This document shows positions 1 to 64,000 of a stretch of DNA of 64,000 bases, piece by piece. The position numbers and the translations under genes are program-made. How positions within the stretch are numbered: the first letter of the stretch is position 1; each line of letters begins with the position of its first letter. The notes beneath the pieces are model-generated. The model was given only the letters and a program-made list of their open reading frames with translations, was not told where the DNA came from and did no database searches. This DNA is from Bolinopsis microptera (taxonomy: Eukaryota; Ctenophora; Tentaculata; Lobata; Bolinopsidae): positions 20,360,494 through 20,424,493 of the forward strand of contig NC_087082.1 in assembly GCF_026151205.1 (NCBI RefSeq). Reading direction: 5' to 3'.

Positions 1-254
1 TTACCTGGTTACATCGCTTAGTTAGTTTTATTTCTCTAGACTTTTTAAACTGAATTCACAGACAAATAATTAGTATTATTGGGGATGTTACAGATCTCTT
101 TTAATATTTTTGTCACTCGGTGGTTTTATTAGCTTCACGATAACAGTTTTACAGCAAGTTGCAAATCCACAAATCATCACACACATACATACATAACACA
201 CGCGTGCACACATCTTCACAATATTTACCAGCCCAATTTCCGGACTTCTGACCA

Positions 255-323
255 GTGTGACCAGTGTGACCAGCTGTGACTAGTGTGACTAGTGTGACCA
301 GTGTGACCAGTTGCAGTGTGACC
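255..323. repeat. Short GTGTGACCA-type tandem repeat
   Basis: Imperfect 10-bp units of the form CCAGTGTGAC are repeated about seven times, followed by an AAC trinucleotide run. The short minus-strand reading frame across it (LVTLVTLVT) is a by-product of the repeat and not a gene. Confidence 0.7.
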
Positions 324-577
324 AACAACAACAACAACCACTGTGTAGGTCCTGGTCAGCCAAATTCCATTAATGACCAGCCATTTACCCAGCCGGTTTT
401 ACCAACATTATGCCCGTTCAGGCGGGGGATTATGTTTACCTCGTAATGTTAGTCACGTGTAACTACACTTGTTGTAACTATGCCATATAATAAAGTGTGA
501 TCTGCAGCTGCTGTGATGTTGTGTCTCATGCTGTCTGTGTGGAGTGTAACACATTTTAACTGTAATTTTATTAAATT

Positions 578-684
578 CACGTGGTGTTGTGATGACGTCA
601 CGTGGTGTTGTGATGACGTCACGTGGTGTTGTGATGACGTCACGTGGTGTTGTGATGACGTCACGTGGTGTTGTGATGACGTCA
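578..684. promoter_or_regulatory. Five tandem 21-bp units, each with a CRE palindrome next to CACGTGG
   Basis: Five near-perfect 21-bp units each carry TGACGTCA (at 593, 614, 635, 656 and 677); in all but the last this is followed directly by CGTGG, giving TGACGTCACGTGG. TGACGTCA is the consensus CREB/ATF site and CACGTG a bHLH E-box. Whether the array binds factors is inference; it may simply be a minisatellite. Confidence 0.6.
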
Positions 685-2128
685 CATGATCAATAATCGT
701 GGTGTAAGTGTGTGAATAGAACTTAATGGGGTTGTGTACTGATTTTGGTTGAATTGTAGCATGAATTTAGAACTGGTATAGCTCAACTGGATGTATGTTA
801 ACTGGGCATGTTAACAAATCAGTTATAAAACATGGTGTGAATGAATTCATGTACTTCACTCCCATTATTTCATAATTTACTGAGATTGGCAGCATTAAAG
901 AATTAAAACCACAATATAAAACAAATATTTTAATTCTGCTCGTCAAATGCACTCGAAAAGAGATCTAGATCATGCATAAGATATTACAGTGCAGCTTATG
1001 TGTTACTGTTATAGCTGAAGATGAGTGCAGTTGGCATTGACTTTCAGAATTTACAGAAAATGAAATGTACAAAAGTCGTTCGTAAGGACAACTTAAACCA
1101 AATTTCTATAATACTAACTTAAAAATGACTTCCCTACACAATACTTACTAATACAATACTTGCACACAGCACAACCGGTCATATTCCTGTCTGTTTCCCT
1201 ACAAAAGTACAAACTGAACATGTAGTATACCTTTCTTACTAGCAGTAAATCAGGGTAAGAGTATTAATAAACTCGTCGAGCAATAAACTTGAAGTTTAAC
1301 GTATTATTTTTGTTGTAATGTTAATTATAGTGATTAATTAAAGTAGAGAAGCTATTGGCGATGTAATGAGACATATTCACATGACAGTGTTACACGTGAT
1401 GCCCATATAAGGAGTGAGAGCATTAATTATTATTATACACAGTCTAGTTAGTACCTCGTGATAATATGATCTTCTGAGAGGATGAAGGATCACGAGGTAC
1501 TTTGTTAACAAGAAGGCCAAACTTCTTCCGAGGCTCAGCCTCTGAGACAACCACAGGTATAATGTACACCAGAAGTAAAAAGCTACTTTACTAAAACCTT
1601 ACTTTTAGTACCAGTGTAGGGTCTACCCGGTAGTTTATTCTAGACCCTAAGTTTCTATGTAAAGATGTAACACTATTAATAGTGTAACAAGCCGGTGGCG
1701 GAGAGAGAGATGTAACACTATTAATAGTTACTATGGTAACGGTGGTGGTGTCCTTCTATTTTACTCACAGTGACTTGCAGTTAGTAGATTTATTCTTTAC
1801 GTCACAACGTCACAACGCAACTGTTAAATAGGTCTCTATTTGAGCTGCTCAAAGGGCTCATTTTAAGATTTTATCAGATAATGTCCTCTTATTGGCCATT
1901 AAACTATTAAAGTCTCTGTATCGGACTCAAGTAAAAGCATTGAAGGATGTAACGAATTTTAGAGCAGGGCGTGGTTTATTACGAATACAACTTGTGACGC
2001 TAACGAAGTGGACTATTTTAATGTTAACAATACTAATATGTAACAAATAATTTAATGTTCAAGTGCTATATTGTATGGACTTCATGATCTTTAAAAACTT
2101 CATAAATTTTACTAACTTTTGTTTGCAG

Positions 2129-2205
2129 ACTTTAAAGATTACCTGCATCGTGAACAAATGATGACTAGATTTACAAAAATAACCAGTGAAAATCTATTTG
2201 AGTTT
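2129..2205 (+). CDS. HUNK-like kinase, exon for helix C and beta-4 (tentative)
   Basis: A TTTGCAG acceptor is followed by a frame reading DYLHREQMMTRF, which fits helix C of SNF1/AMPK-type kinases (HUNK has an RRE in this position); E of HRE would be the conserved helix-C glutamate. The exon starts with two bases completing a codon (phase 1). Ending at 2205 with a GTTTAT donor gives phase 0, matches the next exon, and puts 27 residues between HRE and LVMEL, close to the HUNK spacing. A better-looking GTAATC donor at 2216 would break the phase. The end is therefore uncertain. Confidence 0.5.
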
Positions 2206-2941
2206 GTTTATATAGGTAATCAATAATCATTTGCCCAGACTGAAGGCATTCCTTATGTTGATATATATGAATTATAATATTTCTATTATTTCATGCCAAT
2301 CACCTCACGTAATAACGATAGAATATTTTTATGATAATATTGACTCCGCAAGAATATCGTAACTATTTTATTGAAAAAGAAATAGGAGTTATATGATTGA
2401 ATATCCTTGCCCATTTTTGTACCTGGCCCCATAAATTACAAATATTTGTGATAATATGATATTCTCATTATTTTACACGTGATGACGTGATGCCCATATA
2501 AGGAGTGAGAACACGACTGCTTAGAGAGATCAGGACTCTCTCTTTATCACGAGAACTCCTGTTTCAGGAATTATTGTGATAACGAGATATTCATATTGTA
2601 TTCTGGATTTCAGCTTTTAGGCGTAATTCTTAATAATATAATATATGCATTGGTCTGTGAACATGATCTGTGAAGTATGATCACGGTATTAAGGCAGAGG
2701 CAATATGTAAGTGCGGTTATATTTTGCAAATAGTGCGATGCCTATATGTTGCCTCTGTCTTAAGGGTGGTCTGTGAAGTGGGAATATGGTTTGCAAGCAT
2801 GATGTATCAATATAGCTTGTAAATGTGATTTTTAACTGAAGTCAGTGAACATAGCATGATCTGTGAGATAGTTATCAATATTAATCCACACTAAATAATC
2901 AATAAGATTGAGCTCAATACTAACTTTCTCCCCAATTCCAG

Positions 2942-3123
2942 TACACGACGCAGTCCCACACGCTTTATTGCCTGGTAATGGAATTAGCTGAAGGGGGAGA
3001 GTTGCTGACATTCGTCAAGAACAACAACGAACACAAGCGTCTTGAGGAGGCAAAGGCGAGACCTTTCGTACGCCAACTCATATCAGCTCTATACTATCTT
3101 CATAGCAAGGGCATCGTTCACAG
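2942..3123 (+). CDS. HUNK-like serine/threonine kinase: hinge, helices D/E and HR of the catalytic loop
   Basis: After a CCAATTCCAG acceptor the frame reads LVMELAEGGELLTFVK (beta-5, hinge, helix D), then RLEEAKARPFVRQLISAL and YLHSKGIVH (helix E). This closely follows HUNK (RLEE, RQLISA, LH, VVHRD), a kinase related to AMPK. The exon ends in phase 2 inside the Arg codon of the HRD triad (AG|GTAACG), completed by A at the start of the next exon. The intron begins with a 36-bp array that repeats the last exon bases with the donor. The GVNMYAML motif downstream is the main reason to prefer HUNK over other AMPK-related kinases. Confidence 0.85.
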
Positions 3124-3360
3124 GTAACGTTAGATTTATGAAGGAGTAATCGTTCACAGGTAACGTTAGATTTATGAAGGAGTAATCGTTCACAGGTAAC
3201 GTTAGATTTATGAAGGAGTAATCGTTCACAGGTAACGTTAGATTTATGAAGGAGTAATCGTTCACAGGTAACGTTAGATTTATGAAGGAGTAATGCGTTC
3301 ACAGGTAACGTTAGATTTATGAAGGAGTAATCGTTCACAGGTAACGTTTAAAGATTTATG
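3124..3360 (+). repeat. 36-bp tandem array containing the 5' splice site
   Basis: Seven GTAACG donors occur at 36-bp spacing (3124, 3160, 3196, 3232, 3268, then about 3305 and 3341 after a 1-bp insertion). Each unit ends in CGTTCACAG, a copy of the last exon bases, so each unit recreates the exon end (CACAG|GTAACG). Reading past the first donor gives CAC AGG TAA, an immediate stop. Only the first donor yields kinase. Confidence 0.9.
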
Positions 3361-3888
3361 GATTCGTTGCAGGAATCAAACTGTTAAGTCCATAGTTTTA
3401 AGTTCCTGATTATTCTAAATTGAATCATTTAGATAAGTTAAATATTCCTGATCACTAAAATCTATGCAACAGTAATAGGGATACATTATAAGTTCTATTG
3501 TGATTAAGTCAAAAAAGAGAAAATTAGTCGGCAAATGATTTTAAAAGAGAGTTGGGATGGGGGGAGGAGGCAAAGGTACCTACAGTGTGTTTAGGCCTGT
3601 TATCTCAGATGATAGTAATATTTGCTGAATCAAGTGGTAAAATACGTAGATCGTTTTCTTATAGGATCGTTTATTGGTGGTGGTTCCCCAGAACTAATCA
3701 ATTATTCCGATGGTCTTATCAGCAGGTGGTTATGTGCCTTTCCTCGGTAGAATGTTCCGCGGTATTACAAACGCTGTCATTATGCATTTCTCTAGAGTTT
3801 CCAAAATAGTTGGAGAAAGACAGCACCCTAGCTCCGTCGTTACAGGGATAATTATGATTTGCCAATATTTGACCAAAGTTTACTTCAG

Positions 3889-3947
3889 AGATTTGAAGAT
3901 GGAAAACATCCTGCTCAACAAAAAGAAGACTGAAGTTAAAATAATCG
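3889..3947 (+). CDS. HUNK-like kinase: catalytic loop exon
   Basis: Acceptor TTACTTCAG. The first base completes Arg, giving HRDLKMEN, the catalytic loop with the base Asp, the Lys and the Mg-binding Asn. It continues ILLNKKKTEVKII and ends in phase 1 (ATC G|GTGAGT), so that Asp of DFG is split with the next exon. All residues expected of an active kinase are present. The DLKMEN form fits the SNF1/AMPK/HUNK group. Confidence 0.9.
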
Positions 3948-4382
3948 GTGAGTCATTTAATTGGCAAGTTTCTTCTCTCTTCGCCTCTATCCTTTTGGGT
4001 TTTATCGTTCTCTTTCTTCGATAATTGATCTTATCGTTTTTCTAAAGTTCAACGCAGCTCACGACTGATTATCACTCAGAGGACTGAGCCAAACACAATC
4101 ATTTAAATTCGAAGCAAAATAATCGAGAAAACAACTTGCTTTCAAATTTGAAATTTTGGAATATATGGTTCCGCGCTATTGAGAATGGAGATTGTGTTGT
4201 CAGTAAAATGGCATCAGATATAAAATACATACTGCATCTAAATATATCATCTATTTTTTCCCTCGGGCATAAATACTTTTTTTCAGTCAAATAGTCAGAT
4301 ATTACATCGGTTATCAGACTGTGGATTGTTTAATCCTGATTAGTCGTGTTTATAGTAAAACTTCATTTCTTATTGTGTCAGC

Positions 4383-4456
4383 GCCTTCCTGGCTCAGTTG
4401 GTTAGAGCGTCAGTCTCATAATCTGAAGGTCGTGAGTTCGAGCCTCACGGAGGGCA
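4383..4456 (+). tRNA. tRNA-Met (elongator, anticodon CAT)
   Basis: A 74-nt cloverleaf. The acceptor arm GCCTTCC pairs with GGAGGGC (one G-T wobble), with discriminator A at 4456. The D arm is GCTC/GAGC, the anticodon arm TCAGT-CTCATAA-TCTGA has anticodon CAT at 4417-4419, and the T arm is GTGAG-TTCGAGC-CTCAC. The anticodon arm is the one seen in animal elongator Met tRNAs, including the non-canonical T-T pair closing the loop. A-box (GGCTCAGTTGGTTAGAGC) and B-box (GTTCGAGCC) match pol III promoters. It is intronless and lies in the sense orientation inside a kinase intron. Confidence 0.93.
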
Positions 4457-5713
4457 TAGATTTTGTCCAATCACAAACAAGAATGGTTAATTTCTAGAAA
4501 GAGTTGAGAGGTTTCAAATCACTTTTATCTTCTATCCAATAAAACTTCACACTACCCCTGTCAAGATAAAGAATGTTTCATTAGCAAGTGAACCAATGTT
4601 CAGTCCAATATTCTCGTGTGTGATCGGGGAGATCAAATTGCCACGAATATGGTCGTAATAGCTCTAATTATAAGGTTAAGTATTGGAATCTTGCTCTTTC
4701 ACCCTCATTAGCATCATTATCCCTTAACTCGCTGTTCAAGTTTACTGATCCTATTTTTAGCACATTTTGATCACAAAGCAATAATTCTGAATGCCTGCAA
4801 CCGAAACCACGCCCTAAATATTCTAATTTCTTATCCTGTAACCTGGAACCACGATTTTGGTGACCCTAAAACCCGGTTCACGGTAAGTATGTATAGTCAA
4901 CCAATTTGCAGGTATCAGGCCGCCCAAACTTCTCGTAGAGCTGTTATTAACATATCGGTTGACTTGTCGTTACTTGTGTGCCAACTGGCACGTGAGCCAA
5001 ATAATAACCATGTAAGTTGAATATACCACGTATAAATATGGTAAACTGTTCAAGAGCCTCACTAATTACACTCGCATCTGCTTGTACAAGCAAATCATGA
5101 TGACCGTGGTGGATATTAATTGCACAGCCATTGGTCCAGGGGCCAATCGTCTACATTTAATCACGATTTGTAGTGTATGGAACGCGCGAAACTTATTTTA
5201 AAATGAAAATATGAAGCAACTCAGCGCCCAGTGTGACATGACGAGAAATTCTGTATTCGGACTATTGAAAGTCGTGTGCCCCATGAAATACTTTCGGATT
5301 CTGATATGATCCTTTTCTCTTCTTTGGGACACCTCATGCTGGTTGAATCACACCTATCTGATATATTTTGTTGATAAGACTGAGCTGAACGGATTTGTAT
5401 GCAAATCTGAAATCGGGCCAGATGTGCAGTGCGCGGCTTATAGGATTATAGTCCGTACTTTCACGTACTGGACGATTTGTAAACAAAGGATTGTTGAAAA
5501 TTGAAATTTGAAACTTGAACAGGGCAATGTCATAAAAAACCCTAGTTTATCAATCGTCACATCCATCAGGCATATGCGTTTCTAACCAAGGACTTGTTCG
5601 AGAGGAAAGATTCACCTAGCAGTACCGACCCACAGTAATCAGTATTTACTATTTAGGTACTACGCTATAAATTTGGGAGTCATGGCAACAGCACTCACCA
5701 AACACATCCCCAG

Positions 5714-5826
5714 ATTTTGGTTTGAGTAATCACCACGAGGTCGGAGAACTGTTGTCCACACATTGCGGCTCTCCAGAGTATGCTGCTCCGGAGTTATTTG
5801 TTGCTGGCCGACAGTACGGCGCTGAG
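5714..5826 (+). CDS. HUNK-like kinase: DFG and activation segment exon
   Basis: Acceptor CATCCCCAG. With the G carried over from the previous exon the frame reads [20 protein letters not shown], then PEYAAPEL. This gives the DFG motif, an activation loop with the [12 protein letters not shown] pattern typical of SNF1/AMPK/HUNK kinases (phosphorylatable Thr before CGSP) and the APE motif. It ends in phase 0 (GAG|GTTTGT). The segment between DFG and the phosphosite is short and differs from vertebrate HUNK. Confidence 0.9.
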
Positions 5827-6193
5827 GTTTGTCTTTTAACAAGTGCATTGTTGAGTGTGAGAGACGTTTTTTTTAAACACTTCTACTACTACTACTATGT
5901 CGGAACTAAGTCCGATCGACGCCAGATAACCCCCTCCATATATCCTTGTCCCACATCAGGGTTCGCAGTTCCTCTTTAGAGTTTGTCCCAACTTCCTTCA
6001 GTAACAGTTATAAAAATGGTGGGTTCTTTATCTGCCCCAATCCAGACTCCAGAGTCAGACCATCATGTCAAAACCTTCAGGCTAAATGAAATGAAATAAG
6101 TAAATTAAATGAGTAAATAGCTACAAGGATTACGTTCTGATCGAGCAATAACAATGAATAATGAATAATGTGTTACTGAAATTTCCCCTACAG

Positions 6194-6356
6194 GTTGACG
6201 TGTGGAGTTTAGGTGTGAACATGTACGCCATGTTAGTCGGTAAACTGCCCTTCAGATCCTCCCGGAACCACAGCAACCCCCGAGCCAAGCTCCTTCAACA
6301 GATATCAGCCGGGCTGGGCGCTCATCAGGAGGCTGATGCCGCTCATCTTCATCCCT
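6194..6356 (+). CDS. HUNK-like kinase: helix F to helix G exon
   Basis: Acceptor CCCCTACAG. The frame reads VDVWSLGVNMYAMLVGKLPF, matching HUNK's DVWSIGVNMYAML almost residue for residue; most related kinases have GVILY or GVVLY here, so this is the strongest family marker. The remainder (RSSRNHSNPRAKLLQQISAG) covers helix G and is divergent. It ends in phase 1 (CCC T|GTGAGT). The last roughly 25 bases of this exon with the donor are copied twice more in the intron. Confidence 0.9.
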
Positions 6357-6658
6357 GTGAGTATAATGTACTTCAGTACCAGGTAACCAGGTAACCAGGT
6401 AACCAGGTAACCAGGTAACCAGGTAACCAGGTAACCAGGTAACCAGGTAACCAGGTAACCAGGATGCCGCTCATCTTCAACCCTGTGAGTATGATGTACT
6501 TCAGTACCAGGTAACCAGGTAACCAGGTAACCAGGTAACCAGGTAACCAGGTAACCAGGTAACCAGGTAACCAGGTAACCAGGTAACCAGGTAACCAGGT
6601 AACCAGGTAACCAGGTAACCAGGTAACCAGGATGCCGCTCATCTTCATCCCTGTGAGT
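6336..6658 (+). repeat. Three copies of the exon end and donor, separated by (GTAACCAG)n
   Basis: GATGCCGCTCATCTTC...CCCT|GTGAGTAT occurs at about 6336, 6463 and 6630. Between the copies lie 8-bp (GTAACCAG)n blocks, about 10 and 16 units. Every 8-bp unit contains CAG|GTAAC, which is both a 3'-splice-site end and a donor. Reading past the first donor runs into TAA within the first 8-bp block. Confidence 0.9.
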
Positions 6659-6843
6659 ATCATGAGTTTTTGGAGAAGGAGGTTGGGTTTCAAAAATAAA
6701 TTGAATGGTTTATCAGGAATTTGGATGCTTATTACATGATTGCTCATTAATTTAAAGCTTATCTTCCATTATTATATTTCATATCTGAGGTTTACACACC
6801 ATTCTTTTCTGAAGAGTAACAACTGATAAAGATCCTATTTCAG

Positions 6844-6998
6844 CGTGTCTAAATCTGATAAAAGGGATGTTACAACCAGACCCCTGTAAAAGGCTGAAGC
6901 TGACTGCTGTAATGCAACACCCGTGGGTTACGAACAAGGGAACGTGGCCTCTTTACCCTTACATTACCCCCAAGTGTAATGATGCCTTAGAAAAACAG
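6844..6998 (+). CDS. HUNK-like kinase: end of C-lobe
   Basis: Acceptor CTATTTCAG. With T from the previous exon the frame reads SCLNLIKGMLQPDPCKRLKL, then TAVMQHPWVTN. This is the helix H/I region with the DP..R motif and the HPW of the last kinase-domain helix, matching HUNK (LLEPDPVKRP, RWLNEN). The tail (KGTWPLYPYITPKCNDALEK) leads into the UBA-like exon. It ends in phase 0 (CAG|GTAGGT). About 85 bp of its 3' part with the donor are duplicated at 7062-7146. Confidence 0.9.
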
Positions 6999-7015
6999 GT
7001 AGGTCACTTCAGTAC

Positions 7016-7150
7016 CAGGTAACCAGGTAACCAGGTAACCAGGTAACCAGGTAACCAGGTTGCCATGGGTAACGAACAAGGGAACGTGGCCTCTTTACCC
7101 TTACATTACCCCCAAGTGTAATGATGCCTTAGAAAAACAGGTAGGTCATT
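7016..7150 (+). repeat. (GTAACCAG)n block and partial duplicate of the preceding exon with its donor
   Basis: Five GTAACCAG units (7016-7060) are followed by a copy of the preceding exon's last 85 bp or so, identical from AACGAACAAGG onward and ending CAG|GTAGGTCA (7062-7146). The copy has CAGGTTGCCATGGGTAACG where the exon has CCGTGGGTTACG, so it is a partial exon duplication with an AG close upstream and an intact donor. It could in principle act as a duplicated exon. Confidence 0.85.
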
Positions 7151-7405
7151 ATAGGAGGGCAGTTTTGTTCAACAACATAAACTGTGTTTGTGCTGGGCAT
7201 TTTTCGGCTTTTTCAAATCTCTTTGAAATAAAATTTGTCAAAATCTCTCGTTAAAAAATAAACTTTGTCAATATTACCCGTAAAAAATTTGTCAAAAACT
7301 CTCGTTAAAAATAAAATTTGTCAGACTTTGCCGGGGGTCCCTCCAAACATCTCAGATCAAATAATCACGCACTCTCCCGATCCCACCTAAACCCCCTTTT
7401 GCCAG

Positions 7406-7552
7406 GTAATACACCAGATGTCACGACTGCTAAAAGTCAACCAGTCTGACATTAAACGAGCTATAGACGAGAACAGGCTGGACTGGATATCAGCTATTTA
7501 TCATCTGTTGATGCGGGACAAAGAACAACACCTCGCTGCTAAAGTTTCCAAC
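7406..7552 (+). CDS. HUNK-like kinase: UBA-like helical segment
   Basis: Acceptor TTTTGCCAG, phase 0-0, 49 codons. It reads VIHQMSRLLKVNQSDIKRAI and then AIYHLLMRDKEQHL. HUNK has, directly after its kinase domain, a similar segment (helix, a few residues, DVI, then ILAIYFLL). AMPK-related kinases commonly carry a UBA or UBA-like autoregulatory domain at this position. The AIYHLL motif is the clearest shared element. Its role in regulation is inferred from the family. Confidence 0.8.
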
Positions 7553-7736
7553 GTAAGTTATTTGGGTTACGTGGTTAATCAATAATCATCTGTCATTTTA
7601 AAATTCATGACTCGACACAAACAAATTTTTCTTATCTCACCGATATTGAAGAGTGGAAGTTGTTGATAACCTACAGTACTTAGTCATCTGATAACAAGCT
7701 TCGAACACTTCTAGAATCTCAAATAACCCCCTCACA

Positions 7737-8876
7737 TCCCCTCAGTTCCACGACCCCTCACTAACCCCTCGGTTCCCCGACCCCTCACTAACCCATCACC
7801 TCTTTACAACATCATCCCCAGCTGAAGACGATTTACACATGTATTTTGAAAGCTCCTGCTAAAACAAACTTTTCGTATCACTTATATGTTTTAAATAATC
7901 CCCATCCAGTCTCCAGACTAACCCATCAGTTCAACGACCCCTCACTAGCCCCTCAGTTCCCCGACCCCTCACTAACCCATCAGTTCAACGACCCCTCACT
8001 AACCCCTCAGTTACCCGACCCCTCACAAACCCCTCAGTTCCCCGACCCCCCACTAACCCATCAGTTCCATAACCCCTCACTCACCCCTCAGTTCCCCGAC
8101 CCCTCACTAACCCATCAGTTCCCCGACACCTCACTAACCCCTCAGTTCCCCGACACCTCACTAACCCCTCAGTTCCCCGACCCCTCACTAACCCCTCAGT
8201 TCCTCGACCCCTCACTAACCCCTCAGTTCACCGACCCCTCACCGACCCCTCAGTTCCCCGACCCCTCATTAACCCTCGTTCCCCGACCCCTCACTAACCC
8301 CTCACATCCCAGACCCCTCACTAACCCCTCACATCCCCGACCCCTCACTAACCCCTCCGTTCCCCGACCCCTCACTAACCCCTCAGTTCCCCGACCCCGC
8401 ACTAACCCCTCAGTTCCCCGACCCCGCACTAACCCCTCAGTTCCACGACCCCTCACTAACCCCTCAGTTCCCCGACCCCCCACTAACCCATCAGTTCCAT
8501 AACCCCTCACTCACCCCTCAGTTCCCCGACCTCTCTCTAACCCCCCGTTCCCCGACCCCTCACTAACCCCTCACATCCCCGACCCCTCACTAACTCCTCC
8601 GTTCCCCGACCCCTCACTAACCCCTCAGTTCCCCGACCCCGCACTAACCCTCAGTTCCCCGACCCCGCACTAACCCCTCAGTTCCCCGACCCCTCACTAA
8701 CCCCTCCGTTCCCCGACTCCTCACTAACCCCTCCGTTCCCCGACCCCTCACTAACCCCTCAGTTCCCCGACCCCTCACTAACCCCTCAGTTCCCCGACCC
8801 CTCACTAACCCCTCACTTCCCCGACCCCTCACTAACCCCTCCATTCCCCGACCCCTCACTAACCCCTCACATCCCA
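7737..8876. repeat. 27-bp pyrimidine-rich minisatellite abutting a 3' splice site
   Basis: About 40 imperfect 27-bp units (core CCCCTCACTAACCCCTCAG plus TTCCCCGA) run up to the AG at 8876-8877. They form an extended pyrimidine tract. Some units end CATCCCAG|AC, the same as the true acceptor (for example near 8305). The unit also contains CTAAC, a good branch-point core. The long frames on both strands (PDPSLTPQF repeats; GRGTEGLVR repeats) are repeat by-products. Confidence 0.9.
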
Positions 8877-8877
8877 G

Positions 8878-9017
8878 ACCTCGCTGAGTGGTGAGATGAC
8901 GGAGAGTACGAGTGGAGTGGGGACCTCTATTGCAGACGAGCAGGAGTCCAAGACAATAGAGCAGATCACAGCACTCACCCTGAACGGCAGACACAGCTCC
9001 CCTGCTACTCCTCTAAT
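8878..9017 (+). CDS. HUNK-like kinase: start of disordered tail
   Basis: Acceptor CATCCCAG, phase 0 start, phase 2 end (CTA AT|GTAAGT). It reads TSLSGEMTESTSGVGTSIAD and ends LNGRHSSPATPLM, a Ser/Thr-rich, probably unstructured linker after the UBA-like segment. The exon's last 28 bases form part of the 43-bp unit of the huge downstream array. Reading past the donor gives CTA ATG TAA, a stop. Confidence 0.75.
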
Positions 9018-12000
9018 GTAAGTTTATTTAGAGACACAGCTCCCCTGCTACTCCTCTAATGTAAGTTTAGTTAGAGACACAGCTCCCCTGCTACTCCTCT
9101 AATGTAAGTTTATTTAGAGACACAGCTCCCCTGCTACTCCTCTAATGTAAGTTTAGTTAGAGACACAGCTCCCCTGCTACTCCTCTAATGTAAGTTTATT
9201 TAGAGACACAGCTCCCCTGCTACTCCTCTAATGTAAGTTTAGTTAGAGACACAGCTCCCCTGCTACTCCTCTAATGTAAGTTTAGTTAGAGACACAGCTC
9301 CCCTGCTACTCCTCTAATGTAAGTTTAGTTAGAGACACAGCTCCCCTGCTACTCCTCTAATGTAAGTTTAGTTAGAGACACAGCTCCCCTGCTACTCCTC
9401 TAATGTAAGTTTAGTTAGAGACACAGCTCCCCTGCTACTCCTCTAATGTAAGTTTATTTAGAGACACAGCTCCCCTGCTACTCCTCTAATGTAAGTTTAT
9501 TTAGAGACACAGCTTCCCTGCTACTCCTCTAATGTAAGTTTATTTAGAGACACAGCTCCCCTGCTACTCCTCTAATGTAAGTTTATTTAGAGACACAGCT
9601 CCCCTGCTACTCCCCTAATGTAAGTTTAGTTAGAGACACAGCTCCCCTGCTACTCCTCTAATGTAAGTTTATTTAGAGACACAGCTCCCCTGCTACTCCT
9701 CTAATGTAAGTTTAGTTAGAGACACAGCTCCCCTGCTACTCCTCTAATGTAAGTTTAGTTGGAGACACAGCTCCCCTGCTACTCCTCTAATGTAAGTTTA
9801 TTTAGAGACACAGCTCCCCTGCTACTCCTCTAATGTAAGTTTATTTAGAGACACAGCTCCCCTGCTACTCCTCTAATGTAAGTTTATTTAGAGACACAGC
9901 TCCCCTGCTACTCCTCTAATGTAAGTTTATTTAGAGACACAGCTCCCCTGCTACTCCTCTAATGTAAGTTTATTTAGAGACACAGCTCCCCTGCTACTCC
10001 TCTAATGTAAGTTTATTTAGAGACACAGCTCCCCTGCTACTCCCCTAATGTAAGTTTAGTTAGAGACACAGCTCCCCTGCTACTCCTCTAATGTAAGTTT
10101 ATTTAGAGACACAGCTCCCCTGCTACTCCTCTAATGTAAGTTTATTTAGAGACACAGCTCCCCTGCTACTCCTCTAATGTAAGTTTAGTTGGAGACACAG
10201 CTCCCCTGCTACTCCTCTAATGTAAGTTTATTTAGAGACACAGCTCCCCTGCTACTCCTCTAATGTAAGTTTAGTTGGAGACACAGCTCCCCTGCTACTC
10301 CTCTAATGTAAGTTTATTTAGAGACACAGCTCCCCTGCTACTCCTCTAATGTAAGTTTATTTAGAGACACAGCTCCCCTGCTACTCCTCTAATGTAAGTT
10401 TATTTAGAGACACAGCTCCCCTGCTACTCCTCTAATGTAAGTTTATTTAGAGACACAGCTCCCCTGCTACTCCTCTAATGTAAGTTTATTTAGAGACACA
10501 GCTCCCCTGCTACTCCTCTAATGTAAGTTTATTTAGAGACACAGCTCCCCTGCTACTCCTCTAATGTAAGTTTATTTAGAGACACAGCTCCCCTGCTACT
10601 CCTCTAATGTAAGTTTATTTAGAGACACAGCTCCCCTGCTACTCCTCTAATGTAAGTTTATTTAGAGACACAGCTCCCCTGCTACTCCTCTAATGTAAGT
10701 TTAGTTAGAGACACAGCTCCCCTGCTACTCCTCTAATGTAAGTTTATTTAGAGACACAGCTCCCCTGCTACTCCTCTAATGTAAGTTTAGTTAGAGACAC
10801 AGCTCCCCTGCTACTCCTCTAATGTAAGTTTATTTAGAGACACAGCTCCCCTGCTACTCCTCTAATGTAAGTTTAGTTAGAGACACAGCTCCCCTGCTAC
10901 TCCTCTAATGTAAGTTTAGTTAGAGACACAGCTCCCCTGCTACTCCTCTAATGTAAGTTTATTTAGAGACACAGCTCCCCTGCTACTCCTCTAATGTAAG
11001 TTTAGTTAGAGACACAGCTCCCCTGCTACTCCTCTAATGTAAGTTTAGTTAGAGACACAGCTCCCCTGCTACTCCTCTAATGTAAGTTTAGTTAGAGACA
11101 CAGCTCCCCTGCTACTCCTCTAATGTAAGTTTAGTTAGAGACACAGCTCCCCTGCTACTCCTCTAATGTAAGTTTATTTAGAGACACAGCTCCCCTGCTA
11201 CTCCTCTAATGTAAGTTTAGTTGGAGACACAGCTCCCCTGCTACTCCTCTAATGTAAGTTTATTTAGAGACACAGCTCCCCTGCTACTCCTCTAATGTAA
11301 GTTTATTTAGAGACACAGCTCCCCTGCTACTCCTCTAATGTAAGTTTATTTAGAGACACAGCTCCCCTGCTACTCCTCTAATGTAAGTTTAGTTAGAGAC
11401 AAAGCTCCCCTGCTACTCCTCTAATGTAAGTTTAGTTAGAGACACAGCTCCCCTGCTACTCCTCTAATGTAAGTTTAGTTAGAGACACAGCTCCCCTGCT
11501 ACTCCTCTAATGTAAGTTTATTTAGAGACACAGCTCCCCTGCTACTCCTCTAATGTAAGTTTATTTAGAGACACAGCTCCCCTGCTACTCCTCTAATGTA
11601 AGTTTAGTTGGAGACACAGCTCCCCTGCTACTCCTCTAATGTAAGTTTATTTAGAGACACAGCTCCCCTGCTACTCCTCTAATGTAAGTTTATTTAGAGA
11701 CACAGCTCCCCTGCTACTCCTCTAATGTAAGTTTATTTAGAGACACAGCTCCCCTGCTACTCCTCTAATGTAAGTTTATTTAGAGACACAGCTCCCCTGC
11801 TACTCCTCTAATGTAAGTTTATTTAGAGACACAGCTCCCCTGCTACTCCTCTAATGTAAGTTTATTTAGAGACACAGCTCCCCTGCTACTCCTCTAATGT
11901 AAGTTTATTTAGAGACACAGCTCCCCTGCTACTCCTCTAATGTAAGTTTATTTAGAGACACAGCTCCCCTGCTACTCCTCTAATGTAAGTTTATTTAGAG

Positions 12001-15000
12001 ACACAGCTCCCCTGCTACTCCTCTAATGTAAGTTTAGTTAGAGACACAGCTCCCCTGCTACTCCTCTAATGTAAGTTTATTTAGAGACACAGCTCCCCTG
12101 CTACTCCTCTAATGTAAGTTTAGTTAGAGACACAGCTCCCCTGCTACTCCTCTAATGTAAGTTTAGTTAGAGACACAGCTCCCCTGCTACTCCTCTAATG
12201 TAAGTTTAGTTAGAGACACAGCTCCCCTGCTACTCCTCTAATGTAAGTTTAGTTAGAGACACAGCTCCCCTGCTACTCCTCTAATGTAAGTTTATTTAGA
12301 GACACAGCTCCCCTGCTACTCCTCTAATGTAAGTTTAGTTAGAGACACAGCTCCCCTGCTACTCCTCTAATGTAAGTTTAGTTAGAGACACAGCTCCCCT
12401 GCTACTCCTCTAATGTAAGTTTAGTTAGAGACACAGCTCCCCTGCTACTCCTCTAATGTAAGTTTATTTAGAGACACAGCTCCCCTGCTACTCCTCTAAT
12501 GTAAGTTTATTTAGAGACACAGCTCCCCTGCTACTCCTCTAATGTAAGTTTAGTTAGAGACACAGCTCCCCTGCTACTCCTCTAATGTAAGTTTAGTTAG
12601 AGACACAGCTCCCCTGCTACTCCTCTAATGTAAGTTTAGTTAGAGACACAGCTCCCCTGCTACTCCTCTAATGTAAGTTTAGTTAGAGACACAGCTCCCC
12701 TGCTACTCCTCTAATGTAAGTTTAGTTAGAGACACAGCTCCCCTGCTACTCCTCTAATGTAAGTTTAGTTAGAGACACAGCTCCCCTGCTACTCCTCTAA
12801 TGTAAGTTTAGTTAGAGACACAGCTCCCCTGCTACTCCTCTAATGTAAGTTTATTTAGAGACACAGCTCCCCTGCTACTCCTCTAATGTAAGTTTAGTTA
12901 GAGACACAGCTCCCCTGCTACTCCTCTAATGTAAGTTTAGTTAGAGACACAGCTCCCCTGCTACTCCTCTAATGTAAGTTTATTTAGAGACACAGCTCCC
13001 CTGCTACTCCTCTAATGTAAGTTTAGTTAGAGACACAGCTCCCCTGCTACTCCTCTAATGTAAGTTTATTTAGAGACACAGCTCCCCTGCTACTCCTCTA
13101 ATGTAAGTTTAGTTAGAGACACAGCTCCCCTGCTACTCCTCTAATGTAAGTTTATTTAGAGACACAGCTCCCCTGCTACTACTCTAATGTAAGTTTATTT
13201 AGAGACACAGCTCCCCTGCTACTACTCTAATGTAAGTTTATTTAGAGACACAGCTCCCCTGCTACTCCTCTAATGTAAGTTTATTTAGAGACACAGCTCC
13301 CCTGCTACTACTCTAATGTAAGTTTAGTTAGAGACACAGCTCCCCTGCTACTCCTCTAATGTAAGTTTATTTAGAGACACAGCTCCCCTGCTACTCCTCT
13401 AATGTAAGTTTAGTTAGAGACACAGCTCCCCTGCTACTCCTCTAATGTAAGTTTATTTAGAGACACAGCTCCCCTGCTACTCCTCTAATGTAAGTTTAGT
13501 TAGAGACACAGCTCCCCTGCTACTCCTCTAATGTAAGTTTAGTTAGAGACACAGCTCCCCTGCCACTCCTCTAATGTAAGTTTAGTTAGAGACACAGCTC
13601 CCCTGCTACTCCTCTAATGTAAGTTTATTTAGAGACACAGCTCCCCTGCTACTCCTCTAATGTAAGTTTAGTTAGAGACACAGCTCCCCTGCTACTCCTC
13701 TAATGTAAGTTTATTTAGAGACACAGCTCCCCTGCCACTCCTCTAATGTAAGTTTAGTTAGAGACACAGCTCCCCTGCTACTCCTCTAATGTAAGTTTAT
13801 TTAGAGACACAGCTCCCCTGCTACTCCTCTAATGTAAGTTTAGTTAGAGACACAGCTCCCCTGCTACTCCTCTAATGTAAGTTTATTTAGAGACACAGCT
13901 CCCCTGCCACTCCTCTAATGTAAGTTTAGTTAGAGACACAGCTCCCCTGCTACTCCTCTAATGTAAGTTTAGTTAGAGACACAGCTCCCCTGCTACTCCT
14001 CTAATGTAAGTTTATTTAGAGACACAGCTCCCCTGCTACTCCTCTAATGTAAGTTTAGTTGGAGACACAGCTCCCCTGCTACTCCTCTAATGTAAGTTTA
14101 TTTAGAGACACAGCTCCCCTGCTACTCCTCTAATGTAAGTTTAGTTAGAGACACAGCTCCCCTGCTACTCCTCTAATGTAAGTTTAGTTAGAGACACAGC
14201 TCCCCTGCTACTCCTCTAATGTAAGTTTATTTAGAGACACAGCTCCCCTGCTACTCCTCTAATGTAAGTTTATTTAGAGACACAGCTCCCCTGCTACTCC
14301 TCTAATGTAAGTTTATTTAGAGACACAGCTCCCCTGCTACTCCTCTAATGTAAGTTTAGATAGAGACACAGCTCCCCTGCTACTCCTCTAATGTAAGTTT
14401 ATTTAGAGACACAGCTCCCCTGCTACTCCTCTAATGTAAGTTTAGTTAGAGACACAGCTCCCCTGCTACTCCTCTAATGTAAGTTTAGTTAGAGACACAG
14501 CTCCCCTGCTACTCCTCTAATGTAAGTTTAGTTAGAGACACAGCTCCCCTGCTACTCCTCTAATGTAAGTTTAGTTAGAGACACAGCTCCCCTGCTACTC
14601 CTCTAATGTAAGTTTAGTTAGAGACACAGCTTCCCTGCTACTCCTCTAATGTAAGTTTAGTTAGAGACACAGCTCCCCTGCTACTCCTCTAATGTAAGTT
14701 TAGTTAGAGACACAGCTCCCCTGCTACTCCTCTAATGTAAGTTTAGTTAGAGACACAGCTCCCCTGCTACTCCTCTAATGTAAGTTTATTTAGAGACACA
14801 GCTTCCCTGCTACTCCTCTAATGTAAGTTTAGTTAGAGACACAGCTCCCCTGCTACTCCTCTAATGTAAGTTTAGTTAGAGACACAGCTCCCCTGCTACT
14901 CCTCTAATGTAAGTTTATTTAGAGACACAGCTCCCCTGCTACTCCTCTAATGTAAGTTTATTTAGAGACACAGCTCCCCTGCTACTCCTCTAATGTAAGT

Positions 15001-18000
15001 TTAGTTAGAGACACAGCTCCCCTGCTACTCCTCTAATGTAAGTTTATTTAGAGACACAGCTCCCCTGCTACTCCTCTAATGTAAGTTTATTTAGAGACAC
15101 AGCTCCCCTGCTACTCCTCTAATGTAAGTTTAGTTAGAGACACAGCTCCCCTGCTACTCCTCTAATGTAAGTTTAGTTAGAGACACAGCTCCCCTGCTAC
15201 TCCTCTAATGTAAGTTTAGTTAGAGACACAGCTCCCCTGCTACTCCTCTAATGTAAGTTTATTTAGAGACACAGCTCCCCTGCTACTCCTCTAATGTAAG
15301 TTTATTTAGAGACACAGCTCCCCTGCTACTCCTCTAATGTAAGTTTAGTTAGAGACACAGCTCCCCTGCTACTCCTCTAATGTAAGTTTATTTAGAGACA
15401 CAGCTCCCCTGCTACTCCTCTAATGTAAGTTTAGTTAGAGACACAGCTCCCCTGCTACTCCTCTAATGTAAGTTTATTTAGAGACACAGCTCCCCTGCTA
15501 CTCCTCTAATGTAAGTTTAGTTAGAGACACAGCTCCCCTGCTACTCCTCTAATGTAAGTTTAGTTAGAGACACAGCTCCCCTGCCACTCCTCTAATGTAA
15601 GTTTAGTTAGAGACACAGCTCCCCTGCCACTCCTCTAATGTAAGTTTATTTAGAGACACAGCTCCCCTGCTACTCCTCTAATGTAAGTTTAGTTAGAGAC
15701 ACAGCTCCCCTGCTACTCCTCTAATGTAAGTTTATTTAGAGACACAGCTCCCCTGCTACTCCTCTAATGTAAGTTTAGTTAGAGACACAGCTCCCCTGCT
15801 ACTCCTCTAATGTAAGTTTAGTTAGAGACACAGCTCCCCTGCTACTCCTCTAATGTAAGTTTATTTAGAGACACAGCTCCCCTGCTACTCCTCTAATGTA
15901 AGTTTATTTAGAGACACAGCTCCCCTGCTACTCCTCTAATGTAAGTTTAGTTAGAGACACAGCTCCCCTGCTACTCCTCTAATGTAAGTTTAGTTAGAGA
16001 CACAGCTCCCCTGCTACTCCTCTAATGTAAGTTTATTTAGAGACACAGCTCCCCTGCCACTCCTCTAATGTAAGTTTAGTTAGAGACACAGCTCCCCTGC
16101 TACTCCTCTAATGTAAGTTTAGATAGAGACACAGCTCCCCTGCTACTCCTCTAATGTAAGTTTAGTTAGAGACACAGCTCCCCTGCTACTCCTCTAATGT
16201 AAGTTTATTTAGAGACACAGCTCCCCTGCCACTCCTCTAATGTAAGTTTAGTTAGAGACACAGCTCCCCTGCTACTCCTCTAATGTAAGTTTAGATAGAG
16301 ACACAGCTCCCCTGCTACTCCTCTAATGTAAGTTTATTTAGAGACACAGCTCCCCTGCTACTCCTCTAATGTAAGTTTAGTTAGAGACACAGCTCCCCTG
16401 CTACTCCTCTAATGTAAGTTTATTTAGAGACACAGCTCCCCTGCTACTCCTCTAATGTAAGTTTAGTTAGAGACACAGCTCCCCTGCTACTCCTCTAATG
16501 TAAGTTTAGATAGAGACACAGCTCCCCTGCTACTCCTCTAATGTAAGTTTATTTAGAGACACAGCTCCCCTGCTACTCCTCTAATGTAAGTTTATTTAGA
16601 GACACAGCTCCCCTGCTACTCCTCTAATGTAAGTTTATTTAGAGACACAGCTCCCCTGCTACTCCTCTAATGTAAGTTTAGTTAGAGACACAGCTCCCCT
16701 GCTACTCCTCTAATGTAAGTTTAGTTAGAGACACAGCTCCCCTGCTACTCCTCTAATGTAAGTTTAGTTAGAGACACAGCTCCCCTGCTACTACTCTAAT
16801 GTAAGTTTATTTAGAGACACAGCTCCCCTGCTACTCCTCTAATGTAAGTTTAGTTAGAGACACAGCTCCCCTGCTACTCCTCTAATGTAAGTTTATTTAG
16901 AGACACAGCTCCCCTGCCACTCCTCTAATGTAAGTTTAGTTAGAGACACAGCTCCCCTGCTACTCCTCTAATGTAAGTTTAGTTAGAGACACAGCTCCCC
17001 TGCTACTCCTCTAATGTAAGTTTAGTTAGAGACACAGCTCCCCTGCTACTCCTCTAATGTAAGTTTAGTTAGAGACACAGCTCCCTGCTACTCCTCTAAT
17101 GTAAGTTTAGTTAGAGACACAGCTCCCCTGCTACTCCTCTAATGTAAGTTTATTTAGAGACACAGCTCCCCTGCTACTCCTCTAATGTAAGTTTATTTAG
17201 AGACACAGCTCCCCTGCTACTCCTCTAATGTAAGTTTAGTTAGAGACACAGCTCCCCTGCTACTCCTCTAATGTAAGTTTAGTTAGAGACACAGCTCCCC
17301 TGCTACTCCTCTAATGTAAGTTTATTTAGAGACACAGCTCCCCTGCTACTCCTCTAATGTAAGTTTATTTAGAGACACAGCTCCCCTGCCACTCCTCTAA
17401 TGTAAGTTTATTTAGAGACACAGCTCCCCTGCTACTCCTCTAATGTAAGTTTAGTTAGAGACACAGCTCCCCTGCTACTCCTCTATTGTAAGTTTATTTA
17501 GAGACACAGCTCCCCTGCTACTCCTCTAATGTAAGTTTATTTAGAGACACAGCTCCCCTGCTACTCCTCTAATGTAAGTTTAGTTAGAGACACAGCTCCC
17601 CTGCTACTCCTCTAATGTAAGTTTAGTTAGAGACACAGCTCCCCTGCTACTCCTCTAATGTAAGTTTATTTAGAGACACAGCTCCCCTGCTACTCCTCTA
17701 ATGTAAGTTTATTTAGAGACACAGCTCCCCTGCTACTCCTCTAATGTAAGTTTATTTAGAGACACAGCTCCCCTGCTACTCCTCTAATGTAAGTTTATTT
17801 AGAGACACAGCTCCCCTGCTACTCCTCTAATGTAAGTTTAGTTAGAGACACAGCTCCCCTGCTACTCCTCTAATGTAAGTTTATTTAGAGACACAGCTCC
17901 CCTGCTACTCCTCTAATGTAAGTTTATTTAGAGACACAGCTCCCCTGCTACTCCTCTAATGTAAGTTTATTTAGAGACACAGCTCCCCTGCTACTCCTCT

Positions 18001-19483
18001 AATGTAAGTTTATTTAGAGACACAGCTCCCCTGCTACTCCTCTAATGTAAGTTTATTTAGAGACACAGCTCCCCTGCTACTCCTCTAATGTAAGTTTATT
18101 TAGAGACACAGCTCCCCTGCTACTCCTCTAATGTAAGTTTAGTTAGAGACACAGCTCCCCTGCTACTCCTCTAATGTAAGTTTATTTAGAGACACAGCTC
18201 CCCTGCTACTCCTCTAATGTAAGTTTAGTTAGAGACACAGCTCCCCTGCCACTCCTCTAATGTAAGTTTAGTTAGAGACACAGCTCCCCTGCTACTCCTC
18301 TAATGTAAGTTTATTTAGAGACACAGCTCCCCTGCTACTCCTCTAATGTAAGTTTAGTTAGAGACACAGCTCCCCTGCTACTCCTCTAATGTAAGTTTAT
18401 TTAGAGACACAGCTCCCCTGCTACTCCTCTAATGTAAGTTTAGTTAGAGACACAGCTCCCCTGCTACTCCTCTAATGTAAGTTTATTTAGAGACACAGCT
18501 CCCCTGCTACTCCTCTAATGTAAGTTTAATTAGAGACACAGCTCCCCTGCTACTCCTCTAATGTAAGTTTATTTAGAGACACAGCTCCCCTGCTACTCCT
18601 CTAATGTAAGTTTATTTAGAGACACAGCTCCCCTGCTACTCCTCTAATGTAAGTTTAGTTAGAGACACAGCTCCCCTGCTACTCCTCTAATGTAAGTTTA
18701 TTTAGAGACACAGCTCCCCTGCTACTCCTCTAATGTAAGTTTAGTTAGAGACACAGCTCCCCTGCTACTCCTCTAATGTAAGTTTAGTTAGAGACACAGC
18801 TCCCCTGCTACTCCTCTAATGTAAGTTTATTTAGAGACACAGCTCCCCTGCTACTCCTCTAATGTAAGTTTATTTAGAGACACAGCTCCCCTGCTACTCC
18901 TCTAATGTAAGTTTATTTAGAGACACAGCTCCCCTGCTACTCCTCTAATGTAAGTTTATTTAGAGACACAGCTCCCCTGCTACTCCTCTAATGTAAGTTT
19001 AGTTAGAGACACAGCTCCCCTGCTACTCCTCTAATGTAAGTTTATTTAGAGACACAGCTCCCCTGCTACTCCTCTAATGTAAGTTTATTTAGAGACACAG
19101 CTCCCCTGCTACTCCTCTAATGTAAGTTTATTTAGAGACACAGCTCCCCTGCTACTCCTCTAATGTAAGTTTATTTAGAGACACAGCTCCCCTGCTACTC
19201 CTCTAATGTAAGTTTAGTTAGAGACACAGCTCCCCTGCTACTCCTCTAATGTAAGTTTATTTAGAGACACAGCTCCCCTGCTACTCCTCTAATGTAAGTT
19301 TATTTAGAGACACAGCTCCCCTGCTACTCCTCTAATGTAAGTTTATTTAGAGACACAGCTCCCCTGCTACTCCTCTAATGTAAGTTTATTTAGAGACACA
19401 GCTCCCCTGCTACTCCTCTAATGTAAGTTTAGTTAGAGACACAGCTCCCCTGCTACTCCTCTAATGTAAGTTTATTTAGAGAC
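8990..19483 (+). repeat. About 244 copies of a 43-bp unit carrying an exon end and 5' splice donor
   Basis: The unit starts GACACAGCTCCCCTGCTACT, continues CCTCTAAT|GTAAGT and ends TTATTTAGA. The first 28 bases equal the end of the upstream exon and the rest is the intron start, so every unit has a strong AAT|GTAAGT donor. The span divided by 43 gives about 244 units with few substitutions: TTATTTAGA versus TTAGTTAGA or TTAGTTGGA, CTGCCACTC or CTACTACTC for CTGCTACTC, and one 1-bp deletion near 17080. Variants recur at multiples of 43, often 172 bp. Confidence 0.97.
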
Positions 19484-19617
19484 GATTTTCAGCTCTTTTG
19501 AAATAGTTGCTGTTGTTTCAGCGTAAATCGAGTCGGTTGTCAATGAGCTGAATTATTTAATGGTATATTTTCAGGAGTAACACTAGGAACACTAGTTATA
19601 TAATGGTATATTTTCAG
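19484..19617 (+). other. Intron end with duplicated 3' splice site
   Basis: The segment TGGTATATTTTCAGGAGTAA occurs twice, with the AG at 19573-19574 and again at 19616-19617. Only the second copy continues into the coding exon (ACCGATCAACC). After the first the frame reads MSNTRNTSYIMVYFQE and stays open, so use of the first acceptor would add about 43 bases and shift the frame. Confidence 0.7.
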
Positions 19618-19710
19618 GAGTAACACTAACCGATCAACCACAAAACCAACTTCCGCTAAAACACCCCCCGCAAGTAAACAGAACAGTAACACCAGCAGTC
19701 CTGTAACACT
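19618..19710 (+). CDS. HUNK-like kinase tail exon (Thr/Ser/Asn-rich)
   Basis: Phase 2-2 exon of 93 bases. AT from the previous exon plus G gives Met, then SNTNRSTTKPTSAKTPPASK and QNSNTSSPVTL. It is low-complexity and basic/Thr-rich, with no recognised domain. The donor is ACACT|GTGAGT. Its 3' half with the donor is copied twice more in the intron. The assignment rests on phase matching on both sides. Confidence 0.65.
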
Positions 19711-20266
19711 GTGAGTATTGTAACTATGGCAACTAGTAGTGTAACTATTGTAACTATGGTAACTAGTAGTGTAACTATGGTAACTAGTAGTGTAACTATG
19801 GTAACTAGTAGTGTAACTATGGTAACTAGTAGTGTAACTATGGTAACTAGTAGTGTAACTATGGTAACAAGTAGTGTAACTATGGTAACACCCCCCGCAA
19901 GTAAACAGAACAGTAACACCAGCAGTCCTGTAACACTGTGAGTATTGTAACTATGGTAACTAGCTGTGTAACTATAGTAACTAGTAGTGTAACTATGGTA
20001 ACTAGTAGTGTAACTATGGTAACTAGTAGTGTAACTATGGTAACTAGTAGTGTAACTATGGTAACTAGTAGTGTAACTATGGTAACTAGTAGTGTAACTA
20101 TGGTAACTAGTAGTGTAACTATGGTAACTAGTAGTGTAACTATGGTAACTAGTAGTGTAACTATGGTAACTAGCTGTGTAACTATAGTATTAACTAGTAG
20201 TGTAACTATGGTAAAACCCCCCGCAAGTAAACAGAACAGTAACACCAGCAGTCCTGTGACACTGTG
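19711..20266 (+). repeat. GTAACTATG/ACTAGTAGT minisatellite with two extra copies of the exon 3' half
   Basis: 21-bp units (GTAACTATGGTAACTAGTAGT) separate copies of the exon segment CCCCCCGCAAGTAAACAGAA through to ACACT|GTGAGT, at about 19890-19938 and 20217-20264. The copies keep the donor but have no good acceptor in front. The 76- and 109-residue VTSSVTM frames are repeat by-products; in the real exon frame the first donor is followed at once by TGA. Confidence 0.9.
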
Positions 20267-20388
20267 AGTTAATAATTTAATTAAAATATGGTCACTACCA
20301 GTTACCAGTAACCAGTTACCATACTATATGAAAACTTGACTTTCTGATATTGACGACTGAAATTACTCGACTTACTCACAAATTTCAG

Positions 20389-22042
20389 GGAAACTGTGAC
20401 TGAGGACAAAAAAACTGACACACAAACTGACACGCAAACTTCTGAAACAGTACATACCAGTGTAACTATGGAAACAACCGATACTTTTACAGACCAACTC
20501 TCCCTCCCAACTGACACTACTCACTCCATTACCAATGAAAACAAGGTCCAACTACCACCTAGAAAATCAGTTAGTTCGGATGAATCTAAGTACTATTCAG
20601 TACTGGAGATTGAAGGGACGCCGCCCCGTGATAGTGATGTCATACAATCCTCCTGTAATGACATCGTCACTGCATCGTCACATGAAGCGCAAAATCACCC
20701 CAATAGCAATAAATTGTGGCCAGAATCGTCTGGAGGATCGGGCTCGTCCAATAACTCACAAAATAGAAAGGATTTTCACGAAGCTATGGAAAAAACAGTT
20801 CAAATCAGGAAGAAAATTGAATCAAAGCGTTCCTGGAAAATTAGTCCACGTGAAGATGATCCCCCGACTACAGCTCCTTATATGGGCATCACGTGTAACA
20901 GAACCTCTATGCCATCTCAGAGAGACCCTCCCTCTATACCTGAGAGATCAGCGAGAGACAGGTTGGATTATTCTAGACGACCAGATTTTAGAGATCCTAA
21001 GTTTGGAAACCGAGGGGCGGATGATCGTTCACGTGGCAGGATCGGGGACGATCAATTTCATGATTTCAAAAGTGAGTATGGATCTTATAATGACAGACAA
21101 AGTAGGGAAAACAGAGAGAACAGACCATCTGATGACTACAAACCTCGACAGTCTGATGACTACAGGTTGAGAACAGAGTATGATGAGAGACCTTACTCCA
21201 GCTACTACAACAGAAGACAATCAGATAACTTTAAAAACAGGCGCCCACCACCCCCTCCACCACCTCGTCCCCAGATCCCACCACCACTTCGTCCCCAGAT
21301 TCCTGAAAGGTATGATAAAGGTAGTTTAAGAAATTCCAGGACCTTTAGCTCTGTGAGGGGTCGTCCATCTCGGCAGGCTGTCCGGTCTCGTGGTCACAGT
21401 AGGACAAGGTCGTACGGTGGAGAGGGTTCTAGTGAGCTGGGACCACGTGACTTTAGATATATATCTGAAGGATCGTTTCTCCCATCTACAAGAGATAGAT
21501 CTGCTCCTCCGCACAAATTTAGAGATCGAAATCAGCCTGATTATTCTTCCACTTTATTCAGGAAATCTTCTACTCTACCCCAAAAATCTTCCTCTCTACC
21601 TAGAACATCTTTACATTCTTCAGCTCAACCTCGACCGATTTCCTCACGCAGTCGATCTCAACCTTCGTCTGCCCCGAGAGTTAGGGTATCGTTTGCAAAG
21701 GATCACGAGGTCAGGAGTAATTCAGGTTCCAGGAGTGTAGAACATGGCCTACATCAGGTAAACTTGAGCAGTGAAGGGGGACGTTCTAAAACGTTACCAA
21801 GACGCATGCCTAGTTTTCAATCAAGCTCCCAAAATTATCCGTTTACTAGACAAGATGCCGATCATGATATCCAGTGTGGTAATCAAAAGGAAGAAAGAGT
21901 TGGGTCAAGGAATCCTGATGATCTGAGACCCCTCAATTACGGAGACTATTTAGAAAATTCGTATAGGAGCAGTGGTCGGTTTAAAAGGAAATCAAACTAC
22001 AGTAGTAGAAGTTTTAAAAATTTCACTTTTTACAACTTGTAA
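20389..22042 (+). CDS. HUNK-like kinase: large disordered Arg/Ser/Pro-rich tail exon
   Basis: Acceptor AAATTTCAG. CT from the previous exon plus G gives Leu, then ETVTEDKKTDTQTDTQTSET. The exon encodes about 550 residues without a recognisable fold: an acidic/Thr start, repeated RPSDDYKPRQSDDYR motifs, a polyproline stretch (RRPPPPPPPRPQIPPPLRPQ) that could bind SH3 or EVH1 domains, then SR-type dipeptides. Long Ser-rich tails are known in HUNK. The frame ends NFTFYNL-TAA at 22042. The same bases form a GTAATA donor (TT|GTAATA) that fits the phase of the exon at 22310, so the protein may end here or continue. Confidence 0.75.
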
Positions 22043-22309
22043 TAATTAAAATCTTAAACCATTGCATCACCTGAATTTTAAAATTTCAAACGATCGTCTA
22101 CATGTTTTTGACTTAATCGCATTGCATGTAACAGTAAAAGTTCAAATTTGTCTTTTTAAATTTTGTATGTTTTCATAATAGACTAGTATTTTCTCATTTA
22201 AGTTTTAACTAAGTGAGCTATATTTTGTTCTGATGATATTGGAAATTGTAGATGTTTTACAGGATTGAAAATGTAGATGTTTTTTCTCTTTAAAACAAAT
22301 CTAGCACAG

Positions 22310-22642
22310 GTCAACAGAATTTGTACAGAGTAGAGAAAATCTCAGAAATTTAATGGATAAACTCAAGAAAAACTTCAAAAATACACACTACGATTTGGCC
22401 GATCAATCAGAATCAGAAAGATCACCCATCACCAGACACATACACAAAACTTTTGACTCGTTTAAATCCATTTTTCACTCGCTGACCCCGGATCTGAGAC
22501 ATACAAACGAACGTACAGACGAACACACTGACCTCAAAACAAACGAACGAAACAGCGATGATTTCCACGTGGTAAAGTGTGAAATTCAGAGCGATTCTAG
22601 TTCGGAATATTTGTCAGTTTTATCTGTCGTGCCTTACGATTG
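22310..22642 (+). CDS. Downstream tail exon (or start of a separate gene at ATG 22353)
   Basis: Acceptor CTAGCACAG; G completes a Leu codon if joined to 22039. It reads STEFVQSRENLRNLMDKLKK, then SFKSIFHSLTPDLRHTNERT. It is charged, Ser-rich and partly helical, and unrecognised. The frame is open upstream of ATG 22353 to the acceptor, which favours an internal exon; the alternative is a first exon with a start at 22353. It ends in phase 2 (GAT TG|GTAAGT). Confidence 0.6.
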
Positions 22643-22773
22643 GTAAGTCATTAATGTTTCTATACTAACACCGTTAACTTAGTAACGAAATGACATCATT
22701 ATTACCATAAATCTCAAATGTAAATCAACAATTATCAATAATAACCTGAAAGTAACCCCTTGTTCCCCTGCAG

Positions 22774-22961
22774 TCGCCCGAAGACAGCCCAAGTACCCAG
22801 CCGTCAGACTAAGCCAACCAGCGGCTCACAATCCCAACCTGTTACCCCGGATACCAGCCGGACCCCACGTGCAGTGAGCAGTATGAGTTACAAGATACAC
22901 AAACAACCTAGTGCTGAGGAGAATAATGCTGACACCGCCATGTTCACCATGCCTAAAATAG
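22774..22961 (+). CDS. Tail exon, Pro/Ser/Thr-rich
   Basis: Acceptor CCCCTGCAG. T completes Cys, then RPKTAQVPSRQTKPTSGSQS and later TAMFTMPKI; phase 1 end (ATA G|GTTGGA). It is disordered with no known domain. It is assigned by continuous phase with its neighbours on both sides. Confidence 0.6.
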
Positions 22962-23131
22962 GTTGGAGTTTAGCTTGCTTAATTGCTCATTTTCACTCCC
23001 AAACTTAGTTGTCATTGGGTTATTCGAATTTGTAAATCACTTAAACCCTTACTTGCTTCTGCTCCATGGTAAATCCTCATGAATTAATGTTTCACTATAA
23101 TAATTTGAATTAACATATTATGGTAACCCAG

Positions 23132-23684
23132 GGAGATCAGCCCGACATATTGCGTCACGTGGTTCCCCTAATACTGATCATGTGTACCAAGTAACCTAGT
23201 AACCTATTAACCTAGTAACCTAGTAACCTAGTAACCTAGAAACCTAGTAACCTAGTAACCTAGTAACCTAGTAACCTAGTAACCTAGTAACCTAGTAACC
23301 TAGTAACCTAGTAACCTAGTAACCTAGTAACCTAGTAACCTAGTAACATAGTAACATAGTAACCTAGTAACATAGTAACCTAGTAACCTAGTAACCTAGT
23401 AACCTAGTAACCTAGTAACCTAGTAACCTAGTAACCTAGTGACCTAGTGACCTAGTAACCTAGTTACCTAGTAACCTAGTAACCTAGTAACCTAGTTACC
23501 TAGTAACCTAGTCACCTAGTAACCTAGTAACCTAATAACCTAGTAACCTAGTAACCTAGTAACCTAGTAACCTAGTAACCTAGTAACCTAGTAACCTAGT
23601 AACCTAGTAACCTAGTAACCCAGTAACCTAGTAACCTAGTAACCTAGTAACCTAGTAACCTAGTAACCTAATATCGTAACCCAG
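23132..23684 (+). repeat. Extra copy of the next exon's 5' part followed by (CCTAGTAA)n
   Basis: The 3' splice site and about 58 exon bases are present at 23124-23189 and again at 23677-23742, differing at two coding positions (GAC/GGC-type and AAT/AAG). Between them are about 60 units of the 8-bp CCTAGTAA. The first copy breaks into the repeat at GTGTACCA|AGTAAC, so it has an acceptor and, if CAA|GTAACC is used, a donor too. Confidence 0.9.
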
Positions 23685-23783
23685 GGAGATCAGCCCGGCA
23701 TATTGCGTCACGTGGTTCCCCTAAGACTGATCATGTGTACCACGAATACGGCCCTCAGAAGGATAAACGCAGGATACTATCAG
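23685..23783 (+). CDS. Tail exon (intact copy of a duplicated exon)
   Basis: Phase 1-1 exon. G plus GG gives Gly, then RSARHIASRGSPKTDHVYHE and YGPQKDKRRILS. It is basic, with no recognised domain. It is the downstream, complete copy of the pair and is followed by a donor (TCAG|GTAATA). A phase 1-1 exon can be skipped or duplicated without a frame change. Confidence 0.6.
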
Positions 23784-24644
23784 GTAATATCATTACTTTA
23801 TTCTTTTATTTCATAGAGTTTAAATTTCATGGTTTATGGTTCTAATGACATAGATTTTTTATTAATTCGTAGATTTTGTATTTTATAGTTAAATATACTT
23901 CTTTAAAATGTTTTTACCTTCGGCTTGGTGCAATTATTGATATTTATCGATGTATTTTTTATTATTTAAACGTTTATCGTTCCTTTAAGCAGCTTGAATG
24001 TTAGGCAAATAATACGGCACTTTAATTGGAAGGAAGTAATATTATATATTAATTGATTTCTCTGTAAACACAGCCTCATCAGAAATTATTTAAAAAATAT
24101 TAATGTCAGAAATATTAGTAATTCAAAGAGTTCTTGTAAGCATAAGTTCTTTAAGCTCTCTTATATTTTCAAAAGATAGAACTTATGTCAATTACCATAC
24201 CGAAGTTAGTCAAGCGAGCGTAGAAAAAAAAATAAAGGTTTAAAAATAAAAAGCGACCCATGATTTTCTTGCTCAAAATAACGAAAGCTGAATTCTGCAA
24301 AATAAATTGAAAACAAGCCCTTCACTGCCATTTGTATAAGATAATTCAAATCGTGATAAAATAAGTTTTTGGACAAATAAGTCTTGTTAATTTAAATGTC
24401 TATAGGTACCTTTTATAAGTTATCTATCTTAAGCTCTATAAGACGGGACAGGTGTTCTTGTCGTTTTAAACTGGCGTGTCCAAGCTTAGCGTTTCCACCT
24501 GCCGAGGTTTTGTCTGCCGTAATTCCACTTGTCTCTTCTTCTGTTCACCTGTTATAAATAAGTAATATATGTAAGTGGAAACTGGAAAGAGAAACACGGG
24601 CCTAAATAAGTGAATAGCTTAAAGCTATATGTAATTTGTGGAAT

Positions 24645-25628
24645 TTACAACAACAAAGGTTCACCTGGTTGAAGCTGTCTTTGACCTAGTAACATAGTAA
24701 CATGGGGGAGAGCATGATGAGATGATCCACCAGGACGTATCTTTTGGAGCAAGAACTCCCTGAAGCTAGAGAGGGTGAGGCAGTAGATGAAGAAGTTAGA
24801 CATTACATTGATCATGGACAGGAACACGCTAACTCTATGCAGATGGGAAGGACTTGTAAGATGATGGATATCAAGCACGAAGGAAACAGCGAGTGGCAGA
24901 GTGGAGATCAGGAAAACAGCAGCAGTCAGGACAACTGTTGCAACCCCTCGTAGGTTGACGCTACTTCTTCTCGCACGTGCAGCTCTTCTAGCCACATCGA
25001 GAGTCAGCAGGGAGGCTATGATGACTATCAGGTTTGGAGCGACGGTAGTCAAGATGGTACCTATGGGTAGCATCTTTTTCCAAATATCACTGCTAAATCG
25101 GTATTCACAATCATATGTTCTGTAGTCGAAAAGCACATCTTCACTGCCAAGGAGGTAACACAGAAGAGGGTTTACAAGAGAAGATAACCAGATTACTGCA
25201 CACACTGTATGAAACCTCCTTCTTGACCAACTGCCTGCTCGAAGAGGGAACTTCAGGGTGAGGTACTTGGAAGTGACTAATGTAGGGATGAGGTACCTAC
25301 CACATGACCCAACCCAGTAGGAGAATAATGGTTTCACCAGACATAAGGTGTCTCCTAGGACCCAGGAGCCCGCAAAGAGCGATATTGTGTGGGGGAGGAT
25401 ATGTGTTATCGAGATCAACAGGTCGGACACTGCAATGTGCTGTATTATTGTGACTATGACCTTGTGCAGCTTGAAAGCTCCTCGTTGATTTGTTGCGTAA
25501 AGGATAACACTATCCCCAATGAGTGATGAAGCAGTGACGAAGGCGGTGTAGCAAGCCAAGGAGTACCTCTCTGCGTCACTATGGATACCAAAAGTGGCAT
25601 AGTCACTATAATTGTTTGAAGTGATCAT
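24645..25628 (-). CDS. Rhodopsin-class (family A-like) G-protein-coupled receptor
   Basis: Single-exon 327-residue receptor lying antisense in a kinase intron. Seven hydrophobic segments fall at about residues 23-47, 56-82, 97-119, 139-160, 185-210, 227-252 and 264-287. Class A marks are HIAVSDLL in TM2 (Asp69), Cys96 and Cys174 for the TM3-loop disulfide, and Pro245 in TM6. Key motifs are altered: TM1 has GD where GN is usual, DRY is replaced by SKY (TSKYLTLKFPLR), CWxP is missing in TM6, and TM7 ends MSNFFIYCLT instead of NPxxY. Loop 3 is short and Arg-rich (RRAARARRSS). Cnidarian and placozoan genomes hold large families of such receptors. The ligand is unknown. A first Met at 25628 leaves an N-terminus of about 22 residues. 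Confidence 0.9.
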   Translation of the reverse strand: MITSNNYSDYATFGIHSDAERYSLACYTAFVTASSLIGDSVILYATNQRGAFKLHKVIVTIIQHIAVSDLLISITHILPHTISLFAGSWVLGDTLCLVKPLFSYWVGSCGRYLIPTLVTSKYLTLKFPLRAGSWSRRRFHTVCAVIWLSSLVNPLLCYLLGSEDVLFDYRTYDCEYRFSSDIWKKMLPIGTILTTVAPNLIVIIASLLTLDVARRAARARRSSVNLRGVATVVLTAAVFLISTLPLAVSFVLDIHHLTSPSHLHRVSVFLSMINVMSNFFIYCLTLSSFREFLLQKIRPGGSSHHALPHVTMLLGQRQLQPGEPLLL

Positions 25629-25996
25629 GATGCATTTAACTCACACCATGCAAGTGACTCAAAAAGGGAAGCTCAAATGTTGGATCTAATTTTTTTAATC
25701 AATAATAATACTCATCACGACATCACTCATTGTACATCCTGTACAACCTGGCAAAGCTCCACTTTGACTTACAAGTCAACAAGCGCCTCTTTCTGAATAA
25801 TAAGACACGTATCAGTCCACGTCAACAGATCTCCACCAGCAAACTACTCAGAGTAACCATAGTAACTACTCAGAGCACAAATTGAGAAACAGAACCTTGT
25901 GTATTAGAACAGTATACAAGAATTTGGTAGGAAGATTTTAGATTTTAGATATTAATATTTTGACCTTTATACGCCTTTGCAGACTTTATATACATA

Positions 25997-27291
25997 CAGG
26001 GGTGGCCCATAAGTGACTACCCACACGCAACCTCTTAATAACTCACGTAATTCGTCTCCAAATTGCACCAAAATTTCAGAGATTATAGATATGGGTCAAA
26101 CTTAGATTTCCTGAAAGTTTCGTAAGCCCCACCCAATTACAGTGGGCGTGGCGTGACACTCCCTCTTTTTCACTATTGTCTTCATAAAATGAGAACGCTT
26201 TAAGCTAAGAACTCAAAATTTTTTGCACACATTTGGCTTGATAATTGAAAACCTTTCCCAAAGTTTCAAGTTCATTGGTTAAAATATGGCTAAGTTATGA
26301 CCATTTCAAAACTCATCGGATACGTGATCCGAGCACTCAGTCAGTGATCTCGTCACTTGGTTAATGGCCTGTTTGGCTCACATGCACCGCTTGATTGGTT
26401 GCAGCCTGCTTATGGGCCGGCCTATACAGCTGACTGCACCTAAAACGCTATCACACGAATTTATGGTGGTGTCACCATTTCAGGGCTTGTTAGCCCTGCT
26501 AGTCACAGGTTCCTTACAATCAATAAAAAGGAATGAACCATCCATTGAATCATCGAACCGGGCCTACCGAATCACAAAGAAACACAAACTTTTAGACCGT
26601 GATTTCCAATCGAGGATAGATTTCGCCAACACATTCCTGTCCAAGCAGAATGTGGATCCCTACTTTGAGGACGAAATCTGGTACAGCGACAAGGCCATAT
26701 AAACGGATATGTCAACTCCCAGAATGCAATTCACTGGGGCTCTACTAGACCGGATGAAGTGGTGGAGAGAACGGCTTTTCCTGAAAAGTCACGATCTGGT
26801 TTTTATCCTAAAAATTTGTGTTTCCCTTTCTAGCAAAGTCATCATCGGTATCCAATCAAAGCCTAATGAACCTCATTAATACACGCTAACGCCTTACTCT
26901 TGATCAGATTGGGTGACGAGATCACTAATTGAGTGCAAATAGCACTGACTGAGTGCTCGGATCACATATCCGATGGATTTTAAAATGGTCATAACTCAGC
27001 CATATTTTAACCAATGAACTTGAAACTTTTGGAAAAGTTTTCAATTATCAAGCCAAATGTGTGCAAAAAATTTTGAGTTCTTAGCTTAAAGCGTTCTCAT
27101 TTTATGAAGACAATAGTGAAAAAGAGGGAGTGTCACGCCACGCCCACTGTAATTGGGCGTGGCTTACGAAACTTTCAGGAAATCTAAGTTTGACCCATAT
27201 CTATAATCTCTGAAATTTTGGTGCAATTTGGAGACGAATTACGTGAGTTATTAAGAGGTTGCGTGTGGGTAGTCACTTTTGGGCCACCCTG
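25997..27291. mobile_element. Tc1/mariner-type DNA transposon derivative with about 360-bp inverted repeats
   Basis: The ends are CAGGGGTGGCCCATAAGTGA at 25997 and the inverted CAGGGTGGCCCAAAAGTGAC at 27291, each followed by matching sequence for about 360-380 bp (25997-26356 and 26913-27291, one about 20-bp insertion in the right arm). TA flanks both ends (25995-25996, 27292-27293), as expected for the IS630/Tc1/mariner superfamily. The core carries a transposase remnant (see next entry). At 1295 bp with arms this long it is probably non-autonomous. Confidence 0.9.
26539..26702 (+). pseudogene. Mariner-like transposase fragment
   Basis: The open frame ends with RDFQSRIDFANTFLSKQNVD and FEDEIWYSDKAI. 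This fits the R..F..W.L......F.....FSDEA.F block of mariner/Tc1-type transposases, where the D of SDE is the second catalytic Asp. Here it reads YSDKAI with a stop directly after, and neither the N-terminal DNA-binding part nor the third catalytic residue is seen. It is a decayed, internally deleted transposase. The frame upstream to 26364 mostly covers arm-derived sequence. Confidence 0.65.
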
Positions 27292-27819
27292 TATATATCA
27301 ATTTAAACCTCTCAACATTTCATAAATGGTCAAGATCACACATTTTCTATGGGTACAATTTCACAGAACTGTTGTTACTGTATGATAGAGGAATTTGTTT
27401 CCTTTGAATCAATCAAGCTAGATGAATTGTTGTAAATACTGAGATAAAAATATCAATTTACAGGCTATCGTCAAACATGTTGCAAGGCGTCATATTCAGT
27501 GACATAAGCCCTAAAAATTGTAAAAAGTTAGTAAAACCCAAAATTCCTTTAAAAATCTGAACACTCTTAAAACGGTAATAAAGTTAAAATTAAGATGTTA
27601 GGAGTAATGGAAGGCCAAAAGGATTTATAGTGTTAATTCCCAAAGGTTTTAAAGTCTTGATTACTGTATTATACAGTTTTTTTTTGTATTTTTGTACCAG
27701 CTATGTCAGCGCTAAACCCCATAGTAAATCTTTCTTATTGTGCTTTATGCTAATAATATTAGCTACTTATGCTAATATATTATATTACATAGTACATACT
27801 AATTATTAATACTGTGCAG

Positions 27820-27949
27820 CGCCAGAGAACGCCAATACTGGCTACAACACTATCCCTGCTGATCGGTCCTACAAACACACCAACACTCTTATAGACACTC
27901 AGAAGATACTTAGTCATATCTACAAGAACAGCAACAAAAACGGACGAAC
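27820..27949 (+). CDS. Tail exon
   Basis: Acceptor ACTGTGCAG. G plus CG gives Ala, then PENANTGYNTIPADRSYKHT and LIDTQKILSHIYKNS; phase 2 end (CGA AC|GTGAGT). It is polar and unrecognised, with phases that match both neighbours. Confidence 0.6.
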
Positions 27950-28109
27950 GTGAGTACATAAACTTAGATCAGCCCTTCAGTCAACATCCCTATCAATCAA
28001 GAGATTTGAAAACAAAGATTTGATAACTTATGTTAATTTGAGTGCAGAAAATAGATAGCGTAGATAGAATATCCACAGAACAATAAAGCCCAACCAGTAA
28101 CCGATCTAG

Positions 28110-28289
28110 GTATGTGATAAACGGGCGGACAGTGAGTGACGGTGGAGCAGGCACTACGGAGCCTAGCAACACGAATCATCAGCACGTGCAGCGGAAACTG
28201 AGCGCGCCGTGTCGCGGAAACGCGGAAAAACCTCGCTATTACATGTCCGGGAAACGGTCTAGTGATCTCAAGATCGATACCAGTACCAG
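28110..28289 (+). CDS. Tail exon
   Basis: Acceptor CCGATCTAG. AC plus G gives Thr, then YVINGRTVSDGGAGTTEPSN and HVQRKLSAPCRGNAEKPRYY; phase 2 end (ACC AG|GTATGT). QRKLSAP resembles a basophilic phosphorylation or 14-3-3-type site (RKLSAP), which is suggestive only. No domain is recognised. Confidence 0.6.
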
Positions 28290-28615
28290 GTATGTTAATA
28301 GAATTTTACTAAACTGGTGGATCATCTCCAGTTATCCAGTTAGCCAAGAAATCCTCTTTCTCTCTCTCCATGTCAAAAAATGACCATGTCCTCACTAGCC
28401 CATAATAGTCCACTTGTAGTCCATTCTAAGACCTGATTCGTTATTGACAGTGCGGTTACTGATATAAAGTTGATTCTATCTCCAACAACAGCCGTATTGC
28501 CAAACAGGTTAGCTTTTGCGTGAATAATATTCGTCTATTATGAAACCGAATCTAGATTATCTACATATCTTTGGCCGGCGAATTTATCTCTAAAATATTC
28601 AAGAACCCGTTTCAG

Positions 28616-28756
28616 TGAACAATCAGCCAAGTCGAACAAAACGCCCAGTCCCAAATCAGCACTGACCCGCTTGGTTGAGGAGAAGTACATAGACCATAAA
28701 CAGAGACACGCTTGGAGCTTCAAGTCTGATCGGAAGAAATCAGAGGACACCGTCAG
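28616..28756 (+). CDS. Tail exon, basic
   Basis: Acceptor CCGTTTCAG. AG plus T gives Ser, then EQSAKSNKTPSPKSALTRLV and HKQRHAWSFKSDRKKSEDTV; phase 2 end (GTC AG|GTAGTG). It is Lys/Arg/Ser-rich and unrecognised. The downstream intron begins with a 30-bp array. Confidence 0.6.
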
Positions 28757-28779
28757 GTAGTGTATAATGGAGCAAGACT

Positions 28780-29322
28780 GACTGGACACTTACAGAGTGT
28801 TAGTTTACTGACCGGACACTTACAGAGTGCTAGTTTACTGACCGGACACTTACAGAGTGCTAGTTTACTGACCGGACACTTACAGAGTGTTAGTTTACTG
28901 ACCGGACACTTACAGAGTGTTAGTTTACTGACCGGACATTGACAGAGTGCTAGTTTACTGACCGGACACTTACAGAGTGTTAGTTTACTGACCGGACACT
29001 TACAGAGTGTTAGTTTACTGACCGGACACTTACAGAGTGTTAGTTTACTGACCGGACACTTACAGAGTGCTAGTTTACTGACCGGACACTTACAGAGTGC
29101 TAGTTTACTGACCGGACACTTACAGAGTGTTAGTTTACTGACCGGACACTTACAGAGTGTTAGTTTACTGACCGGACACTTACAGAGTGTTAGTTTACTG
29201 ACCGGACACTTACAGAGTGCTAGTTTACTGACCGGACACTTACAGAGTGTTAGTTAACTGACCGGTCACTTACAGAGTGTTAGTTTACTGACCGGTCACT
29301 TACAGAGTGTTAGTTTACTGAC
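28780..29322. repeat. 30-bp tandem array near the start of an intron
   Basis: About 18 units of ACTGACCGGACACTTACAGA plus GTGTTAGTTT (variants GTGCTAG, GGTCAC), starting 24 bases after the donor at 28757. Each unit has CTTACAG|AG, an acceptor-like end, preceded by little pyrimidine tract. The small LLTGHLQS frame is a by-product. Confidence 0.9.
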
Positions 29323-30078
29323 AAACAGGAAATACTATGACAAACTTTAAGTTGTGGGGATTGAGTTGTGGGGATTGACAGACCGAAATGGAATACATGT
29401 CTGGACATTTTCTGACCGACTTGTGACTATAATAACATTGAAATTGATATCAAATTATCATTAAATGAAACTATTAAATTATCATTTTGAAATTTATATA
29501 AGGTCAATATTAAATTATTAAATCAGCAATCAGCATTTGATTGGTATAGCATAAAAAGTTGCAATGAATCAAAATCAGTTTAAAATTATTATTTTATTAA
29601 ACCACCATTGAAGTAACATTCAATTACCATCAAATTAACATTGAGTTTACATTAGCATTGAATCAATATTAGATTAGATTGTTATACATTTTATAATAGA
29701 TTATATATTTTTTAATGATGTATTTTTTTGGATATAATAACAAAGAAATCAAAGATACCAATTTTTAGAAACATTCTGGCTCATCACATGGAATGTTTTT
29801 TATTAATAGGAAAGGAGAGATTATGAGCGTCAATTCAAGGAGATTTATTAGAAACTTTCAATGAATTTCTGTCCGTTCGGATTGTCAATTCCTCTATTTT
29901 TCTGTTTAGGGTCCACCTCTATGTTTCAGTTTTAATAGACTTCGGAAAATTTAACAACAACTTTAATCCAAAAACAGCTCTAACTATTATTGGATTTCTC
30001 ATTGGGAGTTCTACTTCTTATATATTTAAGTTATTTATATCTTGCACAATCTCTAAGCTGACCATGCTGTCTTAACAG
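29323..30078. other. AT-rich intron remainder
   Basis: The intron between 28756 and 30079 continues here with short dispersed AAATTATCATT-type runs and no open frame worth noting. Confidence 0.5.
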
Positions 30079-30175
30079 TTGGGCGAGGAGTAGAAACCGT
30101 CAGAACCGGAACGAGAAGAACAATCCGGAATTGCCCAACATCTCCCAGAAAGCCTGCGCTTCTCAAGTAAGCAAG
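30079..30175 (+). CDS. Tail exon with two in-frame donors 9 bp apart
   Basis: Acceptor TCTTAACAG. AG plus T gives Ser, then WARSRNRQNRNEKNNPELPN and ISQKACASQ. Two phase 0 donors follow, CAA|GTAAGC at 30167 and CAAG|GTGAGC at 30176; the second adds VSK. Both fit the last exon at 33978. If neither is used the frame stays open through the 42-bp array. Confidence 0.6.
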
Positions 30176-33100
30176 GTGAGCTATTTCTTGTGTGTTTTTG
30201 CTTCTCAAGTAAGCAAGGTGAGCTATTTCTTGTGTGTTTTTGCTTCTCAAGTAAGCAAGGTGAGCTATTTCTTGTGTGTTTTTGCTTCTCAAGTAAGCAA
30301 GGTGAGCTATTTCTTGTGTGTTTTTGCTTCTCAATTAAGCAAGGTGAGCTATTTCTTGTGTGTTTTTGCTTCTCAAGTAGGCAAGGTGAGCTATTTCTTG
30401 TGTGTTTTTGCTTCTCAAGTAAGCAAGGTGAGCTATTTCTTGTGTGTTTTTGCTTCTCAAGTAAGCAAGGTGAGCTATTTCTTGTGTGTTTTTGCTTCTC
30501 AAGTAGGCAAGGTGAGCTATTTCTTGTGTGTTTTTGCTTCTCAAGTAAGCAAGGTGAGCTATTTCTTGTGTGTTTTTGCTTCTCAAGTAAGCAAGGTGAG
30601 CAATTTCTTGTGTGTTTTTGCTTCTCAAGTAAGCAAGGTGAGCTATTTCTTGTGTGTTTTTGCTTCTCAAGTAGGCAAGGTGAGCTATTTCTTGTGTGTT
30701 TTTGCTTCTCAATTAAGCAAGGTGAGCTATTTCTTGTGTGTTTTTGCTTCTCAAGTAAGCAAGGTGAGCTATTTCTTGTGTGTTTTTGCTTCTCAATTAA
30801 GCAAGGTGAGCTATTTCTTGTGTGTTTTTGCTTCTCAAGTAAGCAAGGTGAGCTATTTCTTGTGTGTTTTTGCTTCTCAAGTAAGCAAGGTGAGCTATTT
30901 CTTGTGTGTTTTTGCTTCTCAAGTAGGCAAGGTGAGCTATTTCTTGTGTGTTTTTGCTTCTCAAGTAAGCAAGGTGAGCTATTTCTTGTGTGTTTTTGCT
31001 TCTCAAGTAAGCAAGGTGAGCTATTTCTTGTGTGTTTTTGCTTCTCAAGTAGGCAAGGTGAGCTATTTCTTGTGTGTTTTTGCTTCTCAAGTAAGCAAGG
31101 TGAGCTATTTCTTGTGTGTTTTTGCTTCTCAAGTAAGCAAGGTGAGCTATTTCTTGTGTGTTTTTGCTTCTCAAGTAAGCAAGGTGAGCTATTTCTTGTG
31201 TGTTTTTGCTTCTCAAGTAGGCAAGGTGAGCTATTTCTTGTGTGTTTTTGCTTCTCAATTAAGCAAGGTGAGCTATTTCTTGTGTGTTTTTGCTTCTCAA
31301 GTAAGCAAGGTGAGCTATTTCTTGTGTGTTTTTGCTTCTCAAGTAGGCAAGGTGAGCTATTTCTTGTGTGTTTTTGCTTCTCAAGTAAGCAAGGTGAGCT
31401 ATTTCTTGTGTGTTTTTGCTTCTCAAGTAAGCAAGGTGAGCTATTTCTTGTGTGTTTTTGCTTCTCAAGTAAGCAAGGTGAGCTATTTTTTGTGTGTTTT
31501 TGCTTCTCAAGTAGGCAAGGTGAGCTATTTCTTGTGTGTTTTTGCTTCTCAATTAAGCAAGGTGAGCTATTTCTTGTGTGTTTTTGCTTCTCAAGTAAGC
31601 AAGGTGAGCTATTTCTTGTGTGTTTTTGCTTCTCAAGTAGGCAAGGTGAGCTATTTCTTGTGTGTTTTTGCTTCTCAATTAAGCAAGGTGAGCTATTTCT
31701 TGTGTGTTTTTGCTTCTCAAGTAAGCAAGGTGAGCTATTTCTTGTGTGTTTTTGCTTCTCAAGTAAGCAAGGTGAGCTATTTCTTGTGTGTTTTTGCTTC
31801 TCAAGTAAGCAAGGTGAGCTATTTCTTGTGTGTTTTTGCTTCTCAAGTAAGCAAGGTGAGCTATTTCTTGTGTGTTTTTGCTTCTCAAGTAAGCAAGGTG
31901 AGCTATTTCTTGTGTGTTTTTGCTTCTCAAGTAAGCAAGGTGAGCTATTTCTTGTGTGTTTTTGCTTCTCAAGTATGCAAGGTGAGCTATTTCTTGTGTG
32001 TTTTTGCTTCTCAAGTAAGCAAGGTGAGCTATTTCTTGTGTGTTTTTGCTTCTCAAGTAAGCAAGGTGGGCTATTTCTTGTGTGTTTTTGCTTCTCAAGT
32101 AAGCAAGGTGAGCTATTTCTTGTGTGTTTTTGCTTCTCAAGTATGCAAGGTGAGCTATTTCTTGTGTGTTTTTGCTTCTCAAGTAAGCAAGGTGGGCTAT
32201 TTCTTGTGTGTTTTTGCTTCTCAAGTAAGCAAGGTGAGCTATTTCTTGTGTGTTTTTGCTTCTCAAGTATGCAAGGTGAGCTATTTCTTGTGTGTTTTTG
32301 CTTCTCAAGTAAGCAAGGTGGGCTATTTCTTGTGTGTTTTTGCTTCTCAAGTAAGCAAGGTGAGCTATTTCTTGTGTGTTTTTGCTTCTCAAGTAAGCAA
32401 GGTGAGCTATTTCTTGTGTGTTTTTGCTTCTCAAGTAAGCAAGGTGAGCTATTTCTTGTGTGTTTTTGCTTCTCAAGTAAGCAAGGTGAGCTATTTCTTG
32501 TGTGTTTTTGCTTCTCAAGTAAGCAAGGTGAGCTATTTCTTGTGTGTTTTTGCTTCTCAAGTAAGCAAGGTGAGCTATTTCTTGTGTGTTTTTGCTTCTC
32601 AAGTAAGCAAGGTGAGCTATTTCTTGTGTGTTTTTGCTTCTCAAGTATGCAAGGTGAGCTATTTCTTGTGTGTTTTTGCTTCTCAAGTAAGCAAGGTGAG
32701 CTATTTCTTGTGTGTTTTTGCTTCTCAAGTAAGCAAGGTGAGCTATTTCTTGTGTGTTTTTGCTTCTCAAGTAAGCAAGGTGAGCTATTTCTTGTGTGTT
32801 TTTGCTTCTCAAGTAAGCAAGGTGAGCTATTTCTTGTGTGTTTTTGCTTCTCAAGTATGCAAGGTGAGCTATTTCTTGTGTGTTTTTGCTTCTCAAGTAA
32901 GCAAGGTGAGCTATTTCTTGTGTGTTTTTGCTTCTCAAGTAAGCAAGGTGAGCTATTTCTTGTGTGTTTTTGCTTCTCAAGTAAGCAAGGTGAGCTATTT
33001 CTTGTGTGTTTTTGCTTCTCAAGTAAGCAAGGTGAGCTATTTCTTGTGTGTTTTTGCTTCTCAAGTAAGCAAGGTGAGCTATTTCTTGTGTGTTTTTGCT

Positions 33101-33267
33101 TCTCAAGTAAGCAAGGTGAGCTATTTCTTGTGTGTTTTTGCTTCTCAAGTAAGCAAGGTGAGCTATTTCTTGTGTGTTTTTGCTTCTCAAGTAAGCAAGG
33201 TGAGCTATTTCTTGTGTGTTTTTGCTTCTCAAGTAAGCAAGGTGAGCTATTTCTTGTGTGTTTTTGT
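30158..33267 (+). repeat. About 74 copies of a 42-bp unit with two donors, open in the exon frame
   Basis: The unit starts GCTTCTCAAGTAAGCAAGGT, continues GAGCTATTTCTTGTG and ends TGTTTTT. It contains CAA|GTAAGC and CAAG|GTGAGC. Because 42 is a multiple of three and no unit has a stop, the exon frame reads a 14-residue repeat (ASQVSKVSYFLCVF) about 74 times and ends at 33319. Variants include GTAGGC, GTATGC, AATTAAGC and GGTGGGC; GTATGC and GGTGGGC recur every 126 bp between about 31970 and 32330. Confidence 0.96.
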
Positions 33268-33699
33268 CCTACCCAGCAACTTGTCGTTACATCCCTCGTT
33301 GAGAAGGGATTTTCTTTGACAGGGTGCTGTGGATAGAAGTCAGTCTCAGGTGGCCGACTTCAAAATCAAATTTCTTGTGTGTTAATGATGAGTTGCCGAA
33401 AGGGTTTTCAGTTTAAGTTAGTCTCTGAGATCACTGGGAATATTTTCTTCTGGCCCCTTTTTATTTTTTATGAGTATTTTTTATTTCACAGAGGCCTAGT
33501 TAAAACAGTTAAGTTGCTCTGTTCATTTTATCAAGGCGAGTTCTGAGGACTAACGTACCTGTGAAATCCAAACAGAGCTCTATTTTTACCATGTTTGAAC
33601 TCGCCTGTATTATTCTATATCAAGTTAAGTTGCTAGTATCTCTCTGGTCTACAGTAGACCTATACAACATGTTCTTATAGATGCCTGGGAACAATGTCT

Positions 33700-33770
33700 A
33701 GTAGTGTAACCATGGTAACTAGTAGTGTAACTATGGTAACTAGCAGTGTAACCATGGTAACACAAGTAGT
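33700..33770. repeat. Short GTAACTATG/ACTAGTAGT repeat
   Basis: Three to four units of the same 21-bp family seen at 19.7-20.2 kb (TAGTGTAACYATGGTAACTA), here inside the last kinase intron, followed by a near-duplicate of CCTGGGAACAATGTCTA (33687 and 33784). Confidence 0.75.
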
Positions 33771-33977
33771 CCAGCTGATAAAGCCTGGGAACAATGTCTA
33801 ATAGCAGTGTAATCAGTACAGAAGTAGTCCAGCTGAGCGGTGTTGTTTAATTTCCACCATGTCTGACACACATTGCATGATCGCTACTTCGCAACTATAT
33901 CAGGCATATTCTCGAGTCTTTGATTAATTGAGTACATGATTTCTTGAGTTTTTAATTAATTGAGTACATTATTTCAG

Positions 33978-34037
33978 CAGCTGCACTTACTCCGGCAGCG
34001 GTTACAACAAGCACGCGAGGAGTACAACGTCAAGTGA
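33978..34037 (+). CDS. Terminal exon, short coiled-coil-like C-terminus
   Basis: Acceptor CATTATTTCAG, phase 0. It reads QQLHLLRQRLQQAREEYNVK and then TGA (34035-34037). The heptad-like Leu/Gln/Arg pattern suggests a short amphipathic helix. Phase 0 matches both donors of the exon at 30079. The stop lies inside a CRE palindrome. Confidence 0.6.
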   Translation, partial: QLHLLRQRLQQAREEYNVK

Positions 34038-34116
34038 CGTCATCACAACAACCTGTGACGTCATCACATCATCACGTGACGTCATCGGCCCTTCAGTTGA
34101 CGAGCTCGTGACGTCA
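34035..34116. promoter_or_regulatory. Four TGACGTCA palindromes over the stop codon and 3' UTR
   Basis: TGACGTCA occurs at 34035, 34056, 34077 and 34109. The first three are 21 bp apart, the same spacing as in the 578-684 array, and the first overlaps the TGA stop. They could be CREB/ATF sites or a decayed minisatellite. Confidence 0.6.
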
Positions 34117-36279
34117 CACGAGCTACTAATTAGAGCTACTAATTAGACACTAATACCACTTCTTACGCTGATTTTTAGGAGGAGGGATCATCACTTCATA
34201 ATATCGTTTTGTTTGGAGTTCAGTTCAATAGTTTATTGAACAGATAAATTGTGCAGCTTACTAAGCTTTGTTCTACTGTTTTGAGTGTGACAAGATAACA
34301 AGATAACAAGATACACATAAGTGTGTGGAGCTCAAGTTTGAGTGATATAAAGTTTTGGAATGCATCTCACTTTCTGGATGAGCGACGTCCAGCGCTCCCC
34401 TGAAAGTGTTCGTATTGGTGCTGATGAAGTGTGATCATGTGATCACTGTCGATCAAGTTATCTTGCTCCTTATTTGTGATAAAACTGAAGATATGAGGAA
34501 TACCAGTGAGGATAGAACCGTTCAGTGTTATTTAACGTTTTGATTGTTACATTATTATAATGTTATATTTGTACATTTGTATTACTGGTATGTTTTTACA
34601 TGTCGACGAAAAGTTGTTATCGGGGTATCTAGTTAAATTGATAGAGAAAGCGAGAAAAGTTTCCCCTTCAATTAATTAATTGCTAAAATATACAAGTCAC
34701 AGTTTGAATAGAGACCGGCAAAATATACACCCTTATTTATTGATATGAGACCATAAGAGCATAAGGATTAATCAAACTACTTTATGATTCCATTTCCTGT
34801 ACTCTTAGTGCCATTATAATATGCAATATTCGAATAATAACATTATTTATAAACCGAATTGTGTGATGATGATTACTCCAAATTTCTTATACTTACAAAG
34901 GAAACTACCCATGTTAGTAAAAAGTGCAATTATGAAAATAGAAAGCTAAAACAGTGGTCCTTCCAGAAGTTAGCCCGGCAAAAATGCCAAAGTACTAATC
35001 GATCGCAGGTCTCTATTTTTAATGTCAGAGGTATAATTAGTTAATTAATTAATTGATTGATGGAATGGTTGGAGTATAGAATTAGAAAGAATTTCAGAGG
35101 CTCTGATTTGAATCTAGAGAGAATTAATTTCAGAAACTAGAATTACCTTAATTAATTATGTTAATTATTGAATTGGTGATGCATTATTTTGAGTTGTAGT
35201 AGATTAATGAAAACACACGTGACTATATAGGATTTTATTTATTTATGTTTCAGTATAAAACTGTCGTGTAAACTTGTAAATATGTTAATTAAAAGATGCA
35301 TTAATTGTAAAACTTCCTAACATAGTCTCGAAAAGTATTAGTTTTGTCTGTTTTCCCTCTGGATAAGCCGTTACAAAGACTGAACTGTAAAAATCACGTT
35401 TCAATAAATTTTTAACACATACAGATTCTGAATTCCTCCTTAATTTAATTAGGTGAAAAAGGGAGCCGATAAATGAGAAGCATACACTTTCATAAACCAT
35501 TTGTTAGCCAAAATTTGGGTATTTGTTTTCATTCGTCACCTCATTCTTAGTTTGAATACCCACTCTGCCGAGTAGAAAGGAATTTCCGTGGTGGTTAAGA
35601 ACAACGTGGTTCAATAACCCCCCTAGAACAAGACCTCCCTGGTAAGATGATCTGAAAATTGAAATTCGACACGTGCAGATATCAATAAAATTGTGAAATA
35701 TTATCAACTCAGACTGTATTTTCATTCACCTGTCGTTTTAGCGCTGCACTTTTTTATCTCCAAGTCACTTTATGACATCCCAAAGCTATCACAAATTTAG
35801 GAGTCTACCCCGTCATATTATGTTTGTAAGAATATTGAGAAACTCTATTTTACCAGGACCGGAAGCTACTATCATATAACCGCCTATCATTGGATAATGA
35901 AGTTTTTAGATCCTTACAATCTCATAAATGGTATATTTTGTTATGAAAGGTGCTGTGTCAGTACCTCGCTTATCCAGATTCTAGTGTTTTAAGAGAGTCT
36001 TGCTTATCCGGATATTGGAGAATCCAGACGTTTCTGTTACAGTTGGTATCACACTTTACTGACCACGTGTATTATATGTTTCATTGTGCAATACTTGTTA
36101 AAAGCTTTTAACAACTAAAATATTATAAGCGTTTTATTGTTTAACTAAAATCCTTCAATTGTTGGAATGAATTTTGCGGAGAAATCAATGCCAATACTCC
36201 AATTCGAAATTATGACAACCTCCTACTAGAGGTTGTTAATTTGAATGTTGAATATTTATCCAATCCCTATTAATACCTT
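34117..36279. other. No supported gene; AT-rich intergenic DNA
   Basis: Frames of 60-73 codons are present on both strands, but none shows a recognisable family, splice sites in phase, or unusual composition. The base content is AT-rich with TTAATTAA runs near 35040 and 35150. Confidence 0.5.
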
Positions 36280-36602
36280 ACTTATGCTATTAATACCTTA
36301 CTTATGCTATTATGTGCCTCGCCGGGCTAAAGCAGTGGATGACCTTGCTGTACGGCAAGTTAAACAAGGATCTGAAACTACTAGGTTCCGTACAGACTCA
36401 ACTCTGCACCCGTGTCAATATGTTCATTATATGCAAGCATCTTGATTTATTAATACCTTACTTATGCTATCAATACCTTACTTATGCTATTAATACCTTA
36501 CTTATGCTATTAATACCTTACTTATGCTATTAATACCTTACTTATGCTATTAATACCTTACTTATGCTATTAATACCTTACTTATGCTATTAATACCTTG
36601 CT
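36270..36602. repeat. 20-bp TTAATACCTTACTTATGCTA array split by a unique block
   Basis: Two units precede and about nine follow a unique segment of roughly 130 bp (36313-36445). The unique block is open in one frame (LAGLKQWMTLLYGKLNKDLK, then LLGSVQTQLCTRVNMF) but has no clear splice sites, and I cannot assign it. Confidence 0.85.
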
Positions 36603-36732
36603 GGTATACTAGCTCATAGCTTCTACCCGTGATTTGAGGATAACTCAGCTAACCTATATTGTAAAGTTAGATGACGAACATGTCAGCGGATCATCCTCTA
36701 ACCGGGGCTGATCAGGGTCCCAACGACCCTAC

Positions 36733-37110
36733 CCACGTGCTGATAACCTGATCACGTGCTGATAACATGATCACGTGCTGATAACCTGCCCACGTGCTGA
36801 TAACCTGATCACGTGCTGATAACCTACCCACGTGCTGATAACATGATCACGTGCTGATAACCTGCCCACGTGCTGATAACCTGATCACGTGCTGATAACC
36901 TACCCACGTGCTGATAACCTGATCACGTGCTGATAACCTGCCCACGTGCTGATCACCTGATCACGTGCTGATAACCTGCCCACGTGCTGATCACCTGATC
37001 ACGTGCTGATAACCTGATCACGTGCTGATAACCTGCCCACGTGCTGATCACCTGCCCACGTGCTGATAACCTGATCACGTGCTGATCACCTGATCACGTG
37101 CTGATCACCT
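36733..37110. repeat. 20 copies of a 19-bp unit carrying CACGTG and often GATAA
   Basis: The unit is CACGTGCTGATAACCTGAT, with variants GATCACC for GATAACC and GCCC for GATC. Every unit keeps the CACGTG E-box; most keep the GATAA core. It could act as a bHLH/GATA site cluster, or be an ordinary minisatellite. Confidence 0.9.
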
Positions 37111-40100
37111 GCCCATTCACAGTGAGTGAGTTTAATATTTCCTTATCTGAATAAAAAATGAATTTGGTTGTACAACCCCAGAATCTTGTAAGAAGTTGAT
37201 AAGAAAATATAAAAGAGGTCCAAACCCTCACTCGGAAACTGCATCCCCTCACTCCATTTGAAGAAACTGACGAGCCTATATAATATTATATCGTATGGCC
37301 TATGGAATTAGTGAACTGGGAACGTGAGAATAAAGTGATGCGATTTAAATTATTGAACAGAAAATAAAAATTGATCTGATTTGGAGACGATAATCGATTT
37401 GGCACCACATTTTCTTGTTTTCTACTACCATTGCAATAACATTAACTTTTCTCCATTGATGAAAGAAATTAGGATGAATTCAATGAATCATTGCGGACGC
37501 AATTTTGGCAGACTGCTTAAAAGTTAAGGGGCCGGTCAACTCTAAAAGTTTTTTATGCGACAAAAATTTGTCCAAGTCAAGTACCGAAATAAAGTCTTAC
37601 TCGTCAACAGACCACAAAATTGTGGTTATCAAGAATGTTATATCGAGATGATAAGAGACGCGAGTCAAGTAAAAAGCATAACTATGAAACTCTACCGAAG
37701 TGTTAAAATATTTGGGTACATTGTGATTAATCTGAACCCCTCCCTCCCTTGTAAATTTTGTAAATATTAATTTCCTACCCCAGGGAGGCGTATTTCCGGG
37801 TATCCTAGTACCAATTGCCCCATATCTTCTCCCAAGCTGAGAGGAGTAAAGAAGAGGAGTTGCAGATTGTAAAGAAGAAGGAGGAGCCAAGAGATGGAGC
37901 TAGACAGAGACAGACATGGTCCGCTTTGAGGTGAATATTTTAAACAGGACTCACAAACACTACTTATTTTCACAATCTCTTTAGTTTAAACTGTGAGATT
38001 TACCGAAGGCAGGGTCGCCGGGAGGGAGCAGTGTGAGTTGTCTGATGTCGGGATCTTGTCCCTACCCTGCTGTCTAGGGTAGCCGTCTATCGGGCTCATT
38101 CTCTCAGCACCGGCTTATACTTGAGCTGTGAATTTGGTTGGGATGGTGGTTTTGTGCAGTGGTTTTTGGGGTACGAGCTGTTTTCTCCTGATTGCCGGGT
38201 ATTATTTTGTATATATTGGAGTATGTGTGGCCTGTGAACCGTTAATTGCCATAACAGTGCCATCTTTCTTCCAGTTTCTACCGTCTGAACCCCAGACTGA
38301 AGATATTTCTTCATCTTGGTGTGACATTTTCTAAATTCATTGCCTGTTATGTTTTAATGTTCTAATTATAAAACCCCCGCATTTAGATCTATTTCAATCC
38401 TCTTTAATTCCGACCTTTCAAGTCTGTAACTGCTTCCTTCGGCATTCTGACTGATTGTCGGTCTCTCTCAGGTGACTTGGGTCACCTGTAGGTACTCTCA
38501 TAATCACCATATAAAGCCCTCATAAAACCATCGCCGTGTCACCGGACTCCTTAACTTCAGTTATTTCTCCCTTTATTTGTCTCCATACGTCTTGATGATT
38601 TAGACTATCTGATGATTGAGAAATCTGACCGTACCATCCCTCCTTCTTCCCACGTGACAAGGCACGTGGGTAATGGGTAACTTGGTCACGTGATGAGGCA
38701 CGTGGGTATCAGGTTTTCTGACTGGTTCGGCTTGCTTGGTTAAAATTTCATATTTCAGTCATAATTGCAGTGGTTTGTGCTTAGTTTTTATTGAATCTGT
38801 CTGTGCTCGTGTTACGAAATTCTATTATCTGAAATGGCTGACACCCTGATGCTGTTAGCTTGTGATCTTTGACGCGTGCCACATCGAGAAATAGGATTCC
38901 GTCTGACTTCATAGATTTACTGAAACTCACAGTCGTCGCGTCGGTCCAGCCTAGTAACACTAACACAATTAAACGGACAATGGAGCACAGCCACCGTTTT
39001 AGAAGTTATGAATTCCACAATTGTTTTGACGGAATTTGCTGATATAATGTGCCCTTTTCCAAGGACATTGACTTGTTCTTCAACCTCTTGCTTTTTAAAA
39101 TGCTGTTTTGTCTGTGAGTATGTGTTTTTTATTTGGTAATGCCTACAACGACGTCAGAAATGATACACGATGAATAGTTACAGTTATTTCAATACTTTGC
39201 ATTTCACTATTATTTCTGGGCAGGTCTAATTATTTTGAAGTACTATATTAGCTGTTACATTCACTCGGAACTAATCTTCTTCAGATCACGAGGAATGTTA
39301 GCGCAACTTTCTTTTATTTCCCTGATTCAGAGTATACTAAGGATTTAAAATCCGTCCGATTTAATAAGAGCTCACTGAAGGTGGGTCGAGGTGAAATAAC
39401 GGCGTGGTTTATGAAGGAGTAACGATTGTGAAATAGACCACCAGTATGAGCAGTGTTTTACCGAGTAGACTGCCCAGTCTATTTTAAACCTCTGAATGTA
39501 CCATTTACAATTATTCACATTTGGACGTCTGTAACTGATGAATTAACGTTATTGTCGGGTCGTCTTCTCTGAGTCCCATTGTTACCATCTCCTCCACACT
39601 CCTCGTTAGATAAGAGCAGTTGTTTTTGCTTACACCGTACTTGCTAACTCAGATAAGATAATACACCCCAGACTCTTGCTGTCTGTATCTGGGAGTCAGG
39701 GCGAGATAATCTTTACTAAACCACACCACGTGACCCTCACATGACTATAATTTGCCCGTGAAGCTGCACACCCACCTGACTGAGAGTCTACAGTCTGGTC
39801 AGATCCAGACCCGCTCTCACATTGAGAGGACGCTTTTAGGATTTGACGTGTCTCGAGCTGAGCAGGACTGGTTTTCAAGTGAGCTGAGAATCCTGTTGTG
39901 CAGATTCGGCATATTTGGAGATTACTAATTCTGCACTACCGGACTTATCAGTGCTTTATTTACTAGCCTTACTAGTTCCGTGCGTGCAATTCCAATATTT
40001 CCCATCCCCCTCGTGATAGACATAGTTTGTTACATACATACACAACACATAGTTTGTAATATTGTTTGATGAGTGTTTTTTAGGTGAATTAGTGTTAATT

Positions 40101-40520
40101 TTGTATTTCTTGGTTCAGCCGCCACAATGTATTATATTATCATTATTATCCAATATTACGTAGTGTTGTGTAATTTTGTGAATTTAAACAGCCCAGCATT
40201 GCAATATAATAGTAGTAGTAGTAGTTGCTATAGTTACTATATATTGCAATATAATAACCGGTAATAATTTGACACTTGATTTGGACGACAGATATCCCCG
40301 CTGTTGCTTCACTTTAACTAATATCTACTATATAGTAATATAACTAGTATCTAGCTGCCTTATTCGGTAACTATCTAGCTGCCTTTTCAAATCCGGTTCT
40401 TGCCCTCTCCAACATGATGATCATTAGAATTATTGAGTCAGTCATTTTAGCATGTTTCTCGTGAGGTTGTATATCTTTTAAGAGACTCGATCAATCAAAT
40501 CTAATGGTATTTCCTTGTGT
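37111..40520. other. No supported gene
   Basis: I see no exon series or family match. Several CACGTG motifs cluster at about 38650-38705 (CACGTGACAAGGCACGTGGG and neighbours). The frames near 37.6-38.3 kb overlap on both strands and look random. Confidence 0.5.
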
Positions 40521-42010
40521 GCACGTAAGCAATATGTTCGGATGACCGGTAGCATGGCTACAGAAGTAAGCAATATGTTCGGATGACCGGTAGCTATGGT
40601 AGCTATGGTAACTATGGTAACTATGGTAACTATGGTAACTATGGTAGCTATGGTAGCTATGGTAACTATGGTAGCTATGGTAACTATGGTAGCTATGGTA
40701 GCTATGGTAACTATGGTAACTATGGTAACTATGGTAGCATGGCTACAGAAGTAAGCAATATGTTCGGATGACCGGTAGCTATGGTAACTATGGTAACTAT
40801 GGTAACTATGGTAACTATGGTAGCATGGCTACAGAAGTAAGCAATATGTTCGGATGACCGGTAACTATGGTAACTATGGTAGCTATGGTAACTATGGTAA
40901 CTATGGTAACTATGGTAACTATGGTAACTATGGTAACTATGGTAACTATGGTAACTATGGTAACTATGGTAGCATGGCTACAGAAGTAAGCAATATGTTC
41001 GGATGACCGGTAGCTATGGTAACTATGGTAACTATGGTAACTATGGTAACTATGGTAACTACGGTAACTATGGTAACTATGGTAACTACGGTAACTATGG
41101 TAACTATGGTAACTATGGTAACTATGGTAACTATGGTAACTATGGTAACTACGGTAACTATGGTAACTATGGTAACTATGGTAACTATGGTAACTATGGT
41201 AACTATGGTAACTATGGTAACTATGGTAACTATGGTAACTATGGTAACTATGGTAACTATGGTAGCATGGCTACAGAAGTAAGCAATATGTTCGGATGAC
41301 CGGTAGCTATGGTAACTATGGTAACTATGGTAACTATGGTAACTATGGTAACTATGGTAACTATGGTAACTATGGTAACTATGGTAACTATGGTAACTAT
41401 GGTAACTATGGTAACTATGGTAACTATGGTAACTATGGTAACTATGGTAACTATGGTAACTATGGTAGCATGGCTACAGAAGTAAGCAATATGTTCGGAT
41501 GACCGGTAGCTATGGTAACTATGGTAACTATGGTAACTATGGTAGCATGGCTACAGAAGTAAGCAATATGTTCGGATGACCGGTAGCTATGGTAACTATG
41601 GTAACTATGGTAACTATGGTAGCATGGCTACAGAAGTAAGCAATATGTTCGGATGACCGGTAGCTATGGTAACTATGGTAACTATGGTAACTATGGTAGC
41701 ATGGCTACAGAAGTAAGCAATATGTTCGGATGACCGGTAGCTATGGTAACTATGGTAACTATGGTAACTATGGTAGCATGGCTACAGAAGTAAGCAATAT
41801 GTTCGGATGACCGGTAGCTATGGTAACTATGGTAACTATGGTAACTATGGTAGCATGGCTACAGAAGTAAGCAATATGTTCGGATGACCGGTAGCTATGG
41901 TAACTATGGTAACTATGGTAACTATGGTAGCATGGCTACAGAAGTAAGCAATATGTTCGGATGACCGGTAGCTATGGTAACTATGGTAACTATGGTAACT
42001 ATGGTAGCAT
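40520..42010. repeat. Composite array: 9-bp GTAACTATG runs between copies of a 40-bp spacer
   Basis: About 13 copies of a spacer (GCATGGCTACAGAAGTAAGC then AATATGTTCGGATGACCGGT) separate runs of 9-bp GGTAACTAT or GGTAGCTAT units. Early runs are long and variable (up to about 29 units near 41010-41265); from 41500 on they settle into equal 78-bp composite units. The spacer holds AGAA|GTAAGC, a good donor sequence. The GNYGNYG and VTMVTM frames are by-products. Confidence 0.95.
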
Positions 42011-44780
42011 GGCTACAGAAGTATCGAGTTAGGAGGGTTTGGTCAGTTCGTTAAATTTACTAGAATATGTTTTAGATCTTCCCATTATCCTTGTCATGAC
42101 TGTACACGTCATTAACTTCTCTACAATTAAAATCGAATTAAATCTATTGTATCATGCCCTTTAAAATGCTAAATTCTCGTAGCGTGTTATCTTGGCTGCC
42201 TAAAAAGCTTTCCACTTGTAACTATAATTTTCACAAGAATGCGAAAACGTAATGATGCCCTCTGGAAACTCACAAGAAAGGCCTCTAGAAACTCCCAAGA
42301 AAGGCCTCTAGAAACTCTCAAGAAAGCCCCCTAGAAACTCTTAAAAATTCTCTCTAAAAAACGCAAAAAAATGTTGTCTTTGACTGTACAGTCTAGAATT
42401 GTGAGTGCCCAAAAAAATCCCCAAAATGTTCACTCTTAATATTCAAGAATTAGCATTAAATTCACAGTGTAGGAAAATTAATGTGACTTTAAAATATCAA
42501 TTATTCGTCTTTCAGTCGACTTCACGCTTAATCTATTAGTATTAAGCTACAGTACTTTGCAGTATGGTAGATTTATGTTGTTTGATTTGGTTTCCTCCCT
42601 CAAGTTTTAAATATTAACGAAGATAGGGCACAGTAATAAGGTTTTCTAGTAGACACTCCTTGAAAGGACCGTTAGCGGAAAATTCATTAATTTAATTGAC
42701 AATACTCGTGCAGTCTCTCAAGCAAGCAAATTGTTTATAAACTTATAACTTTATAAATAAGTTTATGCTAAATATACCTTTTCTAAAATAAAGATTTTTC
42801 AACGTACCTTCATGTTTTGCTTTGCTTTTAATGATACCATTTGATATCTTGTCGCGTTCACCTCGCGACCTCAATATTCTGTAAACTTGACTTGGTTCCT
42901 GAAATTATTCTGCGAGAAATTAAGCTCATAAAGATTTGGGGGATCTAAACAAATGTTTCAAATTCCTAGGTGGTTTTTTTTTCAAAAAGATATAAAGATC
43001 TCTGATCTTGTGCGGTCAACAGACGTTTAGGCTCATGTATTATAGTGCCGTGTCTATAACTATGTCTAGGCTCCTGTATAATGCCATGTTGCTTAAACCT
43101 TAATTTTTAACACTCGATGACTTTTGATTAGAACAAAAGAATCTAACATGAACAGCTACTTCTGCTGATGACATACCCGGTCACAATGCTAATTAACTTC
43201 ATAAGACTCTCCTGATCATGACAAAAGACAGACGGCTCGGCAGCCCTCAAATCCAACTCATCACATCATCTCATGATCTGATCTGAGTGGGACGTGTTGG
43301 TCGCCCCCCCCCCCCCTCCTCGTGATGTGGCAAGTTTAAGCATCACTACTAATTATTGTTGGTGGACGCTAATTATTCAATATGCCCTGGTATGAGAATA
43401 TAATGTGGACATTGAGTAACTTAAGCACAATTAAAACAAACTTTTTGTATGAACTCCGTTCTAGAAGATTAATAGTCGTAACTTTTTATTCGTCTTGACA
43501 TCGTTCTAGCGGAGTGATAACTTTGTGCTTCTAACTCCATTCAGTAACATTGTGCGTTTGCTAAAGATTACGAGGGTCATTAAAAATATGTGACGCGGTC
43601 TTATCACTAACAGCTCTTTATAACTTCCTCGTTTAAATTTAAAGTTGATTTTTAGTCGCATTCTTATCATTCTTATCATTCCCTGCTACAATTCACGGCT
43701 TTGGAATGAGAGAAGAATCTCCGTCACTCGAACGACTAACGATTTTTTCATTTATTTAATTTTCTAAATATTTATTTAACGATTAACATAATGCAGGAAA
43801 CCATAGAAATTTGCGGATGAAAAACGTTTTGGCACTGCTATAACTACAAAAAATTTGAAATTTAAAGCATTTGTTTAATGACCGTCTGAAAACTTTAAAA
43901 ATTAGCTGCAAATGAGCAGATTACTCCGACTAGTGACGATCTTCACCAGAATTGTTGCTGCATCCGCTCTAATCTGCATGACACGTACTACTATACGCTT
44001 ATGTAACCAGTTTAAGCATTGACTTTGACGTCGCCAAATAACGAGTAAAAATACCTCAGTTTTTAAACTATCTTCTACCTACGTAATGTTGAACATTGAA
44101 CCGTCCCAATAATTTCCATGATTTTCGTTCGGAATTTGAACCTTCAGACTACAATAGCCCACGTGGGGATGGTGATTTGATTCCGTTAATCAAATTCCGT
44201 TAATAAGGTCAGACTGAAAAGTAAATAGTAAAAACCAAAATGAGAAAATAGTAGGACTACCCATTAAAACATACGTGGGACAGTCTCAAAAAATGGATGC
44301 TGGCTGATTCACCACCCCCACGTGGGCTATTTTCCCATATTCTATTAGGGTGCTATTTTAACAAGATTTGGAGGATAGGTCTGCCCATTGCTCCTTTATA
44401 ATATCTGCCCCATTCAGCACTTTTATATCCTGACTCACACCTCATCAAGCTCCAGGCTAGCCCCTCCAGTCAGTCTTTTAGAAGCTCCTCCCGACCAATC
44501 ACAGCGAGGCAGGGCCCCTTCCCACCAATGAAAACCCTCTATTTCCAGTCTATACCCCCGGGGATAGTGTTTACACACACGTGGTCTATTGACATGTTTG
44601 TATAGGCGGACTATTCAAGTACAGACAGGCTGAAGCTGAGTGAGCTGCCTGGATACCAGTGGTATGGTATTACCACCCTCCATCCCACCATTATCCACTT
44701 ACCCTGTCAGCACAGTTATACTACCTATCAATAACACATTGAGAGAGAGGATTGCAGGGGGTGACTGAGATTCCATATTC
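42011..44780. other. No supported gene; minor repeats
   Basis: A 24-25-bp repeat (CTAGAAACTCNCAAGAAAGGC) occurs about four times at 42262-42345, and there is a C homopolymer near 43304-43317. CACGTGGGGATGGTGATT-like and CCCACGTGGGC segments at 44160-44175 and 44318-44330 form an inverted pair. No coding signal is evident. Confidence 0.5.
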
Positions 44781-47700
44781 TGACTGGGACTGTGTTCCGG
44801 CTACGCGGCCCCCTCCTCCGGCTACGCGGCCCCCTCCTCATATTAGTAACCCATCACACTGCTAATAGAGTGAGACTGCCCCTTTATTACTTGTCGCTAG
44901 TTAGATGGCTGGGGAGGCCCGACTCGATTACAAAGTCAACAGTTCAGACTTCATATAAAAACAGGATAATCTCCCTTCTTCCCTCACTTTTAGTCTGTTA
45001 ATCGGGGATAAGTTTGTTAGGTTTTTTTTTGTGGAGCTGATTTTCTAAACTATTTGGTCCTGTTTGATCTGATGGTTAGATTTTCAGTTTCTCCCTGGGA
45101 TTCACTGTATTTTCTGTGAGATATTTTCTGTTCTAAGACACATACCTTTCTAGAAATTTCTGGTCTCAACTCAGTGCATCATATTTCGGGTTAAATTTAA
45201 AAACGCTCCTAGTCCTCATGTTTGATATTAGAACCTGCTTTACTTAGTCTGTTTTGTTTAAAAATATCGGCGGTAAGAGCCCGAGTTGTTATTATATCTC
45301 ACGTTATATCCTCTCCCTTGTTATTATATCTCACGTTATATCCTACAAATTCCTGGCGGAGCTGATGCATGAATACGGTGCTGTAAATTGCAACAAATGT
45401 GGGGCTGGCTGGCCCTCTCTCCCTCGTCTGCATTGTTCCCAATGTCCCTTTAATTCACGGGTCCGGGACAACTGTAATTAAATTTCTCTAGATTAGCGAA
45501 CAATTGAAATTCGATTTATAACATCATAAGGTTGATGAAGGGGATTGTAACTATACAGTATAAGGGCCTACTACCAGCTGTCTGATTACAGTTCACCCCC
45601 TCATCACGTGTTTTGCCATGGTCACGTGCTCTGCTCGATGTCACGTGATTTATGGGGAGATCATTAGGCTCGACGAGGACTCCGTCCGGCGCACGGACCA
45701 TTTAAAAATAGGATCCTCCGACATTTTGGAGACAGTAGGATCAGGTCGGCATTAGAGTTGTAGCCTCACTTCCATCGCTTGTCAATACCTGCTGGCAACC
45801 CTGACTCTGCGGGACTCTTATATCAGTTTTTATAGCAGAAGTAATGCGGAAGTGTCCTCCCTTTAACAGCTCTCCCTTTCTCTGTGTGAGAATGACGTGG
45901 CTTGACGCACTTAACATCTGAAGTCAGGTGAGACTGGGTGTCGGTGGATGTCGCACTCTTCCTACACACGAGAATGCTGACTACTAGGACGGAGCTATTG
46001 GAACCAGAGCATCAGTGCCCGGCTATCCCCCTCTGCACCTGTTAGGGACGGATGTTTGTCACTAGTGAGCCTGTCGAGGGAACCGGGGGGGGGGGCTGGG
46101 TCCCAAGACCTGGCTCGGCCGCGGGGGAGGGTATAATGCTGGGTTCCAGGAAGCGATGCTGGATCAGTCGTTGGTCCTGTGTCTTCTCCATCCACTCGCA
46201 CCCTGCCCCGGACTAAACTAAATCAATTGATCACGGTGCAACCCATAATAAGCCATAGTAGTGCGTAATTAGATAATATTGACTGCTAGTATTCGTGCTG
46301 TTTGTAGTAAAAGTATACTGCCGGCGGCCGGAGAGTTCCCGCATTCTATTTGAAGTCTAGCACGCGCTGGGGTGTGAATTAATTGACCAGGTTAATTCTG
46401 TAATCCATTGCTTGGGGCCACGTGGGGACGATAACCGCCCACGTGGAGAGCGCACACCCGTCTCATTGGTCCTCGATCACTTTGTGAGATTCATATCTTG
46501 TCAGACCGAGGTTTAGATACGCCACTAAATGGAAAGTCTATTGTACTGTAACTTCCCGTCAGATTGGGTAGATTGCAAGGGACTCTGTCTGTTCAGGGGT
46601 ACTTCAGGTCAGTCTTAACGAGCTAAACTTTGTTGAGTACCTATCTGTCTGAACCCTGAACACGTTTTACATGTAAAGATGACAGCATCTAATCGAAATG
46701 CGTCCCCTTGAGTGCCATTCTTATGTTCAGCTATAGCCTTGCTCCTCAAATAGACCTCAATCCAACTTTTAATTCTGATCCCATAGTCTGAGGAGCGATG
46801 ATATCTAATCTTTTTTGTCTTCTCAAGGAGAGGGAGTCCCCTGGTGAGGGGTCGCTAACTGAGATTCGTCTCTCTTCCACCTGACACGCTAGAACTGGGA
46901 AGCTGACTCACCCTGCCCTCCCTGGATCAGACCCCCATTAGCATACCTCCCTTAGCTGGAGGCTCGAGACTGAGGGAGGTACCCTGGTAGGCGCTCTAAC
47001 CCAGCCTCCGTTACCTGGGTTACCTAGGTTACCTGGGTTACCTAGCTCTGAGCACCCCGCTATATAACAGGTCAATTTGCCGGTCATAAGGTCATTCTGT
47101 CACATCGCTAAGTTTTGACGGTGTTTGCTAAACAGCAGCTGCCCGCTCTTTTGTTTGTTCTCGATGTCTGACACGAAATTCCAGTTTGATCCATCAACTC
47201 CCAACCATCTCTAAATTGGTGGGAGTTGTTTTGGTTACCTTGGTTACCGATCATGTTCACCGTGTCTGGTCCTGCAAGTCTATTGACGCACAATATTATT
47301 ATCATTGCAGCTTAAACAGTTTTATTAACTTTCTGTTACCAGTTACCGTCGTTGTGATGTCAAGAGAATATCCCAAATTCAACCCTAACAACAATTTGAG
47401 TCTGGGAAACTTCCCGCTTCAATTAGATTGGGTGGTCCCGGATCTCACAAGCTCAAAATCCGTCAATTTCCTAATGACCTTTCTGTGATAGCACGTTCAA
47501 AGAGATGACCACCAGATACTGTAGTCAAGGGTTAAAAATACACCAGTGGTTTTTATTACCTCACCGATTATTCACTAAGCGATCCTAAAATGCCACGACT
47601 GTTTCTATTATTAACTTCTGAATGATTTCGCAATTTGCAGTCTGGTTATGAGCTATTAGCGAAAGTCTTTGATTCGCTCGAGCGACATCGCTTAGATTCC

Positions 47701-48329
47701 AGGACTTTTACGTAACGTAGCGCTGACGATAGATCCTACTATTGTGACGTAATAAATGACATGTTTTAAATAGCTGCGTCTCAGAAATATTTGCAATTAG
47801 TTAAATCTAGTTTCGCTTGTCTTAGGAAGAGTAAAGAATATGGAGTTTCAAGGACTGAACCTGATGAAGATATACCTGCTGACTTCTCTTCATTTCATCC
47901 TTACCTTACAAAATGGTATGTTCTAAACTCTCATTTTGTCATTATGTTCATTGTTTTATCGTCACAATATTTGTCATTTTTACTACCAATCAAGCCCCAA
48001 TTACCAAATTTGTCGTATTTCCGTTTATCTGTCCCAATAATCGAATTCCCTCAATTTTGACATATTTCCCTAATCTGCGTCCATATGTCACCGCAAGTCA
48101 CAACAATAAATTCCCTGCATACCGGCCCACTCACCATTGAGTTAGCAGACCCTCGAACTCCATCAGATCTCAACTCTAATTCTCGAGAGGAGCAGGAAGT
48201 TTGTTTCCCAAAGAAGGGGAATGATGCACATGTTACCATGGTTACTGAGCTAGAAGCACCTGTTAACAGGGGGATGATGTTATGTTTGTTTGTTGTTCTG
48301 TCTGTTTGTTCACCTTCCTTTGTTCTCAG
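44781..48329. other. Upstream region of the R-spondin-like gene; first exons not located
   Basis: Two copies of a 21-bp unit (CCGGCTACGCGGCCCCCTCC) lie at 44797-44838 and two of a 29-30-bp unit at about 45287-45345. A GGTTACCTGGGTTACCTAGG run (47010-47045) lies just before CCGCTATATAACAG (47057-47070), a possible TATA box. A frame at 47785-47911 has a CTCAG acceptor and a GTATGT donor, but its phase does not fit the exon at 48330. The signal-peptide exon of the gene is not identified. Confidence 0.4.
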
Positions 48330-48458
48330 ATTGCACGAACACAGAGTACACGGAGGTAGCGAGTAAGCAGTGTTCCAGATACCAGGTTAAGATTAATGGG
48401 GTCTGCAAGGACCCGCTCTGTAAGAAGGGCTACTTCCTCAAAGACAACTACTGTCACA
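48330..48458 (+). CDS. R-spondin-like secreted protein: first furin-like Cys repeat
   Basis: Acceptor TTGTTCTCAG, phase 1 at both ends. G completes Asp, then CTNTEYTEVASKQCSRYQVK and INGVCKDPLCKKGYFLKDNY. The Cys spacing fits furin-like repeats of the R-spondin type (here GVCKDPLCKKGYF). It is the first recognisable exon; a 5' exon with the signal peptide must lie upstream. Confidence 0.75.
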
Positions 48459-48784
48459 GTAAGTTAATATATTACATTTGTCTGTTTACTTGTTTAAGAG
48501 GCTAAATATGTTCATATCATCAATTAACTAATTAACTGTTTCGCTAAAACAGAAACTTATTTTTATAGAAAACAAAAGAAATTTATTGAAACTAAGATTA
48601 GATATGAAATCCAAAACTTATGACAAATTGAAAACGTAAAAAACATTACATCAAAAATTCCATCGTCGTTGTACGTATATTTGTATAGGCTTCTAAGTGT
48701 TACAATAGCATAGTAACAATGCATTTGTTGCTACATATTCTCCGCCACATACTATACGCTATAACATTAACTGATCATTCTCCC

Positions 48785-48836
48785 GCGCGTAACTACTAGT
48801 TACCATAGTTACACTACTAGTTACCATAGTTACTGT
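48785..48836. repeat. ACTAGTTACCATAGTTAC repeat before a 3' splice site
   Basis: Two to three units of the reverse complement of the GTAACTATG/ACTAGTAGT family end four bases before the TTTCAG acceptor at 48836-48841. The same motif family occurs at 19.7 and 33.7 kb. Confidence 0.75.
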
Positions 48837-48841
48837 TTCAG

Positions 48842-49015
48842 GATGCCACTTCTCCTGCAAGAGCTGTATTGCGTATGACGTGTGCGACTCCTGCGCGGGG
48901 ACCCGGTCTCTGCACGGCGGCACGTGCCATTCCAAGTGCCCTAGGAAACACCGGTCAACATACTCTGACAGCACACTTGGAATTAAGATCTGCACTAAAA
49001 GGAAGCACCTTCAAG
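48842..49015 (+). CDS. R-spondin-like protein: second furin-like Cys repeat
   Basis: Acceptor ACTGTTTCAG, phase 1-1. It reads RCHFSCKSCIAYDVCDSCAG, then TRSLHGGTCHSKCPRKHRST. The pattern C-x3-C-x2-C-x5-C-x2-C-x10-C-x3-CP is that of the furin-like domain; in R-spondins this domain pair binds LGR and ZNRF3/RNF43 and enhances Wnt signalling. Binding here is inferred only. The end is taken at TTCAAG|GTTTGT, an unusual donor also used twice in the kinase gene. Confidence 0.8.
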
Positions 49016-50455
49016 GTTTGTTTTTCTTTCATTTTTTAAAGATAACTACCTAGTTTATTTTTTTACTACTTAAGATTGGCAGTTGTTGTAAAAGTTAGCT
49101 CTCACAGTATTATAACACAGTAGGTACAGGTGTAAAGGTCATCTTCTCATCAAAATCTTGAAACATTTCATTCTTTCAGTAGTCCCAATTATCGTCCAAC
49201 TCAACGAAGTTTAATAATCTACGGATATTTATAGTACTTTTAGATTTTAGATTTCAATTTTCAAACATTGTGAGATTACTTAGGCACTAAAATTGTTATT
49301 CCTTGGAAAATTTTGTATTTTTTGAAGGCCGTTAAGGCATTTGACCCAGTCAAAAAAGTTTCAGTTTTATATCTTTTACGGTTTTTGCGGAACGTCGTGT
49401 TAAAGTTGATGCCGTGGTGTCGGTAAAATGGTACGGATATATATATATACATATATGCCTATATATATCGTATCGCTTTATGTATAGTTAGATTCTCAGA
49501 TATTATCCCAGGCGTGTTCAATTATTCAAAGATCATGTAAAGATATAAATACTTGAATTTGTTTATAAATTAAATGCGAACGTGTTGCATAATTATGGTC
49601 AATAATGATTTAGTTCTATTATCGATCTAGATATCCGCAATAAGTAATCCCCGGAAATTAGTTTGGAAATATATTTCCTGTGGTTGGTAGCCTGTTAGTG
49701 CCCAGTATTACCATCCCAAAGACTCTGAAAGTATGTCAGAGGAGCTCGAATTGAGGAGATTAGAATATTTTCCTATTGAAGCTGGGTAAAAGTAATGCTG
49801 AGCTGATCGTATAGTCAAGAGTTGATCAAAAAAAACATCAAACAGTCTCCATTTGTCATTTGATGGCTGCTCCCCTCAATTACCATCTCCCCGGACGTGT
49901 CTACTCCGCACAACTGTACAACTACCCGAACTTGTCTCGGTCCCTTCAAAAGTTTCCTCTTTTCCTCCTGGTCTCCTTCTTTCTCCGTCCCGGTCCCTTC
50001 CCGGTCCCTCTCCCCCGGTCCCTCCTGGTATGAAAGAAGGAGCCGGCATCATCATCCGGCACCCGACTGTTTTTATCGTTGCAGCTAATGTTCACAGTCC
50101 TCTATTTGGCTCATCCCGTGACTTACAAGCCTGCAACCTTTTACTAACAGTACCAGGACTAGGCCTGGGAGACATGACGCACTGCACTTATTGTGATGAT
50201 GTAGTTATTATCATCTCCCTCCTTCAACCCTCTCTTTTTGTCCTTCTCTTCTCCCTTGATCATGTGACCATGATCATGTAACCCTTTTAACCAGGGGGGC
50301 TACGTGCCCTTTTAACGTGAGTGAAATACTGCAACTCTGTCTCTTAGCTCTCACAACCGAGCTTTTTATCTCAAACTTTTCATGTTTACGGTATGGAGCC
50401 AGGGTGTGGCTACACATGGTTAAAACATTTCATTCTCATTACATTATACTGATGT

Positions 50456-50748
50456 ATTCTGGGTAAAATTATCTTTATCCCGGTTGTTGCGACAAGTAAA
50501 AATGCTCTTATTAGGGAAAGGAGATTACTCGATGTTTCAATGTAACTACATCGTATTCATGATCTCAAATTATTTGTTATATAGTAGTGTTGAAAGTATT
50601 AAAAAGTTGAAAGTATTAAAAAGTAGTTACATTGAAACATCGAGTAATCTCCTTTCCCTAATAAGAGCATTTTTACTTGTCGCAACAACCGGGATAAAGA
50701 TAATTTTACCCAGAATACATTACAACAATGCGACTCATAAATAATACT
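50456..50748. mobile_element. Hairpin element, copy 1, with 12-bp target-site duplication
   Basis: Two nearly perfect arms of about 95 bp (from GTATTCTGGGTAAAATTATC, about 50455-50550, and its inverse, about 50628-50723) flank a short middle. After the right arm comes a roughly 46-bp unpaired tail ending CCGGATTTTAC. ACATTATACTGA stands on both sides (about 50442-50453 and 50763-50774 region), read as a target-site duplication. A second copy at 56.15 kb shares the sequence but not the flanks. There is no coding capacity. Confidence 0.75.
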
Positions 50749-52349
50749 CCAATCCGGATTTTACACATTATACTGAGATACAATAAATTATGCAATCATA
50801 AGATTATACTCAATAAAATATATTTAATCACAGAATCTTAGATATTTACTAGTGCGCTCATCTCTGTGGAGATATTCTCTCATCATATCTTATATTAGTG
50901 TTATAGTGTAGCAGGAGTACCTCCTCCTCCTCCTCCTCCTCCTCCTCCTTCTTCTTTCATCTCCCTTAGTGTGGATATATTCTCTCATCCCTGTTTATAT
51001 ATCAGAGATATTGCCTCATTCCCTCTAAGTATTAAGATAGTGACGTAATATTTGATAACATGTAATAATCGTTATTATCCTATATCAACCTAGATTCCTC
51101 AAGATTCCACAAAATGACACCCGCGGTACAAGGAATATCTGCTTTTCAGAACTAAGGTTCCGCATCTCGGAGTTTGTCGTTGTACAGGTCCTGTTATTTC
51201 CGTGTCTGAACTAACAGGACCTGAAGGATGAATTACTATTCATAGGATGACGCGACTCCAGGTGGGGAGGGAATACACAACGCACTTGTAGACAATGCTT
51301 CATTTGTGTACTCGAGCTTTATTGGATTAAGTTGTATAGCCAGGGGAGCTCCAAATTCCCTTGTAAATAATCAATTATATGGTGTCTCGCCAGTCCAATC
51401 ATGAGATGCAGTAATGGAAATAATATCCTATTAAAGCAGCCCTCCACTAATCAGGTATGTGACATAGCACAAATTGTAATATCTCGACTCTCCGGTCCTA
51501 AGTATGATTTGTGTTGTAAATGGAGGAATTTTATGCAGTAGCGTATGGTATCGTGGTTTGGAAAATATGGTTTAGCTCATTGAAAGTCTGTTCTGCATAC
51601 CAAGGAATTTAGATGGAAGTTAGAACGCTGGTTCCGAGCCAAAAAGTGAGCGGTCTGTAACGATTTGTAACGGTCTATGATGGTCTGTAATCTACTTACT
51701 TATTTAGAAGTGGCAGCACTACTCAGAAGTTAGAAGTGGCCGTATATGCAGTAGCAGCACTGCTGTTTTTACGGATATTTCGCAGTGAGGGTAACACTGG
51801 AAGGGTTTGTAAGATATTACAAAGGAGTAAGCCCTACTTGTTCCGCCTAATTATATCTTTACTTTACAGTTCCGGCTAATTACGTCCACCCACCAATTTA
51901 CACTATAATATTCAATATTCCTGTCTTCTCCTCCCTTTGTCCTCCTCCCTTTGACTAGCAGTCTCTTGTTTTCTCTCTTGTTCTCTTCCTCAGAACGATG
52001 TACTCGTAATCTGTAAATAATATTAAATTGCAACGATATTTACGCTAAGTAGACTTTTCGAGGAAGCCTTGGTCTGAGAATTTACAGGATTCTTTTTATC
52101 TCGTAATGGGATAGACTTGCAATGAAAATTATGGTAGTAGGGACTGATAGAGACTATAAATAAAGTTAGTGATGTTTACGTAACTATTAGTCACTGTTAG
52201 TTTCGAATTCCAGTACACATTTAACTTCTACAATAATTAGTGTATAAATTTTGCCGCCCATCAAAGATATCCATATCGCACAGACAAGGAGCTCGTTTTT
52301 CACCGAAGATGACGTCGTACAAATAAAAGTAACTAAGCACTTAAGTTAA

Positions 52350-52412
52350 GTGTTTTTAGAGAATTTACTCTCGTTAAGTGACTTAACGAGAGTAAATTCT
52401 CTAAAAACACTC
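52350..52412. repeat. Perfect 31-bp palindrome with a 1-nt centre
   Basis: 52350-52380 and 52382-52412 are exact reverse complements (arms start AGTGTTTTTAGAGAATTTAC), separated only by G52381. The near-absence of a loop is unusual for a stable genomic sequence. It could be an element end, a recent inverted duplication or an assembly artefact. Confidence 0.85.
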
Positions 52413-53089
52413 GAGATATTCAATTATTGTCCTTGACATGACGCTGTATCAACAAATCAAACAATTAATTAAATATTAATTAAATAATCTGCATTCTCTT
52501 GCAGTTAGTACCCCCCGAGCGTGAATCTCATGACAAACAGATTATTGTCCGGCTATTTCCAAGCATCTTGTTTTAACTTTGAACTGACAGTTTATAGTAA
52601 TATAAGATGCCTTAATTAAGCTAGAAGATTTAATAAAGTTTCGTCATACTCGGTGCGGCTAATGGTAATAAACAATCGCCCAAAATTTAACAAATTGTAT
52701 TAATACTCAGTGAGCACTCTCTCGTTAGTACTCTGCTATTTCCGATCAAAGTCAGAAGTATAATCTAACTAGCATCACAAGCCTGCCTGTCCCTGACGGA
52801 CGCGGTATATTATTGTATTATGGGTTATTTATATATTATTATGATGAGCGTTAGCTGACGTTGAGTATGAAATCGTTAAGTCGGTTATGATGGTGTTAAG
52901 CCGAAGTAGTCCCAAGATAATCCAGTGTAGAATGTTAAGATTGATGGTGAAAACTTAAAAATGACATTATATATAAATTTTGACATAACAGTTTCTAAAA
53001 ATATAATTTCTATCTACCTCATCCACTCATTGCTCAAATATCAGTTCCTGTTGACCTCTATTTGTCACGTGACCAGCTCTATATTCCAG

Positions 53090-53245
53090 ATACCAGATGT
53101 GAGGTGGGAGAGTGGGACCAGTGGACAGAGTGCGGGAGAATTGGTGGACCTAATGTCAGAACCAGGACCAGGACAGTTGGAAAGGGACCTTCTTGTGTTG
53201 GCATCGCGCCAATTCAGCACAGACATTGTCTTTCTCTAGGATTTG
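53090..53245 (+). CDS. R-spondin-like protein: TSP1 repeat 1
   Basis: Acceptor ATATTCCAG, phase 1-1. It reads DTRCEVGEWDQWTECGRIGG, then PNVRTRTRTVGKGPSCVG. It shows the TSP1 signature with C, W-x2-W (EWDQW) and an Arg ladder (RTRTRT) for CWR-type stacking; the third W is replaced. TSP1 repeats in R-spondins bind heparan sulfate. Confidence 0.85.
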
Positions 53246-53445
53246 GTAAGTTTTGAGCTGAAGTTTTTATGATAATATGTTTACTAATACTCTAGTCTCT
53301 AATTATACTACGTGATTGCAATGTTCTGTGAAACACGGACAATTTTATTTTGTTATTTTCGCTTTTCAAACTTCGTTCAGTTACAGCTTCTGAAAGCTGA
53401 TGAATCTCATTATGGATAATTAATAAACACGAGTTACCCTAATAC

Positions 53446-53838
53446 TGTAACACACTGCAACACACTGTAACACACTGTAACACACTGTAACACACTGCTA
53501 CACACTGCAACACACTGCAACACACTGTTACACACTGTTACACACTGTAATACACTGCAACATACTGTAACACACTGCAACACACTGCAACACACTGTAA
53601 CACACTGTAACACACTGTGACACACTGTAACACACTGTAACACACTGTAACACACTGTAACACACTGCAACACATTGTAACACACTGTAAAACACACTGT
53701 AAAACACACTGTAACACACTGTAACACACTGTAACACACTGTAACACACTGTAACACACTGCAACACACTGTAACACACTGTAACACACTGTAACACACT
53801 GTAACACACTGCAACACACTGTAACACACTGTAACACC
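53446..53838. repeat. 10-bp CACACTGTAA array abutting a 3' splice site
   Basis: About 39 units (CACACTGTAA, variants GCAA, GTTA, GCTA) end five bases before the CCTACAG acceptor at 53837-53843. The array occupies the end of the intron 53246-53843. CTGTAAC may supply branch-point-like A residues. The VLQCVTVCYS frames are by-products. Confidence 0.9.
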
Positions 53839-53843
53839 TACAG

Positions 53844-54044
53844 CGAGTGACTTAGCAGCGTGCGTTGTATCAGAGTGGTTACCATGGGAACAATGCGACT
53901 CGTCCTGTGAGAACAAGTTCAGGAGAAGGCGGAGGATCCTGGAGACTCCACCTGATGGAATGAGGAAGAAGAGAGCTCTGTGTCCGAACCTTGTGGAGGA
54001 GGAACCCTGCCCTTGTTACTTTCAGAACCAGGCATCTGTCAACG
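53844..54044 (+). CDS. R-spondin-like protein: TSP1 repeat 2
   Basis: Acceptor CACCTACAG, phase 1-1. It reads ASDLAACVVSEWLPWEQCDS, then SCENKFRRRRRILETPPDG and CPNLVEEEPCPC. It has the W-x2-W motif (EWLPW), the CDSSC pair and an Arg-rich strand (FRRRRRIL) typical of TSP1 domains that bind glycosaminoglycans. Donor AACG|GTAAGT. Confidence 0.9.
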
Positions 54045-54239
54045 GTAAGTTGTGGTAGTTAATTAATTGATGAATTATCTAATTATTGATTAGTGGTAAT
54101 TTATTAATTGATTAATTAATTAGTGAGTATTGTTCTCATCTTTATTACATTTAATTTACTTTCTTCTCTCAATTCTAGAGCCAAGTCTAAGAACTATATC
54201 ATTTATTACCAACAAATGATTTATTATTAATAATGCTCA

Positions 54240-55785
54240 AGTTATACTAAATACCTGTAACATGTTGATTGTTACAGAGTTGAGTCAGTGTGAGATGGGG
54301 GAGTGTTATACTAAATACCTGTAACATGTTGATTGTTACAGAGTTGAGTCAGTGTGAGATGGGGGAGTGTTATATTAAATACCTGTAACATGTTGATTGT
54401 TACAGAGTTGAGTCAGTGTGAGATGGGGGAGTGTTATATTAAATACCTGATTGTTACAGAGTTGAGTCAGTGTGAGATGGGGGAGTGTTATATTAAATAA
54501 CACGTTGATTGTTACAGAGTTGAGTCAGTGTGAGATGGGGGAGTGTTATATTAAATAACACGTTGATTGTTACAGAGTTGAGTCAGTGTGAGATGGGGGA
54601 GTGTTATATTAAATACCTGATTGTTACAGAGTTGAGTCAGTGTGAGATGGGGGAGTGTTATACTAAATACCTGTAACATGTTGATTGTTACAGAGTTGAG
54701 TCAGTGTGAGATGGGGGAGTGTTATATTAAATACCTGTAACATGTTGATTGTTACAGAGTTGAGTCAGTGTGAGATGGGGGAGTGTTATATTAAATACCT
54801 GATTGTTACAGAGTTGAGTCAGTGTGAGATGGGGGAGTGTTATACTAAATACCTGTAACATGTTGATTGTTACAGAGTTGAGTCAGTGTGAGATGGGGGA
54901 GTGTTATATTAAATACCTGTAACATGTTGATTGTTACAGAGTTGAGTCAGTGTGAGATGGGGGAGTGTTATATTAAATACCTGATTGTTACAGAGTTGAG
55001 TCAGTGTGAGATGGGGGAGTGTTATACTAAATACCTGTAACATGTTGATTGTTACAGAGTTGAGTCAGTGTGAGATGGGGGAGTGTTATACTAAATACCT
55101 GTAACATGTTGATTGTTACAGAGTTGAGTCAGTGTGAGATGGGGGAGTGTTATATTAAATACCTGATTGTTACAGAGTTGAGTCAGTGTGAGATATGGGA
55201 GTGTTAGATTAAATACCTGTAACATGTTGATTGTTACAGAGTTGAGTCAGTGTGAGATGGGGGAGTGTTATATTAAATACCTGTAACATGTTGATTGTTA
55301 CAGAGTTGAGTCAGTGTGAGATGGGGGAGTGTTATATTAAATACCTGATTGTTACAGAGTTGAGTCAGTGTGAGATGGGGGAGTGTTATACTAAATACCT
55401 GTAACATGTTGATTGTTACAGAGTTGAGTCAGTGTGAGATGGGGGAGTGTTATATTAAATACCTGTAACATGTTGATTGTTACAGAGTTGAGTCAGTGTG
55501 AGATGGGGGAGTGTTATATTAAATACCTGTAACATGTTGATTGTTACAGAGTTGAGTCAGTGTGAGATGGGGGAGTGTTATATTAAATACCTGATTGTTA
55601 CAGAGTTGAGTCAGTGTGAGATGGGGGAGTGTTATACTAAATACCTGTAACATGTTGATTGTTACAGAGTTGAGTCAGTGTGAGATGGGGGAGTGTTATA
55701 TTAAATACCTGATTGTTACAGAGTTGAGTCAGTGTGAGATGGGGGAGTGTTATATTAAATACCTGTAACACGTTGATTGTTACAG
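54240..55785 (+). repeat. About 25 extra copies of a 3' splice site with the first exon bases
   Basis: Units of 64, 58 or 54 bp, each with GATTGTTACAG|AGTTGAGTCAGT followed by GTGAGATGGGGGAGTG, match the start of the true exon at 55786. The three lengths differ by a segment before the acceptor (CCTGTAACATGTTGATTG versus CCTGATTG). The true copy is last and reads AGTTGGGTCAG. Entering at an earlier copy meets TAA in the following 64-bp unit, so only the last acceptor gives full-length protein. Confidence 0.95.
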
Positions 55786-55950
55786 AGTTGGGTCAGTGTG
55801 AGATGGGAGAGTGGACACCCTGGTCAGACTGTGACGCACCCTGTAACCAGGGGACCATGAAGAGGACCAAGTCACCGGAGGGTCCTCAGTACTCACCAGG
55901 CTGCAGAACCTTCACTGAGACCAGACCCTGTTGTCAGCAGACATGTCAAG
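55786..55950 (+). CDS. R-spondin-like protein: TSP1 repeat 3
   Basis: Acceptor TTGTTACAG (last of about 26), phase 1-1. It reads ELGQCEMGEWTPWSDCDAPC, then NQGTMKRTKSPEGPQYSPGC and RPCCQQTCQ. It is a classic TSP1 with W-x2-W (EWTPWSDC); R-spondins share CEMSEWSPW. Donor CAAG|GTACTG. Confidence 0.92.
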
Positions 55951-55964
55951 GTACTGAACCTTTT

Positions 55965-56125
55965 TAGTGTTTTGTAGCGTTATTGTAGCGTTTTTGTAGC
56001 GTTTTGTAGTGTTTTTGTAGTGATTTGTAGCGTTTTGTAGCGTTATTGTAGCGTTTTTGTAGCGTTTTGTAGTGTTTTTGTAGTGTTTTGTAGCGTTTTG
56101 TAGTGTTTTGTAGTGTTTTTAGTGT
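55965..56125. repeat. GTAGCGTTTTGTAGTGTTTT repeat at the start of an intron
   Basis: Irregular 10-16-bp units (TTTTGTAGCG, TTTTGTAGTG) begin 15 bases after the donor at 55951. They do not copy exon bases. Confidence 0.85.
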
Positions 56126-56148
56126 CTTTGAAATGACTTAGTGTATTC

Positions 56149-56371
56149 TGTGTAAAATTATCTTTATCCCGGTTGTTGCGACAAGTGAAAATGCTCTTAT
56201 TAGGGAAAGGAGTTTACTCGACGTTTCAATGTAACTACATCGTATTCATGATCTCAAATTATTTGTTATATAGTAGTGTTGAAAGTATTAAAACCGGGAT
56301 AAAGATAATTTTACACAGAATACATTACAACAATGCGACTCATAAATAATACTCCAATCCGGATTTTACAA
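56149..56371. mobile_element. Hairpin element, copy 2, internally deleted, with 11-13-bp target-site duplication
   Basis: Same sequence as the element at 50.46 kb: GTGTAAAATTATCTTTATCC at the left and ACTCCAATCCGGATTTTAC at the right. Part of the right arm is missing (the middle passes directly from GAAAGTATTAAA to CCGGGATAAAG). AAATGACTTAG(TG) flanks both ends (about 56136-56148 and 56370-56382). Two copies in introns of one gene with different flanks show that it is mobile. Confidence 0.8.
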
Positions 56372-56408
56372 ATGACTTAGTGGTATGTTTCAAATGTGTG
56401 TGTTTCAG

Positions 56409-56582
56409 ATTACTGTTCGGGAACACTACTAGGAGACTGGTCTAGCTGGGGGAAGTGTGAGGGCACCTGTGAGCACAGTACTCGCCGCAGAGTCAGGAGC
56501 AATCTCTTCCCTTCCGTTCTCATGTTCTGCGAGCTACACCAGCTCTACATGGAGATACCCTGTAAAAAGAGGGGCTGCAAAG
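56409..56582 (+). CDS. R-spondin-like protein: TSP1 repeat 4
   Basis: Acceptor GTGTTTCAG, phase 1-1. It reads DYCSGTLLGDWSSWGKCEGT, then CEHSTRRRVRSNLFPSVLMF and IPCKKRGCK. W-x2-W (DWSSWGKC) and TRRRVR are TSP1 marks; the second half is less typical. Donor AAAG|GTTAGC. Confidence 0.88.
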
Positions 56583-57345
56583 GTTAGCTTTATCTGTTGT
56601 TAGTTTTATCACACTGTTGTTAGTTTTATCACACTGTTGTTAGTTTTATCACACTGTTGTTAGTTTTATCTGTTGTTAGTTTTATCTGTTGTTAGTTTTA
56701 TCACACTGTTGTTAGTTTTTATCACACTGTTGTTAGTTTTATCACACTGTTGTTAGTTTTATCACACTGTTGTTAGTTTTTATCGCACTGTTGTTAGTTT
56801 TATCTGTCGTTAGTTTTACCTGTTGTTAGTTTTATCACATTGTTGTTAGTTTTATCTGTCGTTAGTTTTACCTGTTGTTAGTTTTATCACATTGTTGTTA
56901 GTTTTATCACACTGTTGTTAGTTTTATCACACTGTTGTTAGTTTTATCACACTGTTGTTAGTTTTATCACACTGTTGTTAGTTTTATCACACTGTTGTTA
57001 GTTTTATCTGTTGTTAGTTTTATCTGTTGTTAGTTTTATCACACTGTTGTTAGTTTTTATCGCACTGTTGTTAGTTTTATCTGTCGTTAGTTTTACCTGT
57101 TGTTAGTTTTATCACATTGTTGTTAGTTTTATTTGTCGTTAGTTTTACCTGTTGTTAGTTTTATCACATTGTTGTTAGTTTTATCACACTGTTGTTAGTT
57201 TTATCACACTGTTGTTAGTTTTATCACACTGTTGTTAGTTTTATCACATTGTTGTTAGTTTTATCACACTGTTGTTAGTTTTATCACAATGTTGTTAGTT
57301 TTATCACACTGTTGTTAGTTTTATCACACTGTTGTTAGTTTTGTC
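56583..57345. repeat. 20-bp TTAGTTTTATCACACTGTTG array starting at the donor
   Basis: About 40 units of 13 or 20 bp (GTTAGTTTTATCTGTT or GTTAGTTTTATCACACTGTT) run from the first intron bases (GTTAGCTTTATC) on. Every unit starts GTTAG, a weak donor-like core, but no exon bases are included. Confidence 0.93.
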
Positions 57346-57543
57346 AGATTCTGCTGTTGCAGGGTAATACAATAGCACAAAAGTCGTGATTAGAATCAGA
57401 ATACATTGTGGCCGGTTTTGGTTGTGTCATATTTGAACACATAATTTGTGTAGGATTGTGTCTTATTAAGTCCAGTTTTGTGTCTTATTAAGTTCAGTAT
57501 TGTGTCTTATTAATTTATTATACTCAACAATTGTCTCCCTCAG

Positions 57544-57674
57544 ACCAATGCGTGTTAAGTGAGTGGGGAGATTGGTCTGCTTGTGATAACAACATAAAGT
57601 CCAGACACAGACAAATGCTATCCGGAAACAAATGCCCGAGTCCGGAACTCATGGACTCCATTCCTTGCAGCTGA
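57544..57674 (+). CDS. R-spondin-like protein: TSP1 repeat 5 and C-terminus
   Basis: Acceptor TCCCTCAG, phase 1. It reads DQCVLSEWGDWSACDNNIKS, then RHRQMLSGNKCPSPELMDSI and PCS, stop TGA 57672-57674. It is a short TSP1 with EWGDWSAC. The protein ends right after the last Cys and has no transmembrane segment, fitting a secreted protein. The whole visible architecture is two furin-like repeats plus five TSP1 repeats, against one TSP1 in vertebrate R-spondins. Confidence 0.9.
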
Positions 57675-59458
57675 GGAGGTCCCATCTCCAGACTCCTGGA
57701 TTAGACGTGCTAGTTGGAACTCTAGTGCTGCAACATCACAACAACAACACTATCCCAGGGACCTCAATCCTGAAAATACTCTCCGTTCTTCTTAGAGAAT
57801 AGTCAGATGAAAAAGAATTGCTAATGTTTGATGGTCAACATTTTGTGAAGTATTTAAGAGAAATGAGAACAATTCTAAACTAATTCACTTGCCTAATTCT
57901 GGTCTTCTGTTGAGTATTGATTTACCACGGCGCTACCAGGGTTACAGTTACCAGGGTTACAGTTACCAGGGTTACACCACGGCGCTTCAAATTAAAAAAC
58001 TTAGTCTAAAGCAGTTTAGCGAGTGATTTAGTCGAGATAGACTTGAAATGTTTAACGATCGAACTGGTTCGGACTTACGTTCTACTGAAAGACTCAAAAG
58101 ATAGTCATAGCGTAGTAATTAATGTCTAAAGTTTTATTAGAGTATTGTATAGTTAATGAAAACTAGATTTATGTGCGTTTTAGTACAAAGTTTTCACTCC
58201 ATTCGCCATTATTTTGTAACATCAAAACATGTGGCGAAAATTATATTATTTATAAATTTCCGTTTTTCCGACATAATTAATGATTGTGACACATTATTTT
58301 TGTAGAATGCAACTTCTTATCGTAATAATATTGATGCAATTTCTAAGTTTTTCCTTAAAAAGGCTGGCCATTCCACATTTGAAAGCTCACACATAGGCAG
58401 AAAATACTGTCTCATGAATTGTTGTTTAGAATTTCAAATTACAAATGCTGACAAGAGTCACAAAATTCAGAGTGACTGGCGCGCACCATGTGTAAAAGTA
58501 CAGCAGATCCGGCACTGGAATACCGTCTTGTTTTGTCCAATTACTCAATACTTATGGGTTTAATTTAATTACATTTATATATCGATGTTCTGATTTATGT
58601 ACATTAGATAATTTTTACATGCTAGTATTGAGATATAATCTAGATCCCTAATTTTTCTTTACAATGTTGCTAAAGAACATCATTGCCTCACAGCTCGTCT
58701 TGGTAATAGAGTGCTGAGTAGATTTCTAATATTTGATTTCATTGTTTACATTTCAATGTAAAACTTATGACAGAGTTTTATTTACAATTCCAAACCATCA
58801 TCTATATCAGCAGCTGGTGACCTGGCAATCGTTTATAAACTTTAAATAATTGGGCCGGGGAGTCTCCATTAAATTTAATGATTAAAATTCTCTCGGAATT
58901 GACTATATAGCTTGTTTATAATTATCGCTGGCCTAAGGTCAGCGCTTATTTGTAACTCTAACTGTAATTGTATTGCGCGAGCGATTTTGAATCGAGCGTC
59001 TTGAAAATCGAGTGTATAAATCTATCTTCTCTATTTTAAGCAATCACCCTCAAAAGCTTCCAGGATCTGGATATGTTTTGTCATACGTTGTATTGACATT
59101 GTGTGTATGACCCGCCGCGCACGAGTGCGCGGCTCCCCTGTATCGTAGAAACTCTACAGTCTACTATAGTGAAACGACCGTGGGGTCACGACGTGATACA
59201 AAATACCCAGCAAACCCTACCGGCTGGGGTTTATCTCCAAAAGTAAAATAAATAAAACCTTCCGGTTTTCAACAAAATTTTCGTCTCTTAAATCTAAAGT
59301 TAGTTTCCCAGGATAGGATCAGCAAAATTTGGAACAACTTAAATTTTGAATTAGACCAAAAAGTTTGATTTTGGGCCAAAATGAATGTGGTTGTCATGAC
59401 AACTAAGCTAAATACAGCGTACGAAAAGTGAACTTGACGTGACGTGCAAGGACAAATC
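57675..59458. other. Gene end and intergenic DNA
   Basis: Holds the 3' UTR of the TSP1 gene and AT-rich sequence. A small (CCAGGGTTACAGTTA) repeat occurs at 57937-57975. No further coding signal is seen. Confidence 0.5.
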
Positions 59459-60566
59459 ACAGGAGGAGCAAAGTGCAAAGAAACTGCCACAAACTGCTTC
59501 TTAACGGTTGACCAGTGTAAATGATCTGACCCGGCGCGCGCTACTTTTCGAGAAGAAAGCGGCGCGCGCTACTTCGAAGAAATTTAGACGAGTAACATCC
59601 GTCAACTTAACGGGTGATATTCGTAAAATATTTGTTCCATATATTAGGACCGTCGACGAGTCCAACTCAGCGCGTGCGCGTGTCCTAGTAGGTTGCTACA
59701 AACTGCTAGTGCTACTAACTGCTACAAATTGGCACTAACTGGCACAAACTGCTACTAACTGCTGCAATCGCGCTGTTGAAAATTGATCACTTCTAGCGAG
59801 CCCGGCGCGGCAGGCAGTAAGGTTTTTTTGGGTATGTTCTAGTTACCATTTAGAAAAGATCGCTGAGCTACAACATTTTATGTAGCATGTAGGTTTTTAA
59901 GAAACATGAACGCCGAAATTGGACAAAAATGTGATTTTGAGTCGGCTTAGCCTTATATTTGCTTTAACCAAAACAATTTGGTTGTGGCTTGCAGTTAAGC
60001 TAATCCTGTGCCACCAAATGGCGGCACAGGATTTTACTTGTGAAACAAGCGCGCGTCACGCAGGAAGCTTCGGCGTATACTTATATATACTCAAAGAAAC
60101 TGCCACAACTTGCTAATAACTGCTGCAATCGCGCCCACGCATGTCTTTACTGCACAACGCACGCCGCGCGCAACTGCTACAAACTGCTACAAACTGGCAC
60201 TGACTGCTACAAACTGGCACTGACTGCTACAAACTGCTACTTAATTGACGATGTCAATTCATGGCAGCTCGGCGCGGCACAGTAGCGCATCTCGCCGATC
60301 TAGCGCATCTCGCCGATGTCGCTGTGAGAAGCCTTATTAAGTGCGCGGCGCGGCACAGTAACGCATCGCGCTACAAACTGCTACTAACTGCTGCAAACGG
60401 CGCGCGAATGCGTGGGCGCGATTGCAGCAGTTAGTGCTAGTTTGTGGCAGTTAGTGCTAGTTTGTAGCAGTTTGTGGCAGTTAGTGGCAGTTTGTAGCAG
60501 TTTGTAGCAGTTTCTAGCAGTTTGTAGCAGTTAGTGGCAGTTTCTTTGCACTTTGCTCCTCCTGTG
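59459..60566. mobile_element. CpG-rich foldback-type element with CTGCTACAAA repeats
   Basis: 59459-59497 (CACAGGAGGAGCAAAGTGCA and on) is the inverse of about 60528-60566. A second inverted pair lies inside (CTGCTGCAATCGCGCCCACG at about 60120-60143 against 60396-60423). Between them are many 9-10-bp CTGCTACAAA / TTTGTAGCAG units, in opposite orientation in the two halves, and GCGCGC-rich blocks. This resembles foldback transposons with repetitive arms. No target-site duplication was found and the borders are approximate. A diverged relative is at about 61380-61500. Confidence 0.6.
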
Positions 60567-61951
60567 AGCCTGGGGTCCCTAGGTAATACAATTACAATGT
60601 GCATTGTGCAATGGACAATGTATTAAGTATTATATACGTCTTTTCGCGCATTCTAACTACATGAGGTTATCGAATATTATTTAAAAAAGTAGGCCCAGGA
60701 TCGAGGACGCTGTCGAGTTGAGCGCCGCGCGCATCCAGCACTGTTATGCTTGCATCGCTGACTTCGCTGAATTTGCTTACTGCGCTATTAAAATTAATTC
60801 GCTTACTTTGCGCGCTGATCGAGATCATGCTCTTTACATTGTACATTTATCAATGTAAAAAGCATATTAATAGTAGTAATAGAATTTGGATCATTTTCCT
60901 CAACCCAGCAAACCTTAGTGACTGGGCGTAATTACTAGCTAAAGGTGACCACGTCTTCACAGCGAGTTTATGCTCGCTCCCGCACTTATATTTATTTCAC
61001 AGGGGAAGCTGAAACCAGGTCTTCGATCAAACGCTGCCATTTGTATTAGGGGTTTTGTTTATAGTTGTTACTATAGGTTGCAGTCTTGTTATGACAAAAA
61101 ATCTACACTAAAACATACTTTAGTTTATATTGTGTAGTTCAAGGATATAAAATGCAGCTTCAAGATAGATATTGGAGAGCTGGCGAAAGATTATGGCCTT
61201 TGTATCAATGGTTATAATAAGCTATAAATATCTTAAACTATACAGTGTTAATTAAAAATTTCGTTATACTTCATTCTCAAATTAAATTTTAAAAATTCAA
61301 AAATATGCATTCATTTTATTCAAACTTTCTCACACATAGTTTACTCATTGCTCTAACCAGAGCCCTCCTGCTTGCTACTACTTGTGAAACAAGCGCCTCA
61401 CGCAGTACGCATATACACATGGCTATGTGAAGTTTACTCACAGGACAAGACTTAGAGAAGATGCGCAGAGCGACCCAGCAGTGCATCGCGCTACAAACAG
61501 TTCGGGAACGTGTACCTCGCCACCTGCGGACATGTAAAAATGTTTCAACCGGCAGGTGTATGTAAATATACTACTGAGGTAAAGATTGGTGTAGACAAGT
61601 GAAACTCGAGGGTAAACTATGGAAATGATAGAAGGATGATTCAATGAAACAATAGGTCTATTGTTTCATTGTAATGCCTTTGGGTAGTGTCCTCAATCAA
61701 TCAATCAATCATTGAATAGGCTGTCACTCTATTAATGCACCACACCGCTGCCTCCACTCCTAATAGTTATACAATAAATTCTAAATTGCTAATATGATTA
61801 TGAATTATGATATTATAAACAATTTAGTTGTTTTGCAAGTGCGAGATTAATTTTGACAAGCGTGTTAATGTAAGTAACTTATCGATGATTTTGACTCAAA
61901 GTGGGTATCAAAAGGAAGAAAAGCTTTTTGAAACCACAACAAGTTTAGAAT
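60567..61951. other. No supported gene
   Basis: Mixed AT-rich and GC-rich DNA with relics of the element to the left (GTGAAACAAGCGCCTCACGC at about 61384 compared with about 60040) and a TCAATCAATCAATCA run near 61695. Confidence 0.5.
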
Positions 61952-63190
61952 AAACTTGAGCATGCCCCTATATTTACCTTCACTTCAGTAGAGACCCCTC
62001 GCAGTACAGAGCCTCAGAAACATGTCCGCTATTATGATTACTCAAGTTCCAAATTGAAAAGCTTTGTAACTGAACTTGAGGTAAAGGTAAACCAGCTCAC
62101 TCCTTCAACAACATTTGATGAGTTTACGGCATGTTTTGACCAGACACTTGACAAACACTGCAAACTGGAGGTACCGAAAGTGACAAAAAGAACTCCCAAA
62201 CTTAACCCATGGATTACAGACAGTATCATCCAGTCTGTAGAAAGAAAGCATGAACTACGTAAGGAGTGGTCTGACACCGTTACCAACAAGAACCCTGGTG
62301 GTAATATCTTGCTATACCAAGTATTTAGTGATTATCGTAGGATGCTCAAAGCTATCATTAAAGCTGCCAAACGTTGGCATTACTGTAACGAAATTCTAAA
62401 CAACTGTGAAAACAGCAAGAAAACCTGGCAAATTATTAACGAACTCAGAGGCAAAAAGAAGAGGCAAACCAAGCCCCCATTTATCATTGATAACCAAAGA
62501 ATAGTTGATAGAAGAGCAATTGCTAATGGATTCAATGCTTGGTTTGTCTCTATTGCACCAAAGCTGAATGAGACACTGAATAATCTATCTAATGGCCTGC
62601 CTATATTACCCATGAAAACTTTCTATGACTTCCTGAACCCAAGAAATGAAAAAAATATTAGGTTAGAAGATTGCTCCTCGAACGAAATATTGAAAATCAT
62701 AAGAGAGTTCGAAAATGGTAAAGCCAGTGACATTCCCATAAGTGTACTAAAAAAGTCATCTCATGTAATTGCACCTGTATTATCAAACTACTTCAATATC
62801 CTTATGACCCAAGGTATATTTCCTGATGTCCTGAAAACTGGTAAAATAACACCTGTATATAAGAAAGGTAACCCAGAAGAAATCGAGAACTACCGTCCTA
62901 TCTCCACACTGTCCGTCTTCGGTAAGATCTTTGAAAAGCTCATATATTCTAGAATATACGGATTTGTTAGCTCCCAGGGAGTTATATCGAAGACACAGTT
63001 TGGATTTAGGAAATCTCACTCTACATCTCATGCAGTCAATTACTCTGTAGATTTAATTACGAAATCTCTTAAACTTAAGAATCATGTTTTAGGAATATTC
63101 ATTGACCTTAGCAAAGCTTTTGACACCATCGATCATTCAACACTTCTTATAAAATTAGAGGGATGTGGAGTGAGAGGAGTTGCAAATTTG
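61952..63190 (+). pseudogene. Truncated CR1/L2-type LINE: end of endonuclease and start of reverse transcriptase
   Basis: An open frame begins before the first Met (HAPIFTFTSVETPR) and holds a connector (RTPKLNPWITDSIIQSVERK), then reverse-transcriptase blocks: FPDVLKTGKITPVYKKGN, ENYRPISTLSVFGKIFEKLI, QFGFRKSHSTSHAV and FIDLSKAFDTIDHSTLL with the first catalytic Asp. Similarity stops at GVRGVA near 63185, before the YADD box, and the frame ends at 63250 in unrelated sequence. The endonuclease start is also missing. It is a dead, doubly truncated copy of a Jockey/CR1/L2-like element. Confidence 0.85.
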
Positions 63191-63250
63191 TTGTTTGGGG
63201 ACCGGTTTTTGGTACACCGGCCAATGTTTACAAAATCATATGATACATAA

Positions 63251-63761
63251 CAATATAATTGTATTTAATATACGTGAATATTAGAATAGAAATGAAATCT
63301 TAAATTTCTATTTTTCCCCTGAAATTGTTACTAAGTTCAAAATAAATTTATATGACGAAGTCTACTATAAGAATATATATGAAAGTCAGACCTGCTTCGC
63401 GAAAACTAACAGTTCTGTGTGCTAACAGATCCTGACTGATACTCATTTACACTAACTAACTAAGTAACTAATACTCTTAACTATCTAAAAACCAACTAGC
63501 TAGCGTGTGTGCTCGTAGAGCAGCTTAAATAATAAAATATGAGCCACAGTTCATGCTGCCTAAATCTCCTCACAAAATACTGCATCGTAAAAAAAACTCG
63601 TTAAAAACGGTTTATAGAATACAACGGCCACCACTTAAACCAAATTAAAATACATACTATGTAAAAACTACACTGTATCACCACGTAGATAACGAAAGTG
63701 AACATAACATATTAAAGTTCATAAGTTCTGATAACAAGTCAGTGTACTTGTAGATAAGGCT
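63251..63761. other. No supported gene
   Basis: AT-rich spacer between two LINE fragments. No open frame or repeat worth naming. Confidence 0.5.
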
Positions 63762-64000
63762 CTAGCTCTCACTAACACAATTAACTTTATTGTCTCTGAT
63801 AAAATAACGCTTGCTATTGTCCTGCTTTATTAGTTCTTTCATCTGTTTGACAAGTCCACTGTGTAGTATTCTCTGCTCCCTTGTCCTATCCGGTGCAAGA
63901 TAAACTGACTTAAAATCATCATTTGTTTTAAGTTTGTGTGCATTCCTTAGTATAATGTCCACATCGCTAGAGCTTTGTAACTGAACTTTGACTGGTCGCG
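63762..64000 (-). pseudogene. LINE ORF1 C-terminal part, running off the window
   Basis: The minus-strand frame is open to the window edge and reads RPVKVQLQSSSDVDIILRNA, then FKSVYLAPDRTREQRILHSG and a final YFIRDNKVNCVSES. The pattern RP-KV, ILRNA-KLK, VYLAPDRT-EQR, IRDNKV is typical of ORF1 proteins of CR1/L2-like LINEs. It is partial at the 5' side because of the window end; whether the element continues intact is not visible. Confidence 0.7.

Follow-up and report, generated by a model that had tools for sequence, protein, structure and literature searches.

Background

Minisatellites are in general concentrated in subtelomeric regions. Human minisatellites have been described near chromosome ends (PMC3486850), and tandem duplications of exon-intron boundaries in amphioxus have been named 'mirages' (PMC3087553). 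The amphioxus reports place mirages in Adh3, the globins BflGb6 and BflGb9, TnC and PGBD5, and describe splicing as undisturbed and copy number as unstable (PMC3087553, PMC3902484). For ctenophores, the main text of a paper on chromatin loops (PMC12221973) contains neither 'tandem repeat' nor 'minisatellite'.

The window studied here is a stretch of 64,000 nucleotides from the ctenophore Bolinopsis microptera (NC_087082.1, positions 20,360,494 to 20,424,493), where tandem arrays had been predicted at the splice sites of most introns in two genes. The original prediction knew of no named system of this kind, a view that the precedent of the amphioxus mirages overturns (PMC3087553). With a probability of roughly 0.7 we regard the arrays as mirage-type minisatellites, arising by position-blind tandem duplication and repair-type insertion and filtered by coding selection.

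Results

Arrays at the splice sites of two genes

Gene models were made for both genes and arrays were called by TRF with a score of 50 throughout. The genes and their arrays are as follows.

2942..34037, + strand: AMPK-related (MARK/SIK/HUNK-like) Ser/Thr kinase gene; 17 exons modelled, 16 introns; 5' end beyond the model
3113..3348, + strand: 36-bp unit x6.5, exon end (11 bp) and donor 3124 amplified; 7 copies of CACAG|GTAACG
6336..6664, + strand: 33-bp exon end and donor 6357 in three copies (6336, 6464, 6632) with (ACCAGGTA)n arrays between
6924..7148, + strand: 83-bp exon end and donor 6999 present twice, with a short (ACCAGGTA)n array (7014-7060) in between
7728..8880, + strand: 27-bp pyrimidine-rich arrays (TRF); the second (7917-8880) ends on acceptor 8877
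8989..19483, + strand: 43-bp unit x244, 29 bp of exon end and GTAAGTTTATTTAG from donor 9018
19560..19640, + strand: duplicated acceptor, read by eye; in-frame copy 19617
19663..20266, + strand: exon end and donor 19711 in three copies (51-bp flank match) with (TGTAACTATGGTAACTAGTAG)n between
23119..23738, + strand: 67-bp acceptor/exon-start segment on both sides of (ACCTAGTA)60; in-frame acceptor 23684
28777..29322, + strand: 30-bp array that begins 20 bp into the intron of donor 28757
30158..33266, + strand: 42-bp unit x74, exon end (18 bp) and donor 30176
33683..33836, + strand: 21-bp array inside an intron, flanked by duplicated 22-nt segments; insertion type, away from the junction
33909..33975, + strand: 32-bp unit x2.1, stopping 2 bp short of acceptor 33977
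48330..57674, + strand: thrombospondin-1-domain (TSP1) gene; 7 exons modelled, 6 introns; TSP1_spondin E=1.3e-23, 5 stretches
48792..48833, + strand: same 21-bp family as at 33683..33836, two copies (minus-strand sense), 8 bp from acceptor 48841
53444..53837, + strand: 10-bp array that stops 6 bp short of acceptor 53843
54241..55813, + strand: acceptor and exon-start unit (64-bp array), 26 copies, reaching 28 bp into the exon
55961..56120, + strand: 10-bp array (TRF) starting 10 bp inside donor 55951
56583..57346, + strand: 20-bp array (TRF) starting on donor 56583

The modelled exons of the kinase gene, spliced via GT-AG, give an open frame of 1,217 residues and a stop, with matches to Pkinase (E=1.9e-53), UBA_SIK3 (E=3.1e-10) and MARK3 (E=6.3e-43); its likeness to HUNK we take as an assumption. 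The TSP1 gene, spliced in the same manner, gives 375 residues and a stop. All 22 introns of the window are GT-AG in these models, and the frames are continuous when the exon-proximal copies are joined.

The predicted arrays are real, their extents and unit sizes are confirmed by TRF, and 14 of the 23 window arrays that touch introns lie within 20 bp of a splice site. Donors 3124, 6357, 6999, 9018 and 19711 proved to be exact intron starts, and the acceptors placed at 7.7-8.9, 53.4-53.8 and 54.2-55.8 kb are found at 8877, 53843 and 55785 (arrays 7917-8880, 53444-53837 and 54241-55813). Donor 30167 is an in-frame alternative to the modelled donor 30176, and the acceptor copies at 19.57 and 23.13 kb exist, but each is the upstream member of a duplicated pair, the in-frame members being 19617 and 23684. 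Arrays beyond those first listed were also seen at donors 55951 and 56583 (the latter within the range covered by the list), at acceptors 48841 and 33977 and near donor 28757.

An array lies within 21 bp of a splice site in 14 of the 22 introns (kinase 9/16, TSP1 5/6). Only 5 arrays enter an exon, by 11, 29, 18, 28 and 3 bp, and in the remaining introns of the 14 the array lies between duplicated junctions (4) or abuts the junction (5). The 14 of 23 arrays within 20 bp compare with 3.2 expected under uniform placement in introns with the arrays removed (p<0.00002) and with 6.4 if blocks may also straddle a junction (p=0.0003). Arrays that touch or cross a junction number 6 against 4.1 expected under this straddling null, which is not significant (p=0.18).

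As predicted, position is common to the arrays while their unit sequences differ. Two sorts of unit occur: some consist of local junction DNA, others belong to dispersed GTAAC-containing families that have hundreds to thousands of matches genome-wide.

Assembly artefacts, or repeats collapsed or expanded in assembly, are a most improbable explanation. The only off-array match of the 43-bp unit among the matches listed, at C8:4.875 Mb, was considered as an array-free paralog and rejected: it is a read-like, indel-rich copy of the array (47 gap positions and 19 mismatches over 452 bp), judged to be an unpolished patch, and a kinase protein search in which 38 of 1201 candidates were scored listed no match there. 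This copy looks like an unpolished gap fill and thus indicates that assembly errors around such arrays do occur, but the patch itself hints that the array is present in raw reads. In the 43-bp array of the window 242 units measure exactly 43 bp and one measures 42, variants are interspersed, and junction arrays occur in several independent loci, all of which argues against an artefact.

Junctions compared with exons and introns in a blind sample

The distance from arrays to splice sites, which the original prediction asked to be measured genome-wide, was examined in 138 introns (276 junctions) in loci chosen without looking at arrays. The loci were taken from matches to myosin (62/73 used; 9 on C9 and 2 on C3 left out), kinesin (102/109; two kinesin pairs were also included as recent duplicates), chaperonin, synthetase and adaptin (45/75) and dynein (62/67), with preference for those that have several exons within a short distance, a choice that works against long arrays. 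In the first sample, 167 neighbouring exon pairs were reduced to 103 by removing 53 with query gaps above 12 residues, 2 without a splice solution and 9 with a score below 5; the dynein sample went from 48 exon pairs to 35 (12 skipped, 1 low).

Segments of 40 bp with a local duplicate were found at 0/276 exon positions, 8/276 junction-centred positions, 14/208 positions 80 bp inside introns (from 104 introns of at least 160 bp) and 26/312 mid-intron positions. Junctions exceed exons (p=0.007), and within the same 104 introns they are neither significantly fewer nor more than positions 80 bp inside (8/208 against 14/208, p=0.27), so the gradient is shown only for exons against the rest. In the first 49 loci, TRF arrays cover 12.7% of all bases but 1.0% of those matched to exons.

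Of 73 arrays, 18 lie within 20 bp of a junction, against 7.0 expected under uniform placement or 10.8 when spanning is tolerated (p=0.007), whereas those that touch or cross a junction do not clearly outnumber what the spanning null predicts (7 against 5.7, p=0.34). Taken by itself, the dynein subset gives no significant excess (3/11 against 1.95 expected, p=0.28). Under the two nulls at most a modest excess of array edges near junctions remains, 1.7-2.6-fold; it concerns arrays close to the junction and not across it, and leaves over either a preference of some kind or an influence of splice-site composition.

These data bear on the view that a mutational process prefers exon-intron junctions, for example through co-transcriptional breaks or repair near splice sites. 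The edge-distance excess, 1.7-2.6-fold in the blind sample and 2.2-4.3-fold within 20 bp in the window, speaks for such a process, as does the inclusion of the junction in 5 of the 6 insertion-type duplications described below. However, segment duplication is no commoner at junctions than inside introns, the arrays that touch or cross show no clear excess, the dynein genes show no significant one, and donor and acceptor contacts are alike (10 and 8), so that no single splice signal is singled out. We consider a junction-seeking process rather unlikely and, with an excess so limited, not needed. Of the two possibilities first put forward, a process that duplicates across junctions or tolerance of duplication only there, tolerance fits, but 'only there' does not, since duplicates are at least as common inside introns.

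Insertions with duplicated flanks

A scan for flank duplications around 112 arrays of at least 50 bp (the window and the first 49 loci) gave 6 hits, against 0/111 in controls; four are junction duplications and two, both in one locus (L041), are motifs repeated within one insert. The direct repeats flanking inserts measure 33, 51, 67 and 77 bp by scan, to which the 83 bp at 6999 is added, where the leader of the (ACCAGGTA)n array at 7014-7060 is the same as that of the array at 6378. Inserts flanked by direct repeats of the target are a feature of insertion by staggered-break repair and are present here, and the duplicated flank holds the junction in 5 of 6 insertion-type cases.

Decoy splice signals and the birth of an array

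Decoy splice signals within the arrays are not purged. GTAAGT is kept in 243/243 copies of the 43-bp array (8989..19483), and there are 7 copies of CACAGGTAACG, 26 acceptor copies and, in the 74-unit array, 71 copies of AAGGTGAG. Use of the second donor copy leads to stop codons in the 36- and 43-bp units, and in the array at 54241..55813 a stop is reached from 25 of the 26 acceptor copies, only the last being open. The 42-bp array (30158..33266) is open in frame, without a stop up to 33316, and encodes a 14-residue repeat, ASQVSKVSYFLCVF.

Two myosin paralogs (L014 and L015) with blocks 90.5-98.0% identical hold one and three copies, respectively, of a 69-72 bp acceptor-bearing unit. The single copy has CAACTATTTC at both ends, and the exon behind the unit matches myosin head positions 156-200 without a gap. 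The recently duplicated pair shows a boundary array forming, one recent birth.

The arrays could also be regarded as scars of intron birth, in which an AGGT-bearing exon segment was tandemly duplicated or an intron-making element inserted, as proposed by the authors on amphioxus globins. The junction arrays do carry AG and GT signals, and in myosin and kinesin the intron position is common to the paralog in 2/12 introns with array contact against 24/64 others, a difference in the right direction that is not significant (Fisher p=0.20). Against this, a direct repeat of donor and acceptor was found in 0/160 introns at a score of at least 12 (0.1 expected by shuffling), beyond the last junction copy at 6357 and at 6999 the intron continues in different sequence until it meets an acceptor that is unrelated, and in the myosin pair the acceptor is present in both genes but the array in one only. 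Intron birth is thus a very unlikely origin.

The chromosome-end setting

The window lies 0.4 Mb from a chromosome end, which is why it looks extreme. Tandem repeats cover 45% of the sampled loci within 1 Mb of an end, against 6-10% farther in; the contrast is built on 6 loci at 5 places, and with distance to the end as a continuous variable the correlation is not significant (Spearman rho -0.19, p=0.13).

Discussion

How boundary arrays may arise

We favour an origin as mirage-type minisatellites, in which ordinary tandem duplication and repair-type insertion, found throughout the sampled introns, would strike the DNA blind to position. A duplication wholly within an exon would break the protein and be lost. 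After a duplication across a junction the exon still borders on an intact splice junction, and provided that splicing uses this exon-proximal copy, the additional ones turn into intron and the change should be nearly neutral; we infer this splice-site choice in RNA, the near-neutrality and the repair pathway. The first duplication can occur between short direct repeats, for which the myosin pair provides one case, or when a GTAAC-type minisatellite of a dispersed family is inserted and 33-83 bp of the junction stand duplicated at its flanks, a pattern observed here whose repair pathway is presumed. Tandem copy number would then grow by slippage or unequal exchange, as the near-identical units suggest. 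Arrays are densest near chromosome ends, where the window lies.

More speculatively, and on balance doubtfully, chromosome-end satellites may enter genes through breaks at exon borders that are healed by copying a dispersed GTAAC-type (e.g. CAG|GTAAC) minisatellite, the 33-83 bp fill-in duplication carrying the splice site and splicing removing the damage. If this were true, splicing would be a buffer that lets a genome pile up repair scars at exon borders, at rates set by the distance to the chromosome end.

Boundary minisatellites are not an oddity of amphioxus but recur in a ctenophore, whose phylum branches at or close to the base of the animals. This hints at a wider rule that splicing lets a genome carry duplications reaching into exons. 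With up to 244 near-identical donors to choose from, the arrays also provide a natural experiment on splice-site choice that can be counted, and one on intron lengthening without transposons.

Comparison with known systems

As described for amphioxus, the boundary duplications are tandem, occur at either intron end, vary in unit length and keep splice signals in many copies. Units spanning the exon-intron boundary are present at 3113, 8989, 30158 and 54241 and at 6 of the 276 refined junctions of the blind sample, in unrelated genes, and both 5' and 3' boundaries are hit in the window and in the sample. The ctenophore case differs in phylum, in arrays that are far longer (244 and 74 units), in a variant with dispersed GTAAC minisatellites between the junction copies and in the concentration of arrays near chromosome ends, and the amphioxus reports mention few genes by name. 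The tandem genomic duplication of AGGT-bearing exon segments that PMC3443670 presents as a route to intron gain likewise involves an AG/GT tandem duplication made harmless by splicing, whereas here existing introns are lengthened and repeats of donor and acceptor are absent from the 160 introns compared. The gain by staggered double-strand-break repair that the same paper gives for Daphnia (PMC3443670) shares the insert flanked by fill-in direct repeats, but here the flanks are 33-83 bp long and enclose a minisatellite, and in 5 of the 6 cases they include a splice site that was already there. With the subtelomeric minisatellites of human and other genomes the arrays share a location near chromosome ends; a difference is that here those in genes extend to the edges of exons.

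Results

The window (C11:20,360,494-20,424,493) lies on a 20.83-Mb contig of a genome of 264.65 Mb in 232 contigs. Protein and domain matches placed in it an AMPK-related kinase gene and a second intron-bearing gene with thrombospondin-1 domains (TSP1), and a reverse-transcriptase frame is also present. Both intron-bearing genes were modelled by joining exons at GT-AG sites, which gave reading frames continuous across 16 of 16 kinase introns and six of six TSP1 introns. The kinase introns further hold a tRNA-Met gene (4383-4456, second modelled intron) and, in the intron at 23784-27819, a large inverted-repeat element (26000-27310) with long near-identical arms, read by eye.

Tandem Repeats Finder returned 69 rows for the window, merged into 45 arrays of together 23,117 bp (36% of the window), and the arrays at junctions fall into three forms. 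They are listed here with a gene nested in a kinase intron.

Features of the window
Form A, junction inside the repeat unit: 36 bp at 3113, 43 bp at 8989, 42 bp at 30158, ~64 bp at 54241
Form B, dispersed GTAAC-type minisatellite between duplicated junction copies: 6336-6664, 6924-7148, 19663-20266, 23119-23738
Form C, array only abutting the splice site: 8877, 28757, 33977, 48841, 53843, 55951, 56583
24648-25640, minus strand: rhodopsin-type receptor in a single frame, antisense within a kinase intron

The original prediction of arrays at splice sites in two genes was borne out by these forms and by the 14 of 23 intron-touching arrays situated within 20 bp of a junction, where 3.2 are expected under uniform placement in introns stripped of their arrays and 6.4 if a block may straddle a junction. 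One array keeps the splice signal intact in 243 of its 243 donor copies, and two others do so in 7 and 26 copies. In the 36- and 43-bp arrays the second donor copy introduces stops, and in the 64-bp array a stop is reached from 25 of the 26 acceptor copies, the last copy being the sole exception. The 42-bp array (30158-33266) continues the frame of the kinase exon, stop-free through its copies to 33316, and use of an internal donor would lengthen the kinase protein by n x 14 residues (ASQVSKVSYFLCVF). Among identical competing splice sites the exon-proximal one tends to win, which agrees with the open frames of the gene models. An indel-rich stretch of the 43-bp array recurs at C8:4874750-4875450 (locus L064) with no kinase match among those listed there; it resembles a patch of unpolished long reads left in the assembly.

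Since the window was picked for its striking look, other genes were sampled by exon position, disregarding arrays: 16 myosin stretches, 33 from kinesin, chaperonin, adaptin and aminoacyl-tRNA synthetase genes, and 14 from dynein. These gave 138 confident introns, 103 exon pairs from the former genes (first sample) and 35 from dynein. The pooled introns have 18 of 73 arrays within 20 bp of a junction, with 7.0 expected under uniform placement (p<0.00005) and 10.8 when spanning is tolerated (p=0.007); the first sample alone has 15 of 62 (expected 5.8, p=0.0001, and 9.6, p=0.023) and dynein alone 3 of 11 (1.2, p=0.09, and 1.95, p=0.28). In the pooled introns the nearness of arrays to splice sites exceeded both expectations. 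Seven arrays touch or cross the junction itself, well above the 0.3 expected under uniform placement (p<0.00005) but not clearly above the 5.7 expected when spanning is tolerated (p=0.34). An array spanning the junction with at least 8 bp in the exon was found at 6 of 276 junctions. The excess in edge distance is statistically present but small, and splice-site composition could be its source.

A second measure, the frequency with which 40-bp segments are duplicated locally, matters more for the mechanism. In the sample, duplicates were found for 6/138 donor-centred and 2/138 acceptor-centred segments, for 6/104 and 8/104 segments placed 80 bp into the intron from its two ends, for 26/312 mid-intron segments and for none of 276 exon segments 60 bp from a junction; in the window the figures are 10/44 at junctions, 13/44 at 80 bp inside and 3/44 in exons. 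Junctions exceed exons (p=0.007) but show no excess over matched introns (8/208 vs 14/208, p=0.27), as predicted by blind duplication with loss of exon-damaging events. Of the two proposed causes, tolerance fits these counts, though not tolerance at junctions only; a process that duplicates junctions is not required.

Alignments were made for three pairs of genes that duplicated recently. In the myosin paralogs L014 and L015 a segment that starts in the intron, crosses the acceptor TTTCTTTCAG and ends in the exon is single in L014 and present as three tandem copies (69, 72 and 72 bp) in L015. In L014 it has CAACTATTTC at both ends, the footprint expected from duplication between short repeats. 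The joined peptide matches myosin head positions 156-200 without gaps (E=2.1e-9), which supports a real exon at the end of the segment. Among the other large differences between the pairs are four inserts whose ends are inverted: one in L022 (1041-1971), two in L014 and one inside the 3.5-kb stretch (824-4352) by which L041 differs from its paralog. They are probably DNA transposons or elements like MITEs, and some carry short arrays of their own. In another myosin gene (L007) an intron of ~1.94 kb (gene-oriented 4319-6263) is almost entirely one (CAAGTAAC)n array (4359-6250), leaving ~40 bp at the 5' end and 14 bp at the 3' end.

At 6357 and 6999 the remainder of the intron follows directly after the last junction copy, and the minisatellite was therefore inserted with target duplication, not amplified in place. 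A scan for flank duplications of 112 arrays of at least 50 bp revealed four (33, 51, 67 and 77 bp) and none at 111 control positions; two further matches were motifs of one insert. The 77-bp case lies in a kinesin gene (L019, on C12) with the acceptor inside. A fifth, of 83 bp, is found at 6999, where the array is under the size cut of the scan, and a sixth, intron-interior, at 33683-33836 with duplicated 22-nt flanks. The arrays at 6378 and 7014 have a common leader, ACTTCAGTACCAGG, which suggests that one of them served as the template for the other.

When the 63 sampled loci were arranged by distance to the chromosome end, tandem repeats covered 45.5% of the 33.7 kb that lie closer than 1 Mb (six loci at five places) and 9.4%, 9.9%, 8.5% and 5.7% in successively more distant bins; as a rank variable, distance was not significantly related to cover (rho -0.19, p=0.13). 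The window probably stands out because its distance to the contig end is 0.40 Mb, in the zone where sampled cover is high. A 21-bp filler family, TAGTAGTGTAACTATGGTAAC, with 660 exact double-unit matches genome-wide, may be a subtelomeric satellite: among the matches listed, C2 has its share at 1.9-3.4 kb, and C1, with one exception, at 0.04-0.93 Mb. For the 8-bp family ACCAGGTA the four-unit matches number 3,877. Junction contact also occurs away from the ends, in 13 of 60 arrays of interior introns (expected 4.4 and 7.1), beside 5 of 13 within 1 Mb (2.6 and 3.7).

Discussion

The phenomenon is real and largely explained. Most likely the arrays were generated by blind duplication and repair, with coding selection filtering the duplications and splicing buffering those at junctions, in a chromosome-end region with abundant tandem repeats. 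Intron birth via AGGT duplication is not supported: the direct repeat of donor and acceptor that it predicts was found in none of 160 introns.

Two papers give the name mirage to tandem exon-intron boundary duplications in amphioxus Adh3 and again in globin genes, and note mirages also for TnC and PGBD5 (PMC3087553, PMC3902484), so that the belief that no named system does this has to be given up. Among the open-licence papers listed for ctenophore minisatellites, mirages and duplication-based intron gain, none was seen to report boundary minisatellites in a ctenophore. With amphioxus mirages the arrays share the features that sequence can address: repeat units that span an exon-intron boundary, an effect on both intron ends, and splice signals kept in many copies. 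They are another occurrence of already known mirages, and what is new here may be the scale, the concentration at the chromosome end and the form in which dispersed minisatellites are inserted.

Follow-up and report, generated by a model that had tools for sequence, protein, structure and literature searches.

A 244-unit tandem array of an exon–intron boundary fills most of one intron in a predicted MARK/HUNK-like kinase gene of the ctenophore Bolinopsis microptera

Results

The kinase gene and its annotated products

The window analysed here is a 64,000-nucleotide stretch of the Bolinopsis microptera genome (GCF_026151205.1, NC_087082.1, positions 20,360,494 to 20,424,493), and all of its features described below lie on the forward strand. 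A kinase gene was modelled by hand at 2942..34037, with 17 coding exons that share one frame and encode 1217 residues followed by a single terminal stop. Residues 1–807 of the model were found to hold a protein kinase domain together with a match to a SIK3-type UBA domain. Among solved structures, MARK3 and AMPK matched the kinase part best, and the best 120 of 2,000 related proteins included entries named MARK-like and HUNK. On the strength of these similarities we class the gene as MARK/HUNK-like.

Comparison with the NCBI annotation was made through a 733-residue B. microptera protein, MAP/microtubule affinity-regulating kinase 3-like isoform X3, the last 645 residues of which are identical, letter for letter, to exons of the window. 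Its first 88 residues were found neither in the window nor in the 10 kb upstream. Exons 7 (8878..9017, 140 nt) and 8 (19618..19710) of our model equal those of the annotated protein, exactly as the preliminary description had placed them. Model exons 9 and 10, which jointly leave the frame intact, are missing from isoform X3 and are possible alternative exons. At exon 16 the isoform relies on an inner donor, CAA|GTAAGC, at 30166 (the bar marks the exon–intron boundary). The 736-residue ortholog of Mnemiopsis leidyi has the same exon 7–8 junction, and the residues VSK that belong to the outer donor of exon 16 are present in it.

A further copy of about 1.25 kb of the kinase locus, at C8:4874993-4876233, was considered as a paralog and rejected. 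Over 1,299 aligned columns it differs from the locus by 103 mismatches, 76 of them transversions and 27 transitions, and by 69 gap openings, and we infer that it is misplaced, uncorrected sequence. A DNA search with array units, by a method that passes over frequent words, listed this C8 locus but not even the array, and so carries no information on further copies.

The 43-bp array at the exon 7 donor

At the 3′ end of exon 7 a 43-bp unit stands 244 times in tandem (8989..19483). Every unit combines the last 29 bases of the exon (8989–9017) with the 14 bases that open the intron. TRF reported it as a single array of period 43 with 244.1 copies and 98% matches. The preliminary description, which had spoken of about 244 copies of one 5′ splice site within a single intron, was borne out in this respect, while its start at 8990 and its 28 exon bases per unit were each one base off. 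Intron 7 measures 10,600 nt, and all except about 150 nt of it is array. The figure of 244 is a count in one assembly of one individual.

Parsing of the array into units, whose sequence is GTAAGTTTA[T/G]TTAG, gave 15 unit types. The main variable position is column 39, occupied by T in 126 units, by G in 117 and by A in one. The types follow one another in irregular order, and the longest repeated run extends over 14 units, or 602 bp, a length at which unique placement by long reads would be feasible. Both GT and the full GTAAGT are intact in 244/244 units. The donor reads AATGTAAGT (AAT|GTAAGT) in 243 of them and ATTGTAAGT (ATT|GTAAGT) in one, and exact donors follow each other every 43 bp with two exceptions, a 42-bp step and, across the ATTGTAAGT unit, an 86-bp step. 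The description of this donor as strong holds for its intron side, which is perfect, but not for its exon side, which is poor: the donor scored 8.0 bits vs 12.9 for CAG|GTAAGT on a generic metazoan matrix. The unit contains no AGGT, and neither AATAAA nor ATTAAA occurs anywhere within the array.

The reading frame distinguishes sharply between the donors. Splicing from donor 1, at 9018, keeps the frame into exon 8, and splicing from any of the 243 later donors leads to a stop at one and the same codon (codon 320 of the partial gene model), as had been claimed for every donor but the first. The preliminary description had named as decisive whether the exon at 8878 is joined to that at 19618. 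The two are joined, through the first donor, in the annotations of both isoform X3 (9017 to 19618) and the Mnemiopsis ortholog, and at the level of annotation neither species includes any extra array unit in its protein. Annotation and frame together argue that the first donor of exon 7 is probably the one used. Folding of the RNA gave no support for a structure that would hide the later donors, the paired probability being 0.50 at donor 1 vs 0.48–0.73 in units 2–8.

Other multiplied splice sites of the gene

The array had been presented as a single case. Its existence was confirmed, but the donors of exons 1, 4, 5, 8 and 16 proved to be multiplied as well, which brings the total to 6/16 donors of the model with 7, 3, 2, 244, 3 and 74 copies for exons 1, 4, 5, 7, 8 and 16, respectively. 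Under a stricter test based on 24-mers the same exons gave 5, 3, 1, 244, 2 and 74 copies, and thus 5/16 multiplied donors. The donor of exon 1 lies in a 36-bp array (3113..3348) with seven copies of CAG|GTAACG. That of exon 4 is present three times within 6346..6662 (exon ends at 6356, 6484 and 6652), with ACCAGGTA runs between the copies. The exon 5 donor was copied together with part of its exon (6988..7150; ends at 6998 and 7140), and it is here that the 24-mer test counts one. Exon 8 has two acceptors (exon starts at 19575 and 19618) and three donors (exon ends at 19710, 19937 and 20263). The acceptor of exon 12 (exon 23685–23783) is likewise doubled, with a copy upstream at 23132 and an 8-bp array between the two (23132..23783). 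A C-rich 27-bp array that runs into the exon 7 acceptor (7917..8880) was not counted, the strict 24-mer test finding one copy. The multiplied donors differ among themselves in unit, number and origin.

In exons 1, 4, 5, 7 and 8 the frame is kept by the first donor copy only, and all 254 of the 254 later copies lead to a stop. At the two doubled acceptors (2/17, exons 8 and 12) it is the last copy alone that keeps the frame. In all seven cases that the frame is able to decide, the additional copies are therefore on the intron side. The 42-bp array at the exon 16 donor (30158..33266, 74 units) stands apart in this respect. Its outer donor is AAG|GTGAGC in 71 units and AAG|GTGGGC in three, and use of any of these 74/74 donors keeps the frame and adds 14 residues per unit, so that a first-copy rule cannot be read there. 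The inner donor CAA|GTAAGC occurs in 54 of the 74 units. The motif AG|GT is present at the multiplied donors of exons 1, 5 and 16.

Within this gene donors do not stand out as preferred sites of repetition. None of 290 sampled exon-interior 24-mers was repeated within its own exon, and 244 of 400 sampled intron 24-mers were repeated within their own intron, the giant intron dominating this sample. Repetition is thus about as frequent at donors (6/16) as inside introns. Repeats that arose anywhere and survived outside exons alone would give a similar picture, and the within-gene data thus do not set donors apart. As a separate observation, four of the five simple arrays of the gene touch a junction (probability 0.002), a post hoc figure for a gene chosen for its arrays and with arrays called simple by choice. 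The donor columns of four arrays were not significantly better conserved than the others (2/36 vs 22/135 variable columns; Fisher p 0.11).

Boundary-spanning arrays elsewhere in the genome

Minisatellites that span exon–intron boundaries have been named mirages in amphioxus (PMC3087553, PMC3902484). The B. microptera genome (264.65 Mb, 232 contigs) was searched for further cases, and a random sample of twenty 10-kb pieces (200 kb), chosen regardless of repeats, was drawn from it. Five array regions (L013, L018, L022, L026 and L030) were inspected by eye, and two of them look like mirages. In L022 an exon at 7195–7306 follows the acceptor TTTCAG and is itself followed by 19 units of 50 bp with AAG|GTAAGT in 19/19; its peptide had no Pfam match. 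In L030, on the minus strand, 95 open codons lie downstream of the last of six acceptor copies (CCTCAG). Both are likely to be further mirages at predicted exons. Of the remaining regions, L018 was rejected as a mirage, being a coding repeat, and L013 and L026 were not counted.

Genome-wide, triples of the donor motif MAGGTRAGT spaced by 16–46 bases were found 1,530 times (645 + 885), as against 60 (55 + 5) for the reversed motif and 407 and 440 for scrambled motifs. The base rate of single sites differs 1.25-fold (10,382 vs 8,307 for the reversed motif). Large arrays dominate these counts of triples, and loci were therefore also counted among the matches listed. On C1 at least nine loci carried donor triples among the first 100 matches, which reach 25.9 of 26.2 Mb, against two for the mirror motif and two for one scramble, an excess of about 4.5-fold. 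Extrapolation of nine loci per 26 Mb would give some 90 genome-wide, vs eight loci found for the mirror motif in the whole genome. The arrays of the kinase gene do not themselves fit the strict motif.

The sampled pieces were also examined with TRF (period of at least 20, at least 2.5 copies). In 19 of them, the small contig L032 being left out, 7/25 arrays contained a donor of 8 bits vs 2.96 expected (p 0.02, 100 shuffles), a value uncorrected for the three selections and four cut-offs tried. Arrays of the window showed no excess at 8 bits (3/21 vs 2.47 expected); at 6 bits the count was 10/21 vs 5.71 expected. None of the arrays in the two flanking pieces reached the cut-off. Outside arrays, all 20 pieces including L032 held two donor 9-mers and six mirror 9-mers.

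Discussion

We propose that the exon 7 array is a giant mirage and assign to this reading, as a whole, a probability of roughly 0.8. On this view, tandem duplication would have acted on 43 bp that straddle the end of exon 7 and the adjoining 5′ splice site. Every spare copy falls to the intron side of the first donor, and the mRNA consequently stays the same for as long as the exon-adjacent donor wins. That donor probably does so by virtue of being transcribed first and of closing a 140-nt exon that has a real upstream acceptor. RNA spliced from a later donor would meet an immediate stop and be removed by nonsense-mediated decay. The array would then be tolerated as intronic ballast, free to expand and contract through slippage or unequal exchange; no function for it is supported, and we propose none. 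When a simple substrate carries two equal donors, splicing often favours the intron-proximal one, from which the opposite choice would be expected here. If such behaviour is usual, the kinase gene is an exception that calls for an explanation.

The frame invites a reading in which the later donors are used frequently, their products decay and the amount of kinase is adjusted through the number of copies. All 243 later donors indeed share one early stop, but the donor columns show no significantly stronger conservation than other positions of the units, and the multiplied donors of the gene vary in unit, number and origin; we regard such regulated waste as unlikely. The same lack of a conservation signal weighs against the array as a platform for U1 snRNP. 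The 244 intact GTAAGT hexamers could in principle bind U1 and either titrate it, as the preliminary description had suggested, or shield the 10.6-kb intron from premature polyadenylation. We found no sign of titration, which a single gene is unlikely to achieve with so abundant a particle as U1, and neither AATAAA nor ATTAAA was found in the array itself; a role of this kind is highly improbable.

Somewhat less probable than regulated waste, and well ahead of the U1 platform, is an error of assembly that left a real array with a wrong copy number. The error-rich copy on C8 indicates that the assembly has local faults. The irregular order of the 15 unit types and the 602-bp limit on repeated runs speak against such an error here, as do the PacBio CLR and HiFi libraries, which the assembly paper names for its three species jointly (PMC10232365). 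The least credible alternative is that the units serve as dual-specific sites and the intron is taken out in pieces. Tandem AG|GT sites of human UBC are described as splicing with each other (PMC10809524), and AG|GT is found at the donors of exons 1, 5 and 16, where stepwise removal could apply; the exon 7 unit is without it, so that removal through such sites cannot apply there.

A broader proposition can be offered only tentatively, and we consider it rather less probable than its negation. Bolinopsis might have a mutational process that favours the amplification of splice-site-spanning segments, chiefly at donors, for example through R-loops over exon ends. Introns throughout the genome would then lengthen from their boundaries, and the spliceosome of this animal would reliably choose the first donor even where identical ones number up to hundreds.

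The choice among equal 5′ splice sites has mostly been studied with few engineered sites. The kinase gene offers 244 near-identical donors with a built-in readout, one being correct and 243 running into the same stop. The exon 16 array, with 74 units and a frame that is open throughout, provides a matched case in which the choice of another donor still gives a protein. Iso-Seq and RNA-seq data of B. microptera exist (PMC10232365), and the question of donor choice is hence addressable at once. Our results also suggest that, in ctenophores no less than in lancelets, repeated copying of its boundary can make an intron many times longer.

Comparison with known systems

Intron gain through tandem duplication of AGGT proto-splice sites, discussed in PMC3087553, resembles the present case in that duplication of a boundary segment yields new splice sites. 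Here, however, an existing intron was enlarged, to 10,600 nt, and no new intron was seen. Human UBC has tandem dual-specific splice sites in the repeats of one gene (PMC10809524) and thus shares with the kinase gene a series of many similar splice sites, and with its exon 16 array both AG|GT and an open frame. Unlike the units of the kinase gene, none of which is included beyond the normal exon in the annotated protein, the UBC repeats are themselves coding, and the number of monomers included varies. The UBC type is marked by AG|GT at the site that is repeated, a motif absent from the exon 7 unit and present at exons 1, 5 and 16.

The closest counterparts are the mirages of amphioxus, described for Adh3 and the globin genes BflGb6 and BflGb9 and also for PGBD5 and troponin C (PMC3087553, PMC3902484). 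Their copies contain splice signals, splicing was regular by RT-PCR, and length instability is reported, with BflGb6 haplotypes of six and three units (PMC3087553). The exon 7 unit likewise spans an exon–intron boundary (29 + 14 bases), and its copies carry splice signals. In the kinase gene both 5′ and 3′ boundaries are multiplied, at the donors of exons 1, 4, 5, 7, 8 and 16 and at the acceptors of exons 8 and 12. We found no report of boundary-spanning repeats in ctenophores among the papers listed from the literature searched, outside which most subscription journals lie. The host is a ctenophore, the copies number 244 and 74, several arrays fall in one gene and donor triples are enriched genome-wide, all of which differ from amphioxus. 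As both the phylum and the genes are different, mirage is used here as the name of a structure and not of a descent. Relative to the amphioxus mirages, the novelty lies in the host phylum, in the scale of the arrays and in their clustering within a single gene.

The hand-built model of the MARK/HUNK-like kinase gene includes exons 9 and 10 (window positions 20389-22642), which together encode 569 residues in frame and are abundant in S, R and D. Both are absent from isoform X3 of the annotated Bolinopsis protein, and they may be alternative exons.

Two further genes were located within introns of the kinase gene: a tRNA-Met gene with anticodon CAT (4383-4456) in intron 2, and, in intron 12, a minus-strand gene for a rhodopsin-type receptor that itself has no introns (24648-25640; Pfam 7tm_1, E 4.9e-18). 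An element at 26000-27289 carries terminal inverted repeats of 367 nt that are 95% complementary and separated by 556 nt; the single frame tested in this element gave no Pfam match.

Many short arrays, with periods of 8, 9 and 21 bp, were found to be based on GTAAC or GTTAC words, examples being ACCAGGTA, GGTAACTAT, ACCTAGTA and similar. They lie at 6378-6631, 19749-20214, 23186-23670 and 40589-42006, and also in L013 and L024, two random 10-kb genome pieces chosen without regard to repeats. Several are flanked on both sides by splice-site copies. L013 additionally contains two copies of a stretch with several minisatellites (about 2850-4470 and 6940-9030), lying about 4 kb apart and unequal in repeat number.

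An error-rich partial copy of the kinase locus, about 1.25 kb long, was identified on another large contig (C8:4874993-4876233). It takes in exon 7 and both arrays adjoining this exon, and is probably misplaced, uncorrected sequence.

A donor array was also found at exon 16 (30158-33266), where 74 units of 42 bp would each add 14 residues, the reading frame staying open through the whole array. Most units hold two donors, 9 bases apart. The inner donor is the one used in the annotated Bolinopsis protein, while the residues of the outer donor are present in the Mnemiopsis leidyi ortholog.
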